From contig JAOZFT010000015.1 in NCBI GenBank assembly GCA_027492035.1, forward strand, positions 1-64,000: 64,000 nucleotides of DNA. Direction: 5' to 3'. Below are positions 1-64,000 of the stretch, in pieces. The position numbers and the translations under genes were made by a program. Source of the stretch: Thermoproteota archaeon. Its GTDB lineage: Archaea > Korarchaeota > JAOZGF01 > JAOZFZ01. The notes under the pieces were generated by a model. It was not told the DNA's origin. It saw nothing but the letters and a program-made list of their open reading frames with translations, and ran no database searches. Each line of letters starts with the position of its first letter. Position 1 is the stretch's first letter.

Positions 1-259
1 TTCTCCCTCTTTCAGTGTAGGTTTGACCTAGAGCTACTGCCAAGGCAAGTAGAATAGAGCTTTTTCCGGAACCGTTGGGGCCGCAGATAATGTTCACTCC
101 TTTTCTTAAAGGGATTCTTGCGTATTCGTAAGACATAAAATTTTCTATAATTACCTCCTTCAAAAAAGAATTGGTAACTTCTAATGTTTCTGCTACTTTC
201 ATTTCATCAACTTCTTTATCCTTTAAAGGAAACCCTTTAAAGTAAAAATTAGTTTGCAT
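1..259 (-). CDS. SMC/Rad50-like ATPase, N-terminal fragment cut by window edge
   Basis: The reading frame is open from the window edge to an ATG at 259 (86 codons visible). It reads into a classic P-loop, CGPNGSGKSS, preceded by an ENFMSYE segment, which is the usual way SMC/Rad50/RecN-type ABC ATPases begin. Such proteins bind DNA and act in repair or chromosome organisation. An internal ATG at 202 is an equally good start, since neither has a strong ribosome site. Only the first Walker A region is present, so the signature motif, coiled coil and exact subfamily cannot be judged. The ATPase nature is well supported; the SMC-like label is an inference from the N-terminal pattern. Confidence 0.7.
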   Translation of the reverse strand, partial: MQTNFYFKGFPLKDKEVDEMKVAETLEVTNSFLKEVIIENFMSYEYARIPLRKGVNIICGPNGSGKSSILLALAVALGQTYTERGR

Positions 260-457
260 AAGATTTACTTTTTACTTGTTCTAAAATATTTTTTGCAACC
301 TTTAAAAAAAGTTTATGATAGTCACGTAAATAACTATTTCAAAATAGTATTTGCTCTGCTTCTTCAGTTGGTGAAGTGAAATTTTATTGCTTAGGCAAAC
401 TCAACAACCTTTCCTACAGCTTCATTTATCAAATACCAGATATCACTTTGTCCTTAG

Positions 458-764
458 CCTTCTGTAGCAGAGGAATATGGAATAAAAGTAACCCAAGTAG
501 ATGAAAGCTACACTTCATCCAAGTGCCCAAGATGTGGTTCTACAAGAGTGGTTAAAAGAAAGAGGCTGTTCAAATGCTTAAGCTGTAGTCTGGAAAGCTC
601 ATAGAGACGCTGTTGGTTGTGTGAATATAGGAGTTGCTCAAGACAGTAGCCTTGGGGAACTCATTAATGGGGCAGTGGCCTGCCCTCTGCTCATAGAAGC
701 AGGAACCTCACACGCTTTAGCGTGTGAGGGTGTCAGGTTGTACTTTCTCTTAAATAGTAAGTAG
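458..764 (+). pseudogene. Decayed TnpB (IS200/IS605 OrfB) C-terminal remnant
   Basis: The frame reads a TnpB-type zinc ribbon: CPRCG at about 524-538, then CLSC at about 575-586. After that the frame must shift near 595 to continue as AHRDAVGCVNIG, the conserved RuvC-III segment that contains the last catalytic Asp. The shifted frame stops at 762-764. Nothing resembling the N-terminal two thirds of TnpB is intact upstream, where in-frame stops occur (for example TAG at 455-457). TnpB is the RNA-guided nuclease carried by IS200/IS605 elements. This copy is truncated and frameshifted, hence non-functional as protein. Its 3' end runs into the 3' end of the convergent DUF1614 gene. Confidence 0.8.
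706..729 (+). repeat. Perfect hairpin at the end of the TnpB remnant
   Basis: CCTCACACGC, loop TTTA, then GCGTGTGAGG gives a 10-bp perfect stem with a 4-nt loop. It lies at the 3' end of the tnpB remnant. In IS200/IS605 elements a subterminal right-end hairpin serves transposase recognition, and the 3' end of tnpB also encodes the guide (omega) RNA scaffold. Identification as that right end is an inference from position. Confidence 0.6.
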
Positions 765-1460
765 TACAGCTAAAACCCCAGAAAGGAAGACGCCGTCAAA
801 GGTACCTGCCCCTCCTATACTGGCTACTGAGGCTCCTAATTCCGGTATTTTGTTTAAATTCAAAATATCTGCCCCTATTAAGGCTCCCAATGTTCCTGAG
901 ATATAAGCAACAACAGGAGCCTGGTTAGGCGCTATCAGCATGGATAGTAGAGCTGAGGAAATAGGTGGAATAAAACTTGGTACAGCTATTCCTAACCCCT
1001 GAACAGGTTTAGCTACGCTGTGGACAATCAAAGTTACAACAACTAATGTTGCTAGGACTTTAATCAGTAAAATTAAATCGGTTATTTTCAGAAGCAGCCA
1101 AATAGAGACCAGCGTCGGAATAATTGCTCCACCGACGTTTACAGCAACCACTGTCTCCCTGGTTCCTTCAACCAATACAGGTACTTGATACTCGACAAAA
1201 AAGAATTTAACAGTTTTAAAAGTTAATATGGGCTGTTTAGAAACTATTTTCTTGACAGGGATGTTGATTAAGCTTCCAAATAAGCTTAAGAAAAGAAAAC
1301 TAAGTGCCTGCCAAGGTGTAAAACCCAGTTTTATGAAAGCAAACTGGAAGAAACCTAGAAAATAAAAAAGAAAAAGAGAAAATAAAGTAATGAAAAGCAA
1401 CAAAAAGAAGAAACCCGAGAGAGGGAAATAAAAAAGTTTCCTTTGGTCAAACCAGTCCAT
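750..1460 (-). CDS. DUF1614 family integral membrane protein
   Basis: This 236-residue protein is very hydrophobic, with several predicted membrane spans. It carries the hallmarks of DUF1614: an INIPV segment near residue 65, VNVGGAIIP in the middle, AYISGTLGALIGADILNL and a C-terminal GGAGTFDGVFL stretch. The family is common in archaea and some bacteria and its function is unknown; the conserved polar residues inside membrane segments would fit a transporter or a membrane enzyme, but that is speculation. Full length for the family. The gene ends inside the 3' end of the transposon remnant, so the element apparently inserted just downstream without disrupting it. Confidence 0.85.
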   Translation of the reverse strand: MDWFDQRKLFYFPLSGFFFLLLFITLFSLFLFYFLGFFQFAFIKLGFTPWQALSFLFLSLFGSLINIPVKKIVSKQPILTFKTVKFFFVEYQVPVLVEGTRETVVAVNVGGAIIPTLVSIWLLLKITDLILLIKVLATLVVVTLIVHSVAKPVQGLGIAVPSFIPPISSALLSMLIAPNQAPVVAYISGTLGALIGADILNLNKIPELGASVASIGGAGTFDGVFLSGVLAVLLTI

Positions 1461-1527
1461 TACTTACCACTTACACAGTTACACTTTTTCCAGAAAAACA
1501 CTGCCTTAAAATACTGTGGGTAAATGC

Positions 1528-1776
1528 TTAGGTAATTAATATAGAGGTTGAGGTTTCAGTTACTCCATCATACTCTCTCACCTTGGATAAAATACTTCTG
1601 ATGTCCTCTATTTGTTCCAGTCTTAACCCAATCACTACGTCGTAGGGGCCTGTGATTTCATATATGAAGGGTTTATTATCAACTTTAAAAGTGTATTTCT
1701 CTATTTCTCTTCTTAACTTGTCTATTATTTCAAACTCTCTTCCCGGTTTCACCTTCATCAAAATTAATGCAAGCAT
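1528..1776 (-). CDS. Stand-alone Lrp/AsnC RAM-domain protein
   Basis: This 82-residue protein matches only the ligand-binding RAM domain (a beta-alpha-beta-beta-alpha-beta ferredoxin-like fold) of Lrp/AsnC regulators, beginning ALILMKVKPGRE and containing GPYDVVIGL. There is no helix-turn-helix. Stand-alone RAM proteins are widespread in archaea and form oligomers that bind amino acids; they may modulate full-length Lrp proteins or sense amino acids directly. A GAGGAAGG ribosome site precedes the ATG. Its role here is unproven, though an amino-acid sensor would fit the amino-acid-centred island downstream. Confidence 0.85.
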   Translation of the reverse strand: MLALILMKVKPGREFEIIDKLRREIEKYTFKVDNKPFIYEITGPYDVVIGLRLEQIEDIRSILSKVREYDGVTETSTSILIT

Positions 1777-1917
1777 TTTTCCTTCCTCTTTTTTAGAAAC
1801 CCTTTTTTTGGAAAAGTGATTTAAAATATAAAAATTGTTACTTTAAAATAAAACTTTTTAAGCTCTAGAAGGAAAAAAATGAAAATTTAAATTTTTAATT
1901 TTAACAAAGAAACAAAA

Positions 1918-4653
1918 TTAGTTTCTTCTCTGGAAGAAGAACACAGCTGAAACAACAGCAAACACTGTAAATAAAGCTAAGATTAATGTTGTAACCTTTT
2001 CCTCCGCTGTTTTATTGATTTTATTTGTTCGATTAGTTTCAGGGTTAAACACAGGAGTGGTTTCTTTTCCTGTTCCTTGCTTAAGTATTTCTTGCACTTC
2101 AAAAAACAATGTTTCATGCCCCTCCATTTCTACAATGAATTTGTTTCCTTTAAAATTTATTTCTTGGTTTTTCCAGATTTCTTGAATTCTAAGTTTATTG
2201 CTTAAATTCCTTGTTTCTAATTCCACCTCTACCTTTTCCTTATTATCTAAACTGTTGTGTAATGTAAGATAGAAATGCTTTCCTGCACCGAATTTTTCAA
2301 CATAAACTTTTCCGTTACTTACTTTTGCTTTAGTTAACGGCTGCCATCCTGCCTTATTTAACTTTAAAAATATTTCATGCCCCCTCTTTAAGGTGTCTCC
2401 TAATTTCTCTATAAAGTTTGGGTTGTCGTAGTATCTAGCATATCTCTGTTTAAAGGTGGGCATTATACCGTAAAATAAACACCCCTCAATGTACCTTTTC
2501 ATGTATTCAAGGTGGAGAGGGTTTTCAACGTTAAAGTCCAGTTCAGTATGTACTGAAATAACTGATTTATTCCCAGCAATGAATCTCCTGTACAAAAGCT
2601 CTTTATCTCCCCAATTAAAATTTTTCACATTATTGGATTCAAAAGGTAAAGCGTCAAGGTATATTGCCCCAAAACTTGCTGTTCCTTCACTTATGTAATT
2701 CCCTGTTAAACCTGAATCAGGCAAGTTCTTTTCCATCCATTCTTTTAACGTTTTCAAGTATTTTACAGCTGTGAAAGACAAGTGTATAGCAGGTTTAAAG
2801 GTGTTTGGATCATAGGTTAAAGATATGTCGGCATATTCTAAACATTTGTCACTTAATGATAAACAGTTGCTTCTCCCCATGAAATTATCTAATTCAACCC
2901 CGTTTATTCTTAAACCATACTTTTTTGTAGTGTTTAAAACTGTTTGCAGAGTTTCTACTGTGTAGTTCCAAACATTCGGCCCTGGAAATTCAGGGTCAGT
3001 GTTTAAAGGTATTTGTGGAACCCATTCGTCAGGTCTATAGCTTGGTCCTTTCTTATAATTTGCTATTACCCAGTCCCCGGAAAATGTGGAGGCATGGGTG
3101 TTTAAGGCAATTCCTGCTTTAGAATTTAACTGGTTTTCAGCTATTTCTTTCACTATCTTTATTGTTTCTGCATATGAGGGACATTCACTTTCCTTTTTTA
3201 TTCCTGTTACTGGTTCATACTCCCATGGTAAAATATATTGAGCCAAGTACACTTTATCTTTAAAGTATTCTGCTGCTTGTCTAATTACTGATTCATATTG
3301 GAAAGAACCTTGCAGAAATGAAAGGCCGTATTCACTGTATTTCCAGTTTGCAGTGTATGAAGTTAGGTTTAGTTTAGGGTTAAACCAGTTTTTGTGGTTT
3401 TTGTAGTAGTGTTGAGCTATGTTTCTTAAACCCCATTCAGAGTCTGCTTCACCGTAAACTGTTAACTCAAAAGTTGCTTCATTCTTTATTTTTTTCGAGA
3501 ACCCCAACAAGAAGACACAAGTAAACCCTGTCTCCCATCCATACATAAACTTGAAAATTTTAGGTTTATTTAAGTCTATAGTTAACCCTAGTACTGTTTC
3601 GTTGTTAGAGATAGCTGAGATAGGGTAAAGCGAAATAGGTAGAAAACCTTGTGAAACAAGTGAATTTACAGTGTTGAAGTACTCTTCTCCTTCCCTTATT
3701 TCTCTTTTCCTTCTGAGGTCATCCCACCAAATCCATCCATCTGCTTTTACCGGTAAACTAACCCCAATTTCAATAGCTCTATTTACAGGTTCCTTACTTT
3801 CCACAAGTCCTTTAACCTTTACTTTTTCTTTTTCATTTTCCACTTTAACTCTTATGTTTATGTTGTTTTTACTTCCTTCAAAGTAAATTGTGCCGTTTTC
3901 ACTGTGCATTTTCCCAGTTACAGGTTTCCATTCTGCTTCAGGTGGGAACTTGGCGAAGTAAATCTCCTTTAAGTAGAGGACATAGTTTTTTAGGTTGCAG
4001 CTTACCTTAGTTTCAGGATTCCAGTAAATAAAGAAGATTAATCTAGCTTTCTCTGCTTTTTCTGGGGCTCTTGAAAAATTAGTGAACCTGTTAAAATTAA
4101 AAATTACCCCAGATACTTCTACACTGGATCTACATATTTCTTTTCCTCCTTTTTCGAACCATTGTATAAATAAACCTGTTACAGGTGTTTTCGCTCTTTC
4201 TGAATATCCAAAATCAGACTTGACAAGGACGGAAAAAACATAGTTTATGCCTCCTTGAATCTGTATTAGGGGAGATACATAAATTATTTTTGTTTCTTTC
4301 CTTAAATCCTTTAATTCAAAAATTAATTTGTTTCTTTCATATACTACTTCAGCTTCCCCTTTCACTTGTTTTTTCCATCCGGCAGCTTCAAGTTTATGGC
4401 TCATGTCACCTGCAGGAGCTAAATTTTCTTGGTTTAAAAGGTTTGTGAATTCTCTTACATAAACAAAATTCCTTCTTTCCAGTAAGGGTAAGGAATACCC
4501 GCCAGTTTTTATTTCAGTTATTTCTCCTTGGGGTGAAAAAGAAAGTTGGATTCCTCCATTTGTGGACACGGTTAATCTTTTTGAACTAAACCCGTTCATT
4601 AAATTTAATGAAATAATAACGAAAACAAAAACAAAAGCTGGTTTCAACTTCAT
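1918..4653 (-). CDS. Secreted, membrane-anchored protein, possible glycoside hydrolase
   Basis: The protein is about 911 residues from the ATG at 4653, chosen because it follows GAGAGGAACG and starts directly with a signal peptide (MKLKPAFVFVFVIISL). A Thr/Asn/Lys-rich stalk precedes a C-terminal membrane span ending in FFFQRRN, so the protein is probably displayed outside the cell and anchored by its C terminus. The middle, rich in Trp and Tyr, reads like a beta-sandwich followed by a TIM-barrel region (for example GVELDNFMGR and DALPFES with acidic residues), and the last part like a small beta domain. This layout suggests a polysaccharide- or glycan-acting enzyme, but I do not recognise the family and cannot name catalytic residues. 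It has no operon partner. Confidence 0.55.
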   Translation of the reverse strand: MKLKPAFVFVFVIISLNLMNGFSSKRLTVSTNGGIQLSFSPQGEITEIKTGGYSLPLLERRNFVYVREFTNLLNQENLAPAGDMSHKLEAAGWKKQVKGEAEVVYERNKLIFELKDLRKETKIIYVSPLIQIQGGINYVFSVLVKSDFGYSERAKTPVTGLFIQWFEKGGKEICRSSVEVSGVIFNFNRFTNFSRAPEKAEKARLIFFIYWNPETKVSCNLKNYVLYLKEIYFAKFPPEAEWKPVTGKMHSENGTIYFEGSKNNINIRVKVENEKEKVKVKGLVESKEPVNRAIEIGVSLPVKADGWIWWDDLRRKREIREGEEYFNTVNSLVSQGFLPISLYPISAISNNETVLGLTIDLNKPKIFKFMYGWETGFTCVFLLGFSKKIKNEATFELTVYGEADSEWGLRNIAQHYYKNHKNWFNPKLNLTSYTANWKYSEYGLSFLQGSFQYESVIRQAAEYFKDKVYLAQYILPWEYEPVTGIKKESECPSYAETIKIVKEIAENQLNSKAGIALNTHASTFSGDWVIANYKKGPSYRPDEWVPQIPLNTDPEFPGPNVWNYTVETLQTVLNTTKKYGLRINGVELDNFMGRSNCLSLSDKCLEYADISLTYDPNTFKPAIHLSFTAVKYLKTLKEWMEKNLPDSGLTGNYISEGTASFGAIYLDALPFESNNVKNFNWGDKELLYRRFIAGNKSVISVHTELDFNVENPLHLEYMKRYIEGCLFYGIMPTFKQRYARYYDNPNFIEKLGDTLKRGHEIFLKLNKAGWQPLTKAKVSNGKVYVEKFGAGKHFYLTLHNSLDNKEKVEVELETRNLSNKLRIQEIWKNQEINFKGNKFIVEMEGHETLFFEVQEILKQGTGKETTPVFNPETNRTNKINKTAEEKVTTLILALFTVFAVVSAVFFFQRRN

Positions 4654-4748
4654 CGTTCCTCTCTCAAAAGAAGTAGCCTTCATTTTTTAGAAAAAATTTA
4701 TGAATGATTCATCCTTTCAAGTTTAGGGTTTAGAATGGTTTCGCATCG

Positions 4749-7700
4749 TTAAATTTTTTGTAAGGCTAAATGTAGCTTATACAGTAATAAAAGGTTCTCC
4801 TTTACATATTTTTCAGCTTTTTCACGCAGGTAATTAGTGTAATAAGGCCATTTCCCGCATCCTTTAATGCTTAAAAGACTCCTTGACTTTTCAAGTTCAT
4901 TTCTTACATTTTTTAACTCTATCTCCTTACTCCACCCCACAGCTTTAACCAATTCTTCAAAAGGGGCAACTTCAACTTTTAATTTTTCCTTAGCTAACTT
5001 TTCGATTTCAACTATTCTTCCTTCCTCTTCCATCCCCTTTAATGCATAAATCACGGTCTTCAAGTTTATTTCCCTTAACGAATTTATTAATGAATCAAAG
5101 TTGTAAACTACTAGAGTGAAGTTTGAATTCACTACTTCATTTAATGATTTGTTTACTTTCTCCCATCCTGTAACGTCCCAGAACTCCTTCATAACTAAGT
5201 TGCTAACTATCTCTTCCCCGTTAAACACTCCCATGTAAGCTTGTATAAATTCTTTGTTGTCGTCCAGAGGAAGAATTAAAGCTTCAAAAGAAGCTGTTTT
5301 TAAAGCTTTTGAGGGTTTAGGTACAATTATTTCTTTCCTTGAAATAACTAAACGAACTTTTTTCCCTGCTAAAATGTACTCAACAGCTTTTGAAGCCCAT
5401 TTCTTTGCTAACTCCCAATTTGCGCCGTTAACAATAAATTCGTAATGTGCTTGGTCATCCACTTGCTGAAGAAGTATTTCAGCTAAAGAACTCGGTTGAA
5501 AATCATTCACTGCCTTAATTACTTTGCCCCATTCAAGTTTATCCAGTAAACCAGCACTGCTTGGTTCATGTAAATTCATGATTTTTCTATTTCCTACATT
5601 GTGCAGTTCATACTTTAAAGTTTCAAATTTTACTCCGAATTTAAGCCTTAAAACAACCATGATCAAAGCTAGTCCTATTCTAAGCCATGAAATATTTTCT
5701 TCAGGCTCTAATTCAAACGTGAACCCGTAAGTGTAATCTCGATAGCTTCCTCCTGTCATGGCTAAAACAGGAAGTGACTTTGATTCTCTAACAAAAAATG
5801 TTTTGTTTTTTGATTTGAAAGGCCTTGAAACAAGGCTTAAGATTTTCCAGTAAACCCTGTTTGGTTGTTTAATGTAATTACCGAAACCTTTTGAAGGAGG
5901 GTCAACTACACAGATCACTTCTGAATGGAAACGTCCACTGAAATAATCCTTTATTATATTTGGTTCTTCTCCCCATCCATACTTGATTCTTTCATATTCT
6001 TCGTAGGGCATTGAAAAGGTGTCGGTACTAAAGAACACTTTGTAGCTTAAAGGCGTCACTTCCACCCCTGTCACTACTTTCCCTTTCCTCCTTAAATTAG
6101 TAACTATTCCATCTGTGGAGTAATCGAGACATCCAGTTTGGAATTTTTCAATTAAGTCACAGTAACCTATGTCAGGTAAATAACTTATTCCTTTATCTGT
6201 CACTAAAACCCTTTTTATTCCGTAGGGCGGGCTGAATTCGTAAAAGTTCAAATTTCTCCATGTTCTTTTTCCTTTACTGGTTAATTTTCCTTCTCTAACA
6301 AGTCCCAATTCTTTCAAGAAATTTATTTCTTTTTCCGTTATTTCTTTCCTTAAAAACGGGGCTTGAAACTTGTAAAGAGCTTCAAATAACAATGAATATT
6401 TGTTCTCCTTGTTAATTACTGCATGTTCAAGCTTCAGTTCAGTCCATTCCCTTAAGGCTGAAACCCCCCTTAGAAGAAGCTCTCTATCCCATGACGTGAA
6501 AGGGAAAATTATTGTTTCGGTGAAAGATAAGTCTTTCCTCCTCCCTTTCCTCCCCTCCCTTTGTTTAAATTCTCTTATTGTTTCTGGCAGGCCTAAATGG
6601 ACAATTCTTATAATTTTCCCTATGTCTATTCCTTGAGCCAATGTTCTTGGACTTATTAATACTTTAATTTCTCCTTTCCTGGCTTTCTTCTCAACTTCCT
6701 CTCTTTTACTTTTATCTACAAGGTGGTGGTGGACAGAAACTTTATCAGAGATTTGTGGGTTGCTACTCCTTATTTTCCGGTAAATTTCCTCTGCTGTTTT
6801 TATGCTTCGACTGAAAACCAAAGTTACTCCTTTATCTTCCACGTATTCAGTCAACAACTCTGAAGGATCTAAGTAAGGACTGGGTATTTTGTACCCTAAG
6901 TACTTAAGAGCTGTTGAAACCTTAAAGAATTCCTCCTTGAATTTTTCGAAGTCCTCCAAAGCCTCTAAAACATCTCTCCCCAATAAATCCTGTTTTTTAA
7001 CTAATTCTCCCTTCAATTTTTTAACTGAAAAGAAAATTTCTTTCATGTTTTTGCTAAGCACAACATAACTTCTATTCTCAACCTGGAAAGGTTTTCCCTC
7101 AATTATTGCAGTATCTTTGCCATTTATTTCTTTCAGGACTTCACCAAGTTCCTGGGGGTTTCCTAAAGTGGCTGTTAAAATCGCTACCTGGAAACTGTTG
7201 TTAAACAGTTGTTTCAGTAACTTGGTGATTGAAATTAGCAGAGAAAGTTCTCTGGGCCCGTAAAAATCAAATTCATCCAAGACAATTAACTTCATCTTTT
7301 CAATGAATCCATACAGTAGTTTTCTCCTTGTTGTTCCCCCCCACCTCTTCATGTCTGAAAGTAAAAAGGCTGGGTTAGTGATTAATATGTCCATGTTAGA
7401 AAGGTAACTTCTCAAATTTCTTCCATGTTCCTTTTTCAGTTCCGTGGTTTTAACAGCATCTACTGCTTCAACTTTGAAACTTAAAGCTGTGGAGTAATTT
7501 TTTAACCTTAAAACTTGGTCATTGGAAAGAGCTAAAGTAGGGTAAACAACTAATGTTTTAATTTTTTCTAAGAAACTGTAAGTGAACCAAGCCTCTGTTT
7601 TTCCGCTTCCAGCTCCAGAAATTAAAATGATGTTTTTAGAGTTTTTCAAAGCTTTTAATGCTTCATATTGGTGGAGGTAAAGTTTTTCTTCACTTAGAAA

Positions 7701-7850
7701 TTTTCCTTTTTCACTCCCCCCTATGGCAGGCATTAAATCTTTAAACTTGATGTTAACGGTTTCAGGTTCCACGGCCTCTTTTCTGAACGAGTAAAAATCA
7801 TATTTTAACTTTTTCAGAATCAATGAGGAATCTAAAGGCAAAGAAGACAC
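4749..7850 (-). CDS. Large SF2 DEAD/DEAH-type helicase
   Basis: This 1033-residue protein has a complete superfamily 2 helicase core: Walker A GAGSGKT at 79-85, a DEFD Walker B at 192-195, TAT motif III (LTATLG), and a second RecA domain ending with RTLAQGIDIGK and QREGRKGRR (motif VI). About 500 further residues follow with no motif I can name. The core resembles Lhr/Hrq1/YprA-type helicases, which unwind DNA or RNA during repair, but no DUF1998 Cys cluster is obvious. The GTG start at 7850 lacks a good ribosome site; a TTG at 7841 is an alternative. The gene is monocistronic as far as can be seen. Confidence 0.8.
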   Translation of the reverse strand: MSSLPLDSSLILKKLKYDFYSFRKEAVEPETVNIKFKDLMPAIGGSEKGKFLSEEKLYLHQYEALKALKNSKNIILISGAGSGKTEAWFTYSFLEKIKTLVVYPTLALSNDQVLRLKNYSTALSFKVEAVDAVKTTELKKEHGRNLRSYLSNMDILITNPAFLLSDMKRWGGTTRRKLLYGFIEKMKLIVLDEFDFYGPRELSLLISITKLLKQLFNNSFQVAILTATLGNPQELGEVLKEINGKDTAIIEGKPFQVENRSYVVLSKNMKEIFFSVKKLKGELVKKQDLLGRDVLEALEDFEKFKEEFFKVSTALKYLGYKIPSPYLDPSELLTEYVEDKGVTLVFSRSIKTAEEIYRKIRSSNPQISDKVSVHHHLVDKSKREEVEKKARKGEIKVLISPRTLAQGIDIGKIIRIVHLGLPETIREFKQREGRKGRRKDLSFTETIIFPFTSWDRELLLRGVSALREWTELKLEHAVINKENKYSLLFEALYKFQAPFLRKEITEKEINFLKELGLVREGKLTSKGKRTWRNLNFYEFSPPYGIKRVLVTDKGISYLPDIGYCDLIEKFQTGCLDYSTDGIVTNLRRKGKVVTGVEVTPLSYKVFFSTDTFSMPYEEYERIKYGWGEEPNIIKDYFSGRFHSEVICVVDPPSKGFGNYIKQPNRVYWKILSLVSRPFKSKNKTFFVRESKSLPVLAMTGGSYRDYTYGFTFELEPEENISWLRIGLALIMVVLRLKFGVKFETLKYELHNVGNRKIMNLHEPSSAGLLDKLEWGKVIKAVNDFQPSSLAEILLQQVDDQAHYEFIVNGANWELAKKWASKAVEYILAGKKVRLVISRKEIIVPKPSKALKTASFEALILPLDDNKEFIQAYMGVFNGEEIVSNLVMKEFWDVTGWEKVNKSLNEVVNSNFTLVVYNFDSLINSLREINLKTVIYALKGMEEEGRIVEIEKLAKEKLKVEVAPFEELVKAVGWSKEIELKNVRNELEKSRSLLSIKGCGKWPYYTNYLREKAEKYVKENLLLLYKLHLALQKI

Positions 7851-8021
7851 CGAGAAAGGTTTGTCTATTCTTTGTAACCTCTTTACGTTAACTTAAAAAA
7901 CTTTAATAGCTTTTTAGAGTTTAAATACTTACCTTTTTGCGAGAAATTTCCAGGTTCTCAGGTTTTTACGTCAGAAATCTGTATGCCTGCTGCATCTTTT
8001 TTATTCTCCTTAACTTCTTTT

Positions 8022-9044
8022 TTAGATTTGTTTGAGAGGGGCTATGTTTAAATTATTTGTATAGAGTACTTTAGTGAAGAAATTTTGCAATGACTTTTTG
8101 TTAGGGATTACCTCAATTAATACTTCCTCCTTCTCTTTTGAAAGAGGGTATTTAGCCATTATCAATGTTTTCTCTTGCCTGAAAAAGAAAAGTTCTTTAC
8201 GGGAGGTTTCAGAAAAAGGCTTCATTATTTGTATATTGATTGCTTTATCAGGTGTAGAAAGTACCGTTATTATAGGAAAAAGATCTTTTGATACTTCCAT
8301 ATTCCCTGTATCTCCTATTGCAGTAACTAACTTTCTTATTTTCAAGGAATTCAGGGCATTAAGTGCTTCGTCTTCATTTAGTAGCTTTCCTCCACCTACT
8401 TTTGAAAAGAAGTGTCTAACAATTAAATTCAATGAATCCAAGCTTTCTCCTTTCTTCATTTCGTCAACAACTTCCCTTGATTTGAAACTGAAAGGTGATG
8501 TGGTTTTTAATTTTTGTATCTTAACTTTTCTACTGTAAATTTTGGTTATTAAGGATAAAACCGAAAACTCAGTTTTTTTAAACAAAAAAGTTATTTCCCT
8601 TTTCCTGTCCACCACCTTTTCTTGACTCGTAGTTAAATCTGCAATTAAACCTGCAGTTAAAAAATTTATTAAAAAAGCTTTATTTTGTAGCTTTCGAATC
8701 CAGAAACCTTTTTTCAACGATTTTTTCAATGAATAAACATTTTTTCCCCTAATTAAGAAGGATTCTGTCTCCATGCTTCCTGAAGCTAAAGAAATAACAT
8801 TGACCAATAAATCAGGTTCATTCAAGGTTTTAACTAAATCAATTAGTTTAGGAGGTGCTTCTACTTTGTTCCTTTCCACATTTAGGTATCCCTTTAAAAT
8901 TAAAGACCTTAAACCATCTGCAAACCCTTCATTATTTAACTTGCTGAGCTTTAAATGAAGAACGGAGGAGAAGTTCTCCAAATTTAAATTTACAAGTTTT
9001 CCAATGGTTAATATCTCTGTCTCAGTTAAATTAACGTTTAACAT
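8022..9044 (-). CDS. Hypothetical protein, 340 residues
   Basis: I do not recognise this protein. It is Lys- and Leu-rich, soluble, without signal peptide or membrane span. An ATG with AAGGGGAT upstream supports the start. The N-terminal 60 residues (TETEILTIGKLVNL and KLNNEGFADGLRSLILKGYL) have the helix pattern of a winged-helix-like fold, and the C terminus contains beta-rich stretches such as EVLIEVIPNKKSL. It sits between a helicase and a methyltransferase gene, both on the same strand, with gaps over 150 bp, so co-transcription is uncertain. Confidence 0.6.
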   Translation of the reverse strand: MLNVNLTETEILTIGKLVNLNLENFSSVLHLKLSKLNNEGFADGLRSLILKGYLNVERNKVEAPPKLIDLVKTLNEPDLLVNVISLASGSMETESFLIRGKNVYSLKKSLKKGFWIRKLQNKAFLINFLTAGLIADLTTSQEKVVDRKREITFLFKKTEFSVLSLITKIYSRKVKIQKLKTTSPFSFKSREVVDEMKKGESLDSLNLIVRHFFSKVGGGKLLNEDEALNALNSLKIRKLVTAIGDTGNMEVSKDLFPIITVLSTPDKAINIQIMKPFSETSRKELFFFRQEKTLIMAKYPLSKEKEEVLIEVIPNKKSLQNFFTKVLYTNNLNIAPLKQI

Positions 9045-9207
9045 TACTCTATCCCCTTATTCCCTTAATAGTTTCTATCCGGTTTAAGTAAGGTGTCTTT
9101 CCTCCTCTTTTTTGTGGGAGACACAGATGGCTTTTTCACATTCTTTCCAGCTTATCTCCATTAAATTAGTTAATTTAAAACCGAGAAATTAAACGTTTAT
9201 TATTTTA

Positions 9208-9732
9208 TTACCTGTTTATGTAAATTATAATATTAAATTCTCCTTTTTCTTCTATTTTTAGGTTGGAAGGGTTGTAAAGAGCGTTTTTCATAAAATCTTT
9301 TAATTCCTTTCCCCCGTAATATTTCTCCATTACTCCCGTATTAGCTCCTTCTTTCCAGTCTATCACTACAATTTCCCCGTTTCTAGTTGACACCCTTTTT
9401 ATTTCCTTTAAAGCCTTTACTGGGTCATGGAACTCATGTAAACTCTTAACAGAATAGATAAAGTCGAAGAACCTTGACTTTAAGGGGATTTCTTCAGCTT
9501 TTGCTTCAATACATTTTATTCTTAAACCATAACCCCCCTTTTCAATATTTTCTTTGCAGTGATTTATGTGAGGGTCTATCCCCCACAATTTAGCCCTTTC
9601 ATTCCTTTTAGCTATTTTTATAAGAAGTTCTCCGTCACCGCATCCCACGTCTAAAATTCTCAAATGTTTCTTTCCTCTCTCCACTATATACCTTTTAATT
9701 ACTTCATGCTGGTTGGGCAAGTTTAGCCTCAT
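9208..9732 (-). CDS. Class I SAM-dependent methyltransferase
   Basis: This 174-residue protein has the Rossmann methyltransferase motif I LDVGCGDGE near residue 28, an acidic motif II (GIDPH), the post-motif AKAEEIPLKSRFFDFIYS and a motif IV-like VKSLHEFHDPVKALKEIKRV. This is the UbiE/Methyltransf_11 pattern. The substrate is not evident; the short C-terminal part suggests a small-molecule substrate. AAGGTG precedes the ATG at good spacing. It lies just downstream of the Phr-like regulator on the same strand with a 93-bp gap, so it could be part of that transcript. Confidence 0.85.
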   Translation of the reverse strand: MRLNLPNQHEVIKRYIVERGKKHLRILDVGCGDGELLIKIAKRNERAKLWGIDPHINHCKENIEKGGYGLRIKCIEAKAEEIPLKSRFFDFIYSVKSLHEFHDPVKALKEIKRVSTRNGEIVVIDWKEGANTGVMEKYYGGKELKDFMKNALYNPSNLKIEEKGEFNIIIYINR

Positions 9733-9825
9733 TTTTGAACACCTTGCTTTCCTTTCTATGTTTTCTTTGTTTACGTTTCTAAGTTCTTTTAAAGAGAAAT
9801 TTGTGAAGAAATGTGAATTTTTGCT

Positions 9826-10518
9826 TCAGTCCAGCAACTGGAAACACTCCTGTATTTCCTTGATTATTTTCGATATTTTCTTTTCCCTTATATCCAGTTC
9901 TTCAGCTAACTCGCTAACTATATCTTCAAAGTTTCCTTTACTCCATGAACAAAAGGTTAAATAGGCAACTTTCCTTTTTAAACCGTCATGAATTTTTTCA
10001 TTTATAACTGTTCGCATTTTGTCCATAATTCTTCTTTTAAGTTCCAAATAAAAGGTTAAACTGTTCTCTAAGCGATTTATTTTCTCATCTATTTCGTTTA
10101 AGACTTCCCCTGCTGATTTTAGCAGTAAGGAGGGGTTTGTATCGTACAGTAACTTATTTACTTTGTTCATTAATTCATCCTTTGGGAAAAGCCTCTTTTT
10201 CAGTTCTGAGAATCTCCGTAAATTCATGTTGACAAGGCTCTGAGCCACACTTACTGTTAAGAAGAAAGATTTGTTTAATTTATAGTACTTTCTTGGTGGA
10301 GCCGCTAAGTCACTTTTTACGTAGTAAGAGGAAATAATGCCTTGCTCCATTAACTTGTCCAGGTGTTTTAAAATAGCTTGTTGACTTACCCCTATTTCTT
10401 TAGCTAATTGAGGCAGATACATTGGTTCTTCAGCTAGCAGTCTCAATATCTCTCTCCTAACTCTGTTCCCAAGTATTTTCAAGATGACGTCAAGTTCATC
10501 CTCAACATATTTAACCAT
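9826..10518 (-). CDS. ArsR-type winged-helix regulator, Phr-like (heat shock)
   Basis: The 230-residue protein begins with an ArsR-like winged helix: LGNRVRREILRLL, then QLAKEIGVSQQAILKHL as recognition region and PPRKYYKL as the wing end. A long helical C-terminal part follows. The pattern closely matches my memory of Phr, the Pyrococcus repressor of hsp20 and an AAA+ ATPase gene. That match is strengthened by context: it is divergently transcribed from cdc48 and hsp20, with a perfect inverted repeat in between. A GGAGGGGG ribosome site precedes the ATG. Function as heat-shock repressor is inferred from family plus neighbourhood. Confidence 0.75.
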   Translation of the reverse strand: MVKYVEDELDVILKILGNRVRREILRLLAEEPMYLPQLAKEIGVSQQAILKHLDKLMEQGIISSYYVKSDLAAPPRKYYKLNKSFFLTVSVAQSLVNMNLRRFSELKKRLFPKDELMNKVNKLLYDTNPSLLLKSAGEVLNEIDEKINRLENSLTFYLELKRRIMDKMRTVINEKIHDGLKRKVAYLTFCSWSKGNFEDIVSELAEELDIREKKISKIIKEIQECFQLLD

Positions 10519-10568
10519 TTGTTTATTCCCCCTCCTTTTGCATCAATTTATTTAAGTGGAACCGTTAA

Positions 10569-10609
10569 ATTTAAATATTATACTTTGGTTATTAACTATT
10601 AGTTAATAA
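10569..10609 (+). promoter_or_regulatory. cdc48 promoter with palindromic operator
   Basis: A TATA-like TTAAATAT lies at about 10570-10578, preceded by a purine/C-rich BRE-like stretch. The predicted start, about 25 nt downstream, falls within a perfect inverted repeat: TTATTAAC (10589-10596), spacer TATTA, GTTAATAA (10602-10609). A repressor bound here would block RNA polymerase, as known for Phr. It also lies upstream of a TATA-like TTAAATAAA (about 10549-10557, minus strand) serving the regulator. Confidence 0.65.
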
Positions 10610-10628
10610 ATGAAGCTTATCCTTTTAA

Positions 10629-12869
<2,241 letters not shown>

Positions 12870-12913
12870 CCCTTTTTAAGGAAAATGTAATGAAGTGAAG
12901 AGGGTGTAGAGAA

Positions 12914-13354
12914 ATGACTTATTGGCCCTTTTTTGAGGAACTTGAAAGGTTAAGGAATGAAATGAATAAATTCTTTTCTGAACTAATGAAAAGACCCCTC
13001 TCAAAAACCGGAACAGAATTGGCTGAAGGATTTAGGCAACCTTTAATGGACTTGGTAGAGAAAAACGGTGAAGTAACAGTCATAACTGAAATGCCTGGGT
13101 TAAACAAAGAAGACATAGATGTGAAACTCACTGAAAACACTTTAGAAATAAAGGCAAAAAAGAAAATAGAAAAAGAGGAAGAGAAGGGCAACTATAGAGT
13201 AAGAGAAAGAAGACATGTTGGATTTTACAGGAAAATAACTTTACCCGAAAAAGTGGATCCTTCAACAGCGAAAGCAACTTATGAAAACGGAATCCTAAAA
13301 ATAACGTTAACAAAAAAGGAAATACCGAAGAAATTCAAAATAAAAATAGAGTAA
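12914..13354 (+). CDS. hsp20: Hsp20/alpha-crystallin small heat-shock protein
   Basis: This 146-residue protein has a short N-terminal arm (EELERLRNEMNKFFSEL), an alpha-crystallin domain with VITEMPGLNKEDIDVKL and a terminal ENGILKITL strand, and a C-terminal IKI motif that docks into neighbouring subunits. Small heat-shock proteins hold unfolding proteins in a refoldable state. It follows cdc48 by 44 bp on the same strand, so both are likely one transcript under the upstream operator. Pairing of hsp20 with an AAA+ ATPase under a Phr-type regulator is known from Thermococcales. Confidence 0.93.
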   Translation: MTYWPFFEELERLRNEMNKFFSELMKRPLSKTGTELAEGFRQPLMDLVEKNGEVTVITEMPGLNKEDIDVKLTENTLEIKAKKKIEKEEEKGNYRVRERRHVGFYRKITLPEKVDPSTAKATYENGILKITLTKKEIPKKFKIKIE

Positions 13355-13498
13355 ACCTAAACTTTAAAAAAGTAAAACCAAAATTTTTTTAGAAAACTTA
13401 AAAGCTAACCTCCCTTTTTCCTTTTTCTTAAAAAGAGTGACGGGTTAGAATTTACTCTCCCCAAAAAAATTTATCCTTTCTGAGAAGTAGTAGAGGCT

Positions 13499-14110
13499 TT
13501 GAGAAAGATGGTAAACAAGGAAGAAACCCTTAAAAAACTTGCTGAAGAAATAAAAAACTGCAAAAAATGTGAATTATATAAAACAAGAACAAACCCTGTC
13601 CCTGGAGAGGGGAACCCAAATACATCTATCTTATTGATTGGAGAAGCCCCAGGGTACTGGGAAGACATAAGGGGCAAACCTTTCGTGGGGGCAGCAGGAA
13701 AATTCTTAAATGAGTTACTGGCAATTTCTGGATTAGAAAGAGAAGATGTTTACATTTGTAACGTTTTAAAATGCCGTCCAACCTTTGAAGGAAAGAATAG
13801 GCCGCCGAAACCTGAAGAAATAAAGGCTTGCACACCGTATTTAGATAAACAAATCAAGATAATAGGGCCCGAAATTATTTGCACCTTAGGGAATTTCGCA
13901 ACAAGTTATATCCTGCAAAAATTCGGGTTTAAGCCAGAGTCAGTTGGGGAAGTGCATGGAAAAGTTTTTGAGGTGAACAGTTTAATGGGAAAAATGAAAA
14001 TAATTCCCCTCTACCACCCAGCAGCTGGTTTACATAAGCCCCCAATGAAGGAAATCATAAGGAAGGATTGGGAGAGAGTCAGGGAGGAAATAGAAACCGG
14101 GAAGAATTAA
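13499..14110 (+). CDS. udg: Family 4 uracil-DNA glycosylase
   Basis: This enzyme removes uracil from DNA at the start of base excision repair. The 203-residue protein has the family 4 motif A GEAPG, PFVGAAGKFLNELL, and motif B YHPAAGLH with the catalytic His. Cysteines for the [4Fe-4S] cluster are visible: CKKC near residue 20, then one in CNVLKC and one in KACTPYL. TTG at 13499 or ATG at 13508 may be the start; neither has a strong ribosome site. It stands alone with a small basic-protein gene 23 bp downstream. Confidence 0.93.
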   Translation: MRKMVNKEETLKKLAEEIKNCKKCELYKTRTNPVPGEGNPNTSILLIGEAPGYWEDIRGKPFVGAAGKFLNELLAISGLEREDVYICNVLKCRPTFEGKNRPPKPEEIKACTPYLDKQIKIIGPEIICTLGNFATSYILQKFGFKPESVGEVHGKVFEVNSLMGKMKIIPLYHPAAGLHKPPMKEIIRKDWERVREEIETGKN

Positions 14111-14133
14111 GTTTATTGAAGGAAGGTTTTTAA

Positions 14134-14325
14134 GTGTTGAAAGCAAAAAGGCTTTACAGAAAAATAAAAGGCGTTAGAGCCCAAATAAAAACAGCTACGA
14201 AAAAAATTGAGAAGGCTTACTCTAAAGGTGAAAATTTCCGGTTTTACGAAAACAAAGTGCAAAAACTAGTGAAAAATAAAAGTAAATGGAGGAAAAGATT
14301 CCATAAACTTAAACATGAAAGGTAA
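14134..14325 (+). CDS. Small basic protein, 63 residues
   Basis: Lys/Arg-rich protein with predicted helical, coiled-coil-like repeats (KIKGVRAQIKTATKKIEKAY and VQKLVKNKSKWRKRFHKL). The GTG start follows GAAGGAAGG at good spacing, and the gene sits 23 bp after udg on the same strand, so it is probably translated. The composition suggests nucleic-acid binding. I do not recognise a family. Confidence 0.55.
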   Translation: MLKAKRLYRKIKGVRAQIKTATKKIEKAYSKGENFRFYENKVQKLVKNKSKWRKRFHKLKHER

Positions 14326-14432
14326 AAAATGTTTCCAGAAGTATCTTTAAGGTTTATTTCTTAAACTTATGATTAAGTTTATAGGGGTATATAGTATACG
14401 TATATGCCAAATAATGTTTACAAGTTACTGCA

Positions 14433-15932
14433 CTAAATCGCCACTTGGAATTTTTTCTTGTCTTTTCTGCATATAACTTGAGTTAAATTCCTCCCAGATA
14501 AAGCTACAGCTGGTAAACCTCCACCTGGTTCAACCCATTGCCCAACCATATAAAAATTTTTCAGCCTGGGTAAGGTCTTTTTCATCCTTCTCATAAACAT
14601 TTTTGGTGTTGGCAGCCACCCTTCAAAACTCCCTTTCCAGTTATTTGTATACCTTATGTAAGTGGCAGGTGTAGCAACATCATAAACCTCAACTTTCGAG
14701 GCTATATCTCCAAATCTTTTATCAAGAATCACTATAAGCTCCTTAGCAATTCTTTCTTTCTCTTTACGATACTTTCCCATATTTCTCTTCCTCAATTTTA
14801 CCCAGTATTCATAATTGGAGGGGACGTGTACAATGATAGAGGTTTTTCCTTCTGGTGCTAATGTAGGGTCAAAGTTGTAGATTCTCACCATTACCCTCTC
14901 AACTTTGTTTTTATCGTCAATAATGAAAGGCTTATCAAGAGGGAAACTTATTGAATGTGGAATGTTATTGAATCTTTTCGATATTCCCAGTGAAATTTGA
15001 GTAATTGCAGGAAACAGCTCTGAATTATTGTAATAATCCAAGATTTCCTTATTTATGTATTTACCGTCAAGCATTTCAAAAATGGTATAATGTCCATCAG
15101 CAGCTGAGATTACAATGTCAGCACTGTAAATTTCCCCATTTGCCAGTTTTATTCCAACAGCTTTATTATTTTCCACAATAACCTTTAACACTTTCGAGTT
15201 ATAACTCACTTTGCCGCCGAGATCAACATACCTCCTTTCGATAGACTTTGAAAACTCTAGAGATCCCCCAATTGGATAACCTGCAGATTTTAGGTGCATC
15301 CAGGAGAGGGTCATAATAAGTCCAGCCATTGCGAATCGGTCATCTACCCCAAGAATCAAAGGAAATATCTCTTTTAAAAATGGATTTTGAAATTTTTCTG
15401 CGTAATCCTTAATTGTGATTTTCTTCCATTTCTTTGCAGCTTTTAAAAAACGATACATCTTAAATAAAAATTTCATTCCATCGATAGGACCATATAGTTC
15501 AGGTGCCTTCTCTATCGGTATTTCAAACCCTGTAAATTCCCTTACTGCATCTGTAAACTTCTTTATTACCTGTTTATCTTCAGGTGCAAACCTTATCATC
15601 TCCCTCTCTAATTTATCCACATTTGTATAAACTGTGAAAACCCTTCCATTTTTCCCTTCTATCCTAATGAATTCTTCAAAGTTCACTATCTTCTTATTTT
15701 GAATCGCACCTAATTCTTGCCATATCTTGTATAAGTTAACAAATGGACTTGAACCAACAAGCCAATGAATGCAGCCATCGAAAATATACCCTTTCCTTCT
15801 CCATGAAGTGCATACACCACCTGGAGACTGGCTCATTTCGAATATTTGAGTTTCGTACCCATTCATTTGTAAATAACAACCTGTCGATAAACCAGCTACT
15901 CCAGCGCCTATTATTGCCACTTTCTTGCTCAT
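14433..15932 (-). CDS. Phytoene-desaturase-like FAD oxidoreductase
   Basis: The 499-residue protein begins with a dinucleotide-binding motif (AIIGAGVAGLSTGCYLQMNG) and FEMSQSPGGVCTSWRRKGY, the flavin-binding signature of the CrtI/carotenoid-isomerase/amine-oxidase superfamily. A second FAD motif near the C terminus is FYMVGQWVEPGGGLP. Members desaturate or isomerise carotenoids and other isoprenoids. No carotenoid synthesis genes are nearby, so the substrate cannot be named. ATG start; convergent with the upstream small gene and well separated from the divergent Yip1 gene. Confidence 0.8.
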   Translation of the reverse strand: MSKKVAIIGAGVAGLSTGCYLQMNGYETQIFEMSQSPGGVCTSWRRKGYIFDGCIHWLVGSSPFVNLYKIWQELGAIQNKKIVNFEEFIRIEGKNGRVFTVYTNVDKLEREMIRFAPEDKQVIKKFTDAVREFTGFEIPIEKAPELYGPIDGMKFLFKMYRFLKAAKKWKKITIKDYAEKFQNPFLKEIFPLILGVDDRFAMAGLIMTLSWMHLKSAGYPIGGSLEFSKSIERRYVDLGGKVSYNSKVLKVIVENNKAVGIKLANGEIYSADIVISAADGHYTIFEMLDGKYINKEILDYYNNSELFPAITQISLGISKRFNNIPHSISFPLDKPFIIDDKNKVERVMVRIYNFDPTLAPEGKTSIIVHVPSNYEYWVKLRKRNMGKYRKEKERIAKELIVILDKRFGDIASKVEVYDVATPATYIRYTNNWKGSFEGWLPTPKMFMRRMKKTLPRLKNFYMVGQWVEPGGGLPAVALSGRNLTQVICRKDKKKFQVAI

Positions 15933-16020
15933 TTCTTTTTCCTCTTATATCCTTCTATATTCAACTATACAGGGTTTAATTTAGGTAAATGTATATAAAG
16001 TTATGTTGGGATGATGTTTC

Positions 16021-16044
16021 AAAGGGATGCGCAAAGGGATGCGA
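16021..16044. repeat. 12-bp tandem repeat, two copies
   Basis: AAAGGGATGCGC is followed directly by AAAGGGATGCGA in the 290-bp gap between the divergent flavoprotein and Yip1 genes. On the minus strand the rest of the gap (about 16045-16140) reads like a short decayed coding stretch (for example TIADALKTLKGFNKEKLL), interrupted by a stop, too short to assign. Confidence 0.5.
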
Positions 16045-16145
16045 TAAGTAATTTCTCTTTATTAAATCCCTTCAAGGTTTTCAGTGCATCTGCAATGGTT
16101 TTTCATTCTTCACCGACAATAATTTCAACATGGTTGTAAACCGAA

Positions 16146-16160
16146 AAATTTATATATAAA
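16146..16160 (+). promoter_or_regulatory. TATA-like promoter for the Yip1 gene
   Basis: AATTTATATATAAA lies about 65-78 bp upstream of the Yip1-like gene start, with a purine/C-rich stretch just before it as BRE. It implies a leader of roughly 40 nt. Confidence 0.5.
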
Positions 16161-16223
16161 AAAAATTACTTAGATTTCGAATTATTAATTTTCTAACTTA
16201 TTTCTTGAAAGAGTGAAGTAAAA

Positions 16224-16886
16224 ATGAACTGGTACAAAGGGTTTTCAAGTAGAATTGGAGGAGTTTTGCTTCACCCGAGGGAAACTTTTGAAATGATTGT
16301 GCATGAAAAAAGAGGGCTAACAGAACCTGTTCTACTCTTTCTAATAATAACTTTGGTTGAGGGATTGCTTGCAGGTTCAGTTATTTCCCGTGTTATACAA
16401 CGTATTCTAGAAATTGTGGAGGTTGGGAGCCATATTCCTTCTTGGATTGTCTCAGGTATTTTTTCCCAAGTTTTGCCTTTCAGTTTAGTGTTGGTTAGTG
16501 TAATAGGTGGCTTCGTTAACTTAATACTTTGGAGCCTGATTAATCACTTAGTTGCTAGACATTTATTTGACAGCATGGGAAGTTATGAAGCAACACTGGG
16601 TTTGTACATGTACACCTCAGTTATTGATTTCCTAATTATTCTTGGCTTAATTGTTTCATTATTCACTCCCGCTGCTGGTTTACTCCTAACTTCAACTTTA
16701 GCATTTGTTACTTTGATTTGGAAAGCTTGGTTGCTTGTTTTAATAACAGAGAATGTTTACGGTTTAGATTCAGGTAAAGCTTTAATTTCAGCCATCTTAA
16801 TTCCTTTAGTTATTTATCTTGTGGTTTTTCCAGGTTTATCTCTGATAAGGCTGCTTTACATGCCATGGAACCCTTGGAGGTTTTAA
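16224..16886 (+). CDS. Yip1-domain membrane protein
   Basis: The 220-residue protein has a short cytoplasmic start with LLHPRETFEMI, the typical entry of Yip1-domain proteins (the 'P-x-E/T-F' pattern), followed by about five membrane spans. Bacterial and archaeal Yip1 proteins have no firm function. It is followed 26 bp later by a toast-rack membrane protein, and the pair probably shares a transcript from the TATA at 16146. Confidence 0.75.
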   Translation: MNWYKGFSSRIGGVLLHPRETFEMIVHEKRGLTEPVLLFLIITLVEGLLAGSVISRVIQRILEIVEVGSHIPSWIVSGIFSQVLPFSLVLVSVIGGFVNLILWSLINHLVARHLFDSMGSYEATLGLYMYTSVIDFLIILGLIVSLFTPAAGLLLTSTLAFVTLIWKAWLLVLITENVYGLDSGKALISAILIPLVIYLVVFPGLSLIRLLYMPWNPWRF

Positions 16887-16921
16887 TTTTTTTAGTTTTT
16901 GGAAGGTAAGGTGTGGAAGGA

Positions 16922-17809
16922 ATGGTTTCATTAAATTTGTCAAAGGAACAGTTAACCGGTTTAGGTATAATAATAATTATCGCAGCTGGTTTAATTCTTG
17001 CAGTTAGTGCTCCCCTTTTTCTAAAAGGTAAACCTGTCGAAGAAAGGGAGAAAATAAATTTAATTAACATTTTTGAAAAAATAACAAGGGAATGGGGAGA
17101 AAAAGAGAAATTATATTTCAATAGCACCGACGTGGATGTAAAGGAAGTAGTTGTGAATTTAAACGCTTCACTGGGTTCATTCAAAGTTTCTTTTGAAGAC
17201 ACGGGACTTCCTTTTCAAGCTGAAATTGAGCAGCAGAAGTCATCTCCAAAACCTGTTTTTGAAAAAGAGAAAAGAAACCAGGTTCTTTATTGCAGCCTTA
17301 AAGTTGAAGAGGGGAAAGTACATGTTTTCTTGGATCCCTCCTGGAAGTATAGTGTCTCAGTAAAAACAGGGACAGGAGCTGTGACTTTCACGTCCATAAC
17401 CGGTGTTAGAGTGGACAATTTGTTTTTGTCAACGATTGTGGGTGCTGTAAACCTAAATTTGCAAGGTTTAATCAGGAATGTGTCAGTTAAAACCGAAACA
17501 GGCGCCATAAACCTTTCATATATTATAAGTGAACCATTAAACAGTTCAGTGGATTGTAAAACAGGAATTGGGGCGATTAAGTTCAGTGTTGCTGTACCTG
17601 AAGAAGCGGGTCTCAGCATTCACGCAGAAACAGGTGTAGGATCAGTTAAAATAAAGGGTGACGGATTAAAAGTTGTAAGTTCTTCAGAGAATGAAATTCA
17701 CTATAAATCAAATAATTTCGATGCTGCCAAGTCTAGGTTAGACATAAACCTATTTACTGGTACAGGATCGATTAAAGGGGACGTTGAAACTATGTCCTCA
17801 ACTGTTTAA
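16922..17809 (+). CDS. Membrane-anchored toast-rack (DUF4097-like) protein
   Basis: An N-terminal membrane span (GLGIIIIIAAGLILAVSAP) is followed by an extracellular beta-rich region made of repeated units ending in TGTGAV, TETGAI, KTGIGAI, TGVGSV, TGTGSI. This repeat is the mark of the DUF4097/toast-rack beta-solenoid, known from bacterial cell-envelope stress proteins such as LiaF/LiaI relatives. Start taken as the ATG at 16922; GTG at 16913 would add three residues. It sits between a Yip1-like gene and an ArsR-like regulator, which suggests an envelope-related role, by inference. Confidence 0.7.
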   Translation: MVSLNLSKEQLTGLGIIIIIAAGLILAVSAPLFLKGKPVEEREKINLINIFEKITREWGEKEKLYFNSTDVDVKEVVVNLNASLGSFKVSFEDTGLPFQAEIEQQKSSPKPVFEKEKRNQVLYCSLKVEEGKVHVFLDPSWKYSVSVKTGTGAVTFTSITGVRVDNLFLSTIVGAVNLNLQGLIRNVSVKTETGAINLSYIISEPLNSSVDCKTGIGAIKFSVAVPEEAGLSIHAETGVGSVKIKGDGLKVVSSSENEIHYKSNNFDAAKSRLDINLFTGTGSIKGDVETMSSTV

Positions 17810-17896
17810 AAACTGCACTTTTTTGTTTCCTTCCACTCTTTTAAAAACTTTGAAGACAGGTGAATCGGGACGGTTTATATTCCTAGAAATAAACCC

Positions 17897-18553
17897 TTGC
17901 AGGGAAAAAATGTTTTGAATGTTTTAGCCAATGAAAACAGGCTTTTAATCATAAAGTTCATTACTGAAAGCAAGGAGGGAGTCAGTGCCTCAGAAATAGC
18001 TGAAAAATTAAATTTGAAAATTTCAACCGTTATGAGTCACTTAGAACAAATGGAGTCTGTGGGATTGATCAGGTTTGACTGGAAAAGGATAGGTAGGGGT
18101 AGGCCTCTCAAAAAATATAAACTTGTAGATAACTATGTAACAATAGACCTGGACTTAGCTGCTTTAGCCAGGATCCCAAACAAGGAGGAACTTGAAGAAA
18201 AAATTTTCACCTACATCTCCTTAAAAAGGAAAAGAGACACTTTGCCCGTAAGCTTAACAGTTGAAGACATAATTAAAACCTTAAATGTAGACGCTAAAAC
18301 CGCACTTGTATTGCTTGATTACTTAACTGAAAAGAAAAACGAAGTAGCTAAAATGTTAGCTTCAGAAGTGCTCGAAAAATTCAAAAACAAAAAAGTTGTG
18401 GAAATAGAAAAAATAGCTAGGGAATTGAAAGTACATGAATACTGGGCAGCGAAAACAGCTTCGTACCTGGAATCAAAAGGCCTTTACAAAGTTAGAGAAG
18501 GTAAAATTTGTAGGATTGAATACGAAAAAGGCAAGGAAAAAACAGGGAAGTGA
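17897..18553 (+). CDS. ArsR-type winged-helix regulator
   Basis: The 218-residue protein starts LNVLANENRLLIIKFI, then SEIAEKLNLKISTVMSHLEQM as helix-turn-helix and GRGRPLKKYKL as wing, the ArsR/TrmB-like arrangement. The C-terminal half has two further helical repeats that may be another winged helix (EDIIKTLNVDAKTALVLLDYL). The TTG start lies about 25 bp after a TATA-like GTTTATATT (17869-17877), so the messenger may be leaderless. Target unknown; the neighbouring membrane genes and the downstream island are candidates. Confidence 0.75.
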   Translation: MQGKNVLNVLANENRLLIIKFITESKEGVSASEIAEKLNLKISTVMSHLEQMESVGLIRFDWKRIGRGRPLKKYKLVDNYVTIDLDLAALARIPNKEELEEKIFTYISLKRKRDTLPVSLTVEDIIKTLNVDAKTALVLLDYLTEKKNEVAKMLASEVLEKFKNKKVVEIEKIARELKVHEYWAAKTASYLESKGLYKVREGKICRIEYEKGKEKTGK

Positions 18554-18561
18554 GGTTTCCT

Positions 18562-18915
18562 TTATTGAATAGGTGGTGAAAGGGCATAAATTATGGTGGC
18601 GCTTTCCTTCCCTTCATTTATTAACCCATGTTTCTCACCAGCTGGGAGATAAATTGCATCTCCCTCTTTTACCTTAATTTTTTTGTTGTTACAGTAAATT
18701 GTCACTTCCCCCTTTAATATGAAGTAAACTTCGTCTTCAACCTCATACTTCCACTTCAATGGTTTATTACCTGGTTCAACAAATACTACACCAAACATTA
18801 TTTTGTCAGATCCTTCCCTTCCCTTAGTTATTAACCTTCTTACACGAATACTGTCAGATAAAGTTACAGATTCAATATCTCTTACATTAACAACCTTTGC
18901 TGACTTTTTACTCAT
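18562..18915 (-). CDS. Small cupin-domain protein
   Basis: The 117-residue protein folds as a single cupin: a first motif region (EVEDEVYFILKGEVTI) and a second (GDAIYLPAGEKHGLINEG). The first motif lacks the usual HxH pair, keeping acidic residues, while a His is retained in the second. Single cupins act as metal-dependent isomerases or sugar/amino-acid binding proteins. A GGGGGGAAAG ribosome site precedes the ATG. It is the first gene of a minus-strand group followed by an LLM oxidoreductase, an Asp/Glu-racemase-family protein and an aminotransferase, all likely metabolic. Confidence 0.8.
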   Translation of the reverse strand: MSKKSAKVVNVRDIESVTLSDSIRVRRLITKGREGSDKIMFGVVFVEPGNKPLKWKYEVEDEVYFILKGEVTIYCNNKKIKVKEGDAIYLPAGEKHGLINEGKESATIIYALSPPIQ

Positions 18916-18973
18916 TGCTTTCCCCCCATTTTCTTGAAAAGGAAAAACTGTGAAGTTCTCAGCTTCTCATCCC

Positions 18974-20026
18974 TCACCCTTTAAAGTGAGGCATTATCTT
19001 TTCATTAATCTCTTTTAATGTCTCCTCAACTGTTGGTCCCCCTGAAATGGTCATTATTCTGAACCCTAGGTTTTTTGCACCGGCTTTAACGTACTCATTT
19101 ATATGTTCTAAACATTCTTCAGGACTGCCTATTACAATAGTTTTTCTAACTAATTCCTCAGGCACGTCTTTAGATGCTTCAAGTAAAGCTTTTCCATTTG
19201 GGAAAGGTTTATGTGCCAATATATGGGTGTAAGCCGGGGCTGAAACCTCATAACCATGTTCCTTCAAAATACTTCTTTCAACGTAGAGGTAAGCCTTACC
19301 TACCTCCACAGCTTTCTTCTGCACTTCAGGATCGTCACACATACAAACATAAAGCCATGTAACAATGTCTATTTCATCGAAATTCCTACCAGCTCTTTTT
19401 GCGGATTCTTCTATTGTTTTGATTAAACCTGGAAGTTTCTTTGGCAACACAATCCACGAGAACCAACCTTCAGCTTTTTCCCCTATTATTTTCAGGAGGC
19501 TTTTTGATTTTATTGCCCCCACATAAATTGGTGGATGAGGTTTCTGAACAAACTTCTGATCTATAAATGCTTCTTTTAAAGTGTAAAACTCTCCATTGTA
19601 GAAAGCCATTCTTTCTCTGTTAGAGGTCCATAAAAGCTTGGTTACGTCAATGTACTCACTTAACCTTTTAATCCTCTTTTTTGCACTTTCGAATTCTATT
19701 CCGAAAGGTATAAGGTTCATTGCTTCACCTGCACCTAAGGCTGTCACTGCTCTGCCTGCTGTTAACTCATCAAGTGTAGCCACCATTTGAGCCATTTTTG
19801 AGGGGTGAATGTGGTAAATGTCAGCTACACCTGGGCTTAATTTAATTTTTTTAGTTTGGGCACCTATTGCACCCATAACAGTCCAACAGTCGATGCGTGC
19901 CCCATCAATGTCTACGATATGGTCAGGTATAAAAACATAGTCGAAACCGTATTTTTCAGCTAAAACTCCACATTTCACAACCCTATCTGCTGGGTACATA
20001 TCTCCAAGCACTGCACTAAACTTCAT
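18974..20026 (-). CDS. LLM-class F420/flavin-dependent oxidoreductase (Mer-like)
   Basis: The 350-residue TIM-barrel protein has the luciferase-like pattern: GFDYVFIPDHIVDI, KIKLSPGVADIYHIHP, ATLDELTAGRAVTALGAGEAM and PPIYVGAIKSKSL. The family includes Mer, which interconverts methylene- and methyl-tetrahydromethanopterin with F420. That activity would fit an island full of corrinoid methyltransferases and MtrH, but many LLM proteins have other substrates, so this is an inference. The true start is the ATG at 20026, 9 nt after GGAGGAGGTGGGG; an upstream start would only translate the ribosome site. Followed closely upstream by the racemase-family gene (12 bp), suggesting one operon. Confidence 0.75.
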   Translation of the reverse strand: MKFSAVLGDMYPADRVVKCGVLAEKYGFDYVFIPDHIVDIDGARIDCWTVMGAIGAQTKKIKLSPGVADIYHIHPSKMAQMVATLDELTAGRAVTALGAGEAMNLIPFGIEFESAKKRIKRLSEYIDVTKLLWTSNRERMAFYNGEFYTLKEAFIDQKFVQKPHPPIYVGAIKSKSLLKIIGEKAEGWFSWIVLPKKLPGLIKTIEESAKRAGRNFDEIDIVTWLYVCMCDDPEVQKKAVEVGKAYLYVERSILKEHGYEVSAPAYTHILAHKPFPNGKALLEASKDVPEELVRKTIVIGSPEECLEHINEYVKAGAKNLGFRIMTISGGPTVEETLKEINEKIMPHFKG

Positions 20027-20058
20027 TTTTTCCCCACCTCCTCCCAAAAAGTAAAAAA

Positions 20059-20781
20059 TTACTTTGTTGCAAATAATGCTTCTCCGTAACCTTTCACTTC
20101 TTTTAACGGTGCGTTACATTTTTTTAATGCATTCCATAGTGTTGCTGAGTTGCTGCAAACAACAGGTTTGTTAAGTTTCTTCTCTAACTCATTTATGAGC
20201 CCCATTAGTTTAAGCCCTGTACAGCTTATGAATAAACCTTTAGATCTTTCGGAGTCAGCTTTTTCAGCTGCTTCACTTAATTCGCTATGTTCCAAGGCAC
20301 ACATTTCTTCAGTATTAGTTATGGAAAGGCCGACATCCTTCACAACTTTTATGTTGAAATTTGCCAAGTAATTTATCTCCATTTTGTTAAGGTCTTTAGT
20401 GTAAGGTGTCATTAAAGATATAGTGGATAATTTTAATTGCTTCAATGCCTCAACCACTGACTGCATAGTACTTATTGCTTTTACCCCTGTCTCATTTTCT
20501 ATTTTATTAAGCAGTTTCTTTTCCCATTCCAAACCTAGAACAAAGGTTCCGCTTGTGCAATGGTAAATTATTAAGTCTATTTTTGGGGGTAACCTTTCAA
20601 TAGCGATTTCTACTTCATCCGACATCTTGAGCAAGTTTTCTCTTGTAACTGATTCCAGTTTAATTCGTGTCGCGTAAAAAGCCACACCCTCAGGTGCTGC
20701 TTTATTGAATTCATATTCTGTCGTGTAGTCCTCGTGCGGTAAAATCAACCCTATTCTAGCTTTTTCACCGTAAAGAACCAT
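20059..20781 (-). CDS. Maleate isomerase / Asp-Glu racemase superfamily protein
   Basis: The 240-residue protein has the two-cysteine architecture of maleate isomerase and related Asp/Glu racemase-fold enzymes: Cys75 in YHCTSGT and Cys187 in SCTGL. Arylmalonate decarboxylases of the same family keep only the second Cys, so isomerase chemistry is favoured. Such enzymes interconvert cis/trans or D/L forms of small dicarboxylates. It lies 12 bp from the LLM gene and 27 bp from the aminotransferase gene on the same strand, with AAAGGTG before the ATG. Actual substrate unknown. Confidence 0.7.
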   Translation of the reverse strand: MVLYGEKARIGLILPHEDYTTEYEFNKAAPEGVAFYATRIKLESVTRENLLKMSDEVEIAIERLPPKIDLIIYHCTSGTFVLGLEWEKKLLNKIENETGVKAISTMQSVVEALKQLKLSTISLMTPYTKDLNKMEINYLANFNIKVVKDVGLSITNTEEMCALEHSELSEAAEKADSERSKGLFISCTGLKLMGLINELEKKLNKPVVCSNSATLWNALKKCNAPLKEVKGYGEALFATK

Positions 20782-20808
20782 TTTTAAACACCTTTAATAA
20801 ATGCCCAA

Positions 20809-22116
20809 TTATTCTTTGTGTTCCTTAATAAACTTGTCAACAAGTGCTAAAAACGTATCTATTTCCTCTTCAGTGTGTGCAGTTGAGAGTATGAAGTGGG
20901 CAGTTGACGGGGAGAGATAAATAACCCCATGCTCCAGCATAAACCTGTGGAGGGCTGTTGTTAATTTTAAATTTTTAGTTCTGTAAACTGTTAATCCATC
21001 CTTGGGTCTTTCACGGGTGAAATGGATACCGAAAACAGAACCTATTCCCGTAACGTAAGCTTGAAAACCGTATTTTTCAAAAATATCAATTAACCCCTCC
21101 CTAGCCCTTTTCCCTAGTTTATCTAGGTAAGGATAAATTTCATCTTTTCTCCTTTCCAGTTCTTTCATGACAATGTACCCTGCCTTGGCTACTAAAGCGT
21201 TTCCTGTGTATGTACCCCCGTGAAAAGACCTTTCCCAAAAATTAGGATGCTTCAAATGATCTATTTTCTCCATAACGTCAGCCCTGCCACAAATAGCTCC
21301 TGCACCCGCAAAATATTGGCCACCAACTGTTTTTCCTAAAGTGGTTAGGTCAGGTTTTACGCCATAAAACTTTTGTGCACCTCCCACAAACCTGAACCCT
21401 GTAACCACCTCATCAAATATCAACAAAATATCCTTTTCGTCGCAAAGTTCTCTAAGGCCTTTCAAGAAATCATTTTCCGGAGGTATAAAACCACCAGCCC
21501 CCATAACAGGTTCAAGAATCATACAAGCTAAATCTTCACCCTTTATTCTTTCTCTAACTCCATCTAAATCATTGAATGGAAGTAGGATAGTGTTTTTTAT
21601 TTGGTTCTCAGTTAATCCTAAGGAGGCAGGTTTGTCGAAAGGGTAACTGACAGCTTTATGTAATGCATCATAACCCCCATGCCAATGACCTTCAAACTTA
21701 CCGATTTTCTTCCTGCCTGTGTAGGCCCTTGCCAATCTGATGTTATACATATTTCCCTCTGTTCCACTATTGGTTGGCCTCACCATTTCTGCACTAGGGA
21801 ACCATTTACAAACCTGTTCAGCCCATTTAACAGCTTCCTCATTTAAGTAACCAAAGAAAGGCCCATTATTTAATTGTTCTTTTACAGCTTCAATGACAGG
21901 CTCATAATTATGCCCAAGAATGGCAGCTGAATGATCCATCCAATAATCCACATATTCATTGCCATCAATATCCCAGACTTTACTTCCTTTAGCTTTAACT
22001 ATACATAGGGGATAAGGCTCAAAGTATCGAGAGCCGTAACAAACTCCTCCAGGCAAATATTTTTTAGCTTTTTCAAAAATAACCTTAGACTTCTTAGTTC
22101 TCTCCTCAAAACCCAT
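20809..22116 (-). CDS. Class III aminotransferase / glutamate-1-semialdehyde aminomutase-like
   Basis: This 435-residue PLP enzyme shows SGTEGNMYNIRLARAYTGR, the phosphate-binding region GHWHGGYD, FDEVVTGFR and the Schiff-base Lys in TLGKTVGG. It resembles glutamate-1-semialdehyde aminomutases, but there are no haem genes around and the context is amino-acid degradation, so a transaminase or aminomutase on a catabolic amino acid is more likely. GGTGGGGAG precedes the ATG. It is distinct from the second class III enzyme at 44401. Confidence 0.8.
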   Translation of the reverse strand: MGFEERTKKSKVIFEKAKKYLPGGVCYGSRYFEPYPLCIVKAKGSKVWDIDGNEYVDYWMDHSAAILGHNYEPVIEAVKEQLNNGPFFGYLNEEAVKWAEQVCKWFPSAEMVRPTNSGTEGNMYNIRLARAYTGRKKIGKFEGHWHGGYDALHKAVSYPFDKPASLGLTENQIKNTILLPFNDLDGVRERIKGEDLACMILEPVMGAGGFIPPENDFLKGLRELCDEKDILLIFDEVVTGFRFVGGAQKFYGVKPDLTTLGKTVGGQYFAGAGAICGRADVMEKIDHLKHPNFWERSFHGGTYTGNALVAKAGYIVMKELERRKDEIYPYLDKLGKRAREGLIDIFEKYGFQAYVTGIGSVFGIHFTRERPKDGLTVYRTKNLKLTTALHRFMLEHGVIYLSPSTAHFILSTAHTEEEIDTFLALVDKFIKEHKE

Positions 22117-22215
22117 TTCTCCCCACCTTTGGTTAAGAATCTACAAAAAAGGAAAAAGTTAAAAGCTGTTTTAAAGGAAAGAATGAAAAAATAAAAAAAG
22201 GAAAGGAGGGTTCGT

Positions 22216-23607
22216 TTAGCCTTTTAAGATAGGTGGTATTTCAAGTTTAGCTTCAGCAACATCTGCAGGCCATATTGGTTTTGATTGTCCACCTTTCCAT
22301 TGAAGCAATGGGAAGTGGAAGTGCTGTGCATCAGCAACTGTTTCTTGGAAGTGGCCTATTAATCTGCCGCTGGCATCGGTACAGTTTATTTTGTCGCATA
22401 TCTTTATGTTCATAAAGAGTCCTTTGTAGTCCATACTTAACAACGCAGCTCTTATTTTGTCAGGATCCATGCTTCCAGCTTTGTTTAAAGCATCTATTAA
22501 CATCGAGAATTGGTCATGTGCCCAGTAACCACACACTACGGCTGAGGGTGTATAACCTAGCTGTGCTTTGTATTTGTTTACCCACGCCTTCTGTTCATCT
22601 GTTAAAACTGCAGTGGCATCCATGCTTAATACGTAATCTGAAGCCTCTCCTACTGCAGGGTACCACTCATCTACTGAGAACCATCCTATACCGAACGATG
22701 CAACAAATGCTTTCAGTTTCATTTCATGAACCTGTTTAAGGAACGCTGTCAAGCTTGGGAGGCCAGTAGAAACTTGGTAAACCAAACTGATGTCAGCTGA
22801 CTTATATTTGCTGATTAATGGCGTAAAGTCTGTTTCTGGCGGTGACAAGGTGAAGACGTCATAGTAGACTACTTGCCACCCGGCTTTTTCGAAAGCAGCT
22901 TTTAATGCATCCCCCATTCCTCTACCGTAATCTGTGTCTTCAACAAGTAAAGCAACTTTTTTGTTTCTTGGCGTGTACCCTGCATCCTTTAATACTTCTT
23001 GGAAAGCAGGTACGAATAAGCTGGCATAAATTGGTGGACATGGCCAAAGTTTGAACCAGTACTTGCTCTCGTCAGGATTCTTTATTCTTTTATAGCATAG
23101 GAATTGAGTTTCCCCTACTGAACCCCAATGAATCTTATGATACCTTGTAGAAATCTTGTATAGTGCCATTGCTACTGAACTGTGCCAGTTTCCTCCTAAT
23201 ATGTCAGCTCCAAGCCTTACAATCGCGTCTTCGTAGGCTTTAACAGCTTCTTCTGGGTCTGATTTCGAATCAACCCAAATAAACTGTATGTCCCTCAGTT
23301 TTCCATCCACATACACTGGAATTTTTCCTTGCGCTTTTAATTCATTATAAGTGAAAAGAATAGCATCTTTGTATTGTTCTCCTGTTCGTGCAGCAGGTCC
23401 TGTTAAAGGGGCCACAAGTGCTATTTTGATAGGTGGCCCTGTCGGAGTTGGTGAAGCTGTTGGTGTAGCTGTAGGAGATGCTGTAGCTGTTGGTGTAGGT
23501 GTTGGAGTGGGTGAAGGAGGCTGCCCCACGCATCCAGATAGTACCAGAATAGCAATGAGGAAGAAAGGAAGTACGTACTTACCTGAACCTATATATTTTG
23601 CCTTCAT
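22216..23607 (-). CDS. livK: Branched-chain amino acid-type ABC transporter binding lipoprotein
   Basis: The 463-residue protein starts with a signal peptide and a lipobox-like LVLSGC, then a Pro/Thr-rich linker of about 35 residues, then a periplasmic-binding-protein type 1 fold (KIALVAPLTGPAARTGEQ, and DTDYGRGMGDALKAAFEKAG). It should deliver an amino acid, amide or betaine to the LivHMGF membrane complex encoded nearby. The start is the ATG at 23607, six bases after AGGTG; a GTG three codons earlier overlaps that site. Acting outside the cell, anchored by the lipid and linker. Substrate unknown; the island suggests an N-methylated amino acid. Confidence 0.88.
   Translation of the reverse strand: MKAKYIGSGKYVLPFFLIAILVLSGCVGQPPSPTPTPTPTATASPTATPTASPTPTGPPIKIALVAPLTGPAARTGEQYKDAILFTYNELKAQGKIPVYVDGKLRDIQFIWVDSKSDPEEAVKAYEDAIVRLGADILGGNWHSSVAMALYKISTRYHKIHWGSVGETQFLCYKRIKNPDESKYWFKLWPCPPIYASLFVPAFQEVLKDAGYTPRNKKVALLVEDTDYGRGMGDALKAAFEKAGWQVVYYDVFTLSPPETDFTPLISKYKSADISLVYQVSTGLPSLTAFLKQVHEMKLKAFVASFGIGWFSVDEWYPAVGEASDYVLSMDATAVLTDEQKAWVNKYKAQLGYTPSAVVCGYWAHDQFSMLIDALNKAGSMDPDKIRAALLSMDYKGLFMNIKICDKINCTDASGRLIGHFQETVADAQHFHFPLLQWKGGQSKPIWPADVAEAKLEIPPILKG
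23433..23522 (-). repeat. Pro/Thr/Ala/Ser-rich linker, low-complexity DNA
   Basis: Degenerate tandem hexanucleotides (on the minus strand CCNACN-type units) encode the flexible spacer between lipobox and binding domain of the transporter protein. Such stretches vary in length between strains. Confidence 0.7.
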
Positions 23608-24139
23608 GATAGGCACCTAGAAGTTGGAAAACTTCCATTACTCTCTTGAATCTTTCACTCTCATGATTATTTTTTAAGACTAAACTTTAAGTAAAATTTA
23701 TAAATCTTACCCTTTTTCCCCCTGACGTTCATCTTAATAATCCATATTTAAATTCTTTTACAACTCTGCAATTAAGTTTCCTGACAAATTTAGTAAGATA
23801 CACGTATAAAACAGCTGTTTTTCAAGCGTAAATTAGGTAAAGTGTTGTATACTCTTTAAGTTCATGGTTTAAAATCGTTAAAATAATAATGATACCCTGA
23901 TAGAAATACTATAAAGGCTCTTTTCTAGTATTATTGTTTATGGAAAAATTGGAAGATGGGTTACGTATATTCAAAAATTGTTCTATGAAAATGCAAGAAA
24001 TAAAAATAAAAGATAAAATTTTTAAAGGAAAAATTAAGTATAAGATGCTTCAATTAATTCCTTACAAAAACCTTTTCTCACTTAATTAGATAAGAGAAAG
24101 GGAGTCTTTTTCCTTCAGGAGGATACGGGGGGAATTGAT
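23608..24139. other. Divergent promoter region with one doubtful small ORF
   Basis: This 530-bp AT-rich gap separates the binding-protein gene (minus) from livHM (plus). A minus-strand TATA-like ATTTATAAAT lies near 23693-23703. On the plus strand a frame of 49 codons runs from ATG 23940 to TAG 24089, Lys-rich, with TATA-like CTATAAA about 28 bp before it, so a leaderless small protein is possible but unproven. Otherwise I see nothing in the gap. Confidence 0.35.
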
Positions 24140-25030
24140 TTGATTTCGCCGGTTGAATTGTTGATAGTAAGCTTGTTAAGGGGATCTTTATACGTTTTAA
24201 TTTCAGCAAGCCTTGCTATGCTCTTCGGTATAATCTCTGTAGCTAGTTTTTGCCATGGCGACTTTGCTATGCTAGGAGGATATCTTTCGTACTTTCTACT
24301 GGTTTCATTGGGACTTAACCCTATCCTGGCACTGGTGTTAACTGCTGCTGTAATGTTCCTTTTCGGATGCTTAATCGAGAAATCACTACTTTTCCCACTC
24401 CGCAAAACTAGTGGAAAACTTTGGATGTTCTATACATTTGTTTTAACGCTTGGTATATCCCAAGTTTTGGAGAATGGTGCATTAGCTGCTTTTGGAGCGG
24501 CCTTTCTGGGCATTAAAAGCTTATGGCCTGGAAACATTAATTTACTGGGTACAGCAACTTCTTTAGATAGGTTTGCTATACTTGGAATAAGTGTAGGCAT
24601 AGTTGTGGTTTTCTGGTTTTTCTTAAAATACACCAAAATTGGTCGAGCTATTAGGGCTGTAGGTATAAATGAGGAAGCTGCTTCGATTTTTGGGGTAAAC
24701 GTAAACTTCATTTATACATTAACCTTTGGTTTGTCTGCATTATTAGCAGGGATAGGTGGCCTTTTTTACATGGTGCTTTTCACAACGTATCCCTTAATGG
24801 GAGTTACTGCGAACTTAAAAGCTTGGATAGTTGTGGTAACAGCGGGTCTCGGTAACATAAAGGGAGCTATTTACTGTAGTTTTCTATTATCCTTTGCAGA
24901 GACACTAGCTTACACTTTCCTTTCTGCTGGGTGGCAAAACGTTATTTCCATAATCATTGTAGCTTTAATTCTCCTGTTCAAACCCACAGGTCTTTTCGGT
25001 ACGGAGGTTAAAGGGATATGGGAGAGATAA
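24140..25030 (+). CDS. livH: ABC transporter permease LivH
   Basis: The 296-residue integral membrane protein has the LivH pattern: GSLYVLISASLAMLFGIISVASFCHGDFAMLG at the start, about eight spans, the EAA-like loop IRAVGINEEAASIFGVNV that contacts the ATPase, and LFKPTGLFG at the C terminus. It forms the transport channel with LivM. The TTG start follows a GGGGGGAA ribosome site. It overlaps livM by 13 bp, so translation is coupled. Confidence 0.92.
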   Translation: MISPVELLIVSLLRGSLYVLISASLAMLFGIISVASFCHGDFAMLGGYLSYFLLVSLGLNPILALVLTAAVMFLFGCLIEKSLLFPLRKTSGKLWMFYTFVLTLGISQVLENGALAAFGAAFLGIKSLWPGNINLLGTATSLDRFAILGISVGIVVVFWFFLKYTKIGRAIRAVGINEEAASIFGVNVNFIYTLTFGLSALLAGIGGLFYMVLFTTYPLMGVTANLKAWIVVVTAGLGNIKGAIYCSFLLSFAETLAYTFLSAGWQNVISIIIVALILLFKPTGLFGTEVKGIWER

Positions 25031-25974
25031 ACCTTCCGAAGCTAAAAACATTCAAAATACTCCCATACTTACTATTTGTGGTTGCACTTGTACCACCTTT
25101 GTTTAAAAACGAATACCTTAACAGCGTACTTATTTCAATTTTCCTGTGGGCAGCCATAGGGGCCTCCTTTGACCTCACTGCTGGCTTTATAAGAGTGACA
25201 AACTTTGGATATGCAGGCTTTTTTGCTATAGGAGCTTACACTTCAGGGTTATTAGCTTTATATTTCAATATATCTCCATGGATAGGAGTATTTCCTGCTG
25301 TGGCATTTGCTGCTGCTCTCGGTGCTCTTGTAGGTTTGTTGACTCTGAGGCTGCATGGAATCTATGCTGCAGTTTTCAGTTGGTTCCTTGCAGAAACAAT
25401 TAAGTACATACTTGCAGCAGCTTCAGATATAACAAGGGGATATCAGGGTTTAATGAATCCGCCTCTCTTCCCAGGAATTAGTAGGTTTCCATATTATTAC
25501 TTCATACTTGGCATCTTAGCCTTTGAAATAATAATCCTTACAAAAATAGCTAGGGGTAAAATGGGTTTTGCCTTTAGGGTAATAGGAGAAGATGAAACAG
25601 CAGCAAAGTCCATAGGGGTCAATGTGCTCTATTACAAAGTTTCCGCCTTTACAATTTCGACCGCGTTTGCAGGTTTACTAGGAGTTTTTTATGCACATTA
25701 CATTGGAGTCATAACACCTGACGTAAGCAGTTTAGTAATAACTGTGCCTGCACTAGCAATTTGTTACGTAGGCGGAGTAGGTTCAATATGGGGATCAATA
25801 CCTTCTTCTTTTGTAATCATCACAATATTTGAGGCATTTAGAGAAATAGGAGCTTACAGATTCATAATCTACGGTGTGCTTTTAATAGTAGTCATGATAT
25901 GGGCAAGGACTGGACTTGTGGGTTTAATAAGAAAAGCAGCAGAAAAAATGAAAGTTACAGAAAAAGAAAAGTGA
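25018..25974 (+). CDS. livM: ABC transporter permease LivM
   Basis: The 318-residue permease shares livM landmarks: DLTAGFIRVTNFGYAGFFAIGAY, HGIYAAVFSW, the cytoplasmic loop VIGEDETAAKSIGVNV, and GGVGSIWGSI near the end. It pairs with LivH as the membrane channel. It starts inside the end of livH (13-bp overlap) and ends 108 bp before the convergent livF, with poly-T stretches between that could end both transcripts. Confidence 0.92.
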   Translation: MGEINLPKLKTFKILPYLLFVVALVPPLFKNEYLNSVLISIFLWAAIGASFDLTAGFIRVTNFGYAGFFAIGAYTSGLLALYFNISPWIGVFPAVAFAAALGALVGLLTLRLHGIYAAVFSWFLAETIKYILAAASDITRGYQGLMNPPLFPGISRFPYYYFILGILAFEIIILTKIARGKMGFAFRVIGEDETAAKSIGVNVLYYKVSAFTISTAFAGLLGVFYAHYIGVITPDVSSLVITVPALAICYVGGVGSIWGSIPSSFVIITIFEAFREIGAYRFIIYGVLLIVVMIWARTGLVGLIRKAAEKMKVTEKEK

Positions 25975-26082
25975 CTAGCTTTCCCCTCTTTCATTTTTTG
26001 CTTTTTCTAGCAATGTTTCCTGGCCTTTAAAAGGTATTATTTAAGGTATCTGGGAAAAAATAGAGGAAGGGTTTGTAGGGGA

Positions 26083-26784
26083 TTAAAGTCCTAAGTATGC
26101 CTTTTTCACATGCTCAGACTCTAATAGTTCATTACCTGCTCCCTCCATGACTACCCTACCCTGCTCCATGAGATAACCCCTATTTGCCATCTTAAGTGCA
26201 CTTTCTACGTGTTGTTCAACCATTAATACAGTTATTCCCTCATCCCTCACCTTCTCAACCACTTTAAAAAGCTCTGCAACTAAGGTAGGCATTAAACCTA
26301 GGGACATTTCATCTATCATTAGAAATGAGGGTTTAAGCATTAATGCTCTTGCAACAGCAAGCATTTGTTGCTCTCCACCACTGAGGGTTCCAGCTAGTTG
26401 TCTCTTTCTTTCCTTTAACCTGGGGAACAGTTGATAAACAAACTCTAATGAATCCTTTATTTCTTCTTCATTTTTTAGGTATGCTCCCATGAGAAGATTT
26501 TCGAAAACAGTCATTTTTTCGAAAAGCTGCCGTCCCTCAGGCACCATCGCAACTCCAAGCTTAGCAATCCTGTGGGATGGAAGTTTACTTATCTCTGTTC
26601 CGTTAAAGAAAATTTTTCCCCTAGCCGGTTTAAGTAAACCTGCTACTGTTCTTAAAGTCGTTGTCTTCCCTGCTCCGTTAGGACCTATCAACGCAACAAT
26701 TTCTCCTTTTTCAACATGGAGCGAAAGCCCCCATAAGGCCTGAAACTTCCCGTAAAAAACATCTATTGTTTCAATCTTTAACAT
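26083..26784 (-). CDS. livF: ABC transporter ATPase LivF
   Basis: The 233-residue ATPase has Walker A GPNGAGKT near residue 36, LSGGEQQ signature, Walker B LMIDEMSLGL and the His switch EQHV. LivF couples ATP hydrolysis to transport with LivG. The start is the ATG at 26784, nine bases after AAGGTGAA and 14 bp after the livG stop; an upstream GTG/ATG extension would overlap livG. Family length agrees (about 235 residues). Confidence 0.93.
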   Translation of the reverse strand: MLKIETIDVFYGKFQALWGLSLHVEKGEIVALIGPNGAGKTTTLRTVAGLLKPARGKIFFNGTEISKLPSHRIAKLGVAMVPEGRQLFEKMTVFENLLMGAYLKNEEEIKDSLEFVYQLFPRLKERKRQLAGTLSGGEQQMLAVARALMLKPSFLMIDEMSLGLMPTLVAELFKVVEKVRDEGITVLMVEQHVESALKMANRGYLMEQGRVVMEGAGNELLESEHVKKAYLGL

Positions 26785-26797
26785 TCCTATATTCACC

Positions 26798-27538
26798 TTA
26801 GAAAATGTATTTCTTTCCAAGATAAGCTTTAATTACTGCTTCATTACTAGCTATTTCTTTGGGGGTTCCTTCAGCGATTTTTTCACCATAGTGGAGTACA
26901 ACTAACCTTTGTGCCACATTCATTATGAATCTCATGTTGTGATCTACAACTAAGGTTGTAACTCCTTTCTCATGAAGTTTATTTATTAAGTTAATCATTA
27001 TTGGTAATTCTGAAGGTGTTAAACCTGTTGCTGGTTCATCTAGTAGTATAAGGCTTGGGTCGGTTAATAACGCCCTAGCTAATTCTATCCTTTTCATTTC
27101 TACAACATTTAAACTTCCAGCTACTACATCCCTCTTCTCCACTGGAAACTCTACAAACTGCATAGTTTCTAAAGCAGATTTCTTTGCTTCTTTGAAATCT
27201 GACAATTCCTTTCTACCAAACATTATTCCACTCATAACATTTTCAAGTGCTGTCATGTTCACAAAAAGACGTGTAATTTGGAAAGTTCTAGCCACTCCTT
27301 TCTTGCAAATGTATTCAGGTTTCTTACCTGTGATATCTTCGTCTTCAAAGTACACTTTACCTTCCTCAGGTTTATAAATTCCATTTATTACATTTAGAAG
27401 TGTTGTCTTCCCTGCTCCGTTAGGACCAACTAAACCCAAAATCTCGCCTTTAAAAACATTCAAATTTACTTTGTTTACGGCTACAAGGCCGCGGAATCTT
27501 TTAACCACATTATCGGTCCTTAAAATTGTTTCTTCCAT
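26798..27538 (-). CDS. livG: ABC transporter ATPase LivG
   Basis: The 246-residue ATPase has Walker A GPNGAGKTTLLN, the LivG-typical insertion before the signature (TFQITRLFVNMTALENVMSG), a diverged signature region (SLNVVEMKRIELARAL, where most homologues have S-Y-G-x-Q-R), Walker B LILLDEPATGL and His switch in VVDHNM. Start ATG at 27538 follows GAGGAGTG; residues encoded further upstream do not resemble the family. Upstream of livF in the same transcript and divergent from the first mttB gene. Confidence 0.92.
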   Translation of the reverse strand: MEETILRTDNVVKRFRGLVAVNKVNLNVFKGEILGLVGPNGAGKTTLLNVINGIYKPEEGKVYFEDEDITGKKPEYICKKGVARTFQITRLFVNMTALENVMSGIMFGRKELSDFKEAKKSALETMQFVEFPVEKRDVVAGSLNVVEMKRIELARALLTDPSLILLDEPATGLTPSELPIMINLINKLHEKGVTTLVVDHNMRFIMNVAQRLVVLHYGEKIAEGTPKEIASNEAVIKAYLGKKYIF

Positions 27539-27641
27539 AAAAACACTCCTCACACCTGTCATTGCATATTTTTGGGGGATGAATTTAAAAAAAATGGGCA
27601 TCTGAATTTTATTTATTTTTTTCTCTCCATATTTGGTTGAT

Positions 27642-27665
27642 GTTATATAAATATTTATATATTAT
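27642..27665 (+). promoter_or_regulatory. TATA-like promoter before mttB copy 1
   Basis: GTTATATAAATATTTATATA lies between livG (minus) and mttB copy 1 (plus), about 90-110 bp before the latter. It is nearly symmetrical, so it could serve either strand. It implies a leader of some 60 nt for the mttB transcript. Confidence 0.45.
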
Positions 27666-27754
27666 GCACTAGGTTTTAATTAAAGCTGAATATTCCCTTT
27701 CTTTATTGAATTTTTAAAGGGTTTAAAAAAATAACTTATGGAGTGGTTTCGGAA

Positions 27755-29209
27755 TTGCGAGAAGGAGTTAAAGGGGGGCAATTAAGGATTTTAAGTAACG
27801 AAGATTTGCGGCAAATTTATGTAGCAACCCTTCATCTACTTGAAAAGCAAGGTGTAAAGGTGGAAAATGAAAAAGCCTTAAACATACTGGCTAAATCTGG
27901 CGCCATGGTGGATAAAAGGAGGAAAATTGCTAAAATTCCAGGCTACATGGTTGAGGAAGCAATTAAAAAGGCACCGAAAAGTATAAGGCTTTGCGGCAGA
28001 AACAGAAACCAAGATTTTATTCTTGAAGGAAAAAGAGCTTACTTTGGAAGTGGGGTGGGGACCACCCATATTTACGACCTTTATACTGGGGAATACAGAA
28101 AAACAAGGAAGAGAGACGTGGAGGACGCATTCAAGCTTTCAGATGCTCTTCCAAATATTGATCATGCCTGGGGGTTGTTCAGTTGTACAGACGTACCTTC
28201 CAGCGTTGTTGGGCTCCATGAGCTTGAAGCAGGTTTAACAAACACCACTAAACACATTTGCATCTACACTTGGCATGGCAAACCCCAAATAAATAAACAA
28301 ATTGAAATGGCTAAGTTAGTAGCTGGAGGTGAAGAAGAACTCAGGAAAAGGCCTCTTGTCACCCTCTACAATGAGCCCCATTCACCTCTAACCTACGGAA
28401 AAGATTATTTAGATTCCTTAATGGAGTGGGCTAAAGCTGGGTTGCCTCAAATTTGGTACCCAGCCCCTATGTCAGGGGCTACTTCACCTGTAACAATGGC
28501 TGGGACACTGGTTCAAGGCTGGGCTGAGTCATTAGGAGGATTGGTGATAGCTGAACTCATTAACCCAGGAACCCCTTTCATTGTAGGTACAGGTACTTTC
28601 CTCATGGATATGAAGACTTCCTCTATAGTTTATGCTTCAGCTGAATGTATGCTTTTAGCCGTTGCAATAGCCCAGATTGCCCATTATCTAGATATCCCTC
28701 TATTTGGATTGGCAGGAGCCTCAGATTCGCAAGTATTGGACGGGCAGGCATTAGCAGAATCAGCTATGTATCTTGCTATTTCAGCTTTAGCAGGTCAAAA
28801 CCTTATTCACGACTTAGGGTACCTAGCTTCAGGTTTAACGGGGAGTTTAGAACTTTTAACAATTTGTGATGAAATAGTGGCGATGGTTAAAAGGATAGCT
28901 AAAGGAATAAAAGTTAATGATGAAACATTAGCTTTGGGCGTAATAGAGAAAGTAGGTTTTGGAGGGAATTACTTAAAGGAGAAACATACAAGGAAACATT
29001 TCTGGACTGAACACTTAGTTCCAGATTTAATGAATAGAGACTTTCACTCTGGATGGGTGAAAAAGGGAGGCAAAACTTTGGAGGAGAGGGCTAGAGAAAA
29101 AACAAAGAAATTACTTAAAGAACATGAGGTTGAGCCTTTAGATAAAGAAGTAAAAAAGAAAATTGAAGAAATAATTAAGGAAACGACGAAAGAAACAACG
29201 AAAATATGA
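27755..29209 (+). CDS. MttB-family methyltransferase without pyrrolysine, copy 1
   Basis: The 484-residue protein belongs to the trimethylamine methyltransferase superfamily (COG5598): KGGQLRILS near the start, AGGEEELRKRPLVTLYNEPHSPLTYG, GATSPVTMAGTLVQG, LINPGTPFIVG and SGQNLIHD-type (AGQNLIHDLGYLASGL). There is no internal stop, so no pyrrolysine. Non-Pyl members such as MtgB (glycine betaine) and MtpB (proline betaine) transfer a methyl from a quaternary amine to a corrinoid protein. The TTG at 27755 is chosen because M-R-E-G-V-K-G-G-Q-L then aligns with both paralogues; GTG 27743 is the longer option. It is followed 17 bp later by proline racemase, hinting at a proline-betaine substrate (inference). 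Confidence 0.9.
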   Translation: MREGVKGGQLRILSNEDLRQIYVATLHLLEKQGVKVENEKALNILAKSGAMVDKRRKIAKIPGYMVEEAIKKAPKSIRLCGRNRNQDFILEGKRAYFGSGVGTTHIYDLYTGEYRKTRKRDVEDAFKLSDALPNIDHAWGLFSCTDVPSSVVGLHELEAGLTNTTKHICIYTWHGKPQINKQIEMAKLVAGGEEELRKRPLVTLYNEPHSPLTYGKDYLDSLMEWAKAGLPQIWYPAPMSGATSPVTMAGTLVQGWAESLGGLVIAELINPGTPFIVGTGTFLMDMKTSSIVYASAECMLLAVAIAQIAHYLDIPLFGLAGASDSQVLDGQALAESAMYLAISALAGQNLIHDLGYLASGLTGSLELLTICDEIVAMVKRIAKGIKVNDETLALGVIEKVGFGGNYLKEKHTRKHFWTEHLVPDLMNRDFHSGWVKKGGKTLEERAREKTKKLLKEHEVEPLDKEVKKKIEEIIKETTKETTKI

Positions 29210-29226
29210 GTTTTGGAGGTGTTTAA

Positions 29227-30231
29227 ATGAAGTTTTCTCATTTTATCACATGTGTAGATTCCCACACAGCAGGTGAACCAACAAGAATAGTTACTTCAGG
29301 CGTACCTAAATTAAGAGGTAAAACTGTAGCTGAAAAAAGGGATTATTTCAAGGAAAATCTCGACTATTTACGAACCTTTCTCATGCATGAACCACGAGGC
29401 CATAACGACATGTTCGGGGCTGTAGTTGTTGAACCTTCTGACGAAAAGGCAGATTTAGGAATAATTTTTATTGACTGCGGGGGATACCTTGACGGCTGCG
29501 GCCACGGCACAATAGGTGTAGCTACGGTAGCTGTTAAAACAGGATTAATTGAAGCAAGAGAACCTGAAACAAAAATAACCATAGAAACCCCTTCAGGCCT
29601 TGTTGAAACAATATGTGAAATTAAGGATGGCCACGTTGAGGAAGTCAAGTTAAGGAATGTACCCTCATTCCTTTATGATACTAAGGAAGTGGATGTGCCT
29701 GGTTTCGGTAAAGTAGAGATTGACATAGCTTTTGGAGGAAACTTTTTCGCTATAGTTGACGTGAAACAAGTTAAACTTAAAATAAACCCCAAAAACTCCT
29801 TGAAACTGATAGATGCAGGGCTAAAAATAAGAGATGCAATTAATAAACAAGTGGAAGTTATACACCCAATGAAGAAATACATAAACAAAGTAAATTTGGT
29901 GGAGTTTTATGACGACCCGGATATCCCTGAAGCCCACTGCAAAAACGTCGTTGTTTTCGGTAATGGTCAAATAGATAGGTCCCCTTGCGGCACAGGCACA
30001 AGTGCAAAAATTGCAACCCTGTATGCGAAGGGGAAATTAAAACTTGGAGAAGAGTTCATCCATGAAAGCATATTGAAAACTGTTTTCCGTGGAAAAGCTT
30101 TGAAAGAAACAAAAATAGGGAAATTTAAGGGGATCATCCCGGAAATAAAGGGTAAAGCATACATCACTGGCTTCAATCAATTAGTGATGGACCCAAAAGA
30201 CCCTTTGAAACATGGGTTCCAATTAAAATGA
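29227..30231 (+). CDS. Proline racemase family (both catalytic Cys present)
   Basis: The 334-residue protein has Cys91 in DGCGHGTIG and Cys254 in RSPCGTGTSA, the two acid/base cysteines of proline racemase and 4-hydroxyproline epimerase; the Cys-to-Thr change of trans-3-hydroxyproline dehydratases is absent. FGGNFFAIV is closer to proline racemases than to hydroxyproline epimerases as I remember them. A GGAGGTG site precedes the ATG, 17 bp after the mttB gene. Likely reaction: L-proline to D-proline (or a hydroxyproline or N-methylproline analogue). D-proline could then be oxidised by the FAD enzyme encoded next. Confidence 0.88.
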   Translation: MKFSHFITCVDSHTAGEPTRIVTSGVPKLRGKTVAEKRDYFKENLDYLRTFLMHEPRGHNDMFGAVVVEPSDEKADLGIIFIDCGGYLDGCGHGTIGVATVAVKTGLIEAREPETKITIETPSGLVETICEIKDGHVEEVKLRNVPSFLYDTKEVDVPGFGKVEIDIAFGGNFFAIVDVKQVKLKINPKNSLKLIDAGLKIRDAINKQVEVIHPMKKYINKVNLVEFYDDPDIPEAHCKNVVVFGNGQIDRSPCGTGTSAKIATLYAKGKLKLGEEFIHESILKTVFRGKALKETKIGKFKGIIPEIKGKAYITGFNQLVMDPKDPLKHGFQLK

Positions 30232-30365
30232 AAAAGGGTATCACCAGGGAAAAATTTTTGAAAAAAGTTTAAAAAAATGCTGCTTCATTCCTTCCTAAAA
30301 ATATCCTATAATTTTCTCACTCCCTATCTTTTAAGAAGGACCCTTTAAAGAGCGAGGCTTTTAAA

Positions 30366-31652
30366 GTGCCGAGATATGATGTAGTAGTGGTTGGGGCTGG
30401 AATTCTAGGTTTAACTTCAGCATATTACATAAAGAAGTGGAACCCGGACAAATCCGTCTTAGTTATTGATAAGTTCGCTTCAGCTGGCCAAGGGAACACT
30501 GCAAAAAGTGAAGCTTCATTCAGAAACGTTTTCTCCTCCAAGACAAATTTCTTTTTGGCTGACAGCTCTGTTGATTTTTATTTCCACCTCCAAAATGATC
30601 TAGGTTACAATCTTGGCTTGCATAAGATAGGATACTTATTTCTTTTAGGTGAAACAAGTTACAGAAAAGAAATAAATGTATTCAGAGAAGTTGAGAAGAA
30701 AGGGGTGGAAGTCGAGTACTTTGAAAAAGATGACTTGGAAAAAATGATTCCAGGCGTTGTTTTAGAATTCAGTAGCGAAGATGAGGAAGCTAAAAGACTT
30801 AACTTAGAAAACGTTGTGATGGGTGTTTTAGGTAAGAAATGCGGTTATTTAGACGCTGATTCGCTGGTGAAGTTTTACGAAGAAAGTTTTAAAAAAGAAG
30901 GAGGCCTTATTCAGTATAAAACATTGGTTACTGAATTAATTCTTGAACCCTTAGAAAAATACTGCATACCTGGTGAACCTTTTACGTGGCAAGAAGCAAA
31001 AATAATGGGAGTAAAAACAAATAGGGGGGAAATAAGGGCTGACACTGTGGTAGTGGCAGCAGGTGCTTGGTCAAACATCCTCCTTGACCCTGTAGGAATA
31101 GATGCAAGGGTGAAACCTAAGAAAAGACAAATTTTTGTGTTGAAAGGGGAAAGCCTTGAGCCATTATTTAACATTAAAGGGTTCAACAAGGAGAGGGTTC
31201 TTCCATTTGTGGCTATGCCTACAGCAGAGATTTACCTCAGGCCATGTATAGAGGAGAAAACTTTCTGGGTTGGTTGCACAGATGAGTTGGGGAGGAAATT
31301 TGAGCTCGAAGAAGACCCTCAACCAGAAAAATACTTTTACATTTACGGGATCAGGCTTGTACTGGAAAAGTACTTTCCCCATTTCAGGAACCTTAAACCG
31401 CTTAATGCATGGGCTGGTCAATACACACAAAACTCTTTAGATGCAAACCCTTACATTTTTGAGGAGGCTGGTGTAATAACTGTTACAGGAGCAAGTGGAA
31501 GCGGAATACTTAAAGGAGATGCAATCGGCAGAGTAGCAGCTGCTTTATATATGGGTGAAGACTACGCCGAACTTTATGGCGGAAGGAAATTTAAAGTAAG
31601 TGACCTTGGAGTGGATGAAAGAAAGGCTGAAAAGGAAGAGTTAGTGCTCTAA
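30366..31652 (+). CDS. FAD-dependent amine/D-amino acid oxidoreductase, copy 1
   Basis: The 428-residue protein of the DAO superfamily (sarcosine oxidase, dimethylglycine and D-amino acid dehydrogenases) starts with VVVGAGILGLTSAYYIKK and contains AGAWSNILLDPVG, PKKRQIFVLKGE and a C-terminal YAELYGGRKFKVSD. It probably oxidises a C-N bond of a secondary or tertiary amine, for example an N-methyl group left after MttB action, or D-proline. Its GTG start follows GAGGC. A close paralogue lies at 53664; each is next to an mttB gene. No partner subunit is present, so the electron acceptor is unknown. Confidence 0.85.
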   Translation: MPRYDVVVVGAGILGLTSAYYIKKWNPDKSVLVIDKFASAGQGNTAKSEASFRNVFSSKTNFFLADSSVDFYFHLQNDLGYNLGLHKIGYLFLLGETSYRKEINVFREVEKKGVEVEYFEKDDLEKMIPGVVLEFSSEDEEAKRLNLENVVMGVLGKKCGYLDADSLVKFYEESFKKEGGLIQYKTLVTELILEPLEKYCIPGEPFTWQEAKIMGVKTNRGEIRADTVVVAAGAWSNILLDPVGIDARVKPKKRQIFVLKGESLEPLFNIKGFNKERVLPFVAMPTAEIYLRPCIEEKTFWVGCTDELGRKFELEEDPQPEKYFYIYGIRLVLEKYFPHFRNLKPLNAWAGQYTQNSLDANPYIFEEAGVITVTGASGSGILKGDAIGRVAAALYMGEDYAELYGGRKFKVSDLGVDERKAEKEELVL

Positions 31653-31744
31653 TAAAAAAATTATTTATTTTCAAAAAGTTTGTTTACGAAGTTTTTTTGT
31701 AACCTACTCCTTTAAATTTTAACTTTTTAAGGAGTTAATTAGTT

Positions 31745-33034
31745 ATGAAAAAGACACTGATTAAAAATTTAGAGGGTGTACCCCAAACCAAACTTCTTTA
31801 TTTTAAAGACCCTTACAAATTCAAGTTTAAGGCAGAAATTTTGAAAAAATGGGAAGTAAATGGGAAAATGTATATAGTACTGGACAAAACCTATTTCTAT
31901 CCAGAAGGTGGAGGCCAGCCATCAGACAAAGGTTATGTCTCAGTTGAGGATAAAAAGTACTCGGTTGTGGATGTGCAGAAAATTAAGGGCGTCATTGTTC
32001 ATGAGTGTGTCCCTTCAACTACTAAATCCTTAGAGGGAAAAGAGGCTTTAGGTGAGATTGATTCTAAAAGAAGAGTTTCTAATATGCGTTGCCACACAGC
32101 CTCACACATAGTGATGTCTGCTATCGAAAAAGTTAAGGGAAAGGCACAGTACGCAGGTTTTGGAATAGAGGAAGGTAAAGTTAGGTTAGATGTTCAAACT
32201 GAGAAAATAACACCCGAAGACTTAGAGGAAATAGAAAGGCGTTCAAACAAAGTTATTTACCAAGCCATACCTGTAAAAACATACTTTGTTTCAAGGAGTG
32301 AACTGGAAAAGATTCTGACCGGTCTCCACTGGGCAAAGGAAATACCCCTAGAGGAAAAAGTGAGGATAGTAGAGATTGAGGGTTTCGACAAAAGTATCTG
32401 CAGCGGAACACATTGTTTAAACACTATTGAAATAGGGATGATCAAAGTAATTAACAAGTTTAGGCTACAGAAGGGGGTTGAAAGGATAGAGTTCTTAGTT
32501 GGGGAGGAAGCAGTTAATGAAACCCTGGACTACATGAACAAATTAAGTTCTTTAGCTAGGAAACTGAATATTTCAGCAGAAGAAATACCTAATGTCCTTA
32601 TGAAGTTAAGGAATGAGAAAAAGAGAATGGAAAAAGAAATTGAAGAAATGAAGCAAGAGTTAACTGAATCAAAATTCAGAAACTTGATAAGTAAAAAAGA
32701 GCTGATAGGAACTGTGGAGGTAGTAACTGGGCTCTTAAGGGAAGCAAACGCCAAAACCCTGGGGAGACTGGTGAAAAAGGAGATAGAGGAAAACGAAAAT
32801 TTATTCATTGCTGTGGGGGGATTAAGTGGAAAACCAGCATTAGTTGCTGGAGGTGGGTCTCAACTTATTAAGAAAGGATTAAACGTAAGTCAGGTAGTCA
32901 GTGAAGTATGTCAAACATTGGGTGGGAGAGGTGGAGGGTCGAAAAACATAGGTTTTGGTGGAGGTTTAACAAGTGAAAACATTGCGAAAGCCGTTGAAAA
33001 AGTGAAAGAAAGAATTGTGTCATTCATTAAATGA
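31745..33034 (+). CDS. alaX: AlaX-type alanyl-tRNA editing protein, long form
   Basis: The 429-residue protein has a beta-barrel with YPEGGGQPSDKG, the editing core with zinc ligands His117, His121 (CHTASH) and Cys219, His223 (CSGTHC), a coiled coil (about 275-320), and a DHHA1 domain with GGRGGGSKNIGFGGG. This is the AlaX-L form that hydrolyses Ser- or Gly-charged tRNA-Ala in trans. No AlaRS catalytic domain is present. It is the only translation-linked gene in the catabolic island, which may matter if the island raises the level of unusual amino acids. AAGGAG precedes the ATG. Confidence 0.9.
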   Translation: MKKTLIKNLEGVPQTKLLYFKDPYKFKFKAEILKKWEVNGKMYIVLDKTYFYPEGGGQPSDKGYVSVEDKKYSVVDVQKIKGVIVHECVPSTTKSLEGKEALGEIDSKRRVSNMRCHTASHIVMSAIEKVKGKAQYAGFGIEEGKVRLDVQTEKITPEDLEEIERRSNKVIYQAIPVKTYFVSRSELEKILTGLHWAKEIPLEEKVRIVEIEGFDKSICSGTHCLNTIEIGMIKVINKFRLQKGVERIEFLVGEEAVNETLDYMNKLSSLARKLNISAEEIPNVLMKLRNEKKRMEKEIEEMKQELTESKFRNLISKKELIGTVEVVTGLLREANAKTLGRLVKKEIEENENLFIAVGGLSGKPALVAGGGSQLIKKGLNVSQVVSEVCQTLGGRGGGSKNIGFGGGLTSENIAKAVEKVKERIVSFIK

Positions 33035-33068
33035 ACGAGATTTGTTTCCTTACCCCAAAGTTCTCATT

Positions 33069-34052
33069 TTAAAGGGGGAAGTGTTTGCCTACCCCCTCTT
33101 GCAGAGACTTGGTGTAAGCATGTTTTGCTGTAACGGCATCTTGAACAGCTAACCCTACAGATTTCCAAAGGGTCACTTCATCCCTTGAAACTCTACCCTT
33201 TTTTAAACCAGTAACTACCTCCCCTAGTTCTGCGTAGACATGGCCTTCAGTTATTGCCCCCTCTTTTATGGGAATTATTATGTCTCCAGATTCCGCTAAC
33301 ACTGCCTCTTTTGAATCAACAAAAACTTTTGATTTCTTAACAGTTTCCGTATCCAACTCTCTTGCGTCTTTCCCCATCCAACCAATTGAGTTAACATGTG
33401 TTCCAGGTTTAATCCATTCCCCCTTTAAAACAGGTTTAACCGAGGTTGTGGCCACTATTAAAACATCACTTGGTTCAACTGCTTTTTCTGCAGTTTCCAC
33501 GCTTCTGCCTTCAATCCTAAACCTTTCATTAATTTTTTCAGCTAACTCTTCAGCTTTGTCTTTCACAACATCATAAACTAAAACTGTTTCTATTTCCCTT
33601 ACTTCTTTCACAGCCCACACTTGGGTAAATGCTTGTTTTCCAGCCCCTATTACCCCCAAAACCTTAGAGTCTTTGCGAGATAAATACTTAGTTGCTAAAC
33701 CAGTTGCAGCACCTGTTCTTAAAGCAGTTATGTAACTTCCATCCATAAAAGCTAAAGGTTCACCTGTTTCCGGGTTGTTAAGCTGGATAGTTGCATATAT
33801 TGTAGGTAACTTATGTTTAACAATGTTATCGGGGTATACTGAAACAATTTTGACAGCTAAAGAGTTAAGGGGTTCAACGTAAGCCGGCATGTAAAGCATT
33901 GTGCCTCTATATTTTTTAATATTTATTATCGGCCTTAATGGAACTTCCGTTTCTCCCTTAACAAATGCTGAAAAGGCCTTCTCCATTAAATCAATAACTT
34001 CTTTCATATCCAGAACTTTCTTTAAGTCTTTTTCAGTTAAAAGTAAAACCAA
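33069..34052 (-). CDS. Ornithine cyclodeaminase / archaeal alanine dehydrogenase family
   Basis: The 327-residue NAD(P) enzyme has RTGAATGLATKYL, the Rossmann GVIGAGKQA and SVGLAVQDAV of the ornithine cyclodeaminase/mu-crystallin family. Members act as ornithine cyclodeaminase, alanine dehydrogenase, or delta1-pyrroline-2-carboxylate reductase. With proline racemase and a DAO-type enzyme nearby, the last activity (turning the D-proline oxidation product back to L-proline) is attractive, but sequence alone does not decide. The TTG at 34052, eight bases after GGTGAGGTG, is preferred over the GTG at 34061 that touches that site. Confidence 0.85.
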   Translation of the reverse strand: MVLLLTEKDLKKVLDMKEVIDLMEKAFSAFVKGETEVPLRPIINIKKYRGTMLYMPAYVEPLNSLAVKIVSVYPDNIVKHKLPTIYATIQLNNPETGEPLAFMDGSYITALRTGAATGLATKYLSRKDSKVLGVIGAGKQAFTQVWAVKEVREIETVLVYDVVKDKAEELAEKINERFRIEGRSVETAEKAVEPSDVLIVATTSVKPVLKGEWIKPGTHVNSIGWMGKDARELDTETVKKSKVFVDSKEAVLAESGDIIIPIKEGAITEGHVYAELGEVVTGLKKGRVSRDEVTLWKSVGLAVQDAVTAKHAYTKSLQEGVGKHFPL

Positions 34053-34269
34053 ATATTTCACACCTCACCTAACTAAGGGTATTCTCACTAAAATTTTTTG
34101 TTAACTCAGTTTCAAATACCTTCTTGTTTAGGATTTTTTTACCAAGAATTACTGCCTTTTTTTTAAGGTGTTGTAAAAAGTTAATGTTGCAAAAAAGAAT
34201 TATTGGAAAAAAACTTAAACTTTTAAAAAAATTTTGAAAGGGAAGTATTATAACCTGTAGCTTTTGGTG

Positions 34270-36111
34270 ATGAAGTTGCATGGTTGGAATGGTAAAATCT
34301 TAAGGGTGAATCTATCTAGCTCGAAAGTATCTGTTCAAAAGTATGGGGCAGATTTTGCTTTGAAATTCATTGGAGGCAGGGGATTCGCAGTTAAGATTTT
34401 ATGGGATGAACTTAAATCTGGGGTGGATGCTCTCTCTCCATTGAATAAACTTGTTATAGCTGCTGGTCCGTTAACAGGTCTACCTGGGCCAAGTACAGGT
34501 AAACTTGTGCTTGCAGCTAAAAGCCCTTTAACGAATGGGTATGGAGACGGGAACATAGGTGGGTTAGCAGCTGTGCATTTAAGAAAAGCAGGTTATGATG
34601 CTTTAGTAATTGAAGGAAAAGCTGAAAAACCTTCCTACTTATATGTAGAAAACGAAAATGTAAGTTTGTTAAGTGCTGACGGTATATGGGGGGAGACAAC
34701 ATTTAAGGCTGAAAATAAATTGAGAGAGGTTCATGGGAGGAATATAGGGGTTTTAGTAATTGGACCAGCAGGAGAGAACCTGGTTAAATACGCAACTGTA
34801 ATTTCTCAAGAGGGAAGGGCTGGTGGAAGGCCGGGTATAGGTGCAGTTATGGGTTCAAAGAATCTAAAAGCCATTGTGCTTAAAGGAACAAAGGAAATTT
34901 CTTTAGCAGACCCAAAAAAACATAAAGAAACAGTGAAGGAATGTTACAAATCTATACAGGAAAACGAGAATTATTCTTTCTGGGTGAGACAGGGAACCAT
35001 GGGTGTAGTGGAGTGGTGTCAAGAAAACAGTACACTGCCCACTTTTAATTTCAGAGAAGGAGTTTTTGAGTTTTCAAGGATGATTGACGGTTACACTATG
35101 GAAGCCATGAAAATAAGTAGAAGGGGGTGCCCTAACTGTAACATGATGTGTGGAAATGTGGTTGTTGATTTGGAGAGAAAAGATTCTGAGTTAGATTACG
35201 AAAACGTAGCAATGCTTGGTTCAAACATTGGTTTAGGTCACCTGGGAAAAGTTTCGGTTTTAAATAGGTTAGCTGACGAATACGGAATAGATACGATTTC
35301 ATTGGGTTCAAACTTAGCTTTTGCAATGGAGGCTACAGAGAAAGGTTTATGGAAGGATGGAATTGAGTGGGGAGACTTCGAAGCTGCAAAAGCACTCGTT
35401 GAAGACATTACATATCGCAAAGGTCAAGGTAACCTGTTAGCTGAAGGAGTAAAAAGGGCTTCTGAAGAACTGGGTGGTGGATCTGAACAATGGGCTATTC
35501 ACGTTAAAGGACTTGAAGTTTCTGCTTATGACTGTCATACAGCCCCTGGAATGGCTCTAGCTTACGGCACTTCACCAATAGGTGCCCACCATAAAGATGC
35601 ATGGGTTATTTCATGGGAAGTAAGCACAAACAGGTTAGGATATGGAAAAGAAAAAGTTGATAAAGTAATAGAATTCCAAAGGATCCGTGGAGGAATGTTT
35701 GAAACGTTAGTCGCCTGCAGACTCCCATGGATAGAGCTTAATTTCAGTCTTGAGTGGTACGTGAAGTTGTTTAAAACAGTTACGGGTATAAGTTTAACAT
35801 TGAATGAACTGGCTGGAACCGTTGCAGACAGGATTTATTGTTTAATGAGAGCTTTCTGGGTTAGAGAGTATGGTGAAAAGTGGAACAAAGAAATGGACTA
35901 TCCACCATCCAGATGGTTCAATGAACCATTAACTAAAGGGCCTTTTAAAGGAGGAAAGCTGGACATGAAAAAGTATGAAGAAACACTTTTGCTGTACTAC
36001 CGAGAGAGGGGGTGGGATGAACGAGGCATCCCCAAAAAAAGTACCTTTGATAAATTGGGTCTCCAAAAGGAAGCAGTTGAACTTGGTAAACATGTCTCTT
36101 TAATCCCCTGA
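34270..36111 (+). CDS. aor: Tungsten aldehyde:ferredoxin oxidoreductase
   Basis: The 613-residue enzyme has the AOR layout: [26 protein letters not shown], an N-terminal tungstopterin domain, cluster ligands C-P-N-C-N-M-M-C at about 287-294 with a fourth Cys in VACRLPW near 480, and a C-terminal pterin-binding domain. AOR oxidises aldehydes to acids with reduction of ferredoxin. In this island it could remove aldehydes formed from 2-oxo acids (by IorAB) or from demethylation. ATG 34270 is chosen; TTG 34264 adds two residues. It stands alone on the plus strand. Confidence 0.92.
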
Positions 36112-36244
36112 GAAAAACAGAGTTTGAGGTATCAATTACTTATAATGCTCCACACATAAAAAGATAAGCCCCCTCCCCTTTTTTCAGAGTCCTTCTGAAA
36201 CAGGCGTCCTTTGACCTTTACTTTGCTTCTTTAAAACAACTCTT

Positions 36245-36760
36245 TTACTCCTTTTTAATCTTGAAAATCGCTATTTCGTCGGTGGTTTGGATTTGTTCTA
36301 AACTCACACCCAAAGCTTCTTCTAAATACCCTTGTAGCAGTTCCTTTGGAAAGAAGGGGTATTGAACAATAATTTTTCCATTTTCAAGTTTAAAATGTCC
36401 CCATCCTATTTGCGACAGAATTTTAAAAGCTATTCCCCAGTTCTCTTTCTTTCTTGGGTCAACACCAAAATTGGCGAGACATGAATCAACCATTGTTTTA
36501 CCCATTTCTCTTCCCCCTTTAACCAATTGTTTTTTGGAAAGATTACTCAAGAGATTGTTTATGCTTCTTTGGTTTACAATTGCTCTTCTAAACCCCCTTA
36601 TGAAAATTAAAGGTTCTTTCCATTCAAAAATTGAAAGCTCAAACGCTTTCTTAAGGGCTTTAATAACTATTTCTCTCTTGCTTTTAGCAGTTCCTTTCTT
36701 GATTAACTCCTCCATGGTGCTGTAAATGTCTTCAGGCAAATTAATAGTTAAGACAGGCAT
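36245..36760 (-). CDS. RHH-type regulator with C-terminal sensor-like domain
   Basis: The 171-residue protein begins with a ribbon-helix-helix fold (PVLTINLPEDIYSTMEELI and SKREIVIKALKKAF). The C-terminal 100 residues contain GWGHFKLENGKIIVQYPFF and a LGVSLEQIQTTDEIAIFKI ending, reminiscent of small-molecule-binding V4R-like domains, though I am not sure. The ATG at 36760 follows AAGGTG at eight bases; a GTG at 36769 overlaps that site. It lies downstream of the EamA transporter and LarA-like genes on the same strand and may regulate them. Confidence 0.65.
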   Translation of the reverse strand: MPVLTINLPEDIYSTMEELIKKGTAKSKREIVIKALKKAFELSIFEWKEPLIFIRGFRRAIVNQRSINNLLSNLSKKQLVKGGREMGKTMVDSCLANFGVDPRKKENWGIAFKILSQIGWGHFKLENGKIIVQYPFFPKELLQGYLEEALGVSLEQIQTTDEIAIFKIKKE

Positions 36761-36853
36761 GGAAGACACCTTTTTCGTTGAATAAGAATAATTCCTTGTT
36801 TAAAGTATAACGTTTACATTCGTTTTCAAAGTATTTATTTTTAAGTTGTTTTT

Positions 36854-37726
36854 TCAGAATGCGAGAGCTACTAAACCCACTAAAACAACTGTTACTCCTA
36901 TTTTTTGATGTGTTAGAACCCTTTCTCCCAAAAACAAATGCGCAAGTACAAGTGTTAATGCCGGGTAACTTGTAGCTATCGGGGACATCAAAGAAACCAT
37001 CACTCCACTTCCAAGCCCAAACATAAAGGTTAAGTTTCCAGCCATACTTGAAACTCCACTCGCAAGCGAAAAAGAAAAATGTTTCTGCGACTTCACTTCT
37101 CTCAATTTCAGTTTAGCCATGATTGAGAAGAGGAGTAAATAAAAAGTTGTTAATGATCTTACACCTAAGAAGGCTAAAAGTTCAGTTGCTTCTTTAACAA
37201 GGGGTTTATAAAGGCACCAGGTGAAACCGAAACATAAAACCGATACTAAAGCGAAATTTAAACCTATAATTAGTTTTAAACTTTTTTTCACTCCCTTTAT
37301 TTCTTCAAAATCAATTGAAGCAAGGGACACACCTAAAAAAACTATCAAAATACCTATTGTTTCTATTAAACTTAGCCTTTCGTTCAAGAAAAAGTACGAT
37401 AAAACAATTGCAAATGCTGCTCCTCCGGAGTTGGCTATGGGAGCCATCAAGGAAATTTTACCGTATTTCAAAGATTTAATGTACATGTAGTAGCCAAGAG
37501 TGTAAAATAAACTTGTTGAAATGAAAAGGAGGAAAATTTCTTTAGTAGGGGCGGGGAAACTTGACTGGAATGGAAGGAAGAGTAAGCCGGCAATTAAACC
37601 CGTTAATTGGATGTAAAAAGTTGTTTTTAACTCATTTATTCTTTCAAGTGCTAATTTGGCAAGGAAATCCCCTGTGCCGAAGAAAAGGAGGGTGAGAATG
37701 CCGTAAACAGGCCCAGGGATTAGCAT
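36854..37726 (-). CDS. EamA/DMT-superfamily transporter
   Basis: The 290-residue protein has ten predicted membrane spans in two EamA repeats, with the GxxxYxxxY-like FYTLGYYMYIKSLKYG and a second repeat AGNLTFMFGLGSGVMVSLMSPIATSYPALT. DMT transporters move amino acids, nucleotide precursors or other metabolites, often as exporters. The gene starts 17 bp after the LarA-like gene stop, so they are co-transcribed; the transporter may carry the hydroxy acid substrate or a product. Confidence 0.85.
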   Translation of the reverse strand: MLIPGPVYGILTLLFFGTGDFLAKLALERINELKTTFYIQLTGLIAGLLFLPFQSSFPAPTKEIFLLFISTSLFYTLGYYMYIKSLKYGKISLMAPIANSGGAAFAIVLSYFFLNERLSLIETIGILIVFLGVSLASIDFEEIKGVKKSLKLIIGLNFALVSVLCFGFTWCLYKPLVKEATELLAFLGVRSLTTFYLLLFSIMAKLKLREVKSQKHFSFSLASGVSSMAGNLTFMFGLGSGVMVSLMSPIATSYPALTLVLAHLFLGERVLTHQKIGVTVVLVGLVALAF

Positions 37727-37743
37727 TCAACCATCTGCCTTTT

Positions 37744-39027
37744 TTAAAGTGTAGGGATAGTTATTGAACCATAGGGAACAACTAACACTTCAGCGTCTCT
37801 ACCTTGTAGTTGAAAAGCCTTGTTTAACGCCTCCTCTACTGTATCTTCTCTTTTGAAACCGAATACTGAAAGATCCTCATTTGAAAGGTTACCGGAAACA
37901 ACAGACACGTTAACTTTCTCTCTTAAAAATGAAAGTTCATAAACCATGCATCCTAACACACTTGAAAGCCTCCCCTCCTCAACTAAATTCAGGATATCTT
38001 CAGGTTTCAGGGAGAAAATCTCCTTTTCATGTTTAATAATGTGCTCGGAAACTCCTTCATAGCATGGTGAAACATAAATTAAGGAACCGTTATCCTTAAT
38101 GATTGGTTCAACTGATGCAAGAGCTCTTGTACCTCCCTGTAGAAAACTTACGTCATGTTCTTTGAATCCGCTGCTGCACACAACAATATCTGCTTTTCCT
38201 GGAGATTTTATCCTTGCAAATTCATCAAGTTTCTTTACTCCTTCCCGATGAGCCTTTACTATGTCTCCAGAAACAACTTCCACTATTTTTTTCTTATGGT
38301 TCAGGACAGTGTTCACAACCATGTCCACGTTTGTTTTTGAACCTGCTTCTTCTATATCTTCCCTGACTAAGTTCCCTTTCAATACCCCAAATAAACTTGA
38401 CCTTTTAATTTTGGCTAAAACCTTTGTAAATAATGAATGATTTTTCTCTATTGTTTCTCGGCTTGAAACACCTGGCAGAACAGTTTTAGCTCCCCCTGAA
38501 TAACCTGCAAGCATACATGGAGTTATATTACCTGTAATTATCTTTATTTCCGCTTCAGCAAAGTCCTTATTAACTTTTAAAGGAGTCAAGTTAGCTGTAA
38601 CCCCTAAATAAACATTTGTTTCGCTATCCGGGTCATGATTAAACACCTTTACCTTCCCAATAACTTCCTCTCCCACATTTCTCTTTATTAGCTCCATCGA
38701 ATCAGGTCGATGGAGACCTGTAGCAATAATCACTTTCAGATTTTCATACTTAACTCCCCTACCGTGAAGTTCTTTTAGGAGCACCGATAAAATTTCTTTA
38801 TTAGGTGTGGGCCTTGTACTATCTGTTACAGCTATGGCTACATCCTTCCCCTTTAAATTTTGTGAAAAAAGTGAATTTTTGCCTACTGGGTTATTTAACG
38901 CCTTCTTCACTAATTCCTTCACTTTTACATCTTTAACTGTGTCCTTAGGTGTTAGAACCCCCTTAACATTTCCCCTATCTACAGTAAACTTTAAGAACGT
39001 TTCTCCATAGGGCACCTCCACTTCCAT
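37744..39027 (-). CDS. LarA-family nickel-pincer racemase homologue
   Basis: The 427-residue protein matches the lactate racemase family: SDSTRPTP-type (TDSTRPTP, 68-75), GLHRP with His106, AGYSGGAKTVLPG with Lys181 (the residue that ties the nickel-pincer nucleotide), and His197 in KNHSLF (nickel ligand). The second acid/base His of LarA (His174), expected ten residues before the Lys, is Cys171 here. LarA homologues racemise various 2-hydroxy acids. The cofactor genes larB, larC and larE are not in the window. AGGTG precedes the ATG. In an operon with the EamA transporter. Confidence 0.82.
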   Translation of the reverse strand: MEVEVPYGETFLKFTVDRGNVKGVLTPKDTVKDVKVKELVKKALNNPVGKNSLFSQNLKGKDVAIAVTDSTRPTPNKEILSVLLKELHGRGVKYENLKVIIATGLHRPDSMELIKRNVGEEVIGKVKVFNHDPDSETNVYLGVTANLTPLKVNKDFAEAEIKIITGNITPCMLAGYSGGAKTVLPGVSSRETIEKNHSLFTKVLAKIKRSSLFGVLKGNLVREDIEEAGSKTNVDMVVNTVLNHKKKIVEVVSGDIVKAHREGVKKLDEFARIKSPGKADIVVCSSGFKEHDVSFLQGGTRALASVEPIIKDNGSLIYVSPCYEGVSEHIIKHEKEIFSLKPEDILNLVEEGRLSSVLGCMVYELSFLREKVNVSVVSGNLSNEDLSVFGFKREDTVEEALNKAFQLQGRDAEVLVVPYGSITIPTL

Positions 39028-39212
39028 CCATTACACCTATACTTCCTGGTACTTATTTTCGATTCATATTTAATTTTCCCAAGCATTCTTCGGCCAATGT
39101 ATTAATATGGATTTAAAAAGATGGATATATTTAAAAATCTGTTGAATTTTATTTCGTTAAGGGCAGATTGGAAAACATTTTCCTCCTTATATGAAAGGCT
39201 AAGGGCGGAAAG

Positions 39213-40265
39213 GTGAGTAAAGTGAGTAATAGAGTAAAAATAATAATGTATGGGCTTGGCTACATGGGAAAAGAAATTGCTAAACTGTTACTGAAAAAGA
39301 AAGGGGTTGAAATAGTTGGTGCCATAGATATCTCTAAAGACATTGTTGGAAAGGATTTAGGAGAAGTTTTAGGGGTAAAAAAAGATTTAGGTGTAACTGT
39401 GACTGACGACTCCAAATCTCTTCTTTCAAAAGTTGAGTCAGACATAGTTGCGCATGCAACAACTTCCTATTTAACTCAAACATTTTCGCAAATATCTGAA
39501 TGCGTAATGGAGGGTTTTAATGTCATATCTACATGTGAAGAACTCTCTTACCCTTTCAAAAAACATCCTGAACTTGCAAATAAGCTTGACAGGTTAGCTA
39601 AAGAAAACGGTGTAACAGTTTTAGGTACAGGGATAAACCCCGGTTTCTTAATGGACACTTTACCAATAGTGTTAACTGGGCTTTGTCAAGACGTTAAAAA
39701 GGTGAAAGTGACCAGGATGATGTATTCAGGTAACCGTAGAATACCTTTCCAGAAAAAGATAGGTACAGGGCTTTCCCCTAACGAATTTAAGCAAAAAATT
39801 GAGAAGAAAGAAATAACTGGACATGTTGGTTTAAACGAATCAATTGCACACATTGCCGCTGCTCTAGGATGGGAACTGGAAAAAATAGTGGAAGAACCTC
39901 CTGAACCTATAATTGCAGAAAAAGAACTTAAAACAAGCTATACTACAGTAAAAAGGGGCCAAGTTGCAGGGTTAAAAAGTGTAGGTAGAGGATTAATTCA
40001 AGGGAGGGAAGTCATAACTTTGGAGTTTATTTCCCATGCAAGCGTCGAGGAACCATATGATGAGGTAATAATTGAAGGTACTCCTTCAATACATGAAAAG
40101 ATAATTGGTGGAGTTCATGGAGACCTAGGTACAGTGGCAATGGTGGTTAATATGATACCTAAAGTGATTAACGCAAGGCCTGGATTGTTAACAATGAGAG
40201 ATATGCCTCTACCCTCAGCTGTGCTAGAAGATATGAGAATTTACTTAGAATGGGAAACTCCTTAA
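39213..40265 (+). CDS. 2,4-diaminopentanoate dehydrogenase-like NAD(P) enzyme
   Basis: The 350-residue protein has a Rossmann start (IIMYGLGYMGKEIAKLLLKK), and GTGINPGFLMDTLP, a hallmark of 2,4-diaminopentanoate dehydrogenases (Ord) and their relatives, which carry a dihydrodipicolinate-reductase-like N-terminal domain. Ord works in clostridial oxidative ornithine breakdown. The other genes of that pathway (ornithine aminomutase, OrtAB) are absent here, so the substrate may differ, for example another amine of similar shape. The start may be GTG 39213 or 39222; the AGGTGA site fits the second. First gene of an operon with iorAB. Confidence 0.8.
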   Translation: MSKVSNRVKIIMYGLGYMGKEIAKLLLKKKGVEIVGAIDISKDIVGKDLGEVLGVKKDLGVTVTDDSKSLLSKVESDIVAHATTSYLTQTFSQISECVMEGFNVISTCEELSYPFKKHPELANKLDRLAKENGVTVLGTGINPGFLMDTLPIVLTGLCQDVKKVKVTRMMYSGNRRIPFQKKIGTGLSPNEFKQKIEKKEITGHVGLNESIAHIAAALGWELEKIVEEPPEPIIAEKELKTSYTTVKRGQVAGLKSVGRGLIQGREVITLEFISHASVEEPYDEVIIEGTPSIHEKIIGGVHGDLGTVAMVVNMIPKVINARPGLLTMRDMPLPSAVLEDMRIYLEWETP

Positions 40266-40294
40266 CTTTTAAACTAAACAGGGGCTTGTAGGAG

Positions 40295-42199
40295 TTGAGG
40301 AAAGCTGAAATAATAGCTAAAAATAATCCAGGGGAAAAAGTTTTATTGCTCGGTAACGAAGCAGTTGCTAGGGGCGCTATTGAAGCAGGGATTCAAGTCG
40401 CTACATCTTACCCAGGAACACCTGCATCCGAGATCCTTTCAACCATAGCATCTGTAGCTAATAAATTTAATATTCACGCAGAGTGGTCAACAAACGAAAT
40501 GGTTGCTTTTGAAACAGCTGCAGGGGCTGCAATGGCTGGGTTAAGATCAATGGTTTCACTGAAACATGTAGGGTTAAACTGGTGCGCTGACCCCTTAATG
40601 GCTATTAATCAATCAGGTATAAGTGGCGGTTTTGTAATAGCTGTAGCTGATGACCCTGGAGCCTATAGTTCACAAAATGAGCAAGACAGCAGGTATTACT
40701 CTAAAATGTCTGAATTATTGATGTTGGAACCTTGTGACGCAGCTGAAGCTAAAGAAGCTGTCAAGGAGGCATTTAATCTTTCAGAGAAACTTGAGTTACC
40801 TGTTTTCGTCAGACTTGTGAATCGGATATGTCACTCAAGGGCAGACATTACTTTAGGTCCCATAAAAACGGAGAAAAGGAAGGCTTCATTCAAAAGAGGG
40901 AGACGCTGGGTAATGATCGCTGGTAGCTCACCTGAAAGACACAAATGGCTCCATCAGAAACAAAGGGAAATAGAGGAAGTGGTTGGAAACCTCTGGCTTA
41001 ATAAACTTGAACTCAAAAAAGGTGAGTTAGGTATAGTTTCAGCAGGCGTCACTTACACATACGTTAAGGATGCACTTAACAAGTTAGGGTTAGATGGAGA
41101 AGTTAGTGTGTTAAAAATTGGGACATATCCTTCGCCGAGAAAACTTATAGAGCAATTACTAAAAAATGTCAAAAAAGTACTTGTTTTCGAGGAAGTGGAG
41201 CCTTTGGTTGAGAAGGAAATCAAAGAAATATGTTTCGATTTAGGTGTAAAACCGGTAGTTAGGGGGAAACTAACAAATGATGTGCAGAGAGAAAAGGACT
41301 TAAATGTGGATTCCGTATCTAAATCAATAGTTGAGGTTTTAAATATCAAACACAAGCATCTAAACCCTGTCAGAGATTCAGCTCTTAAAAAAGCTCAAGA
41401 AATCACTCCTCCAAGAAGACTTCTCATGTGCCCAGGATGTCCCCACACAGCAACTTTCTACATCATTAGGAAAGCAGGTTTTAAAGCCGCTAAGGGAAAA
41501 ATAATTTACTCCGGAGACATAGGTTGTTACTCTTTGGGATTTTATGCTTTTGAACCACCAAGACAGGACACTCAATTCTGCATGGGAGCAAGTATAGGTG
41601 TAGGTTGCGGATTAGCGCAAAGTGGTATAGAGGATGTGGTGGTGGCCACGATAGGTGACTCCACCATTATCCACGCTGGAATACCTGGCTTGATCAACGC
41701 CTCCTACAACAAAGCTAAACTTCTAATAGTGGTCTTTGACAACGGTGCAACTGCAATGACGGGCTTCCAGCCTCATCCAGGTACAGGTGTAACTGCTACA
41801 GGTGAAAAAACAAAGAAGGTGAATATAGAAGACATTGCAAAGGCTTGCGGAGTAGAATATGTAAAAGTAATAGACCCTTACAGCGTTGATGAATCAGTTA
41901 AAGTTGTAACTGAAGCCATGAAACAACCAGGTGTATCTGTTATTATTTCACGTAGACTTTGCATGCTTGAATGGCTTAGGAAAGCCAGAAGGGAAGGAAT
42001 GAAGAAAAAGCTCTACGAAGTTGATGTTGAGAAATGTACAGGCTGTAAAATTTGCGTAAATGAATTAGGGTGTCCAGCAATAGTTTTCGATCAGAGAAAC
42101 AATGTAGCAGCTATAGATGAAGTATTGTGCAACGGTTGTGGCGTATGCGCACAGGTCTGCCCTGTGGATGCAATTCACAAAATTAAAGAGGTGACTTAA
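40295..42199 (+). CDS. iorA: Indolepyruvate:ferredoxin oxidoreductase alpha subunit
   Basis: The 634-residue subunit has an N-terminal pyrimidine-binding domain (ATSYPGTPASEIL), a thiamine-diphosphate domain (GDIGCYSLGF, ATIGDSTIIHAGIPGL, GATAMTGFQPHPGTG) and two C-terminal [4Fe-4S] motifs, CTGCKICVNELGCP and CNGCGVCAQVCP. IorAB oxidatively decarboxylates aryl or other 2-oxo acids from amino-acid transamination to acyl-CoA, reducing ferredoxin. TTG start follows AGGGGC. Its stop is 1 bp from iorB. The substrate may be non-aromatic given the context. Confidence 0.92.
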   Translation: MRKAEIIAKNNPGEKVLLLGNEAVARGAIEAGIQVATSYPGTPASEILSTIASVANKFNIHAEWSTNEMVAFETAAGAAMAGLRSMVSLKHVGLNWCADPLMAINQSGISGGFVIAVADDPGAYSSQNEQDSRYYSKMSELLMLEPCDAAEAKEAVKEAFNLSEKLELPVFVRLVNRICHSRADITLGPIKTEKRKASFKRGRRWVMIAGSSPERHKWLHQKQREIEEVVGNLWLNKLELKKGELGIVSAGVTYTYVKDALNKLGLDGEVSVLKIGTYPSPRKLIEQLLKNVKKVLVFEEVEPLVEKEIKEICFDLGVKPVVRGKLTNDVQREKDLNVDSVSKSIVEVLNIKHKHLNPVRDSALKKAQEITPPRRLLMCPGCPHTATFYIIRKAGFKAAKGKIIYSGDIGCYSLGFYAFEPPRQDTQFCMGASIGVGCGLAQSGIEDVVVATIGDSTIIHAGIPGLINASYNKAKLLIVVFDNGATAMTGFQPHPGTGVTATGEKTKKVNIEDIAKACGVEYVKVIDPYSVDESVKVVTEAMKQPGVSVIISRRLCMLEWLRKARREGMKKKLYEVDVEKCTGCKICVNELGCPAIVFDQRNNVAAIDEVLCNGCGVCAQVCPVDAIHKIKEVT

Positions 42200-42200
42200 T

Positions 42201-42821
42201 ATGGTTAAAAGAGAAATTGAAGAGTTCAATATTCTAATTGCAGGTGTAGGGGGGCAGGGTAACCTTTTATCTTCAGAAATAATAGCCACAGCTGCTGTGA
42301 AATCAGGTTTCAAAGTAAGAGTTGCTGATGTTTTCGGCGCTGCCCAGAGGGGAGGAAGTGTATTGAGCCATATCAGAATAGGTGAAAAAATCTTTAGCCC
42401 CGTTATTCCTGAACAAAACGCTAATGTACTTCTCGGTTTTGAACCTGTAGAATGCTTGAGGGCCGCAAAGTTTCTTTCACCCACTTGCGTAGCCATCGTT
42501 AACTTAAGGCCTATATATCCAAGGGATGTAGCCTTAGGGAAATTTAAGTACCCGAGTATCGAGGAAATAATTAATTTATTGAGGGAATTAGCCAATAAAG
42601 TTTTATCTAAAGACTTTATCTCCGTAGCAGAGAAGGCAGGGGACCCCATGACATTAAATGTCACAATGGTTGGGGCTTTAGCCAGTTTAAAAACTTTACC
42701 GATTGAGAAAGAAACTTTGCTGGAAGCTGTTAAAGAAGTTGTTCCTCCAAAAACCAAAGAAATGAACATTAGGGCCTTCAAAATGGGTTATGATGAAACA
42801 CTTAAAATCTTAAAGCCTTAA
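42201..42821 (+). CDS. iorB: Indolepyruvate:ferredoxin oxidoreductase beta subunit
   Basis: The 206-residue gamma/beta-type subunit starts with GVGGQGNLLSSEIIATAA and contains VFGAAQRGGSVLSHIRIG, the standard pyruvate:ferredoxin oxidoreductase gamma-domain pattern. It completes the IorAB enzyme. GAGGTGA precedes the ATG, one base after the iorA stop; translation is coupled. Followed 31 bp later by the 4-hydroxybutyryl-CoA dehydratase gene. Confidence 0.93.
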   Translation: MVKREIEEFNILIAGVGGQGNLLSSEIIATAAVKSGFKVRVADVFGAAQRGGSVLSHIRIGEKIFSPVIPEQNANVLLGFEPVECLRAAKFLSPTCVAIVNLRPIYPRDVALGKFKYPSIEEIINLLRELANKVLSKDFISVAEKAGDPMTLNVTMVGALASLKTLPIEKETLLEAVKEVVPPKTKEMNIRAFKMGYDETLKILKP

Positions 42822-42852
42822 GCCCTTTTTCGATTTTTTGGAGGCGCCTGAA

Positions 42853-44373
42853 TTGCTCATGAATGGAAGAGAATATATAGAAAGTTTAAAGAAACTAAAA
42901 CCCAAAATTTACTGTTTCGGTAAAAGGGTAGAAAGCGTAGTTAACCATCCAATGTTTAAACCTCACATAACCGCAGCTGCAATGACTTACGAGTTGGCAC
43001 ATGACCCAGAGTACAAAGAAATAATGACAGCTAAATCTCCTTTCATAAAAGACGTGGTTAATCGTTTCACTCACATACATCAATCAACTGATGATTTAGT
43101 TAAGAAAGTTAAAATGATGCGTCTCCTCGGCCAAAGAACAGGGACATGTTTCCAGAGATGCGTAGGGTTAGATGCATTAAATGCTCTTTATGTAGTAACT
43201 TATGAAATTGATAAGAAGCATGGAACAAACTACCATAAAAGATTTATTGAATATCTTAAACATGTACAAAGGAAAGATTTAATGCCTGCCGGTGCAATGA
43301 CGGACCCTAGAGGAGTAAGAAGCTTAACTCCGCATGAACAACCTGATCCAGACTTATATGTTCATGTTGTTGAAAAAAATAAAGACGGAATAATAGTAAG
43401 AGGAGCGAAATGCCAAATAACAGGTACCGTGAACTCGCATGAAATAATTGCTTTACCAACTAGAACTATGAGAAAAGAAGATTCAGACTATTCAGTTGCA
43501 TTCGCTGTTCCAGTGGATGAAAAAGGAATTACTTTAGTGTTTGCGAGGCAAACAAACGATACAAGGAGATTAGAAACTGAAATCGATGTAGGAAATGCTA
43601 AATATGGTGTAGTAGGAGGGGAAACCCTAATAATTTTCGATGATGTTTTTGTTCCATGGGAAAGGGTTTTTATGTGCGGCGAGCACGAACACAGCTTAGA
43701 ACTTGTTGAGGCCTTCAGCAGCCACCACAGATCAAACTACGGAGGCTGCAAAGTTGGAGTGGCTGACGTAGCTATAGGAGCCTGTAAATGGTTGGCTGAT
43801 GCATACGGGTTAAGTAAAGTGTACCATATAAGAGACAAGTTAAGTGAAATGGTTCATTTAGCTGAAACATGTTGGAGCTGTTCTCTTGCATGTGCCTATG
43901 AGGGATATAAAACCAACTCCGGAGCCTACATGGTTAACACCTTGCTGGCGAACGTTGTCAAATTAAACATTACAAGAATGGTTTATGAATGGATGAGACT
44001 TGCTCAAGATATTACAGGTGGAACGGTGATAACTCTACCTTCTGAATTAGACTATAACCATCCTGAAATAGGGAAGTATATAGATAAGTTTTATCAAGTT
44101 AAAGAAGGGATTCCCACTGAGTACAGGCTTAGAATGACAAGGCTTGTTGAAAACATAGCTGTGGGTGCTGGTTTACCTGAGTCACTTCACGGCGCAGGAT
44201 CTCCCGGGGCGCAAAAAGTCATGATTGAAAGAAGAACAAATTTAGAAGAAAAAAAATCCTTTGCAGAAGTGATTGCAGGCATAAAGGGTGATAAGTACTT
44301 CAGAAAGATATGGGGAGTTTCTGAAGATGAATTTTTCGCTAAATTCCGTAAGAAAAGGAAGGAAAAGACGTAA
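42853..44373 (+). CDS. abfD: 4-Hydroxybutyryl-CoA dehydratase (AbfD family)
   Basis: The 506-residue protein converts 4-hydroxybutyryl-CoA to crotonyl-CoA by radical chemistry with FAD and a [4Fe-4S] cluster. Counting from the TTG at 42853 (eight bases after GGAGG), the residues fall at the numbers of the Clostridium enzyme: cluster ligands Cys99, Cys103, His292, Cys299, plus Glu257 and Tyr296. The N terminus M-L-M-x-x-x-x-Y-I-E-S-L also matches. These residues are absent in the flavin monooxygenases of the HpaB family, so that alternative is unlikely. It links the island to a C4 acid such as GABA or 4-hydroxybutyrate. Confidence 0.92.
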   Translation: MLMNGREYIESLKKLKPKIYCFGKRVESVVNHPMFKPHITAAAMTYELAHDPEYKEIMTAKSPFIKDVVNRFTHIHQSTDDLVKKVKMMRLLGQRTGTCFQRCVGLDALNALYVVTYEIDKKHGTNYHKRFIEYLKHVQRKDLMPAGAMTDPRGVRSLTPHEQPDPDLYVHVVEKNKDGIIVRGAKCQITGTVNSHEIIALPTRTMRKEDSDYSVAFAVPVDEKGITLVFARQTNDTRRLETEIDVGNAKYGVVGGETLIIFDDVFVPWERVFMCGEHEHSLELVEAFSSHHRSNYGGCKVGVADVAIGACKWLADAYGLSKVYHIRDKLSEMVHLAETCWSCSLACAYEGYKTNSGAYMVNTLLANVVKLNITRMVYEWMRLAQDITGGTVITLPSELDYNHPEIGKYIDKFYQVKEGIPTEYRLRMTRLVENIAVGAGLPESLHGAGSPGAQKVMIERRTNLEEKKSFAEVIAGIKGDKYFRKIWGVSEDEFFAKFRKKRKEKT

Positions 44374-44400
44374 CTTTCTCCTAAAAAATGTGATCGTAAA

Positions 44401-45786
44401 GTGACGCATTACAACCAGTTACTGCAGCAAGAAATAAGGAAATATAGGGAGAAAACAAGGAAATCAAGGAATCTTAATAACTTAGCACGGAGTCTCCTCC
44501 CGGGAGGAGACACAAGAACCGTAACTTACTTTAAACCTTATCCTCTTTATGTGAGAGAGGGATCAGGATACTTGGTTTGTGATGTTGACGGTAACAAATA
44601 CATTGATTTCCTTAACAACTACACTTCACTGGTGCACGGCCACCGTCACCCTAAAATTGTTGAGGCAATCAATAACCAACTTACCCATTTACAAGCAGTT
44701 CATGCCCCCACAGAAAAACAAATCGAGCTTGCTAAATTGATTTGTGAAAGATTTCCTTCAGTTGAAATGGTTAGGTTTATGAATTCAGGTACTGAAGCTA
44801 CAATGAACGCTATAAGACTTGCAAGAGCTTATACAGGGAAAAAGAAAATAATGAAAGCTGAGGGGGGTTACCATGGAACCCATGACTTTGCAATGATAAG
44901 TGTGCATCCTCCTTCGGAGAAGTATGGCTCTCTAAACAACCCTGAATCTGTTCCAGAGGATAAAGGGATACCTAAAGCTGTACTCAAAAACGTTATAGTC
45001 TTCCCCTTCAACAATTTCGAAGTCACTGAGAAATTAATAAAGAGAAACAAGGAAGAGTTGGCAGCTTTAATAGTTGAACCTATAATGGGAACAGCAGGCA
45101 TAATACCACCTGTAAAAGATTATTTAAAATTTCTCAGAGAAATAACAATTGACAATGACGTTTTATTGGTTTTCGATGAAGTAATTACTGCCAGACTAAG
45201 TAAGGGAGGTGCTCAGGAATATTTTAAGGTAGAACCTGACTTAACAGCCTCAGGGAAAATGTTCGGTGGCGGAACCCCTATTGGCTTAGTTGGAGGAAAG
45301 GAAGAAATTATGCAACTTTACTCCCCTGAGAGGAAAGAATTCTTATCTCAATCAGGAACTTTTAACGCAAACCCTGTAACCATGGCCGCAGGTGTTGCAA
45401 CACTTAAACTGTTAACAACCCAAGCTATAAAGAAAATAAACTCTTTAGGAGGATTCTTAAAGAAAAGAATTTCCAACTTATTTAGTGAATTTAGTGTTCA
45501 AATTAAGGTTACAGGTGTAGGCTCCCTCTTAAATATTCATTTCACAAATAAAGAAGTTTTAGATTACAGGAGTTCCTTAACAGCTGACAAGGATCTCCAC
45601 TTCCTACTTTACTTATCTTTACTCAACAGGGGAATCTGGATAGCCCCAAGATTAATGGCTAACATTTCCACTCCCATGTCTAACAGGGAAACTGAAAAAT
45701 TCCTTAAAACTTTAGGGGAAGTCTTAGTTTCTATTAAACCTGCAATTGAAGAGAAAGCTCCCCACTTAATAAACAAAGAAATGTAG
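44401..45786 (+). CDS. Class III aminotransferase
   Basis: The 461-residue PLP enzyme has SGTEATMNAIRLARAYTGKKK, GGYHGTHD, FDEVITARLSKGG and the Lys in ASGKMFGGGTPIG. It is of the glutamate-1-semialdehyde aminomutase-like type but with altered active-site surroundings, typical of catabolic aminotransferases. Positioned 27 bp after abfD; a GABA-like transaminase that supplies succinate semialdehyde, then 4-hydroxybutyrate, would make biochemical sense, but no specificity residues could be checked. GTG start without a clear ribosome site. Confidence 0.8.
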   Translation: MTHYNQLLQQEIRKYREKTRKSRNLNNLARSLLPGGDTRTVTYFKPYPLYVREGSGYLVCDVDGNKYIDFLNNYTSLVHGHRHPKIVEAINNQLTHLQAVHAPTEKQIELAKLICERFPSVEMVRFMNSGTEATMNAIRLARAYTGKKKIMKAEGGYHGTHDFAMISVHPPSEKYGSLNNPESVPEDKGIPKAVLKNVIVFPFNNFEVTEKLIKRNKEELAALIVEPIMGTAGIIPPVKDYLKFLREITIDNDVLLVFDEVITARLSKGGAQEYFKVEPDLTASGKMFGGGTPIGLVGGKEEIMQLYSPERKEFLSQSGTFNANPVTMAAGVATLKLLTTQAIKKINSLGGFLKKRISNLFSEFSVQIKVTGVGSLLNIHFTNKEVLDYRSSLTADKDLHFLLYLSLLNRGIWIAPRLMANISTPMSNRETEKFLKTLGEVLVSIKPAIEEKAPHLINKEM

Positions 45787-45859
45787 AACGGAATTTTTAA
45801 CTAATTTATTTTCTTTTCTCAACGTCTTACTTGCTTTTTAATTCCTTCCCTTCCTATTT

Positions 45860-46762
45860 TTAGGATATTCTGTATCTGGGATGGCTTTTTGGAAGTTTAA
45901 TCTTTTCCTCTATTAACAATTGGCCGAAGGAAGCATCTACCAAACTTATTGCTGGGAACATGTATTCTGCGTCTCTTAATGGGCCGTACAATATGAAATC
46001 AGCTCCTAAAGCTGTGGGAAGTATACATGAAGAAGCTGTAGAAGCTATTACTCCTTCTTGGCTTATTTTCTTCTTCAACCCTTTCCACTGACTTACTGCA
46101 TTATGGGCTCCGCAGCCGGCTGGAACACCGAATTTATCCTTTATTTCAAATAAAGCCTTTGTAGCCATTCCAAGAGTTGGTATGTCCAGTACTGTTGTGT
46201 CTACCAGAATGTTTTCTAATCCAAGTTCCTCAGCCTTCTTTATTAATTCCCCAGCTACTTCAACTCTTCCTTTTGAGGAAATTATTGCTTTCATTCCGTA
46301 AGTTAGTAACACTGCACTTTTTAAACCAACCTCTTTCACTTTGTTTAAAACAACTTCTTTTGTTTCTGGAGTTATTGAGTTCAGAATTATTCTAGACAAC
46401 AAACCTGTTTCGTTTGAATACTCTAACCCTTCAACCATTGTTTCATTACTTAATCCATCTAAAAGCAAAGGAACATCTGAATTGTTAGCTGTGAAATCTA
46501 AAAATTTTTTCATAGCCTCAGGAGTTGTCCCTACAACATCCAGCATTAAAGGTAAACCTGTTAAATCAGACATTTCCAAGGCTTTACTTAACTCTTCCCC
46601 GGCTTCTTCTTCATTAAACACTCCCTTGTCAGGGTCATTAACTACCCTATGTCCTCTGTAAAAGATACTTCCTATTAACACTGTCGGATTCTCCCCAGGA
46701 TTTCCCCCCAACTTGATGCCTCCTATTTCAACAATTTTTTGTTTAGCTTTAAATTTCCACAT
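45860..46762 (-). CDS. mtrH: MtrH-type methylcobamide:tetrahydropterin methyltransferase
   Basis: The 300-residue TIM-barrel protein starts like the MtrH subunit of the methanogen methyltransferase (FKAKQKIVEIGGIKLGGNPGE, split here as FKAKQKIVEIGG and IKLGGNPGE) and continues with TVLIGSIFYRGHRVV, PLMLDVVGTT, GCGAHNAVSQW. MtrH moves a methyl group between a corrinoid and tetrahydromethanopterin. No other mtr subunit is present, so it should work with the soluble corrinoid proteins encoded next door, passing methyl groups from amines to the pterin pool. GAGGGGT precedes the ATG; the next gene upstream in its direction is mttB copy 2. Confidence 0.9.
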   Translation of the reverse strand: MWKFKAKQKIVEIGGIKLGGNPGENPTVLIGSIFYRGHRVVNDPDKGVFNEEEAGEELSKALEMSDLTGLPLMLDVVGTTPEAMKKFLDFTANNSDVPLLLDGLSNETMVEGLEYSNETGLLSRIILNSITPETKEVVLNKVKEVGLKSAVLLTYGMKAIISSKGRVEVAGELIKKAEELGLENILVDTTVLDIPTLGMATKALFEIKDKFGVPAGCGAHNAVSQWKGLKKKISQEGVIASTASSCILPTALGADFILYGPLRDAEYMFPAISLVDASFGQLLIEEKIKLPKSHPRYRIS

Positions 46763-46902
46763 CCAAAAACCCCTCTTCTACTCTTTCACTAAGTGAAGGA
46801 GAAAGTAAAGATTGAACCTAAAAAAACAAATACAGTTCTTTTTTTAGAAAAACTTTAGGAAGGTGCTGTTGCGAAAAAAGGTAAAAAAGCTAAAGAATTA
46901 AT

Positions 46903-48360
46903 TTAGTGAACAACTTCTTTAGCTGCACTTTTGATCACTTTGTCTATTTCATCTACTACATCCTTGGGTAAAGGTGTAACTTCGTGTTCCTTCAATATTT
47001 TTCTGGCTTTCTCTCTAGCCTTCTTCGTCAAGTCTTTGCCTCCTTCACTTATCCACTTCCTCCAAGAGGATTTGCTTAATAGATCAGTTAGGTAATGTTC
47101 CTGTTTAAAAAGTTTCCTTGTGTGTTTAAGGCTTAAATAACTTCCTGCATGACCTGCTTCCTTTATAGCTTCAACTGCTAAAGTTTCTTCATTTACTTCA
47201 ACTCCCTGCAACAATCTTTTAATCATCCCTATTAATTCATCACAAATCACAATGAAATCAGCGCTGCACAGCAAACCTGAGTCCATGTAGCCTATATCAT
47301 GGATAAGGTTTTGGCCACTTAAAGCAGCTGCTGCTATATAAAGCGCCGCTTCAGCAGCTGCTTGTGCATCAGTTAATTTAGAATCTGTACACCCTGTAGT
47401 TCCCCAAAGGGGAATATCGTAGTAGTGAGACATCTGGGCGAGCATGACAGCCATCAATAAAGTTGACGCTGTTGTATAAGAAGTTACAGCGTATTTCATA
47501 TCTAGAACCAAAGGCACCCCACCGTAAATGAAGGGGGTACCTGGGTTTAACAATTGAATTATAACGTTTCCTCCCAAGGATTCGGCGCTTGTTTGAACCA
47601 CTGAACCTGCAAGAGTGACAGGGGCAGTTGCCCCGCTTTGTGTGCAAGGGGCCCAAACAATTGGCAATCCCTTCTTAACCCATTCAAATAATGCCTCAAT
47701 GTAATCCCTGCCGAAAATTAATGGGGATTGTGGTTCATCGTATAAGGTAACTATTGGTTTCCTTCTCAGTTCTTCTTCACCCCCGGCTACGAGTTCAGCT
47801 ATTTTTATTTGCAGTTTCGTTAACTCTGCACCATGGTAACTGTACATTACAAAATGTTTTTCGGTATTAAGCAGTACAGCTTTTTCTTCATATAACCCCA
47901 TTAAGCCAGAAGGAGCGTCGCTAGCTGTACCTGAACCCATTGCAAAGTCAATATTTTCTAATGCATCCCCTAACCTAGTTAGTTCCTCCATGTCCTTGAA
48001 TGTGCACCTTCTCCTTTCACCTGTTTCAAGGTCTAAAACATAGGTTTGACCGCTTCCTGTACCAAAATATGTCCTTAACCCTTCAAGAACAAAGTCGTAT
48101 TTTGGGTTCCTACCGTATAACCTAATTGTTTTGGGGGCCTTTTTAATTGATTCTTCAACTAAGTACTGAGGTATCTTAGCGATTTTAGTTTTAAAATCAA
48201 CGTCAGCTCCTGCATCCTTAAGGAGTTTTAAAGCCCCTTCATGTTCAATTTTTATTCCGTGCTGTTCCAGAACTTTCAACACTGCCAAATGTATATCGTA
48301 TATTTGGTCATTAGTTAAAATTTTGAGCTGCCCCCCCTTTAATCCACCCCTCATTCTCAT
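46903..48360 (-). CDS. MttB-family methyltransferase without pyrrolysine, copy 2
   Basis: The 485-residue protein is a paralogue of copies 1 and 3: GGLKGGQLKILTND at the start, AGGEEELRRKPIVTLYDEPQSPLIFG, SGATAPVTLAGSVVQ, CTDSKLTDAQ and SGQNLIHDIGYMDSGL. No in-frame stop, so a non-Pyl enzyme, probably a quaternary-amine (betaine) methyltransferase. Its ATG overlaps the stop of the corrinoid protein gene (ATGA, 48357-48360), so the two are made together; MtrH lies 140 bp downstream. This gives a complete demethylation set: methyltransferase, corrinoid carrier, pterin methyltransferase. Confidence 0.92.
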   Translation of the reverse strand: MRMRGGLKGGQLKILTNDQIYDIHLAVLKVLEQHGIKIEHEGALKLLKDAGADVDFKTKIAKIPQYLVEESIKKAPKTIRLYGRNPKYDFVLEGLRTYFGTGSGQTYVLDLETGERRRCTFKDMEELTRLGDALENIDFAMGSGTASDAPSGLMGLYEEKAVLLNTEKHFVMYSYHGAELTKLQIKIAELVAGGEEELRRKPIVTLYDEPQSPLIFGRDYIEALFEWVKKGLPIVWAPCTQSGATAPVTLAGSVVQTSAESLGGNVIIQLLNPGTPFIYGGVPLVLDMKYAVTSYTTASTLLMAVMLAQMSHYYDIPLWGTTGCTDSKLTDAQAAAEAALYIAAAALSGQNLIHDIGYMDSGLLCSADFIVICDELIGMIKRLLQGVEVNEETLAVEAIKEAGHAGSYLSLKHTRKLFKQEHYLTDLLSKSSWRKWISEGGKDLTKKAREKARKILKEHEVTPLPKDVVDEIDKVIKSAAKEVVH

Positions 48361-49013
48361 CCCTTCCCAATTAACCTTTTAGCTACTTCAACTGCTTCTG
48401 TAGCATCTGCTCCATGTCCATCAGCCCCTATTTCCTCAGCCCATTCAGGACTTGTAGGGGCTCCTCCAACTATAACTTTGTACTTATCCCTTAACCCCCT
48501 CTTTTTAAGTTCCTCGATGAGTTTCTTCTGGACAGGCATTGTAGTGGTTAATAATGCAGAGGCACCTATTATGTCAGCACCGTTTTCTTCAGCTGCTTTA
48601 ATGAAGTTTTCAGGAGGTTGGTCGTTGCCTATCTGAATCACCCTGAAACCTGCTGCCTGAAGCATTGAAGCAACTATCCTCTGCCCTATATCATGTATAT
48701 CCCCCTCAACTGTACCTATCACAATTGTTCCTACGTATTCAGCTTTCTCCTTTGATTTCTCCAATGCAGGCCTCAAAACAGTCATAACACTGTTCATAAC
48801 CTCAGCTGACCCAACTAAATCCATCAAAAATATTTCTCCCCTCCCAAACTTATCCCCTATCTCTTTCAATTTTTTTGATAATGCATTCACAAGTTCAACA
48901 GGGCTCATGCCACGTTTTTCAAGTAATTCCTTAGCTAACTCGTCAGCACCCTCCGGTTCAGCTTCATCAAGTCTCTTCAACAACTCGTTAAGCACATCTT
49001 CTTTAGTGGACAC
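48357..49013 (-). CDS. Corrinoid protein, MttC/MtmC type, copy 1
   Basis: The 218-residue protein has an N-terminal helical cap (about 1-90) and a Rossmann cobalamin domain with the base-off signature GDIHDIG (Asp105, His107), SALLTTTM and GGAPTSPEWAEEIGADGHG. The His coordinates cobalt in place of the lower ligand. It carries the methyl group between MttB and MtrH. GTG start seven bases after GGAGGTG. Upstream partner of mttB copy 2. Confidence 0.95.
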   Translation of the reverse strand: MSTKEDVLNELLKRLDEAEPEGADELAKELLEKRGMSPVELVNALSKKLKEIGDKFGRGEIFLMDLVGSAEVMNSVMTVLRPALEKSKEKAEYVGTIVIGTVEGDIHDIGQRIVASMLQAAGFRVIQIGNDQPPENFIKAAEENGADIIGASALLTTTMPVQKKLIEELKKRGLRDKYKVIVGGAPTSPEWAEEIGADGHGADATEAVEVAKRLIGKG

Positions 49014-49209
49014 AAGTTTACACCTCCCAGTATTTTTAAAACAAAAGGAAGCTTTTTCTATTATAAATTTTTCTATTTTATTGATTTATTTAGAAAAATT
49101 GTAAGGAAAAATAAGGAATATTTTGAAAAATGAAACACAAATAACCCTAATCTAACCTTGCTTTCCATATGATAAAACTTTTAAACTTGAAAAATTTGGG
49201 TTAGATTAT

Positions 49210-49965
49210 TCATAAATAAATTCTTGTCGGGTCCAGTTCCCTTAAAACCCTAATTTCAGCTTTTTTTGGTTCAGGAGTTGTCTTAAGCTCCTCTGAAACT
49301 TTTAGCTTCCACCCTGTATTTTCTTGCACTTCTTCAAGTGTCACTTTCGGATGAAGTTTTTCTACAACCAATTCCCCGTATCTATTGTGAAGAGATAACA
49401 CGCATAAATCAGTTATTACTTTTATTTCTCTCACTTCTTTATTTGTCTCTAAACTTTCCTCTTCTTTTTTCAGCTGTTTCCCTGGACTCGTTAAGAAATC
49501 AAGCTTGTTAACAAATCTCCTTTTTTGATGAGGCGTAATTATTAATATTTTCTTCACCAAATGAGCTATGTCGCAGGCTCCTCCACTTCCAGGCAATCTA
49601 ACTTTTGGTTTCCTGTAATCCCCTATCACAGTTGTGTTTATGTTTCCAAACTTATCAATTTGTGCCCCTCCTAAAAAACCAACATCCACACGTCCAGGTT
49701 GAAGGTAGTAACCGAAGACTTCAAACATGGAACAGACACTTTCTGAATTGGTCACTATGCAAGGGTCTCCTATTGAAAGAGGAAGTCTTGAAGGCTTAGC
49801 CCCTACTACTCCTGATTCATAGATCATTACCAACTTAGGGGCGTGAAGCCTTTTAGCTAAGTTACATGCAAGGTTGGGTAAACCCACCCCCACCAAAACT
49901 GTTTCTCCGTTTCTAAGTTCTCTTGCGGCTGTAACAACCATTAATTCGTTTCTGCCGTAATCCAT
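49210..49965 (-). CDS. Family I CoA-transferase, beta subunit
   Basis: The 251-residue subunit contains Glu50 in IYESGVVG, the residue that forms the glutamyl-CoA thioester in family I CoA-transferases such as glutaconate or 3-oxoacid CoA-transferase, plus GSGGACDIAHL. It moves CoA from an acyl-CoA to an organic acid. AAGGTGAAGG precedes the ATG, 13 bp after the alpha subunit stop. Together with the alpha subunit it could activate 4-hydroxybutyrate or another acid of the pathway. IpdAB-type ring-opening hydrolases belong to the same fold and cannot be excluded. Confidence 0.85.
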   Translation of the reverse strand: MDYGRNELMVVTAARELRNGETVLVGVGLPNLACNLAKRLHAPKLVMIYESGVVGAKPSRLPLSIGDPCIVTNSESVCSMFEVFGYYLQPGRVDVGFLGGAQIDKFGNINTTVIGDYRKPKVRLPGSGGACDIAHLVKKILIITPHQKRRFVNKLDFLTSPGKQLKKEEESLETNKEVREIKVITDLCVLSLHNRYGELVVEKLHPKVTLEEVQENTGWKLKVSEELKTTPEPKKAEIRVLRELDPTRIYL

Positions 49966-49978
49966 TTTTCCTTCACCT

Positions 49979-50893
49979 TTAGAGATAGAGCCCGTAATCG
50001 ACCGGTAAACTATAGAATCTCTTAGGTTGAAGTTTCATTATTTTTTCAACACCTAACTTTTTCACGTATTCCCTCCTATCATTCACACTGTAAACCCATT
50101 CCTCCAGATATTTTTCCACTAATTCAGGTTCTCTTGAAATCTTATCCCATTCTAGATAGAAGTCATTGTCTCTGTCGTAGTACCCTTGGACATAGGATGG
50201 ATGAGCTGCCCATGGTTCCTCCACAACCGCATCAACCACTAAATTGTGTATTAGTGTCCTGTTAGGGTCTCTCCTAATAACAGCTTCATCAACTATTTCT
50301 TCAACACTTAAAATTACCTTTTTCGCTGCGTATGCTGCTTCTTTTTGGTCACCTATTATGCCCCAAATTTGAGCATTCCCCTCCTTATCTGATCTCTGGG
50401 CATGAACGATTGCAACATCCGGTTTTAAAGCAGGTACGACACTTACTTTTTCATGCGTAAACGGACACTTAATAAACTTAATGTTTGGGTTGACTTTCGG
50501 TAAATCTGAGTAAATGTTTGACCTTAAAGGGATGAAAGGTAAATTCAGAGCTCCAGCATGGATTCTTGCCACCATACCAAAGTGGGTGTACTCCTCAATT
50601 TCTATTTTGTTAGGTACACCCTGCTCAACTGCTCTTCTGAAACATCTTAAAGAACCTACTCCAGGGTTTCCAGCCCAGCTGAAAACAACCTTTTGTGCAC
50701 AGCCGGCTGCGATCATTTGGTCAAGGATCAAGTCTGGAGTCGGTCTGCAAAGTGTTAATCTCTTCTTTTTTTGCCTAATTATTTCATGGCCTGCTGAAAA
50801 GTTTATGAGGTGGGTAAAACCTGCAATGTAGACAACGTCTCCGTCTTTAACAAACTTCTTTATTGCTTCCTTCATGTCCATGACTTTATCCAT
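49979..50893 (-). CDS. Family I CoA-transferase, alpha subunit
   Basis: The 304-residue subunit resembles glutaconate CoA-transferase subunit A: DGDVVYIAGFTHLINFSAGHEIIR, SWAGNPGVGS, EIEEYTHFGMVARIHAGALNLPFIPLR and YSDLP. It pairs with the beta subunit next door. Its ATG at 50893 overlaps the end of the DUF35 gene by 8 bp, showing a single operon: thiolase, HMG-CoA-synthase-like, DUF35, then the two CoA-transferase subunits. Confidence 0.88.
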   Translation of the reverse strand: MDKVMDMKEAIKKFVKDGDVVYIAGFTHLINFSAGHEIIRQKKKRLTLCRPTPDLILDQMIAAGCAQKVVFSWAGNPGVGSLRCFRRAVEQGVPNKIEIEEYTHFGMVARIHAGALNLPFIPLRSNIYSDLPKVNPNIKFIKCPFTHEKVSVVPALKPDVAIVHAQRSDKEGNAQIWGIIGDQKEAAYAAKKVILSVEEIVDEAVIRRDPNRTLIHNLVVDAVVEEPWAAHPSYVQGYYDRDNDFYLEWDKISREPELVEKYLEEWVYSVNDRREYVKKLGVEKIMKLQPKRFYSLPVDYGLYL

Positions 50894-51317
50894 TCAAATC
50901 TTCCTCTTGAGGCTTAAACTTGAAACCGTATCTAATGACCCCTTCGTCTTCATAGATTCTTCTAAGTACTGCCTTAACCCTCATTCCTATTTTTACTTCT
51001 CCAGGCTTACAATCCGTTAATTGAGCAACTATCCTAGGTCCTTCATCTAAGTCAACCAATGCAACAACGTATGTGCCCCCATATTTTTCTTGTTTAGAGA
51101 ATTCAGGGGGGGCAGCTGCAGCTGATATTACAGTGTAAGAGTATATTGTTCCTTTCCCACTTAACTTAACTTTTTCAAAATCAAGGGATTCCTTACAGTT
51201 CTTACATACTCCTTTAGGGGGAAAATTTATCCATCCACACTTTTTACATCTTAATCCTACTAGCCCATACCTTTGAGGAATTGTTCTTTTATAGAGCGGA
51301 ACCGAAACATAGGCCAA
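50886..51317 (-). CDS. DUF35 / OB-fold zinc-ribbon acyl-CoA-binding protein
   Basis: The 143-residue protein has a rubredoxin-like zinc ribbon (GLRCKKCGW, KGVCKNCKES) followed by an OB fold with GTIYSYTVISAAAAPPEF. In archaea such proteins bind thiolase and HMG-CoA synthase and hand over the acetoacetyl-CoA thioester. TTG at 51317 follows GGAGGTG at about six bases and is preferred; GTG at 51326 lies inside that site. In the present operon it sits between a catalytically altered HMG-CoA-synthase-like protein and CoA-transferase. Confidence 0.9.
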   Translation of the reverse strand: MAYVSVPLYKRTIPQRYGLVGLRCKKCGWINFPPKGVCKNCKESLDFEKVKLSGKGTIYSYTVISAAAAPPEFSKQEKYGGTYVVALVDLDEGPRIVAQLTDCKPGEVKIGMRVKAVLRRIYEDEGVIRYGFKFKPQEEDLNG

Positions 51318-51348
51318 AAAAGACACCTCCCTAAATTTCTTGAATACC

Positions 51349-52359
51349 CTAAACTATTGCTTCCTTAAGTTTCAAATACGTCAAGTAATCTATATACTCC
51401 TTATTGTTTAAAGCAGAAGAGACTTTTCCCTTATTCACCGGTTCTTGGGTCACTTTGAAACTTAAAGCGTCACTTCCTGCACCGGACCCATACGAAACTA
51501 TAAGTATCTTTTCTTCAGGTTTAGCCTCCTCCAAAACTTTTGAAAAACTTATTAAAGTGGAACAAGTCCCTACATCCCCAAGTAATGGAGCAAGTAAACC
51601 TGCTGTTAACTGGTCTTTTGCGAAACCTAGTTTCAATGCAGCCCTTAACGGATCCCTGCCATTAAACTGTTGAACAATGAAATGGTTGTAATCTGAAGGC
51701 ATCCTACCTAATTTATCAAGTAAAACTTTCAAGCTTCCATTTACGTTTTCCATGAATGAAGTGAAGCAGTATCCCTTCAACCCTAAATCTTCAACTTTTG
51801 ACGAATTTTTTGGTTTAAACCTTTCACCTGGAACCTCAGAAACATAGGTCGAAGCCCCTTCAAATTCTGCAATTACATTTTGGAAACCTAACAGTAGAGA
51901 AGTTGCGGAAGAACCGAATCCATGCTCCAAGTCATTTTGCATATTTGTTGAAGGAGAATCGGAAGCAACCACTAAACCTAAACCTTCACCCATTGACTTT
52001 AAGTAACTTAAACATGAAATTAAAGCTTCAGTACCTGAACGTGTTGAGGATAAATGTTCAGAAACAAAAATGTTTTTGTTCAAGCCAAGTCCCTCAATTA
52101 AAAAACTTGATAGCAGTTTTTCAGTGTATGGGGGGGTGGTGGAGGCGAAACTTAACACTTTTATGTCCCTTAAATCAACTCCTTCAATTGCTTGCTCAGC
52201 TGACCCTAAACCCATGGACATCACATCTTCATCTAAGTCTGCAACTGCTTTCTCCTTAACCCCTCTTGCTGAAAACCTCCCCCAAACCTTGATGTATTCT
52301 TCTGCCTTTATCCTATACTTAGGGACATAAACTCCATAGTTAACTACACCTAAAACCAT
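51349..52359 (-). CDS. HMG-CoA-synthase-like protein lacking catalytic residues
   Basis: The 336-residue protein aligns end to end with archaeal HMG-CoA synthase: GVYVPKYRIKAEEYIKVWG at the start and SYGSGAGSDAL at the end. But at the active site, as aligned by eye with the Methanocaldococcus enzyme, the catalytic Glu (in SESHPY) is Thr74, the nucleophilic Cys (in ACKAGT) is Thr106, and the His (in FHQPNGK) is Gln230. It should thus be unable to form the acyl-enzyme. It may serve as a scaffold or substrate-channel protein between thiolase and DUF35, or catalyse something else. It lies 15 bp downstream of the thiolase gene. Confidence 0.85.
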   Translation of the reverse strand: MVLGVVNYGVYVPKYRIKAEEYIKVWGRFSARGVKEKAVADLDEDVMSMGLGSAEQAIEGVDLRDIKVLSFASTTPPYTEKLLSSFLIEGLGLNKNIFVSEHLSSTRSGTEALISCLSYLKSMGEGLGLVVASDSPSTNMQNDLEHGFGSSATSLLLGFQNVIAEFEGASTYVSEVPGERFKPKNSSKVEDLGLKGYCFTSFMENVNGSLKVLLDKLGRMPSDYNHFIVQQFNGRDPLRAALKLGFAKDQLTAGLLAPLLGDVGTCSTLISFSKVLEEAKPEEKILIVSYGSGAGSDALSFKVTQEPVNKGKVSSALNNKEYIDYLTYLKLKEAIV

Positions 52360-52374
52360 CCCTTTCCACCTTTC

Positions 52375-53544
52375 TCAAACCTTGAAAACAGTAACTGCTG
52401 CTGTTCCACCTGACCCCCCCACGTTATGAGTTAAGCCTATTTCAGCGTCTTTAACCTGTCTAGCTGGCTTCTGAACAGTTTTTCGGAGTTGGTTAAATAT
52501 TTCATAAACTTGGCCTGTTCCAGTTGCCCCAATAGGATGTCCTTTAGCCTTCAATCCTCCACTTAGATTGACAGGTATTTCTCCTTCCATTGAAGATAAG
52601 CCCTCTTCAATAAATTTTCCTCCTTCCCCCCTTTCACAGAACCCAAGATCTTCATATGCAATTATTTCAGCTATTGTAAAACAGTCATGGACTTCAGCTA
52701 CATCTACATCTTTGGGTTTGATTCCTGCTTTTTTGTATGCCTCTCTAGCAGCCAGTACTGCCGCTTTTAAAGAAGTTATTGTCTCTCTATCATGTAGGGC
52801 GAGGTAATCTGTACCTGTACCGAACCCAGCCACGTAAACAGGTGAATCAGTGAATTTTTTGGCTATTTCGGCTTTACACAGCAGGACTGCTGATGCTCCA
52901 TCGGTAGTGGGGCAACAGTCGAAAAGATTTAATGGATAAGCTACCATTGGAGAATTCATTGCTTTTTCTAGGGTTATTTTATTCTGGAACTGAGCTTTTG
53001 GGTTAAGAAATGCATTTTTATGGTTTTTCACAGCCACCATAGACAGTTGCTCTCTGGTTGTGCCGTAGTCATGCATGTGACGGTTAGCCATTATTGCATA
53101 AAGCCCTGCAAAAGTCATACCTGCAAGTCTTTCGTACTCTGTATCCCCAGAAACTCCAAGCCAATACTTAGCCTTAAGAGATGAAACATCCCGCATCTTC
53201 TCAACCCCTCCTGCAATTACAACGTCATACATACCGGACATTATTGCTAAACATGCTTCTATGAAGGCAAAACCAGACGAGGAACATGCGTTCTCAATTC
53301 TTACTGCATGAACCCCTGGTAAACCTACATATTCAGCCATTAAAGCGGAAAGGTTGCCAAGCTGGAAACCTCCACTACCTAAACTACCAATGTAAACAGC
53401 ATTTATTTCTCTAGGTTCTAACCCGTTATCTACACTGTTTATTAATTCTATATAAGCATCTAAAAAAAGCTCTTTCACACTTTTATCGACTGATTCACCA
53501 TATTTGCTTTGACCAGCTCCAACAACAGCTACTTTACTCTCCAT
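52375..53544 (-). CDS. Archaeal thiolase (SCP2-type)
   Basis: The 389-residue protein has Cys87 in ENACSSSG, His286 in VHDCF and His336 in KGHPIGATG; the C-terminal catalytic Cys of bacterial thiolases is replaced by the archaeal HNVGGSGG. It condenses or cleaves acyl-CoA/acetyl-CoA. Here it is first in an operon with HMG-CoA-synthase-like, DUF35 and CoA-transferase genes. Unlike the mevalonate-type set, the HMG-CoA-synthase-like partner is inactive, so thiolytic cleavage of 3-oxoacyl-CoA in catabolism is the more likely job. ATG start; divergent from the second FAD enzyme. Confidence 0.9.
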   Translation of the reverse strand: MESKVAVVGAGQSKYGESVDKSVKELFLDAYIELINSVDNGLEPREINAVYIGSLGSGGFQLGNLSALMAEYVGLPGVHAVRIENACSSSGFAFIEACLAIMSGMYDVVIAGGVEKMRDVSSLKAKYWLGVSGDTEYERLAGMTFAGLYAIMANRHMHDYGTTREQLSMVAVKNHKNAFLNPKAQFQNKITLEKAMNSPMVAYPLNLFDCCPTTDGASAVLLCKAEIAKKFTDSPVYVAGFGTGTDYLALHDRETITSLKAAVLAAREAYKKAGIKPKDVDVAEVHDCFTIAEIIAYEDLGFCERGEGGKFIEEGLSSMEGEIPVNLSGGLKAKGHPIGATGTGQVYEIFNQLRKTVQKPARQVKDAEIGLTHNVGGSGGTAAVTVFKV

Positions 53545-53589
53545 ACTGCTCCCTTACCCTTACTCCTTCTGTTTCTTAATTAAAAAATT

Positions 53590-53625
53590 AAAGATAATCA
53601 TTTATATATTGAAATAATTATTTAA
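53590..53625. promoter_or_regulatory. Divergent AT-rich promoter, thiolase operon / FAD enzyme 2
   Basis: TCATTTATATATTG (about 53598-53611) and TTATTTAAAATTT (about 53620-53632) lie in the 119-bp gap between two divergent genes. Either can serve as TATA box, one for each strand. Exact starts cannot be fixed. Confidence 0.4.
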
Positions 53626-53663
53626 AATTTTTTGACAGCCTGAACTTTCCGGATGTGTAAAAT

Positions 53664-54932
53664 ATGAATTACGACGCCGTAGTGGTTGGGGCAGGTGTCC
53701 TCGGTTTATCTACAGCTTACCACATCAAATTAGAAAATCCAGCTGAAAAAGTTTTGTTAATTGATAAGAACCCTGGGCCTGGACAAGGAAATTCAGGTAA
53801 ATCAGCTGAATGTTTCCGAAACATTTTCTACTCTGAAATTAATACTTTGTTAGCAGATACATCTATTGATTTCTTTTTCCATGTTCAGTATGAAAAGGGG
53901 TTTGACTTGGGTATACGCAAGGTGGGTTATCTTTTCCTGACAGCTGAAGAGGAACTGAAGCTTTTCAAAAAGGAGCACATAAAGAAAGGCCAGGTTAAGG
54001 TTTATGAAAGAGAAGACCTCAAGAAACTTCTTAAATTAAACCTAAACGTTGAAAAAGATAAAGAAGCCCAAATGCTTAATCTTAAAAACATCCAGAAAGG
54101 GTTTCAAATAATCAAAGCAGGTTACTTAAGTGTAAGCAAATTAATTGAGTTCTATGAATCAGAATTCAAGAGACTTGGAGGTGAAACACTTTACCGTACA
54201 AAAGTTAAAAAGTTGCTTATGAAACCTAAAGAAGAACTCAATATCATAGGTGAACCCCACATTTGGCAGGATGCAGAAGTAGTTGGTGTTGAAACTGAAA
54301 AAGGGAAAATTTACGCAAAAAAGACAATAGTAGCTACTGGTGCTTGGAGCAACACTTTACTTCACCCAGTAGGTCTAGAAACATATATGAACCCTAAGAA
54401 AAGGCAACTTTTTGTTTTGAAAGCTAAAACAAAAGAATTAAAAGATTTACTTTACTCGAAAGGGTTCAATAAAGAAGGAATACTTCCTTTCACCATTTTA
54501 CCAAAACCTCTAATTTGGATGAGGGCAACAATGGAGGAGAACACCTTCTGGATAGGGTGTGCAGATGAAATAGGTAGAAGTTTCAAACTTGAAGACGACC
54601 CTAAACCGGAAAAATACTTCTATATTTACGGAATAAGGCCTGTGCTTGAAAAATACTTTCCCCAATTCACAAACCAGGAACCTTTAAACATGTGGGCTGG
54701 TCAGTACGCAGTGAATTCCTATGACGGATGCCCAATAGTGTATGAAGAGAGTGGTGTTATTTATTTAACAAGTGCAACTGATAGGGGGATACAGATTTCT
54801 CCTTCCCTGGGAAAAATTGCTTCAGCTGTTTACTTCGGTGAAGAGTATGCTGAACTGTTTGGGGGCAGGAAATTTAAAGTAAGTGATGTAGGTATCAGAA
54901 AAAGGAAAATTGAGTATGAGCTAGTGCTTTGA
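53664..54932 (+). CDS. FAD-dependent amine/D-amino acid oxidoreductase, copy 2
   Basis: The 422-residue paralogue of the enzyme at 30366 shares VVVGAGVLGLSTAYHIK, ATGAWSNTLLHPVG, PKKRQLFVLKAK, a WAGQYAVNS stretch and the C-terminal YAELFGGRKFKVSDVG. It is a DAO-superfamily enzyme expected to oxidise a methylated or D-amino acid. It faces mttB copy 3 (convergent, 28 bp apart), whereas copy 1 lies with mttB copy 1. The two paralogues differ enough for different substrates. Confidence 0.85.
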   Translation: MNYDAVVVGAGVLGLSTAYHIKLENPAEKVLLIDKNPGPGQGNSGKSAECFRNIFYSEINTLLADTSIDFFFHVQYEKGFDLGIRKVGYLFLTAEEELKLFKKEHIKKGQVKVYEREDLKKLLKLNLNVEKDKEAQMLNLKNIQKGFQIIKAGYLSVSKLIEFYESEFKRLGGETLYRTKVKKLLMKPKEELNIIGEPHIWQDAEVVGVETEKGKIYAKKTIVATGAWSNTLLHPVGLETYMNPKKRQLFVLKAKTKELKDLLYSKGFNKEGILPFTILPKPLIWMRATMEENTFWIGCADEIGRSFKLEDDPKPEKYFYIYGIRPVLEKYFPQFTNQEPLNMWAGQYAVNSYDGCPIVYEESGVIYLTSATDRGIQISPSLGKIASAVYFGEEYAELFGGRKFKVSDVGIRKRKIEYELVL

Positions 54933-54960
54933 AACCCTTTCCTCATGAATCAGTAAAGTT

Positions 54961-56427
54961 TTAGTTTTTGGATGTAACTTTGGCTATTTCTCTGGCCTGC
55001 TTTAGTATTTCTTCAACTCTTTCCCTTGTTTCAGCCGGTAAAGGTTCTATTTCATGTTCCTTCAATATTTTTAAGGCTTTCTCCCTTGTTCTTTTAACTA
55101 TATCTTTAGCTCCAAGTTTCATCCACATACTGTATGAAAAACTTCTATCCAACAATTCATTAATGAAATGTTCCTCCTTAAAGTATTTCCTTGTATGTTT
55201 AAGCTTTAAGAAGTTTCCAGCATGTCCAGCTTCCATTATTTCGTTTACAGCAAGTCTTTCCTCATCCACCTTTATTCCTTTCATGAAAAGCTTAGTTTCA
55301 CCTATTACCTCATCCGCAAAAACCAGTATCTCATGGGAAGTTGTAATTGCTGAGTCAATATAGCCTATGTCATGAATGAGGTTTTGGCCTCCGAGAGCCG
55401 CAACCATTAAGTTCCTTGTTGCCTCAGCAAAAGCTTGTCCGTCAAGCACCCGTGAATCTGAACATCCACCAGTACCCCACATCGGGATTCTTAAATAATG
55501 ACAAAGCTGAGCTTGTGCTGTTCCAAGCATCAAATCCTCAATTGCTCCATAAGAGGTAACTGTCGTCCTCATATCCATAACCATAGGTACAAAACCGAAA
55601 ATGAAAGGGGTGCCAGGGTTTATAAGTTGAGCTAAAACGTTTCCACCTATGGATTCCGCCATTCCTTGAACAATTGAACCAGCTAAAGTTACAGGGGCTG
55701 TTGCACCAGTGATTGGGCAAGGGGCGAAAACAACAGGTAACCCCCTCTTAACCCATTCAATCAAAGCTTCTACATAGATTTCGCCGTAAACTAACGGGGA
55801 TTGCGGTTCATCATACATGGAAACTATGGCTCTCCTTTTTAACTCCTCTTCACCACCCGCCACTTCTTCAGCTATTTTAATCATTAGTTTAGTCAATTCT
55901 GCACCATGGTAAGCGAAAACAATTGAGTGCTTCACTGTATTGGACATTATTGCATATTGTTCATAGAGGCCTTGAACCTCTGTCGGAACATCAAAAGGAG
56001 TAGCTAAACCCATTGCGTAATCAATGTTCGGTAACGCATCTGATAATTTAGCTGTGTTCGCTACGTCTTGAAGGTTGGTTTTTCTTCTTTCACCTGTTTC
56101 AAGGTCTATTATATGGGTTGTTCCACTGCTTGTGCCAAAAAAAACTTTCCTGCCTTCAATAATAAAATCTTGCTCTTTACTTCTTCCACAAAGCCTAACT
56201 CTCCTCGGTGCCTTCCTTAATGACTCCTTAACCAAATACTCTGGGAATTTAACTACTTTACTTTTATAATCAACTATTGCACCTGCATCTTCAAGTAGTT
56301 TAAGAGCTTTGTCATGCTCTATTTTAACTCCATGCATTTCTAAAACGTTAAGGATAGCGTAATAAATGTCTTCTATTTGTTCCTTGGATAAAATTTTCAA
56401 CTGTCCCCCCTTTAATCCTTTCCTCAT
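54961..56427 (-). CDS. MttB-family methyltransferase without pyrrolysine, copy 3
   Basis: The 488-residue protein starts MRKGLKGGQLKILSKE and contains AGGEEELKRRAIVSMYDEPQSPLVYG, TGATAPVTLAGSIVQG, CSDSRVLDGQ and GGQNLIHDIGYIDSAI. It has no internal stop, so it is a non-Pyl member, expected to demethylate a quaternary amine onto a corrinoid protein. No corrinoid gene is directly adjacent, so it probably shares one of the two encoded elsewhere in the island. AAGGTGATGAG precedes the ATG; a 16-bp palindrome lies in its promoter. Confidence 0.92.
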   Translation of the reverse strand: MRKGLKGGQLKILSKEQIEDIYYAILNVLEMHGVKIEHDKALKLLEDAGAIVDYKSKVVKFPEYLVKESLRKAPRRVRLCGRSKEQDFIIEGRKVFFGTSSGTTHIIDLETGERRKTNLQDVANTAKLSDALPNIDYAMGLATPFDVPTEVQGLYEQYAIMSNTVKHSIVFAYHGAELTKLMIKIAEEVAGGEEELKRRAIVSMYDEPQSPLVYGEIYVEALIEWVKRGLPVVFAPCPITGATAPVTLAGSIVQGMAESIGGNVLAQLINPGTPFIFGFVPMVMDMRTTVTSYGAIEDLMLGTAQAQLCHYLRIPMWGTGGCSDSRVLDGQAFAEATRNLMVAALGGQNLIHDIGYIDSAITTSHEILVFADEVIGETKLFMKGIKVDEERLAVNEIMEAGHAGNFLKLKHTRKYFKEEHFINELLDRSFSYSMWMKLGAKDIVKRTREKALKILKEHEIEPLPAETRERVEEILKQAREIAKVTSKN

Positions 56428-56456
56428 TTAACTCATCACCTTACGTTTTACACGTA

Positions 56457-56472
56457 TTGAAACCTGTTTCAA
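56457..56472 (-). promoter_or_regulatory. 16-bp palindromic operator candidate before mttB copy 3
   Basis: TTGAAAC, spacer CT, GTTTCAA is a perfect inverted repeat 30-45 bp upstream of the mttB copy 3 start. A TATA-like AATTTAAAAAC lies just upstream on the minus strand (about 56473-56485), so a bound protein would cover the transcription start region. I did not see the same palindrome before the other mttB genes. Confidence 0.45.
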
Positions 56473-56600
56473 GTTTTTAAATTTTTTATTGATAATGTTT
56501 TACTTTTACCCTGTTTTAAAATAAATATTTTTGAAGAATGATTTCTTAGTTTTGGGTTCCTTAGTTATGTAGGGCTGAAAGTGAAACTCTTTTCGAAAAA

Positions 56601-57221
56601 TTAACAGAGCAAAACTAACCCAACTCTGACGATTTTGTCCTTAGTTGGAAAACTAATAGGTGCCCCTGCTCTTTTGCATGTTTCTACGACATCTATTCCT
56701 AGAGCCTCCATTGAGGGCCTAGCCATGAAAGGTTTTGAACAGAAGGGGGTCCCTTTCTTGAGGTTGCATTCCTTACATAATCTACACTGCCCTGAAGTTA
56801 ATCCTGCAGCAAATCTGTAACCCATTTGGAAAGCTAAAGCCTCAACTTTAGAAACTACTTCATAAAGCTTCATTGCACTTGGTGCAACTACTGCTTCATA
56901 ACCCTTTTCAGAATACGCTTCTGCCAGGTTGCTTTTACCTTCTATAACTTTGTTTTTCGGGATCTTATCAGTAAGTTTTATAAGAATAGCAACTCGATAT
57001 TTTTTCAAAACCTTTTTGAACTCTGGTAAAGAGGGTACATAGGGTGGACACATTAAATTGGTGTTGTAGTTTGGGCAAAGTGGAACTATACACTTAAATT
57101 TTACCCTTTCATCTAACACTATATCCTTTGTTGGTATTATTTTACAGAAGGAAGCACCTGACTCTTTAGCTTTTTCGCATAACCTGTTAAAAGCTGCATC
57201 CTCAGCTTTCTTTTCAATCAT
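56601..57221 (-). CDS. DUF2284 cysteine-rich metal-binding protein
   Basis: The 206-residue protein has two Cys groups, CIVPLCPNYNTNLMCPPYVP and CRLCKECNLKKGTPFC, and the family hallmark RPSMEALGIDV. DUF2284 proteins are predicted metal- or Fe-S-binding proteins, common in methanogens and other anaerobes; function is unknown. Its start lies 11 bp after the stop of the MoxR/VWA gene, so both are made together. Close to mtmBC and mttB copy 3, an electron-transfer role in reactivating the corrinoid is possible but only inferred. Confidence 0.85.
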   Translation of the reverse strand: MIEKKAEDAAFNRLCEKAKESGASFCKIIPTKDIVLDERVKFKCIVPLCPNYNTNLMCPPYVPSLPEFKKVLKKYRVAILIKLTDKIPKNKVIEGKSNLAEAYSEKGYEAVVAPSAMKLYEVVSKVEALAFQMGYRFAAGLTSGQCRLCKECNLKKGTPFCSKPFMARPSMEALGIDVVETCKRAGAPISFPTKDKIVRVGLVLLC

Positions 57222-57232
57222 AGAAACACTTT

Positions 57233-59110
57233 CTAAATTATTTCGGCTACTTTATATGGTAACTCATTGAAATTGTCAAGGAAAGTGTAGTTTCCATTTG
57301 TGGCCTTTGACAAGTCTTTACAAAGATCTACACTTTCTTTTCTTCCACCTCCAATTCCTACCTGTACAACATTTAGTTTATCAAATTTTTTAGCCACATG
57401 TCTTGGATCTTCCCCTCTCGTAACCCAACCATCCGTTATGAGGATTCCTAATTTTTCACTTATATCTGCTCTTATGTTGGCTTCATCTAACTCATCTAAA
57501 CCCTTCTTTAAAGCCGTTTCTATGTTTGTCAACCCGCCTGTTTTTAAATTCAAAATTTTCCTTATCACTTCAGTTAGTTCTTCCTGTTCAAACACAGATT
57601 TTACCACTTCAGGTTTATCCTTAAAAGATATAACTGAGCAGTAATCATCTTTAAATTTAATAAGTAACGTAGCTGCTGCAATAGCTGTCAAAACTATTTT
57701 TTCCCTTTGCATGGAATTGCTTGTATCCAGCATCACAGCCACTCCAACTTTCCTCGGAATTTTCTGCATACACACTATGTCTTGGTAATCAATCACTTTT
57801 TTACCTATTAAGTTTTCAAAGGTTAAATCTTCATCTATTTCTTCCAATCCAGGAACAAATTCACTTCTTTCTTTACGTACTCTTCTAATCCTTTTTCCAG
57901 CTATTCTATGAGCAATCTCTAAAACCATTTTTATAATTAAATCCTCGATTTTCCTTTTTGTTACCGCATCTAAAGCTCTTTCACTAAGTAAAGAATAAAT
58001 TTTTATAACTGGCCATTCATAACCTTCTTTTTCAGCTTTCAAAACCAAATTTAAAACTTCATCATCACTTAATTTCTCAATAAAACCCGGTTTTTCAATT
58101 GCTTCCTTAACAGCTTCAATTATTTTTGTGTTCCGTTCCCGGAAAGAAACCCCTTGTTTTTTCCTATTTTCCACAATGTTTTGTCCTTGTTTAAGTTTAT
58201 TGCTATTGACTCCCCAGTTTTCATTTTTAGGTGTGAAGGGGTTACTACCCCAGTTAAGTTCTTTAAGAACAGAATAGACTATTTCTTTTATTATCTCGCT
58301 CAATTTCTTTTCCGTCTTACCTATTAAAGCAACTTTTGTGTACATTGCTGAAACAGCTAAGTTTACGATTAGTTCAGGGTTTAAGTCAGGGTTTCTTCTA
58401 TTTTTCACTAGTTCGACAAAATCTACAGCTCCCCTAATTGAGGCTCCATGTCTAAATTCAGGATGGACCCTTGTTTTTCTCATAATCTTGACAGCAAGTG
58501 TAAGTACTTTTCGGTCTTCGAACCCTGTTTCCTTCCTGACAATATCTATTTCCTCTTCTTCGCTTTGGTAACTTAACCCTATCCACACGAATCGGTCTCT
58601 AAGTGCTTCACTTAACCTGCTTGTGCCAACGTACTCTTGGGGATTTTGTGTAGCTATAACCAGAAAACCTTCCTTAGCCTTTATTACACCTATTTTTGGA
58701 ATGATAATTTGTTTTTCATCCATTGCAGGAAGCAAAACATTCTGTGTTCCCTCAGGCATTCTGTTAAGTTCATTTATGAAAAGAACACCACCCTCTATCA
58801 TTGCTTGAGTCAAGGGGCCTGGTATGAAGGACTTCCAGCTGTACCCTTTAGATAAGACAATTGGAGGATCAAACCAACCTGTTAATTTGTGTTCAGTGTA
58901 CCTTTCATCGCCATCCACCCGGTAAATTTTTCTCCCTAAGAAATTGGCTACAGCTGCAGCTAAAGTTGTTTTCCCTATACCTACAGGGCCTTCAAGTAAA
59001 ACATGTTTATTTGAAAGTGCAGCATTTAAGATGTTTTTCAGTTCCTCTTCTCTACCAATAATCCTATATTTCCTCTTTATCTTCTTTATGGCTTCCTCTA
59101 AATTGAACAT
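57233..59110 (-). CDS. MoxR-type AAA+ ATPase fused to a VWA domain
   Basis: The 625-residue protein joins an N-terminal MoxR AAA+ domain (Walker A GPVGIGKT near residue 41, FINELNRMPEG as Walker B region, ATQNPQEYVGTSRLSEALRDRF) with a C-terminal von Willebrand A domain carrying the metal-ion-dependent adhesion motif DTSNS and a LITDGW strand. The middle is helical. MoxR/VWA proteins work as chaperones that insert metals or remodel enzymes; the same layout is found in magnesium/cobalt chelatases. ATG 59110 follows AGGGAAG; TTG 59125 would add five residues. Located between mtmB and DUF2284 on one strand. Confidence 0.88.
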   Translation of the reverse strand: MFNLEEAIKKIKRKYRIIGREEELKNILNAALSNKHVLLEGPVGIGKTTLAAAVANFLGRKIYRVDGDERYTEHKLTGWFDPPIVLSKGYSWKSFIPGPLTQAMIEGGVLFINELNRMPEGTQNVLLPAMDEKQIIIPKIGVIKAKEGFLVIATQNPQEYVGTSRLSEALRDRFVWIGLSYQSEEEEIDIVRKETGFEDRKVLTLAVKIMRKTRVHPEFRHGASIRGAVDFVELVKNRRNPDLNPELIVNLAVSAMYTKVALIGKTEKKLSEIIKEIVYSVLKELNWGSNPFTPKNENWGVNSNKLKQGQNIVENRKKQGVSFRERNTKIIEAVKEAIEKPGFIEKLSDDEVLNLVLKAEKEGYEWPVIKIYSLLSERALDAVTKRKIEDLIIKMVLEIAHRIAGKRIRRVRKERSEFVPGLEEIDEDLTFENLIGKKVIDYQDIVCMQKIPRKVGVAVMLDTSNSMQREKIVLTAIAAATLLIKFKDDYCSVISFKDKPEVVKSVFEQEELTEVIRKILNLKTGGLTNIETALKKGLDELDEANIRADISEKLGILITDGWVTRGEDPRHVAKKFDKLNVVQVGIGGGRKESVDLCKDLSKATNGNYTFLDNFNELPYKVAEII

Positions 59111-59180
59111 TAGACTTCCCTGCAAAAATGATTAGTAAGTACTAAGTTGCTAATGCTTCTTTAAAAAAAGAGGAAGGTAT

Positions 59181-60566
59181 TTATTTGTACCACTCTATTC
59201 CGATATCACTTAACTCCCTTTTAACTGATTCATATATTTTAATGTAACTTTTTGCGGGTTTCACCCTCTTTATGTCATAGCATTCTTGGAATTTTTTACC
59301 TAAGGGGGCGTTCTTGATTTTGTCACTATATTTCTTCAAAATCTCTTTCACGATAACGTTTGCATCTGTTCTTTTCATTCCCAATACTGAATACGCTATT
59401 TCAGCCGCAAATTTAGGTTCTAAAGGTGTGAAATAATCTTCATGCTTGTTTTTAGCCACCCCTACTGCCTCTATGTGGCCGCCGGAAACAATTGGTGAAA
59501 TTACTGACGCAGCGGTTTCGTAGAGAACCATGTCAGTATGAGGCCCTGCAGCCACATACACCAAAGGAATGGTTAAAAAGTTTGTGTTAAGGCTTACAGC
59601 TTGGGTGTAGACCGAATTTACCCAGATCAAGTCAGGGGTTGTGTTACAGACGTGCCATATGTGTAGAGGGAAGGGGCTGAAATAAACAGCTTTAAAAACA
59701 AGGCTTCCTAAAAAGTGATGTGCAACTGTTGAAACAGCTGACCCTTCAGGTCCTCCAGCGTATCCACCAACCATTGGGGAGAAGTCGATGTCAATGGGTG
59801 CACCAAAGGACATTATGGTACATGCTTTGTTTAATCTGTCAAAATCAACTTTCATAGGATCAAGAACCCCTATCATGAACCCATCTGACTGCCTTAGTCC
59901 ATATTTTGGATGTAAAGCAGCTGCGAGAGAAACAGCTGATTCAGCTGTCGAAAGGGTGTTCATGATAGGTATACCAGGTCTTCCAACTCTTCTCATTCCT
60001 TCTCTAGCTAAAACAGCATTTCTTATAGCTCCCAAAACCTCTAAAGGTGACCTGGGTCTAATTCTCATTCCATTCACATTAGTTAAAGCAGGGGTGGTGA
60101 TAGAGTTTGTTTCAGGTATAGAGGCATACCCTTCCATCAATGCTAGAAATATAGCTTCAGAAGATACTGGCCCACCTGCTGCACCTAAGAAGCACCATGG
60201 AGACTGTTTATCTTCAGGTTTTCTAGGCATCAATGCTTTTCTATCGTTTCCTTCTCCGAAATAAACCTTTTTTGGGGCTTTTCTCAATTCTTCCTTAACT
60301 TCCTCCTCACTAAACTTTATTACTCTACCAGTGTCAACACAATAGGCACCTGTTTCAACAAAGAATTCAAAAGCTGCATTAAAAACGTCTTTAGCCAAGC
60401 CGTTATCAGCTGGAACCAGTTCTTCACCGTCATACTTTATGTCATACTCCTTTACCTTCTCTCTTAAGTTTTTTGAATAAATTCTTAGTTCATAATCTCT
60501 TGGAAGTACAGGTTTACCTGTTAAAGCTTTCTCCATCACATCTAAAAACGTAACCAATTCTATCAC
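59181..60566 (-). CDS. MtmB-family methyltransferase with Met at the pyrrolysine site
   Basis: The 461-residue protein matches monomethylamine methyltransferase MtmB along its length: TGAYCVDTGRVIKFSEEEV, RSPLEVLGAIRNAV, VGGYAGGPEGSAVSTVAHH and the C-terminal GKKFQECYDIKRVKPAKSYI. In methanogen MtmB the UAG-encoded pyrrolysine 202 follows G-R-P-G-M-G-V. Here G-R-P-G-I-P-I is followed by Met202 (codon ATG at 59961-59963). There is no in-frame UAG. It therefore keeps the fold but not the pyrrolysine ammonium-binding residue, and probably has a different substrate or mechanism. GTG start, 4 bp after the corrinoid gene stop; TTG at 60557 is an alternative start. Confidence 0.88.
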   Translation of the reverse strand: MIELVTFLDVMEKALTGKPVLPRDYELRIYSKNLREKVKEYDIKYDGEELVPADNGLAKDVFNAAFEFFVETGAYCVDTGRVIKFSEEEVKEELRKAPKKVYFGEGNDRKALMPRKPEDKQSPWCFLGAAGGPVSSEAIFLALMEGYASIPETNSITTPALTNVNGMRIRPRSPLEVLGAIRNAVLAREGMRRVGRPGIPIMNTLSTAESAVSLAAALHPKYGLRQSDGFMIGVLDPMKVDFDRLNKACTIMSFGAPIDIDFSPMVGGYAGGPEGSAVSTVAHHFLGSLVFKAVYFSPFPLHIWHVCNTTPDLIWVNSVYTQAVSLNTNFLTIPLVYVAAGPHTDMVLYETAASVISPIVSGGHIEAVGVAKNKHEDYFTPLEPKFAAEIAYSVLGMKRTDANVIVKEILKKYSDKIKNAPLGKKFQECYDIKRVKPAKSYIKIYESVKRELSDIGIEWYK

Positions 60567-60570
60567 TTCC

Positions 60571-61236
60571 TCACTTCTTCTTTTTTTCTAAAAGAGTAGC
60601 CGCCACTTTAACTGCATCCGTTGCAGTTTCTCCATACCCATCCGCGCCTATTTGTTCAGCCCATTCTGGAGTTGTTGGTCCTCCTCCAACTAAGACTATA
60701 TATTTCTCTCTTACTCCTTGGGCCTTTAAGTATTCAATAACATCTTTTTGTCCGCCAATGGTTGAGGACATTAAAGCTGAAACAGCTATTATATTTGCCC
60801 CGAATTTCTCTGCTTCTGTGTAAAATTTAGCTGCTGGAACATCCACCCCTAAATCCAAAACATCGAAACCGTTAACTTTCAGCATTGTTGCCACTACATT
60901 TTTTCCTAATTCATGAATATCTCCCATCACTGTACCAATTACGACTTTACCCTTCTTCTCCTCAAGTTTTGCAGTTTTAGGTATATGGGGAAGCAATATT
61001 TTCAAGGCCTTATCCATAGCTTCACCAGCCATCATCAAATCTGTTAAGAATATTTCCATTTTTTCAAATTTTTCCCCTACAATTTTCATTCCTTCAGCCA
61101 GTCCCTTCTCTATTGCTTCTAAAGGATTAATGTTTGCTTTAATTATTTCCTTGGATAAATTAACTACCTCATCTTCATCTATTTCAATAATAGCCTTCTT
61201 TAACTTGTCAATTAGCTCAGCGCCCTTATTACTCAT
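60571..61236 (-). CDS. Corrinoid protein, MtmC type, copy 2
   Basis: The 221-residue protein has the helical cap and a cobalamin Rossmann domain with GDIHELG (Asp106, His108), SALMSSTIGG and GGGPTTPEWAEQIGADGYG. It is the expected methyl carrier for the MtmB-like enzyme encoded 4 bp downstream. GAGGTGAAAG precedes the ATG. It is the first gene of the group that continues into mtmB and, after a 70-bp gap, the MoxR/VWA gene. Confidence 0.95.
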   Translation of the reverse strand: MSNKGAELIDKLKKAIIEIDEDEVVNLSKEIIKANINPLEAIEKGLAEGMKIVGEKFEKMEIFLTDLMMAGEAMDKALKILLPHIPKTAKLEEKKGKVVIGTVMGDIHELGKNVVATMLKVNGFDVLDLGVDVPAAKFYTEAEKFGANIIAVSALMSSTIGGQKDVIEYLKAQGVREKYIVLVGGGPTTPEWAEQIGADGYGETATDAVKVAATLLEKKKK

Positions 61237-61261
61237 TTACTCTTTCACCTCTCGGGTTCCC

Positions 61262-61292
61262 CCCTCCTGTAAAAATTTTAAATAATTGATGT
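61262..61292 (-). promoter_or_regulatory. TATA-like promoter of the mtmC-mtmB group
   Basis: On the minus strand AATTATTTAAAATTTTT (about 61271-61287) lies some 35-50 bp upstream of the corrinoid gene start, followed by a GGAGGGGGG stretch and then the GAGGTGAA ribosome site. Position fits an archaeal TATA box with a short leader. Confidence 0.45.
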
Positions 61293-61480
61293 TATTTTAG
61301 GAATAAGTGCCAAAAAATATTTTTAAATTTAACTTTTTTCTCTCTCCTAAGGATCAGTTAAGAAGATTTCTGGAAGAATCTTAATTGGAGGGTAGCCGTG
61401 AAAATTAAAGAATAGAAATTGAAGGGAAAAACTTAATTAAGACAACTTCTGCATTTCCCCCAATTTTTTGCTTTTTGTTT

Positions 61481-62310
61481 TTAAACTATGTTTTCCATGC
61501 CTTTAAGGTCATAGAGAATTAAGTTCAGGTTTTCAATTTTTATTTTTTCTTTTCCTTGGATTTCTCTTGTTATTAAGCAATAGGTTTTCTCTTTTATTTC
61601 AATTTCTTCAGCTTTGGCTTTAAGTTTTTTCAGGATTCTTATTGTTTCTAACGGTTTCAGGACCCCTCATTTTACCTCTGCCAATATTGCTTTATCTTTG
61701 GATTTGTTAATGGCTAACAAATTTATTTCAGCAGGATTTCCTCTTTTTGTTTTCCACCATTACCCCCAATCTTGGTTATTGTGAAAGATAGATTCCTGTT
61801 CTCTAAAAGAAACTTTTTTAGCTACTTCCTTGAAAATCTGTCTCATATAATGCGAGTATCCCCTCTTAATATTCTTTAAAAGGCCCCCTCCCCTATTAAG
61901 TCCTTATTTGGATAATGTAACGGAACCAGAAATTGAAGTAATTATCTTTGAGTTTGTAGAGCCTTTTCTTAGCGACTGGTTTTTCTAGAACAGGGGTTTC
62001 ATAAGAAACTATCTCTAAGGTTCGGAGTGTTTCTAGATAACGTGTAACAGCAGCTCTGTCCAGGCCTGTTGTTTCAGCTATTTCATTCACTTTTCTTCAG
62101 CCTTCAGCCACAGCCTTAAATATCAACTTGTAATTCCTTGTTTCCCTTAACTCTTGTCTGAGAAGATTTTCAGCTTCTTCATACGGCTCCCCTCAAGAGA
62201 AGCCTATCTACATTCTCCCAAAATGTGAGATTTGGTTTTAACTTAACTAAATATGCAGATATTCCCCCCATGGAACCGTATACACGCAAAAACATCTGAG
62301 TAACTATATC
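61481..62310 (-). pseudogene. Decayed archaeal AAA ATPase (PF01637-DUF234 type)
   Basis: Fragments of the C-terminal half of an archaeal ATPase with DUF234 are recognisable in different frames: GSMGGISAYLVKLKP near 62270-62220, LLRQELRETRNYKLIFKAVAEG near 62180-62110, NEIAETTGLDRAAVTRYLETL near 62090-62030, KDNYFNFWFRYI near 61930, and AINKSKDKAILAEVK near 61720-61675, where the usual following Trp codon is a TGA. Stops and frameshifts separate them, and the P-loop half is absent. Typical of mobile-element-associated ATPase genes that decay in archaeal chromosomes. Confidence 0.8.
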
Positions 62311-62582
62311 CAAGCACAAATTCCCTTGTAGCTTACGTTGTTCTTGTCTTGATTTTCTTCTTCATCCACCAATTTACGTAACATGTGTCACGATAATTAT
62401 TTTAAACTATTTTACTAAATTATTAACAGTATTAGCGAGAAAAGGTAAGTAAAAGAAATGAAAAGGTTTGATAGAGGATGGGTCGTAATTATTTAAAGGA
62501 TTTTTTTAAAATAAATTTTTTAAATCTAAATGGAGGATTGCGTCCTTAATTTTTCAGAAAAAGTGTTGTAGAGGTTTTTAAA
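62311..62582. other. AT-rich spacer
   Basis: A 270-bp stretch between the decayed ATPase and the PfpI-like gene. It contains poly-T and poly-A runs and may include further unrecognisable debris of the pseudogene; I see no gene in it. Confidence 0.4.
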
Positions 62583-63113
62583 TTGAAAAAGTTGAAAGGG
62601 AGAAGGATGGTTTTTCTCGTTGCAGACCTAACCTATGATGATGAATTATTTTTTCCTTATTACTGGCTGAAATGGGAAGGAGCGGAAACTGAAATTTCTG
62701 GACTTTCAGAAACCCACATCTCAAGGTTTGGCCGTGAAATAAAAACAGATTTGTTAGTTAACCAGTTAAAACCTGAAAATTATGATGCAGTAATCATTCC
62801 AGGTGGTTTCGGCCCTGATAAACTAAGAACAAACAAATTTGTGCTTCGATTCGTTAAGTCAATGTTTGAAATGAGGAAGCTGGTGGCTGCAATTTGCCAC
62901 GGTCCACAAGTTCTTATTTCTGCAGGAATAATTAAAAACAAAACCTTGACTTGCCTAGATAGAATTGCAGTGGATGTGGTGAATGCAGGAGGAAAATACG
63001 TTAATAAAGAAGTTGTTAGAGACGGAAATTTAATTACTTCAAGAAATCCTTACGACTTACCAGCTTTCACAACGGCTATAATTGAGTTTTTTATAAGGGA
63101 AAAGGAACCTTAA
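62583..63113 (+). CDS. DJ-1/PfpI family protein
   Basis: The 176-residue protein has the class I glutamine amidotransferase-like fold of PfpI proteases and deglycases: an acidic residue in YDDELFFP near residue 21, PGGFGPDKLR, and the nucleophile elbow AICHGPQ with Cys105-His106. Such proteins act as stress-related deglycases or peptidases. TTG 62583 follows GAGGT at eight bases; ATG 62607 after AGGGAGAAGG is an alternative and would shorten the N terminus by eight residues. Confidence 0.88.
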   Translation: MKKLKGRRMVFLVADLTYDDELFFPYYWLKWEGAETEISGLSETHISRFGREIKTDLLVNQLKPENYDAVIIPGGFGPDKLRTNKFVLRFVKSMFEMRKLVAAICHGPQVLISAGIIKNKTLTCLDRIAVDVVNAGGKYVNKEVVRDGNLITSRNPYDLPAFTTAIIEFFIREKEP

Positions 63114-63136
63114 AAGTTTAATTTTGGGGACTTTCC

Positions 63137-64000
63137 TTGTTTATTGAATTTAAAAAAATCAAAATCTACTCTGACTCAGTTAAAACACTCTACTTTACAG
63201 TGGAGAGCTTAACTAGGTTAATGAGGAAAGTGCCTGAACTGAAAAAACTTGAAAACCTGATCCTGTACGTTGGAAACCCAAGAAACATGCTTCATGATTT
63301 AAGGAAAGAATTGTCGAGTAAGGGTTTAAATCTGCTGCAGCAAGAGCTGGAAATTAGAGGGCTAAGTTTAAGTTTTAGAGATAAGGAAAATGAAATTGTG
63401 TTGGTAAACCTTGAAGATGCAACATTAACTGGTGCAGAAGGTTCAAAAGAATCATGGATGAAATCCTTCACCGGAGTTTTAGCCCATGAAATAATTCATT
63501 CAATCCAAAGAGAACTGGGTTTTGAAGAACTTATGAACAAGGCTTTAGAGGAGACGTATTACATTCTTGAAGAAATAATGGAAAGTGAAAAATTGAAAAC
63601 TCCTGAGTTTAAAAAATCTTTTCTAGAGTTCGTTAAAACAGCTTTGCTTTCACTTAAAGATTTAGCAGTAAACACTTACATGATTGACTGCAGTTTAAAG
63701 GATGAATGCTTAGCTTATCAATTTGAAGATTTCAAAAAGGGGAAAGGTGAACTAAAACCACAATTTTACGACTTTAAACCTGGAAAGAAACCTAAAAAGG
63801 AGGAAATACTGAAAATCCTGGAGGCTCTTGAATTCGAAATAATGCTTTTACCCTCTTGGCTTCCCTTCTCTATAGAAGCATCATCCTACGCTGAAAAACT
63901 ACTTCAAACCCTAAATCTATACTACAGATCATCAACAAAAAACATAGCTTTACAGATGGGTTTCATAGAGCCATTTTACCTCTATAGTTTCTCTTATAGT
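63137..64000 (+). CDS. HEXXH-containing protein, 3' end beyond window
   Basis: The frame runs open from a TTG at 63137 to the window edge (288 codons). It contains HEIIHSIQ near residue 116, a zinc-metallopeptidase-like HEXXH motif on a predicted helix, and a second acidic region about 25 residues later (LEETYYILEEIMESEK) that could supply a third ligand. I do not recognise the family. The start is uncertain, since no clear ribosome site precedes it. The composition is Lys/Leu/Glu-rich as in neighbouring genes. Confidence 0.6.
   Translation, partial: MFIEFKKIKIYSDSVKTLYFTVESLTRLMRKVPELKKLENLILYVGNPRNMLHDLRKELSSKGLNLLQQELEIRGLSLSFRDKENEIVLVNLEDATLTGAEGSKESWMKSFTGVLAHEIIHSIQRELGFEELMNKALEETYYILEEIMESEKLKTPEFKKSFLEFVKTALLSLKDLAVNTYMIDCSLKDECLAYQFEDFKKGKGELKPQFYDFKPGKKPKKEEILKILEALEFEIMLLPSWLPFSIEASSYAEKLLQTLNLYYRSSTKNIALQMGFIEPFYLYSFSYS

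Follow-up and report, generated by a model that had tools for sequence, protein, structure and literature searches.

Organization of the locus

The window analyzed here, a 64,000-nt stretch of contig JAOZFT010000015.1 (GCA_027492035.1, positions 1-64,000, forward strand), carries an island of ~33 kb in which methyltransferase genes are mixed with genes for amino-acid catabolism (Table 1). A preliminary description placed this island at 27755-61236 (the MttB1 frame starts at 27743) and listed three MttB paralogs lacking pyrrolysine (Pyl), an MtmB-like enzyme, two corrinoid proteins, a lone MtrH, two DAO-type oxidoreductases, a proline racemase and a Liv-type transporter. Pfam profile searches recovered every one of the island genes it had named, in place and far above the Pfam cut-offs; the transporter ends ~140 bp short of MttB1. 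That description had passed over a 4-hydroxybutyryl-CoA dehydratase (AbfD), an IorAB pair, a CoA-transferase/thiolase operon and an AAA-VWA/DUF2284 pair.

On the plus strand, a tight operon (39213-45786) encodes the amine dehydrogenase-like enzyme, IorA, IorB, AbfD and the class-III aminotransferase. Two runs occupy the minus strand, with the plus-strand DAO2 gene between them. The first reads from 53544 down to 45860 in the order thiolase, HMGS-like, DUF35, CoA-transferase A and B, MtbC1, MttB2 and MtrH, and is likely one operon; the second reads from 61236 down to 54961 as MtbC2, MtmB-like, AAA-VWA, DUF2284 and MttB3. The AlaX, LarA, EamA and PfpI genes of the island have no place in the scheme proposed below.

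Table 1. Genes of the island and the adjoining transporter (window coordinates).
Feature	Position	Strand	Evidence
Liv-type ABC transporter	22216-27601	mixed	Pfam
LivK	22216-23616	-	Pfam
LivH	24140-25030	+	Pfam
LivM	25018-25974	+	Pfam
LivF	26083-26820	-	Pfam
LivG	26798-27601	-	Pfam
MttB1, non-Pyl MttB paralog, Ala at Pyl position	27743-29209	+	PF06253, 323 bits
Proline racemase, Cys-Cys type	29227-30231	+	AsProR 7pb3, E 1.8e-124
DAO1, L-proline dehydrogenase-like flavoprotein	30366-31652	+	3axb, E 6.6e-85, full length
AlaX-like (alanyl-tRNA editing family)	31745-33034	+	Adjoins DAO1 in two genera
OCD family, pyrroline-2-carboxylate reductase-like	33069-34061	-	6t3e, E 4e-124
Aldehyde:ferredoxin oxidoreductase (AOR)	34264-36111	+	Homology; 80% identical G001 copy beside DAO1 and MttB
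EamA homolog	between AOR and LarA homolog	-	
LarA-family nickel racemase homolog, pathway part uncertain	37744-39027	-	Profile matches
Ord/amine dehydrogenase-like NAD(P) enzyme	39213-40265	+	NF040740, 347 bits, below cut-off of 400
IorA and IorB, 2-oxoacid:ferredoxin oxidoreductase	40295-42821	+	IorA: TIGR03336, 724 bits, over cut-off
AbfD homolog	42838-44373	+	1u8v, E 5.4e-169, iron-sulfur ligands kept
Class-III (GSAM-like) aminotransferase	44401-45786	+	Profile matches
MtrH	45860-46762	-	Profile matches; sole genome copy
MttB2, non-Pyl, Cys at Pyl position	46903-48360	-	PF06253
MtbC1 corrinoid protein	48357-49013	-	Pfam; NF047995 MtgC, 203 bits, below cut-off
CoA-transferase B and A, DUF35, HMGS-like, thiolase	49210-53544	-	Pfam
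DAO2, second L-proline dehydrogenase-like flavoprotein	53664-54932	+	3axb, E 4.5e-81, full length
MttB3, non-Pyl, Cys at Pyl position	54961-56427	-	PF06253
DUF2284 predicted metal-binding protein	56601-57221	-	Pfam; same place in G001
AAA(MoxR/NorQ-like)-VWA fusion	57233-59125	-	Same place in G001; near MtmB in L042 and L053
MtmB-like methyltransferase, non-Pyl	59181-60566	-	PF05369, 328 bits
MtbC2 corrinoid protein	60571-61236	-	TIGR02370, 220 bits, over cut-off

Methyltransferases of the island

All three MttB genes of the 1.87 Mb host genome fall in the island together with its single mtrH, a grouping within 29 kb whose chance odds we roughly estimate at ~1 in 10^5. Two further MtmB homologs lie on other contigs, each adjoined by its own corrinoid protein. 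The preliminary view that these enzymes operate without pyrrolysine is upheld: no MttB or MtmB gene among all the copies in the host genome contains an in-frame stop or Pyl codon, alignment places alanine (MttB1) or cysteine (MttB2, MttB3) at the Pyl position, and no protein of the 93% complete genome exceeds the PylS cut-off, in a search that the Methanosarcina acetivorans control passes. The same MtmB search turned up TAG-bearing MtmB genes in another genome (G057). Neither of the two hallmarks of Pyl-dependent MttB and MtmB enzymes, an in-frame amber codon and PylS, was thus found in the host, while the hallmarks of non-Pyl MttB quaternary-amine systems, an MttB gene free of in-frame TAG with a corrinoid protein and MtrH nearby, are present. 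Methyl transfer from quaternary amines to the corrinoid is their predicted activity.

In a tree whose characterized rows are MtgB and Pyl-MttB, the three MttB proteins form one clade with a Methanomethylicia protein, apart from both characterized groups; this suggests a lineage expansion that may serve several substrates. The MtmB-like protein belongs to an archaeal clade of 15 rows (support 98, 114-row tree) with members from Bathyarchaeota, Thorarchaeota, Methanomethylicia, a Thermoplasmata MAG and others. This clade stands apart from Pyl-type and methanogen rows, and also from the methanogen/MtqB-type branch as marked by the nearest proxy at hand, a Methanococcoides vulcani row (L117). Because the protein lies outside the methanogen MtmB rows, its substrate cannot be read off a characterized enzyme. 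MtqB, the first non-Pyl MtmB to be characterized, acts on tetramethylammonium and choline (PMC13044021), an assignment that, judging from the tree, is not transferable to the clade of the window protein.

We considered whether the AAA-VWA fusion might stand in for a missing corrinoid activator, an idea weakened by the presence of a full RACo-type activator encoded outside the island. By similarity search the fusion is closest, midasins aside, to NorQ/CbbQ-type ATPases, which act in metalloenzyme maturation or remodeling; a maturation role in the island is our guess.

Candidate enzymes for the carbon skeleton

Both DAO proteins align over their full length with 3axb, the L-proline dehydrogenase of Aeropyrum pernix (PMC4364671 cites the article on its crystal structure), and this homology marks them as probable L-proline dehydrogenases of the Aeropyrum type. 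The racemase retains both catalytic cysteines, within CGH and DRSPCGTG motifs like those given for proline racemase in PMC4364671, and the OCD-family protein is best read, from its match to 6t3e, as a pyrroline-2-carboxylate reductase. A proline/hydroxyproline locus of Thermococcus litoralis groups a racemase, an L-proline dehydrogenase and a pyrroline-2-carboxylate reductase (PMC4364671).

The AbfD homolog keeps the CxxxC and HxxxxxxC iron-sulfur ligands when aligned to 1u8v, and on the 1u8v match we rejected an aromatic hydroxylase, as an 'HpaB' label for this gene would imply. A mevalonate operon was likewise rejected for the thiolase-HMGS-DUF35 genes: the canonical HMGS, on another contig, scores 449 bits, and the island copy 191 against a cut-off of 353, which identifies the latter by profile score as a paralog rather than the housekeeping enzyme. 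The proposal that the island degrades the amino-acid skeleton is therefore borne out as far as the presence of such enzymes goes, several of them pointing by homology to proline; complete breakdown stays a prediction.

Since the proline-type enzymes lie next to MttB1, our best guess at a substrate is proline betaine, which would be demethylated to N-methylproline. AbfD, taken together with CoA-transferase and thiolase, is in keeping with breakdown by way of C4 acyl-CoA, so that gamma-butyrobetaine would come second. It is also conceivable, though in our judgment unlikely, that the island chiefly serves gamma-butyrobetaine (or carnitine), demethylated toward 4-aminobutyrate, which the aminotransferase would convert to succinate semialdehyde, with CoA-transferase, AbfD and thiolase taking 4-hydroxybutyrate on to acetyl-CoA in the way known from GABA-fermenting clostridia. 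In favor of such a route are the complete set of iron-sulfur ligands in AbfD, the position of IorAB-AbfD-aminotransferase beside MtrH plus an MttB gene in each of two genera, and the placing of the CoA-transferase and thiolase genes in the same run as MtbC1-MttB2-MtrH, but it leaves the racemase, the L-proline dehydrogenases, the pyrroline-2-carboxylate reductase and IorAB unexplained, and AbfD homologs in other genomes lie away from MttB.

Conservation of gene order in relatives

The closest comparison is MAG Flange_M5_B4 (G001), which belongs to the same family as the host and to a different genus; it is assembled in ~220 contigs, and linkage between blocks is seen there piecewise only. One contig carries IorA-IorB-AbfD-aminotransferase-MtrH-MttB at 72-83% identity, a second AlaX-DAO1-AOR-MtbC-MttB-LivK-LivH, a third MtbC1-CoAT_B-CoAT_A-DUF35-HMGS-like-thiolase in the order of the window, and a fourth DUF2284-AAA/VWA-MtmB-MtbC2. 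Far from being scattered in relatives, an outcome that would have undone the preliminary reading, the blocks keep their order in this second genus. More distantly, a Methanomethylicia MAG (L042) has MtbC-MtmB-DUF2284-AAA/VWA-MttB-aldehyde dehydrogenase-aminotransferase, after which come LivG (77% identity to the window protein) and LivF (73%), and MtrH comes immediately after MtbC-MtmB in two Bathyarchaeota and a Thorarchaeote (L041, L043 and L050). No AbfD gene was seen near MttB in the other MtmB-bearing genomes, and the union of the two has so far been found only in the host family.

These arrangements bear on the doubtful but still plausible suggestion that two independent neighbors adjoin by chance, a system for demethylation only, like that of Eubacterium limosum, and a conventional locus for proline/ornithine fermentation. 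E. limosum does halt after a single demethylation of gamma-butyrobetaine (PMC8604678), and the proline set resembles the Thermococcus locus, described without a methyltransferase in the accessible part of its report (PMC4364671). The methyltransferase and catabolic genes of the island are interleaved, however, and both kinds recur jointly in G001 (DAO1-AOR-MtbC-MttB-Liv, AbfD-MtrH-MttB and MtbC1-CoA-transferase), which speaks against two unrelated neighbors.

The host and its probable methyl sink

Transfer of methyl groups to tetrahydromethanopterin (H4MPT), as first proposed, calls for matching C1 genes in the host, and profile searches found them: a true Mer (424 bits, cut-off 349), Mch and the CODH/ACS subunit CdhC all score above cut-off, giving the host the markers of an H4MPT-type Wood-Ljungdahl pathway. 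A luciferase-like gene in the window (18974-20047) was rejected as Mer at 131 bits against 349, the true Mer being encoded elsewhere. The methyl-CoM reductase subunit McrA, the mark of methylotrophic methanogenesis, was not found in the 93% complete genome, a degree of completeness that makes the absence of McrA and PylS strong rather than absolute.

Mch and CdhC occur in the host and in G001 but not in any member tested from a large sister family (f3). This pattern, the small size of the phylum and the identity of G001 make the host fit the deep-branching Korarchaeia of Arctic vents, which encode the Wood-Ljungdahl pathway and lack Mcr (PMC10667645). The host is thus probably a deep-branching korarchaeon, its membership of Korarchaeia being one that we infer, and a probable hydrothermal-vent archaeon. 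That study noted several methyltransferases and MtrH in Korarchaeia and left growth on methylated compounds open; neither MttB nor betaine appears in its main text. It also found no complete redox apparatus for such growth in Korarchaeia, which counts against the explanation that we favor (PMC10667645).

The same open verdict on growth, together with the lack of known substrates for this MttB clade and the MtmB clade, could be taken to mean that the methyltransferases act on compounds other than betaines or are relics, and that the island does not serve methyl catabolism. We consider this improbable: MttB1, MttB3, MtmB and MtrH have intact frames and share ~70-86% identity between genera, and the characterized non-Pyl MttB members in PMC11291895 all use quaternary amines.

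A proposed route for betaine catabolism

We read the island as a locus for breaking down betaines in a non-methanogenic anaerobe, itself probably a deep-branching korarchaeon, and assign this reading as a whole a probability of roughly 60%. Quaternary amines would be imported by the Liv-type transporter, after which MttB1-3, each with a particular betaine or N-methylated product, would pass a methyl group to the Co(I) of MtbC1 or MtbC2, as the MtmB-like protein probably does too. The single MtrH would move the methyl group from the corrinoid protein to H4MPT, and RACo, from elsewhere in the genome, would keep the corrinoid reduced. Methyl-H4MPT could then either feed CODH/ACS or undergo oxidation via Mer and Mch. 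The lack of a Pyl codon, PylS and McrA, with Mer, Mch, CdhC and RACo present, leads us to a methyl path into the Wood-Ljungdahl pathway, and the sequence betaine, MttB (or MtmB-like protein), corrinoid protein, MtrH, methyl-H4MPT is the most likely one, although MtrH could use another pterin. For the skeleton, the racemase, the two L-proline dehydrogenase-like flavoproteins, pyrroline-2-carboxylate reductase and AOR would process proline, and the amine dehydrogenase-like enzyme, IorAB, AbfD, aminotransferase, CoA-transferase and thiolase would take C5 and C4 units to acetyl-CoA.

More speculatively, this korarchaeal lineage might degrade proline betaine and/or gamma-butyrobetaine fully and anaerobically, by corrinoid-dependent demethylation to H4MPT coupled to proline- and 4-hydroxybutyryl-CoA-type catabolism, with AAA-VWA/DUF2284 devoted to maturing or reactivating the enzymes of the non-Pyl MtmB clade; we consider this extended version less likely than not.

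Significance and comparison with known systems

The island hints at full anaerobic consumption of betaine-like osmolytes, in a lineage for which earlier work had left open whether it grows on methylated compounds. The fate of the tertiary amines formed in the gut by betaine demethylation (4-dimethylaminobutyrate, norcarnitine) has been described as unknown (PMC8604678), and the island supplies candidate enzymes both for the tertiary-amine step and for the carbon skeleton. A further outcome is the recognition of a clade of operon-linked non-Pyl MtmB proteins that the host shares with Bathyarchaeota, Thorarchaeota, Methanomethylicia and a Thermoplasmata MAG.

Betaine demethylation through MttB, MtbC and MtrH has been proposed before for non-methanogenic archaea, namely Culexarchaeia (PMC9723716) and Asgard archaea (PMC11291895), and the methyl-transfer core described here is of this known kind; the novelty lies in how large the set is, in its link to enzymes for proline and C4 skeletons and in its being conserved by another genus. 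Those mttB-mttC-mtrH systems likewise pair a non-Pyl MttB with a corrinoid protein and a lone MtrH in Mcr-less organisms with H4MPT genes, whereas the island has a single MtrH for three MttB proteins plus an MtmB-like protein, their genes alternating with those for proline and C4 acyl-CoA enzymes beside a Liv transporter. MtpB, MtyB and MtcB of E. limosum, which act on proline betaine, gamma-butyrobetaine and carnitine, are also non-Pyl MttB proteins with a corrinoid partner (PMC8604678); there one methyl group is taken from gamma-butyrobetaine and the product excreted, while the island adds skeleton enzymes and probably uses H4MPT as acceptor. Methanococcoides MtqB resembles the MtmB-like protein in family, lack of pyrrolysine and adjacent corrinoid protein (PMC13044021), but the latter belongs to a different archaeal clade and is accompanied by AAA-VWA and DUF2284 partners. 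The T. litoralis cluster (PMC4364671) shares the trio of racemase, L-proline dehydrogenase and pyrroline-2-carboxylate reductase, although the dehydrogenase of the island is the single-chain Aeropyrum type, present in two copies mixed with MttB genes. Finally, clostridial 4-aminobutyrate fermentation shares a ligand-bearing AbfD, CoA-transferase, thiolase and aminotransferase with the island, where this set is instead linked to MtrH and MttB and joined by IorAB and an amine dehydrogenase-like gene.

Composition and surroundings of the island

Over the transporter and island (20001-60000), G+C lies at 0.37-0.40; the left flank and the right end have 0.35-0.37. No tRNA genes were found in the 64,000-nt window. 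Among the genes left of the transporter, the luciferase-family member is of the F420 type, kin to Mer yet not Mer, and the GSAM-like aminotransferase is the second such gene. The placement of the AlaX homologue directly 3' of the L-proline dehydrogenase-like gene is seen in G001, a family mate of the host, too.

Features in and beside the island, and further MtmB loci of the host genome (G000)
Feature	Location	Strand	Position
Luciferase-family (F420-type), arylmalonate decarboxylase/EutA-like and GSAM-like aminotransferase genes	18974-22116	-	left of Liv-type transporter, in line
AlaX-type alanyl-tRNA editing homologue	31745-33034		directly after L-proline dehydrogenase-like gene
Second MtmB-MtbC pair	L020 (G000:C1:8000-25982)		
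Third MtmB, divergent, with its corrinoid protein	L021 (G000:C9:71000-90900)		

MtmB homologues and their companions

The second MtmB-MtbC pair adjoins a complete Liv-type transporter of its own. At L021, genes for AOR, ferredoxin and a CbiA/MinD-type ATPase precede the divergent MtmB and its corrinoid protein, and CdhC of CODH/ACS lies less than 8 kb from this MtmB.

In a comparison with loci L022, L042 and L053, MtmB has two companions in the host (56601-59125), in G001 and in a Methanomethylicia MAG: an AAA(NorQ-like)-VWA fusion and a DUF2284 protein. A Spirochaetota MAG has AAA and VWA as two separate genes, adjoining three MtmB genes.
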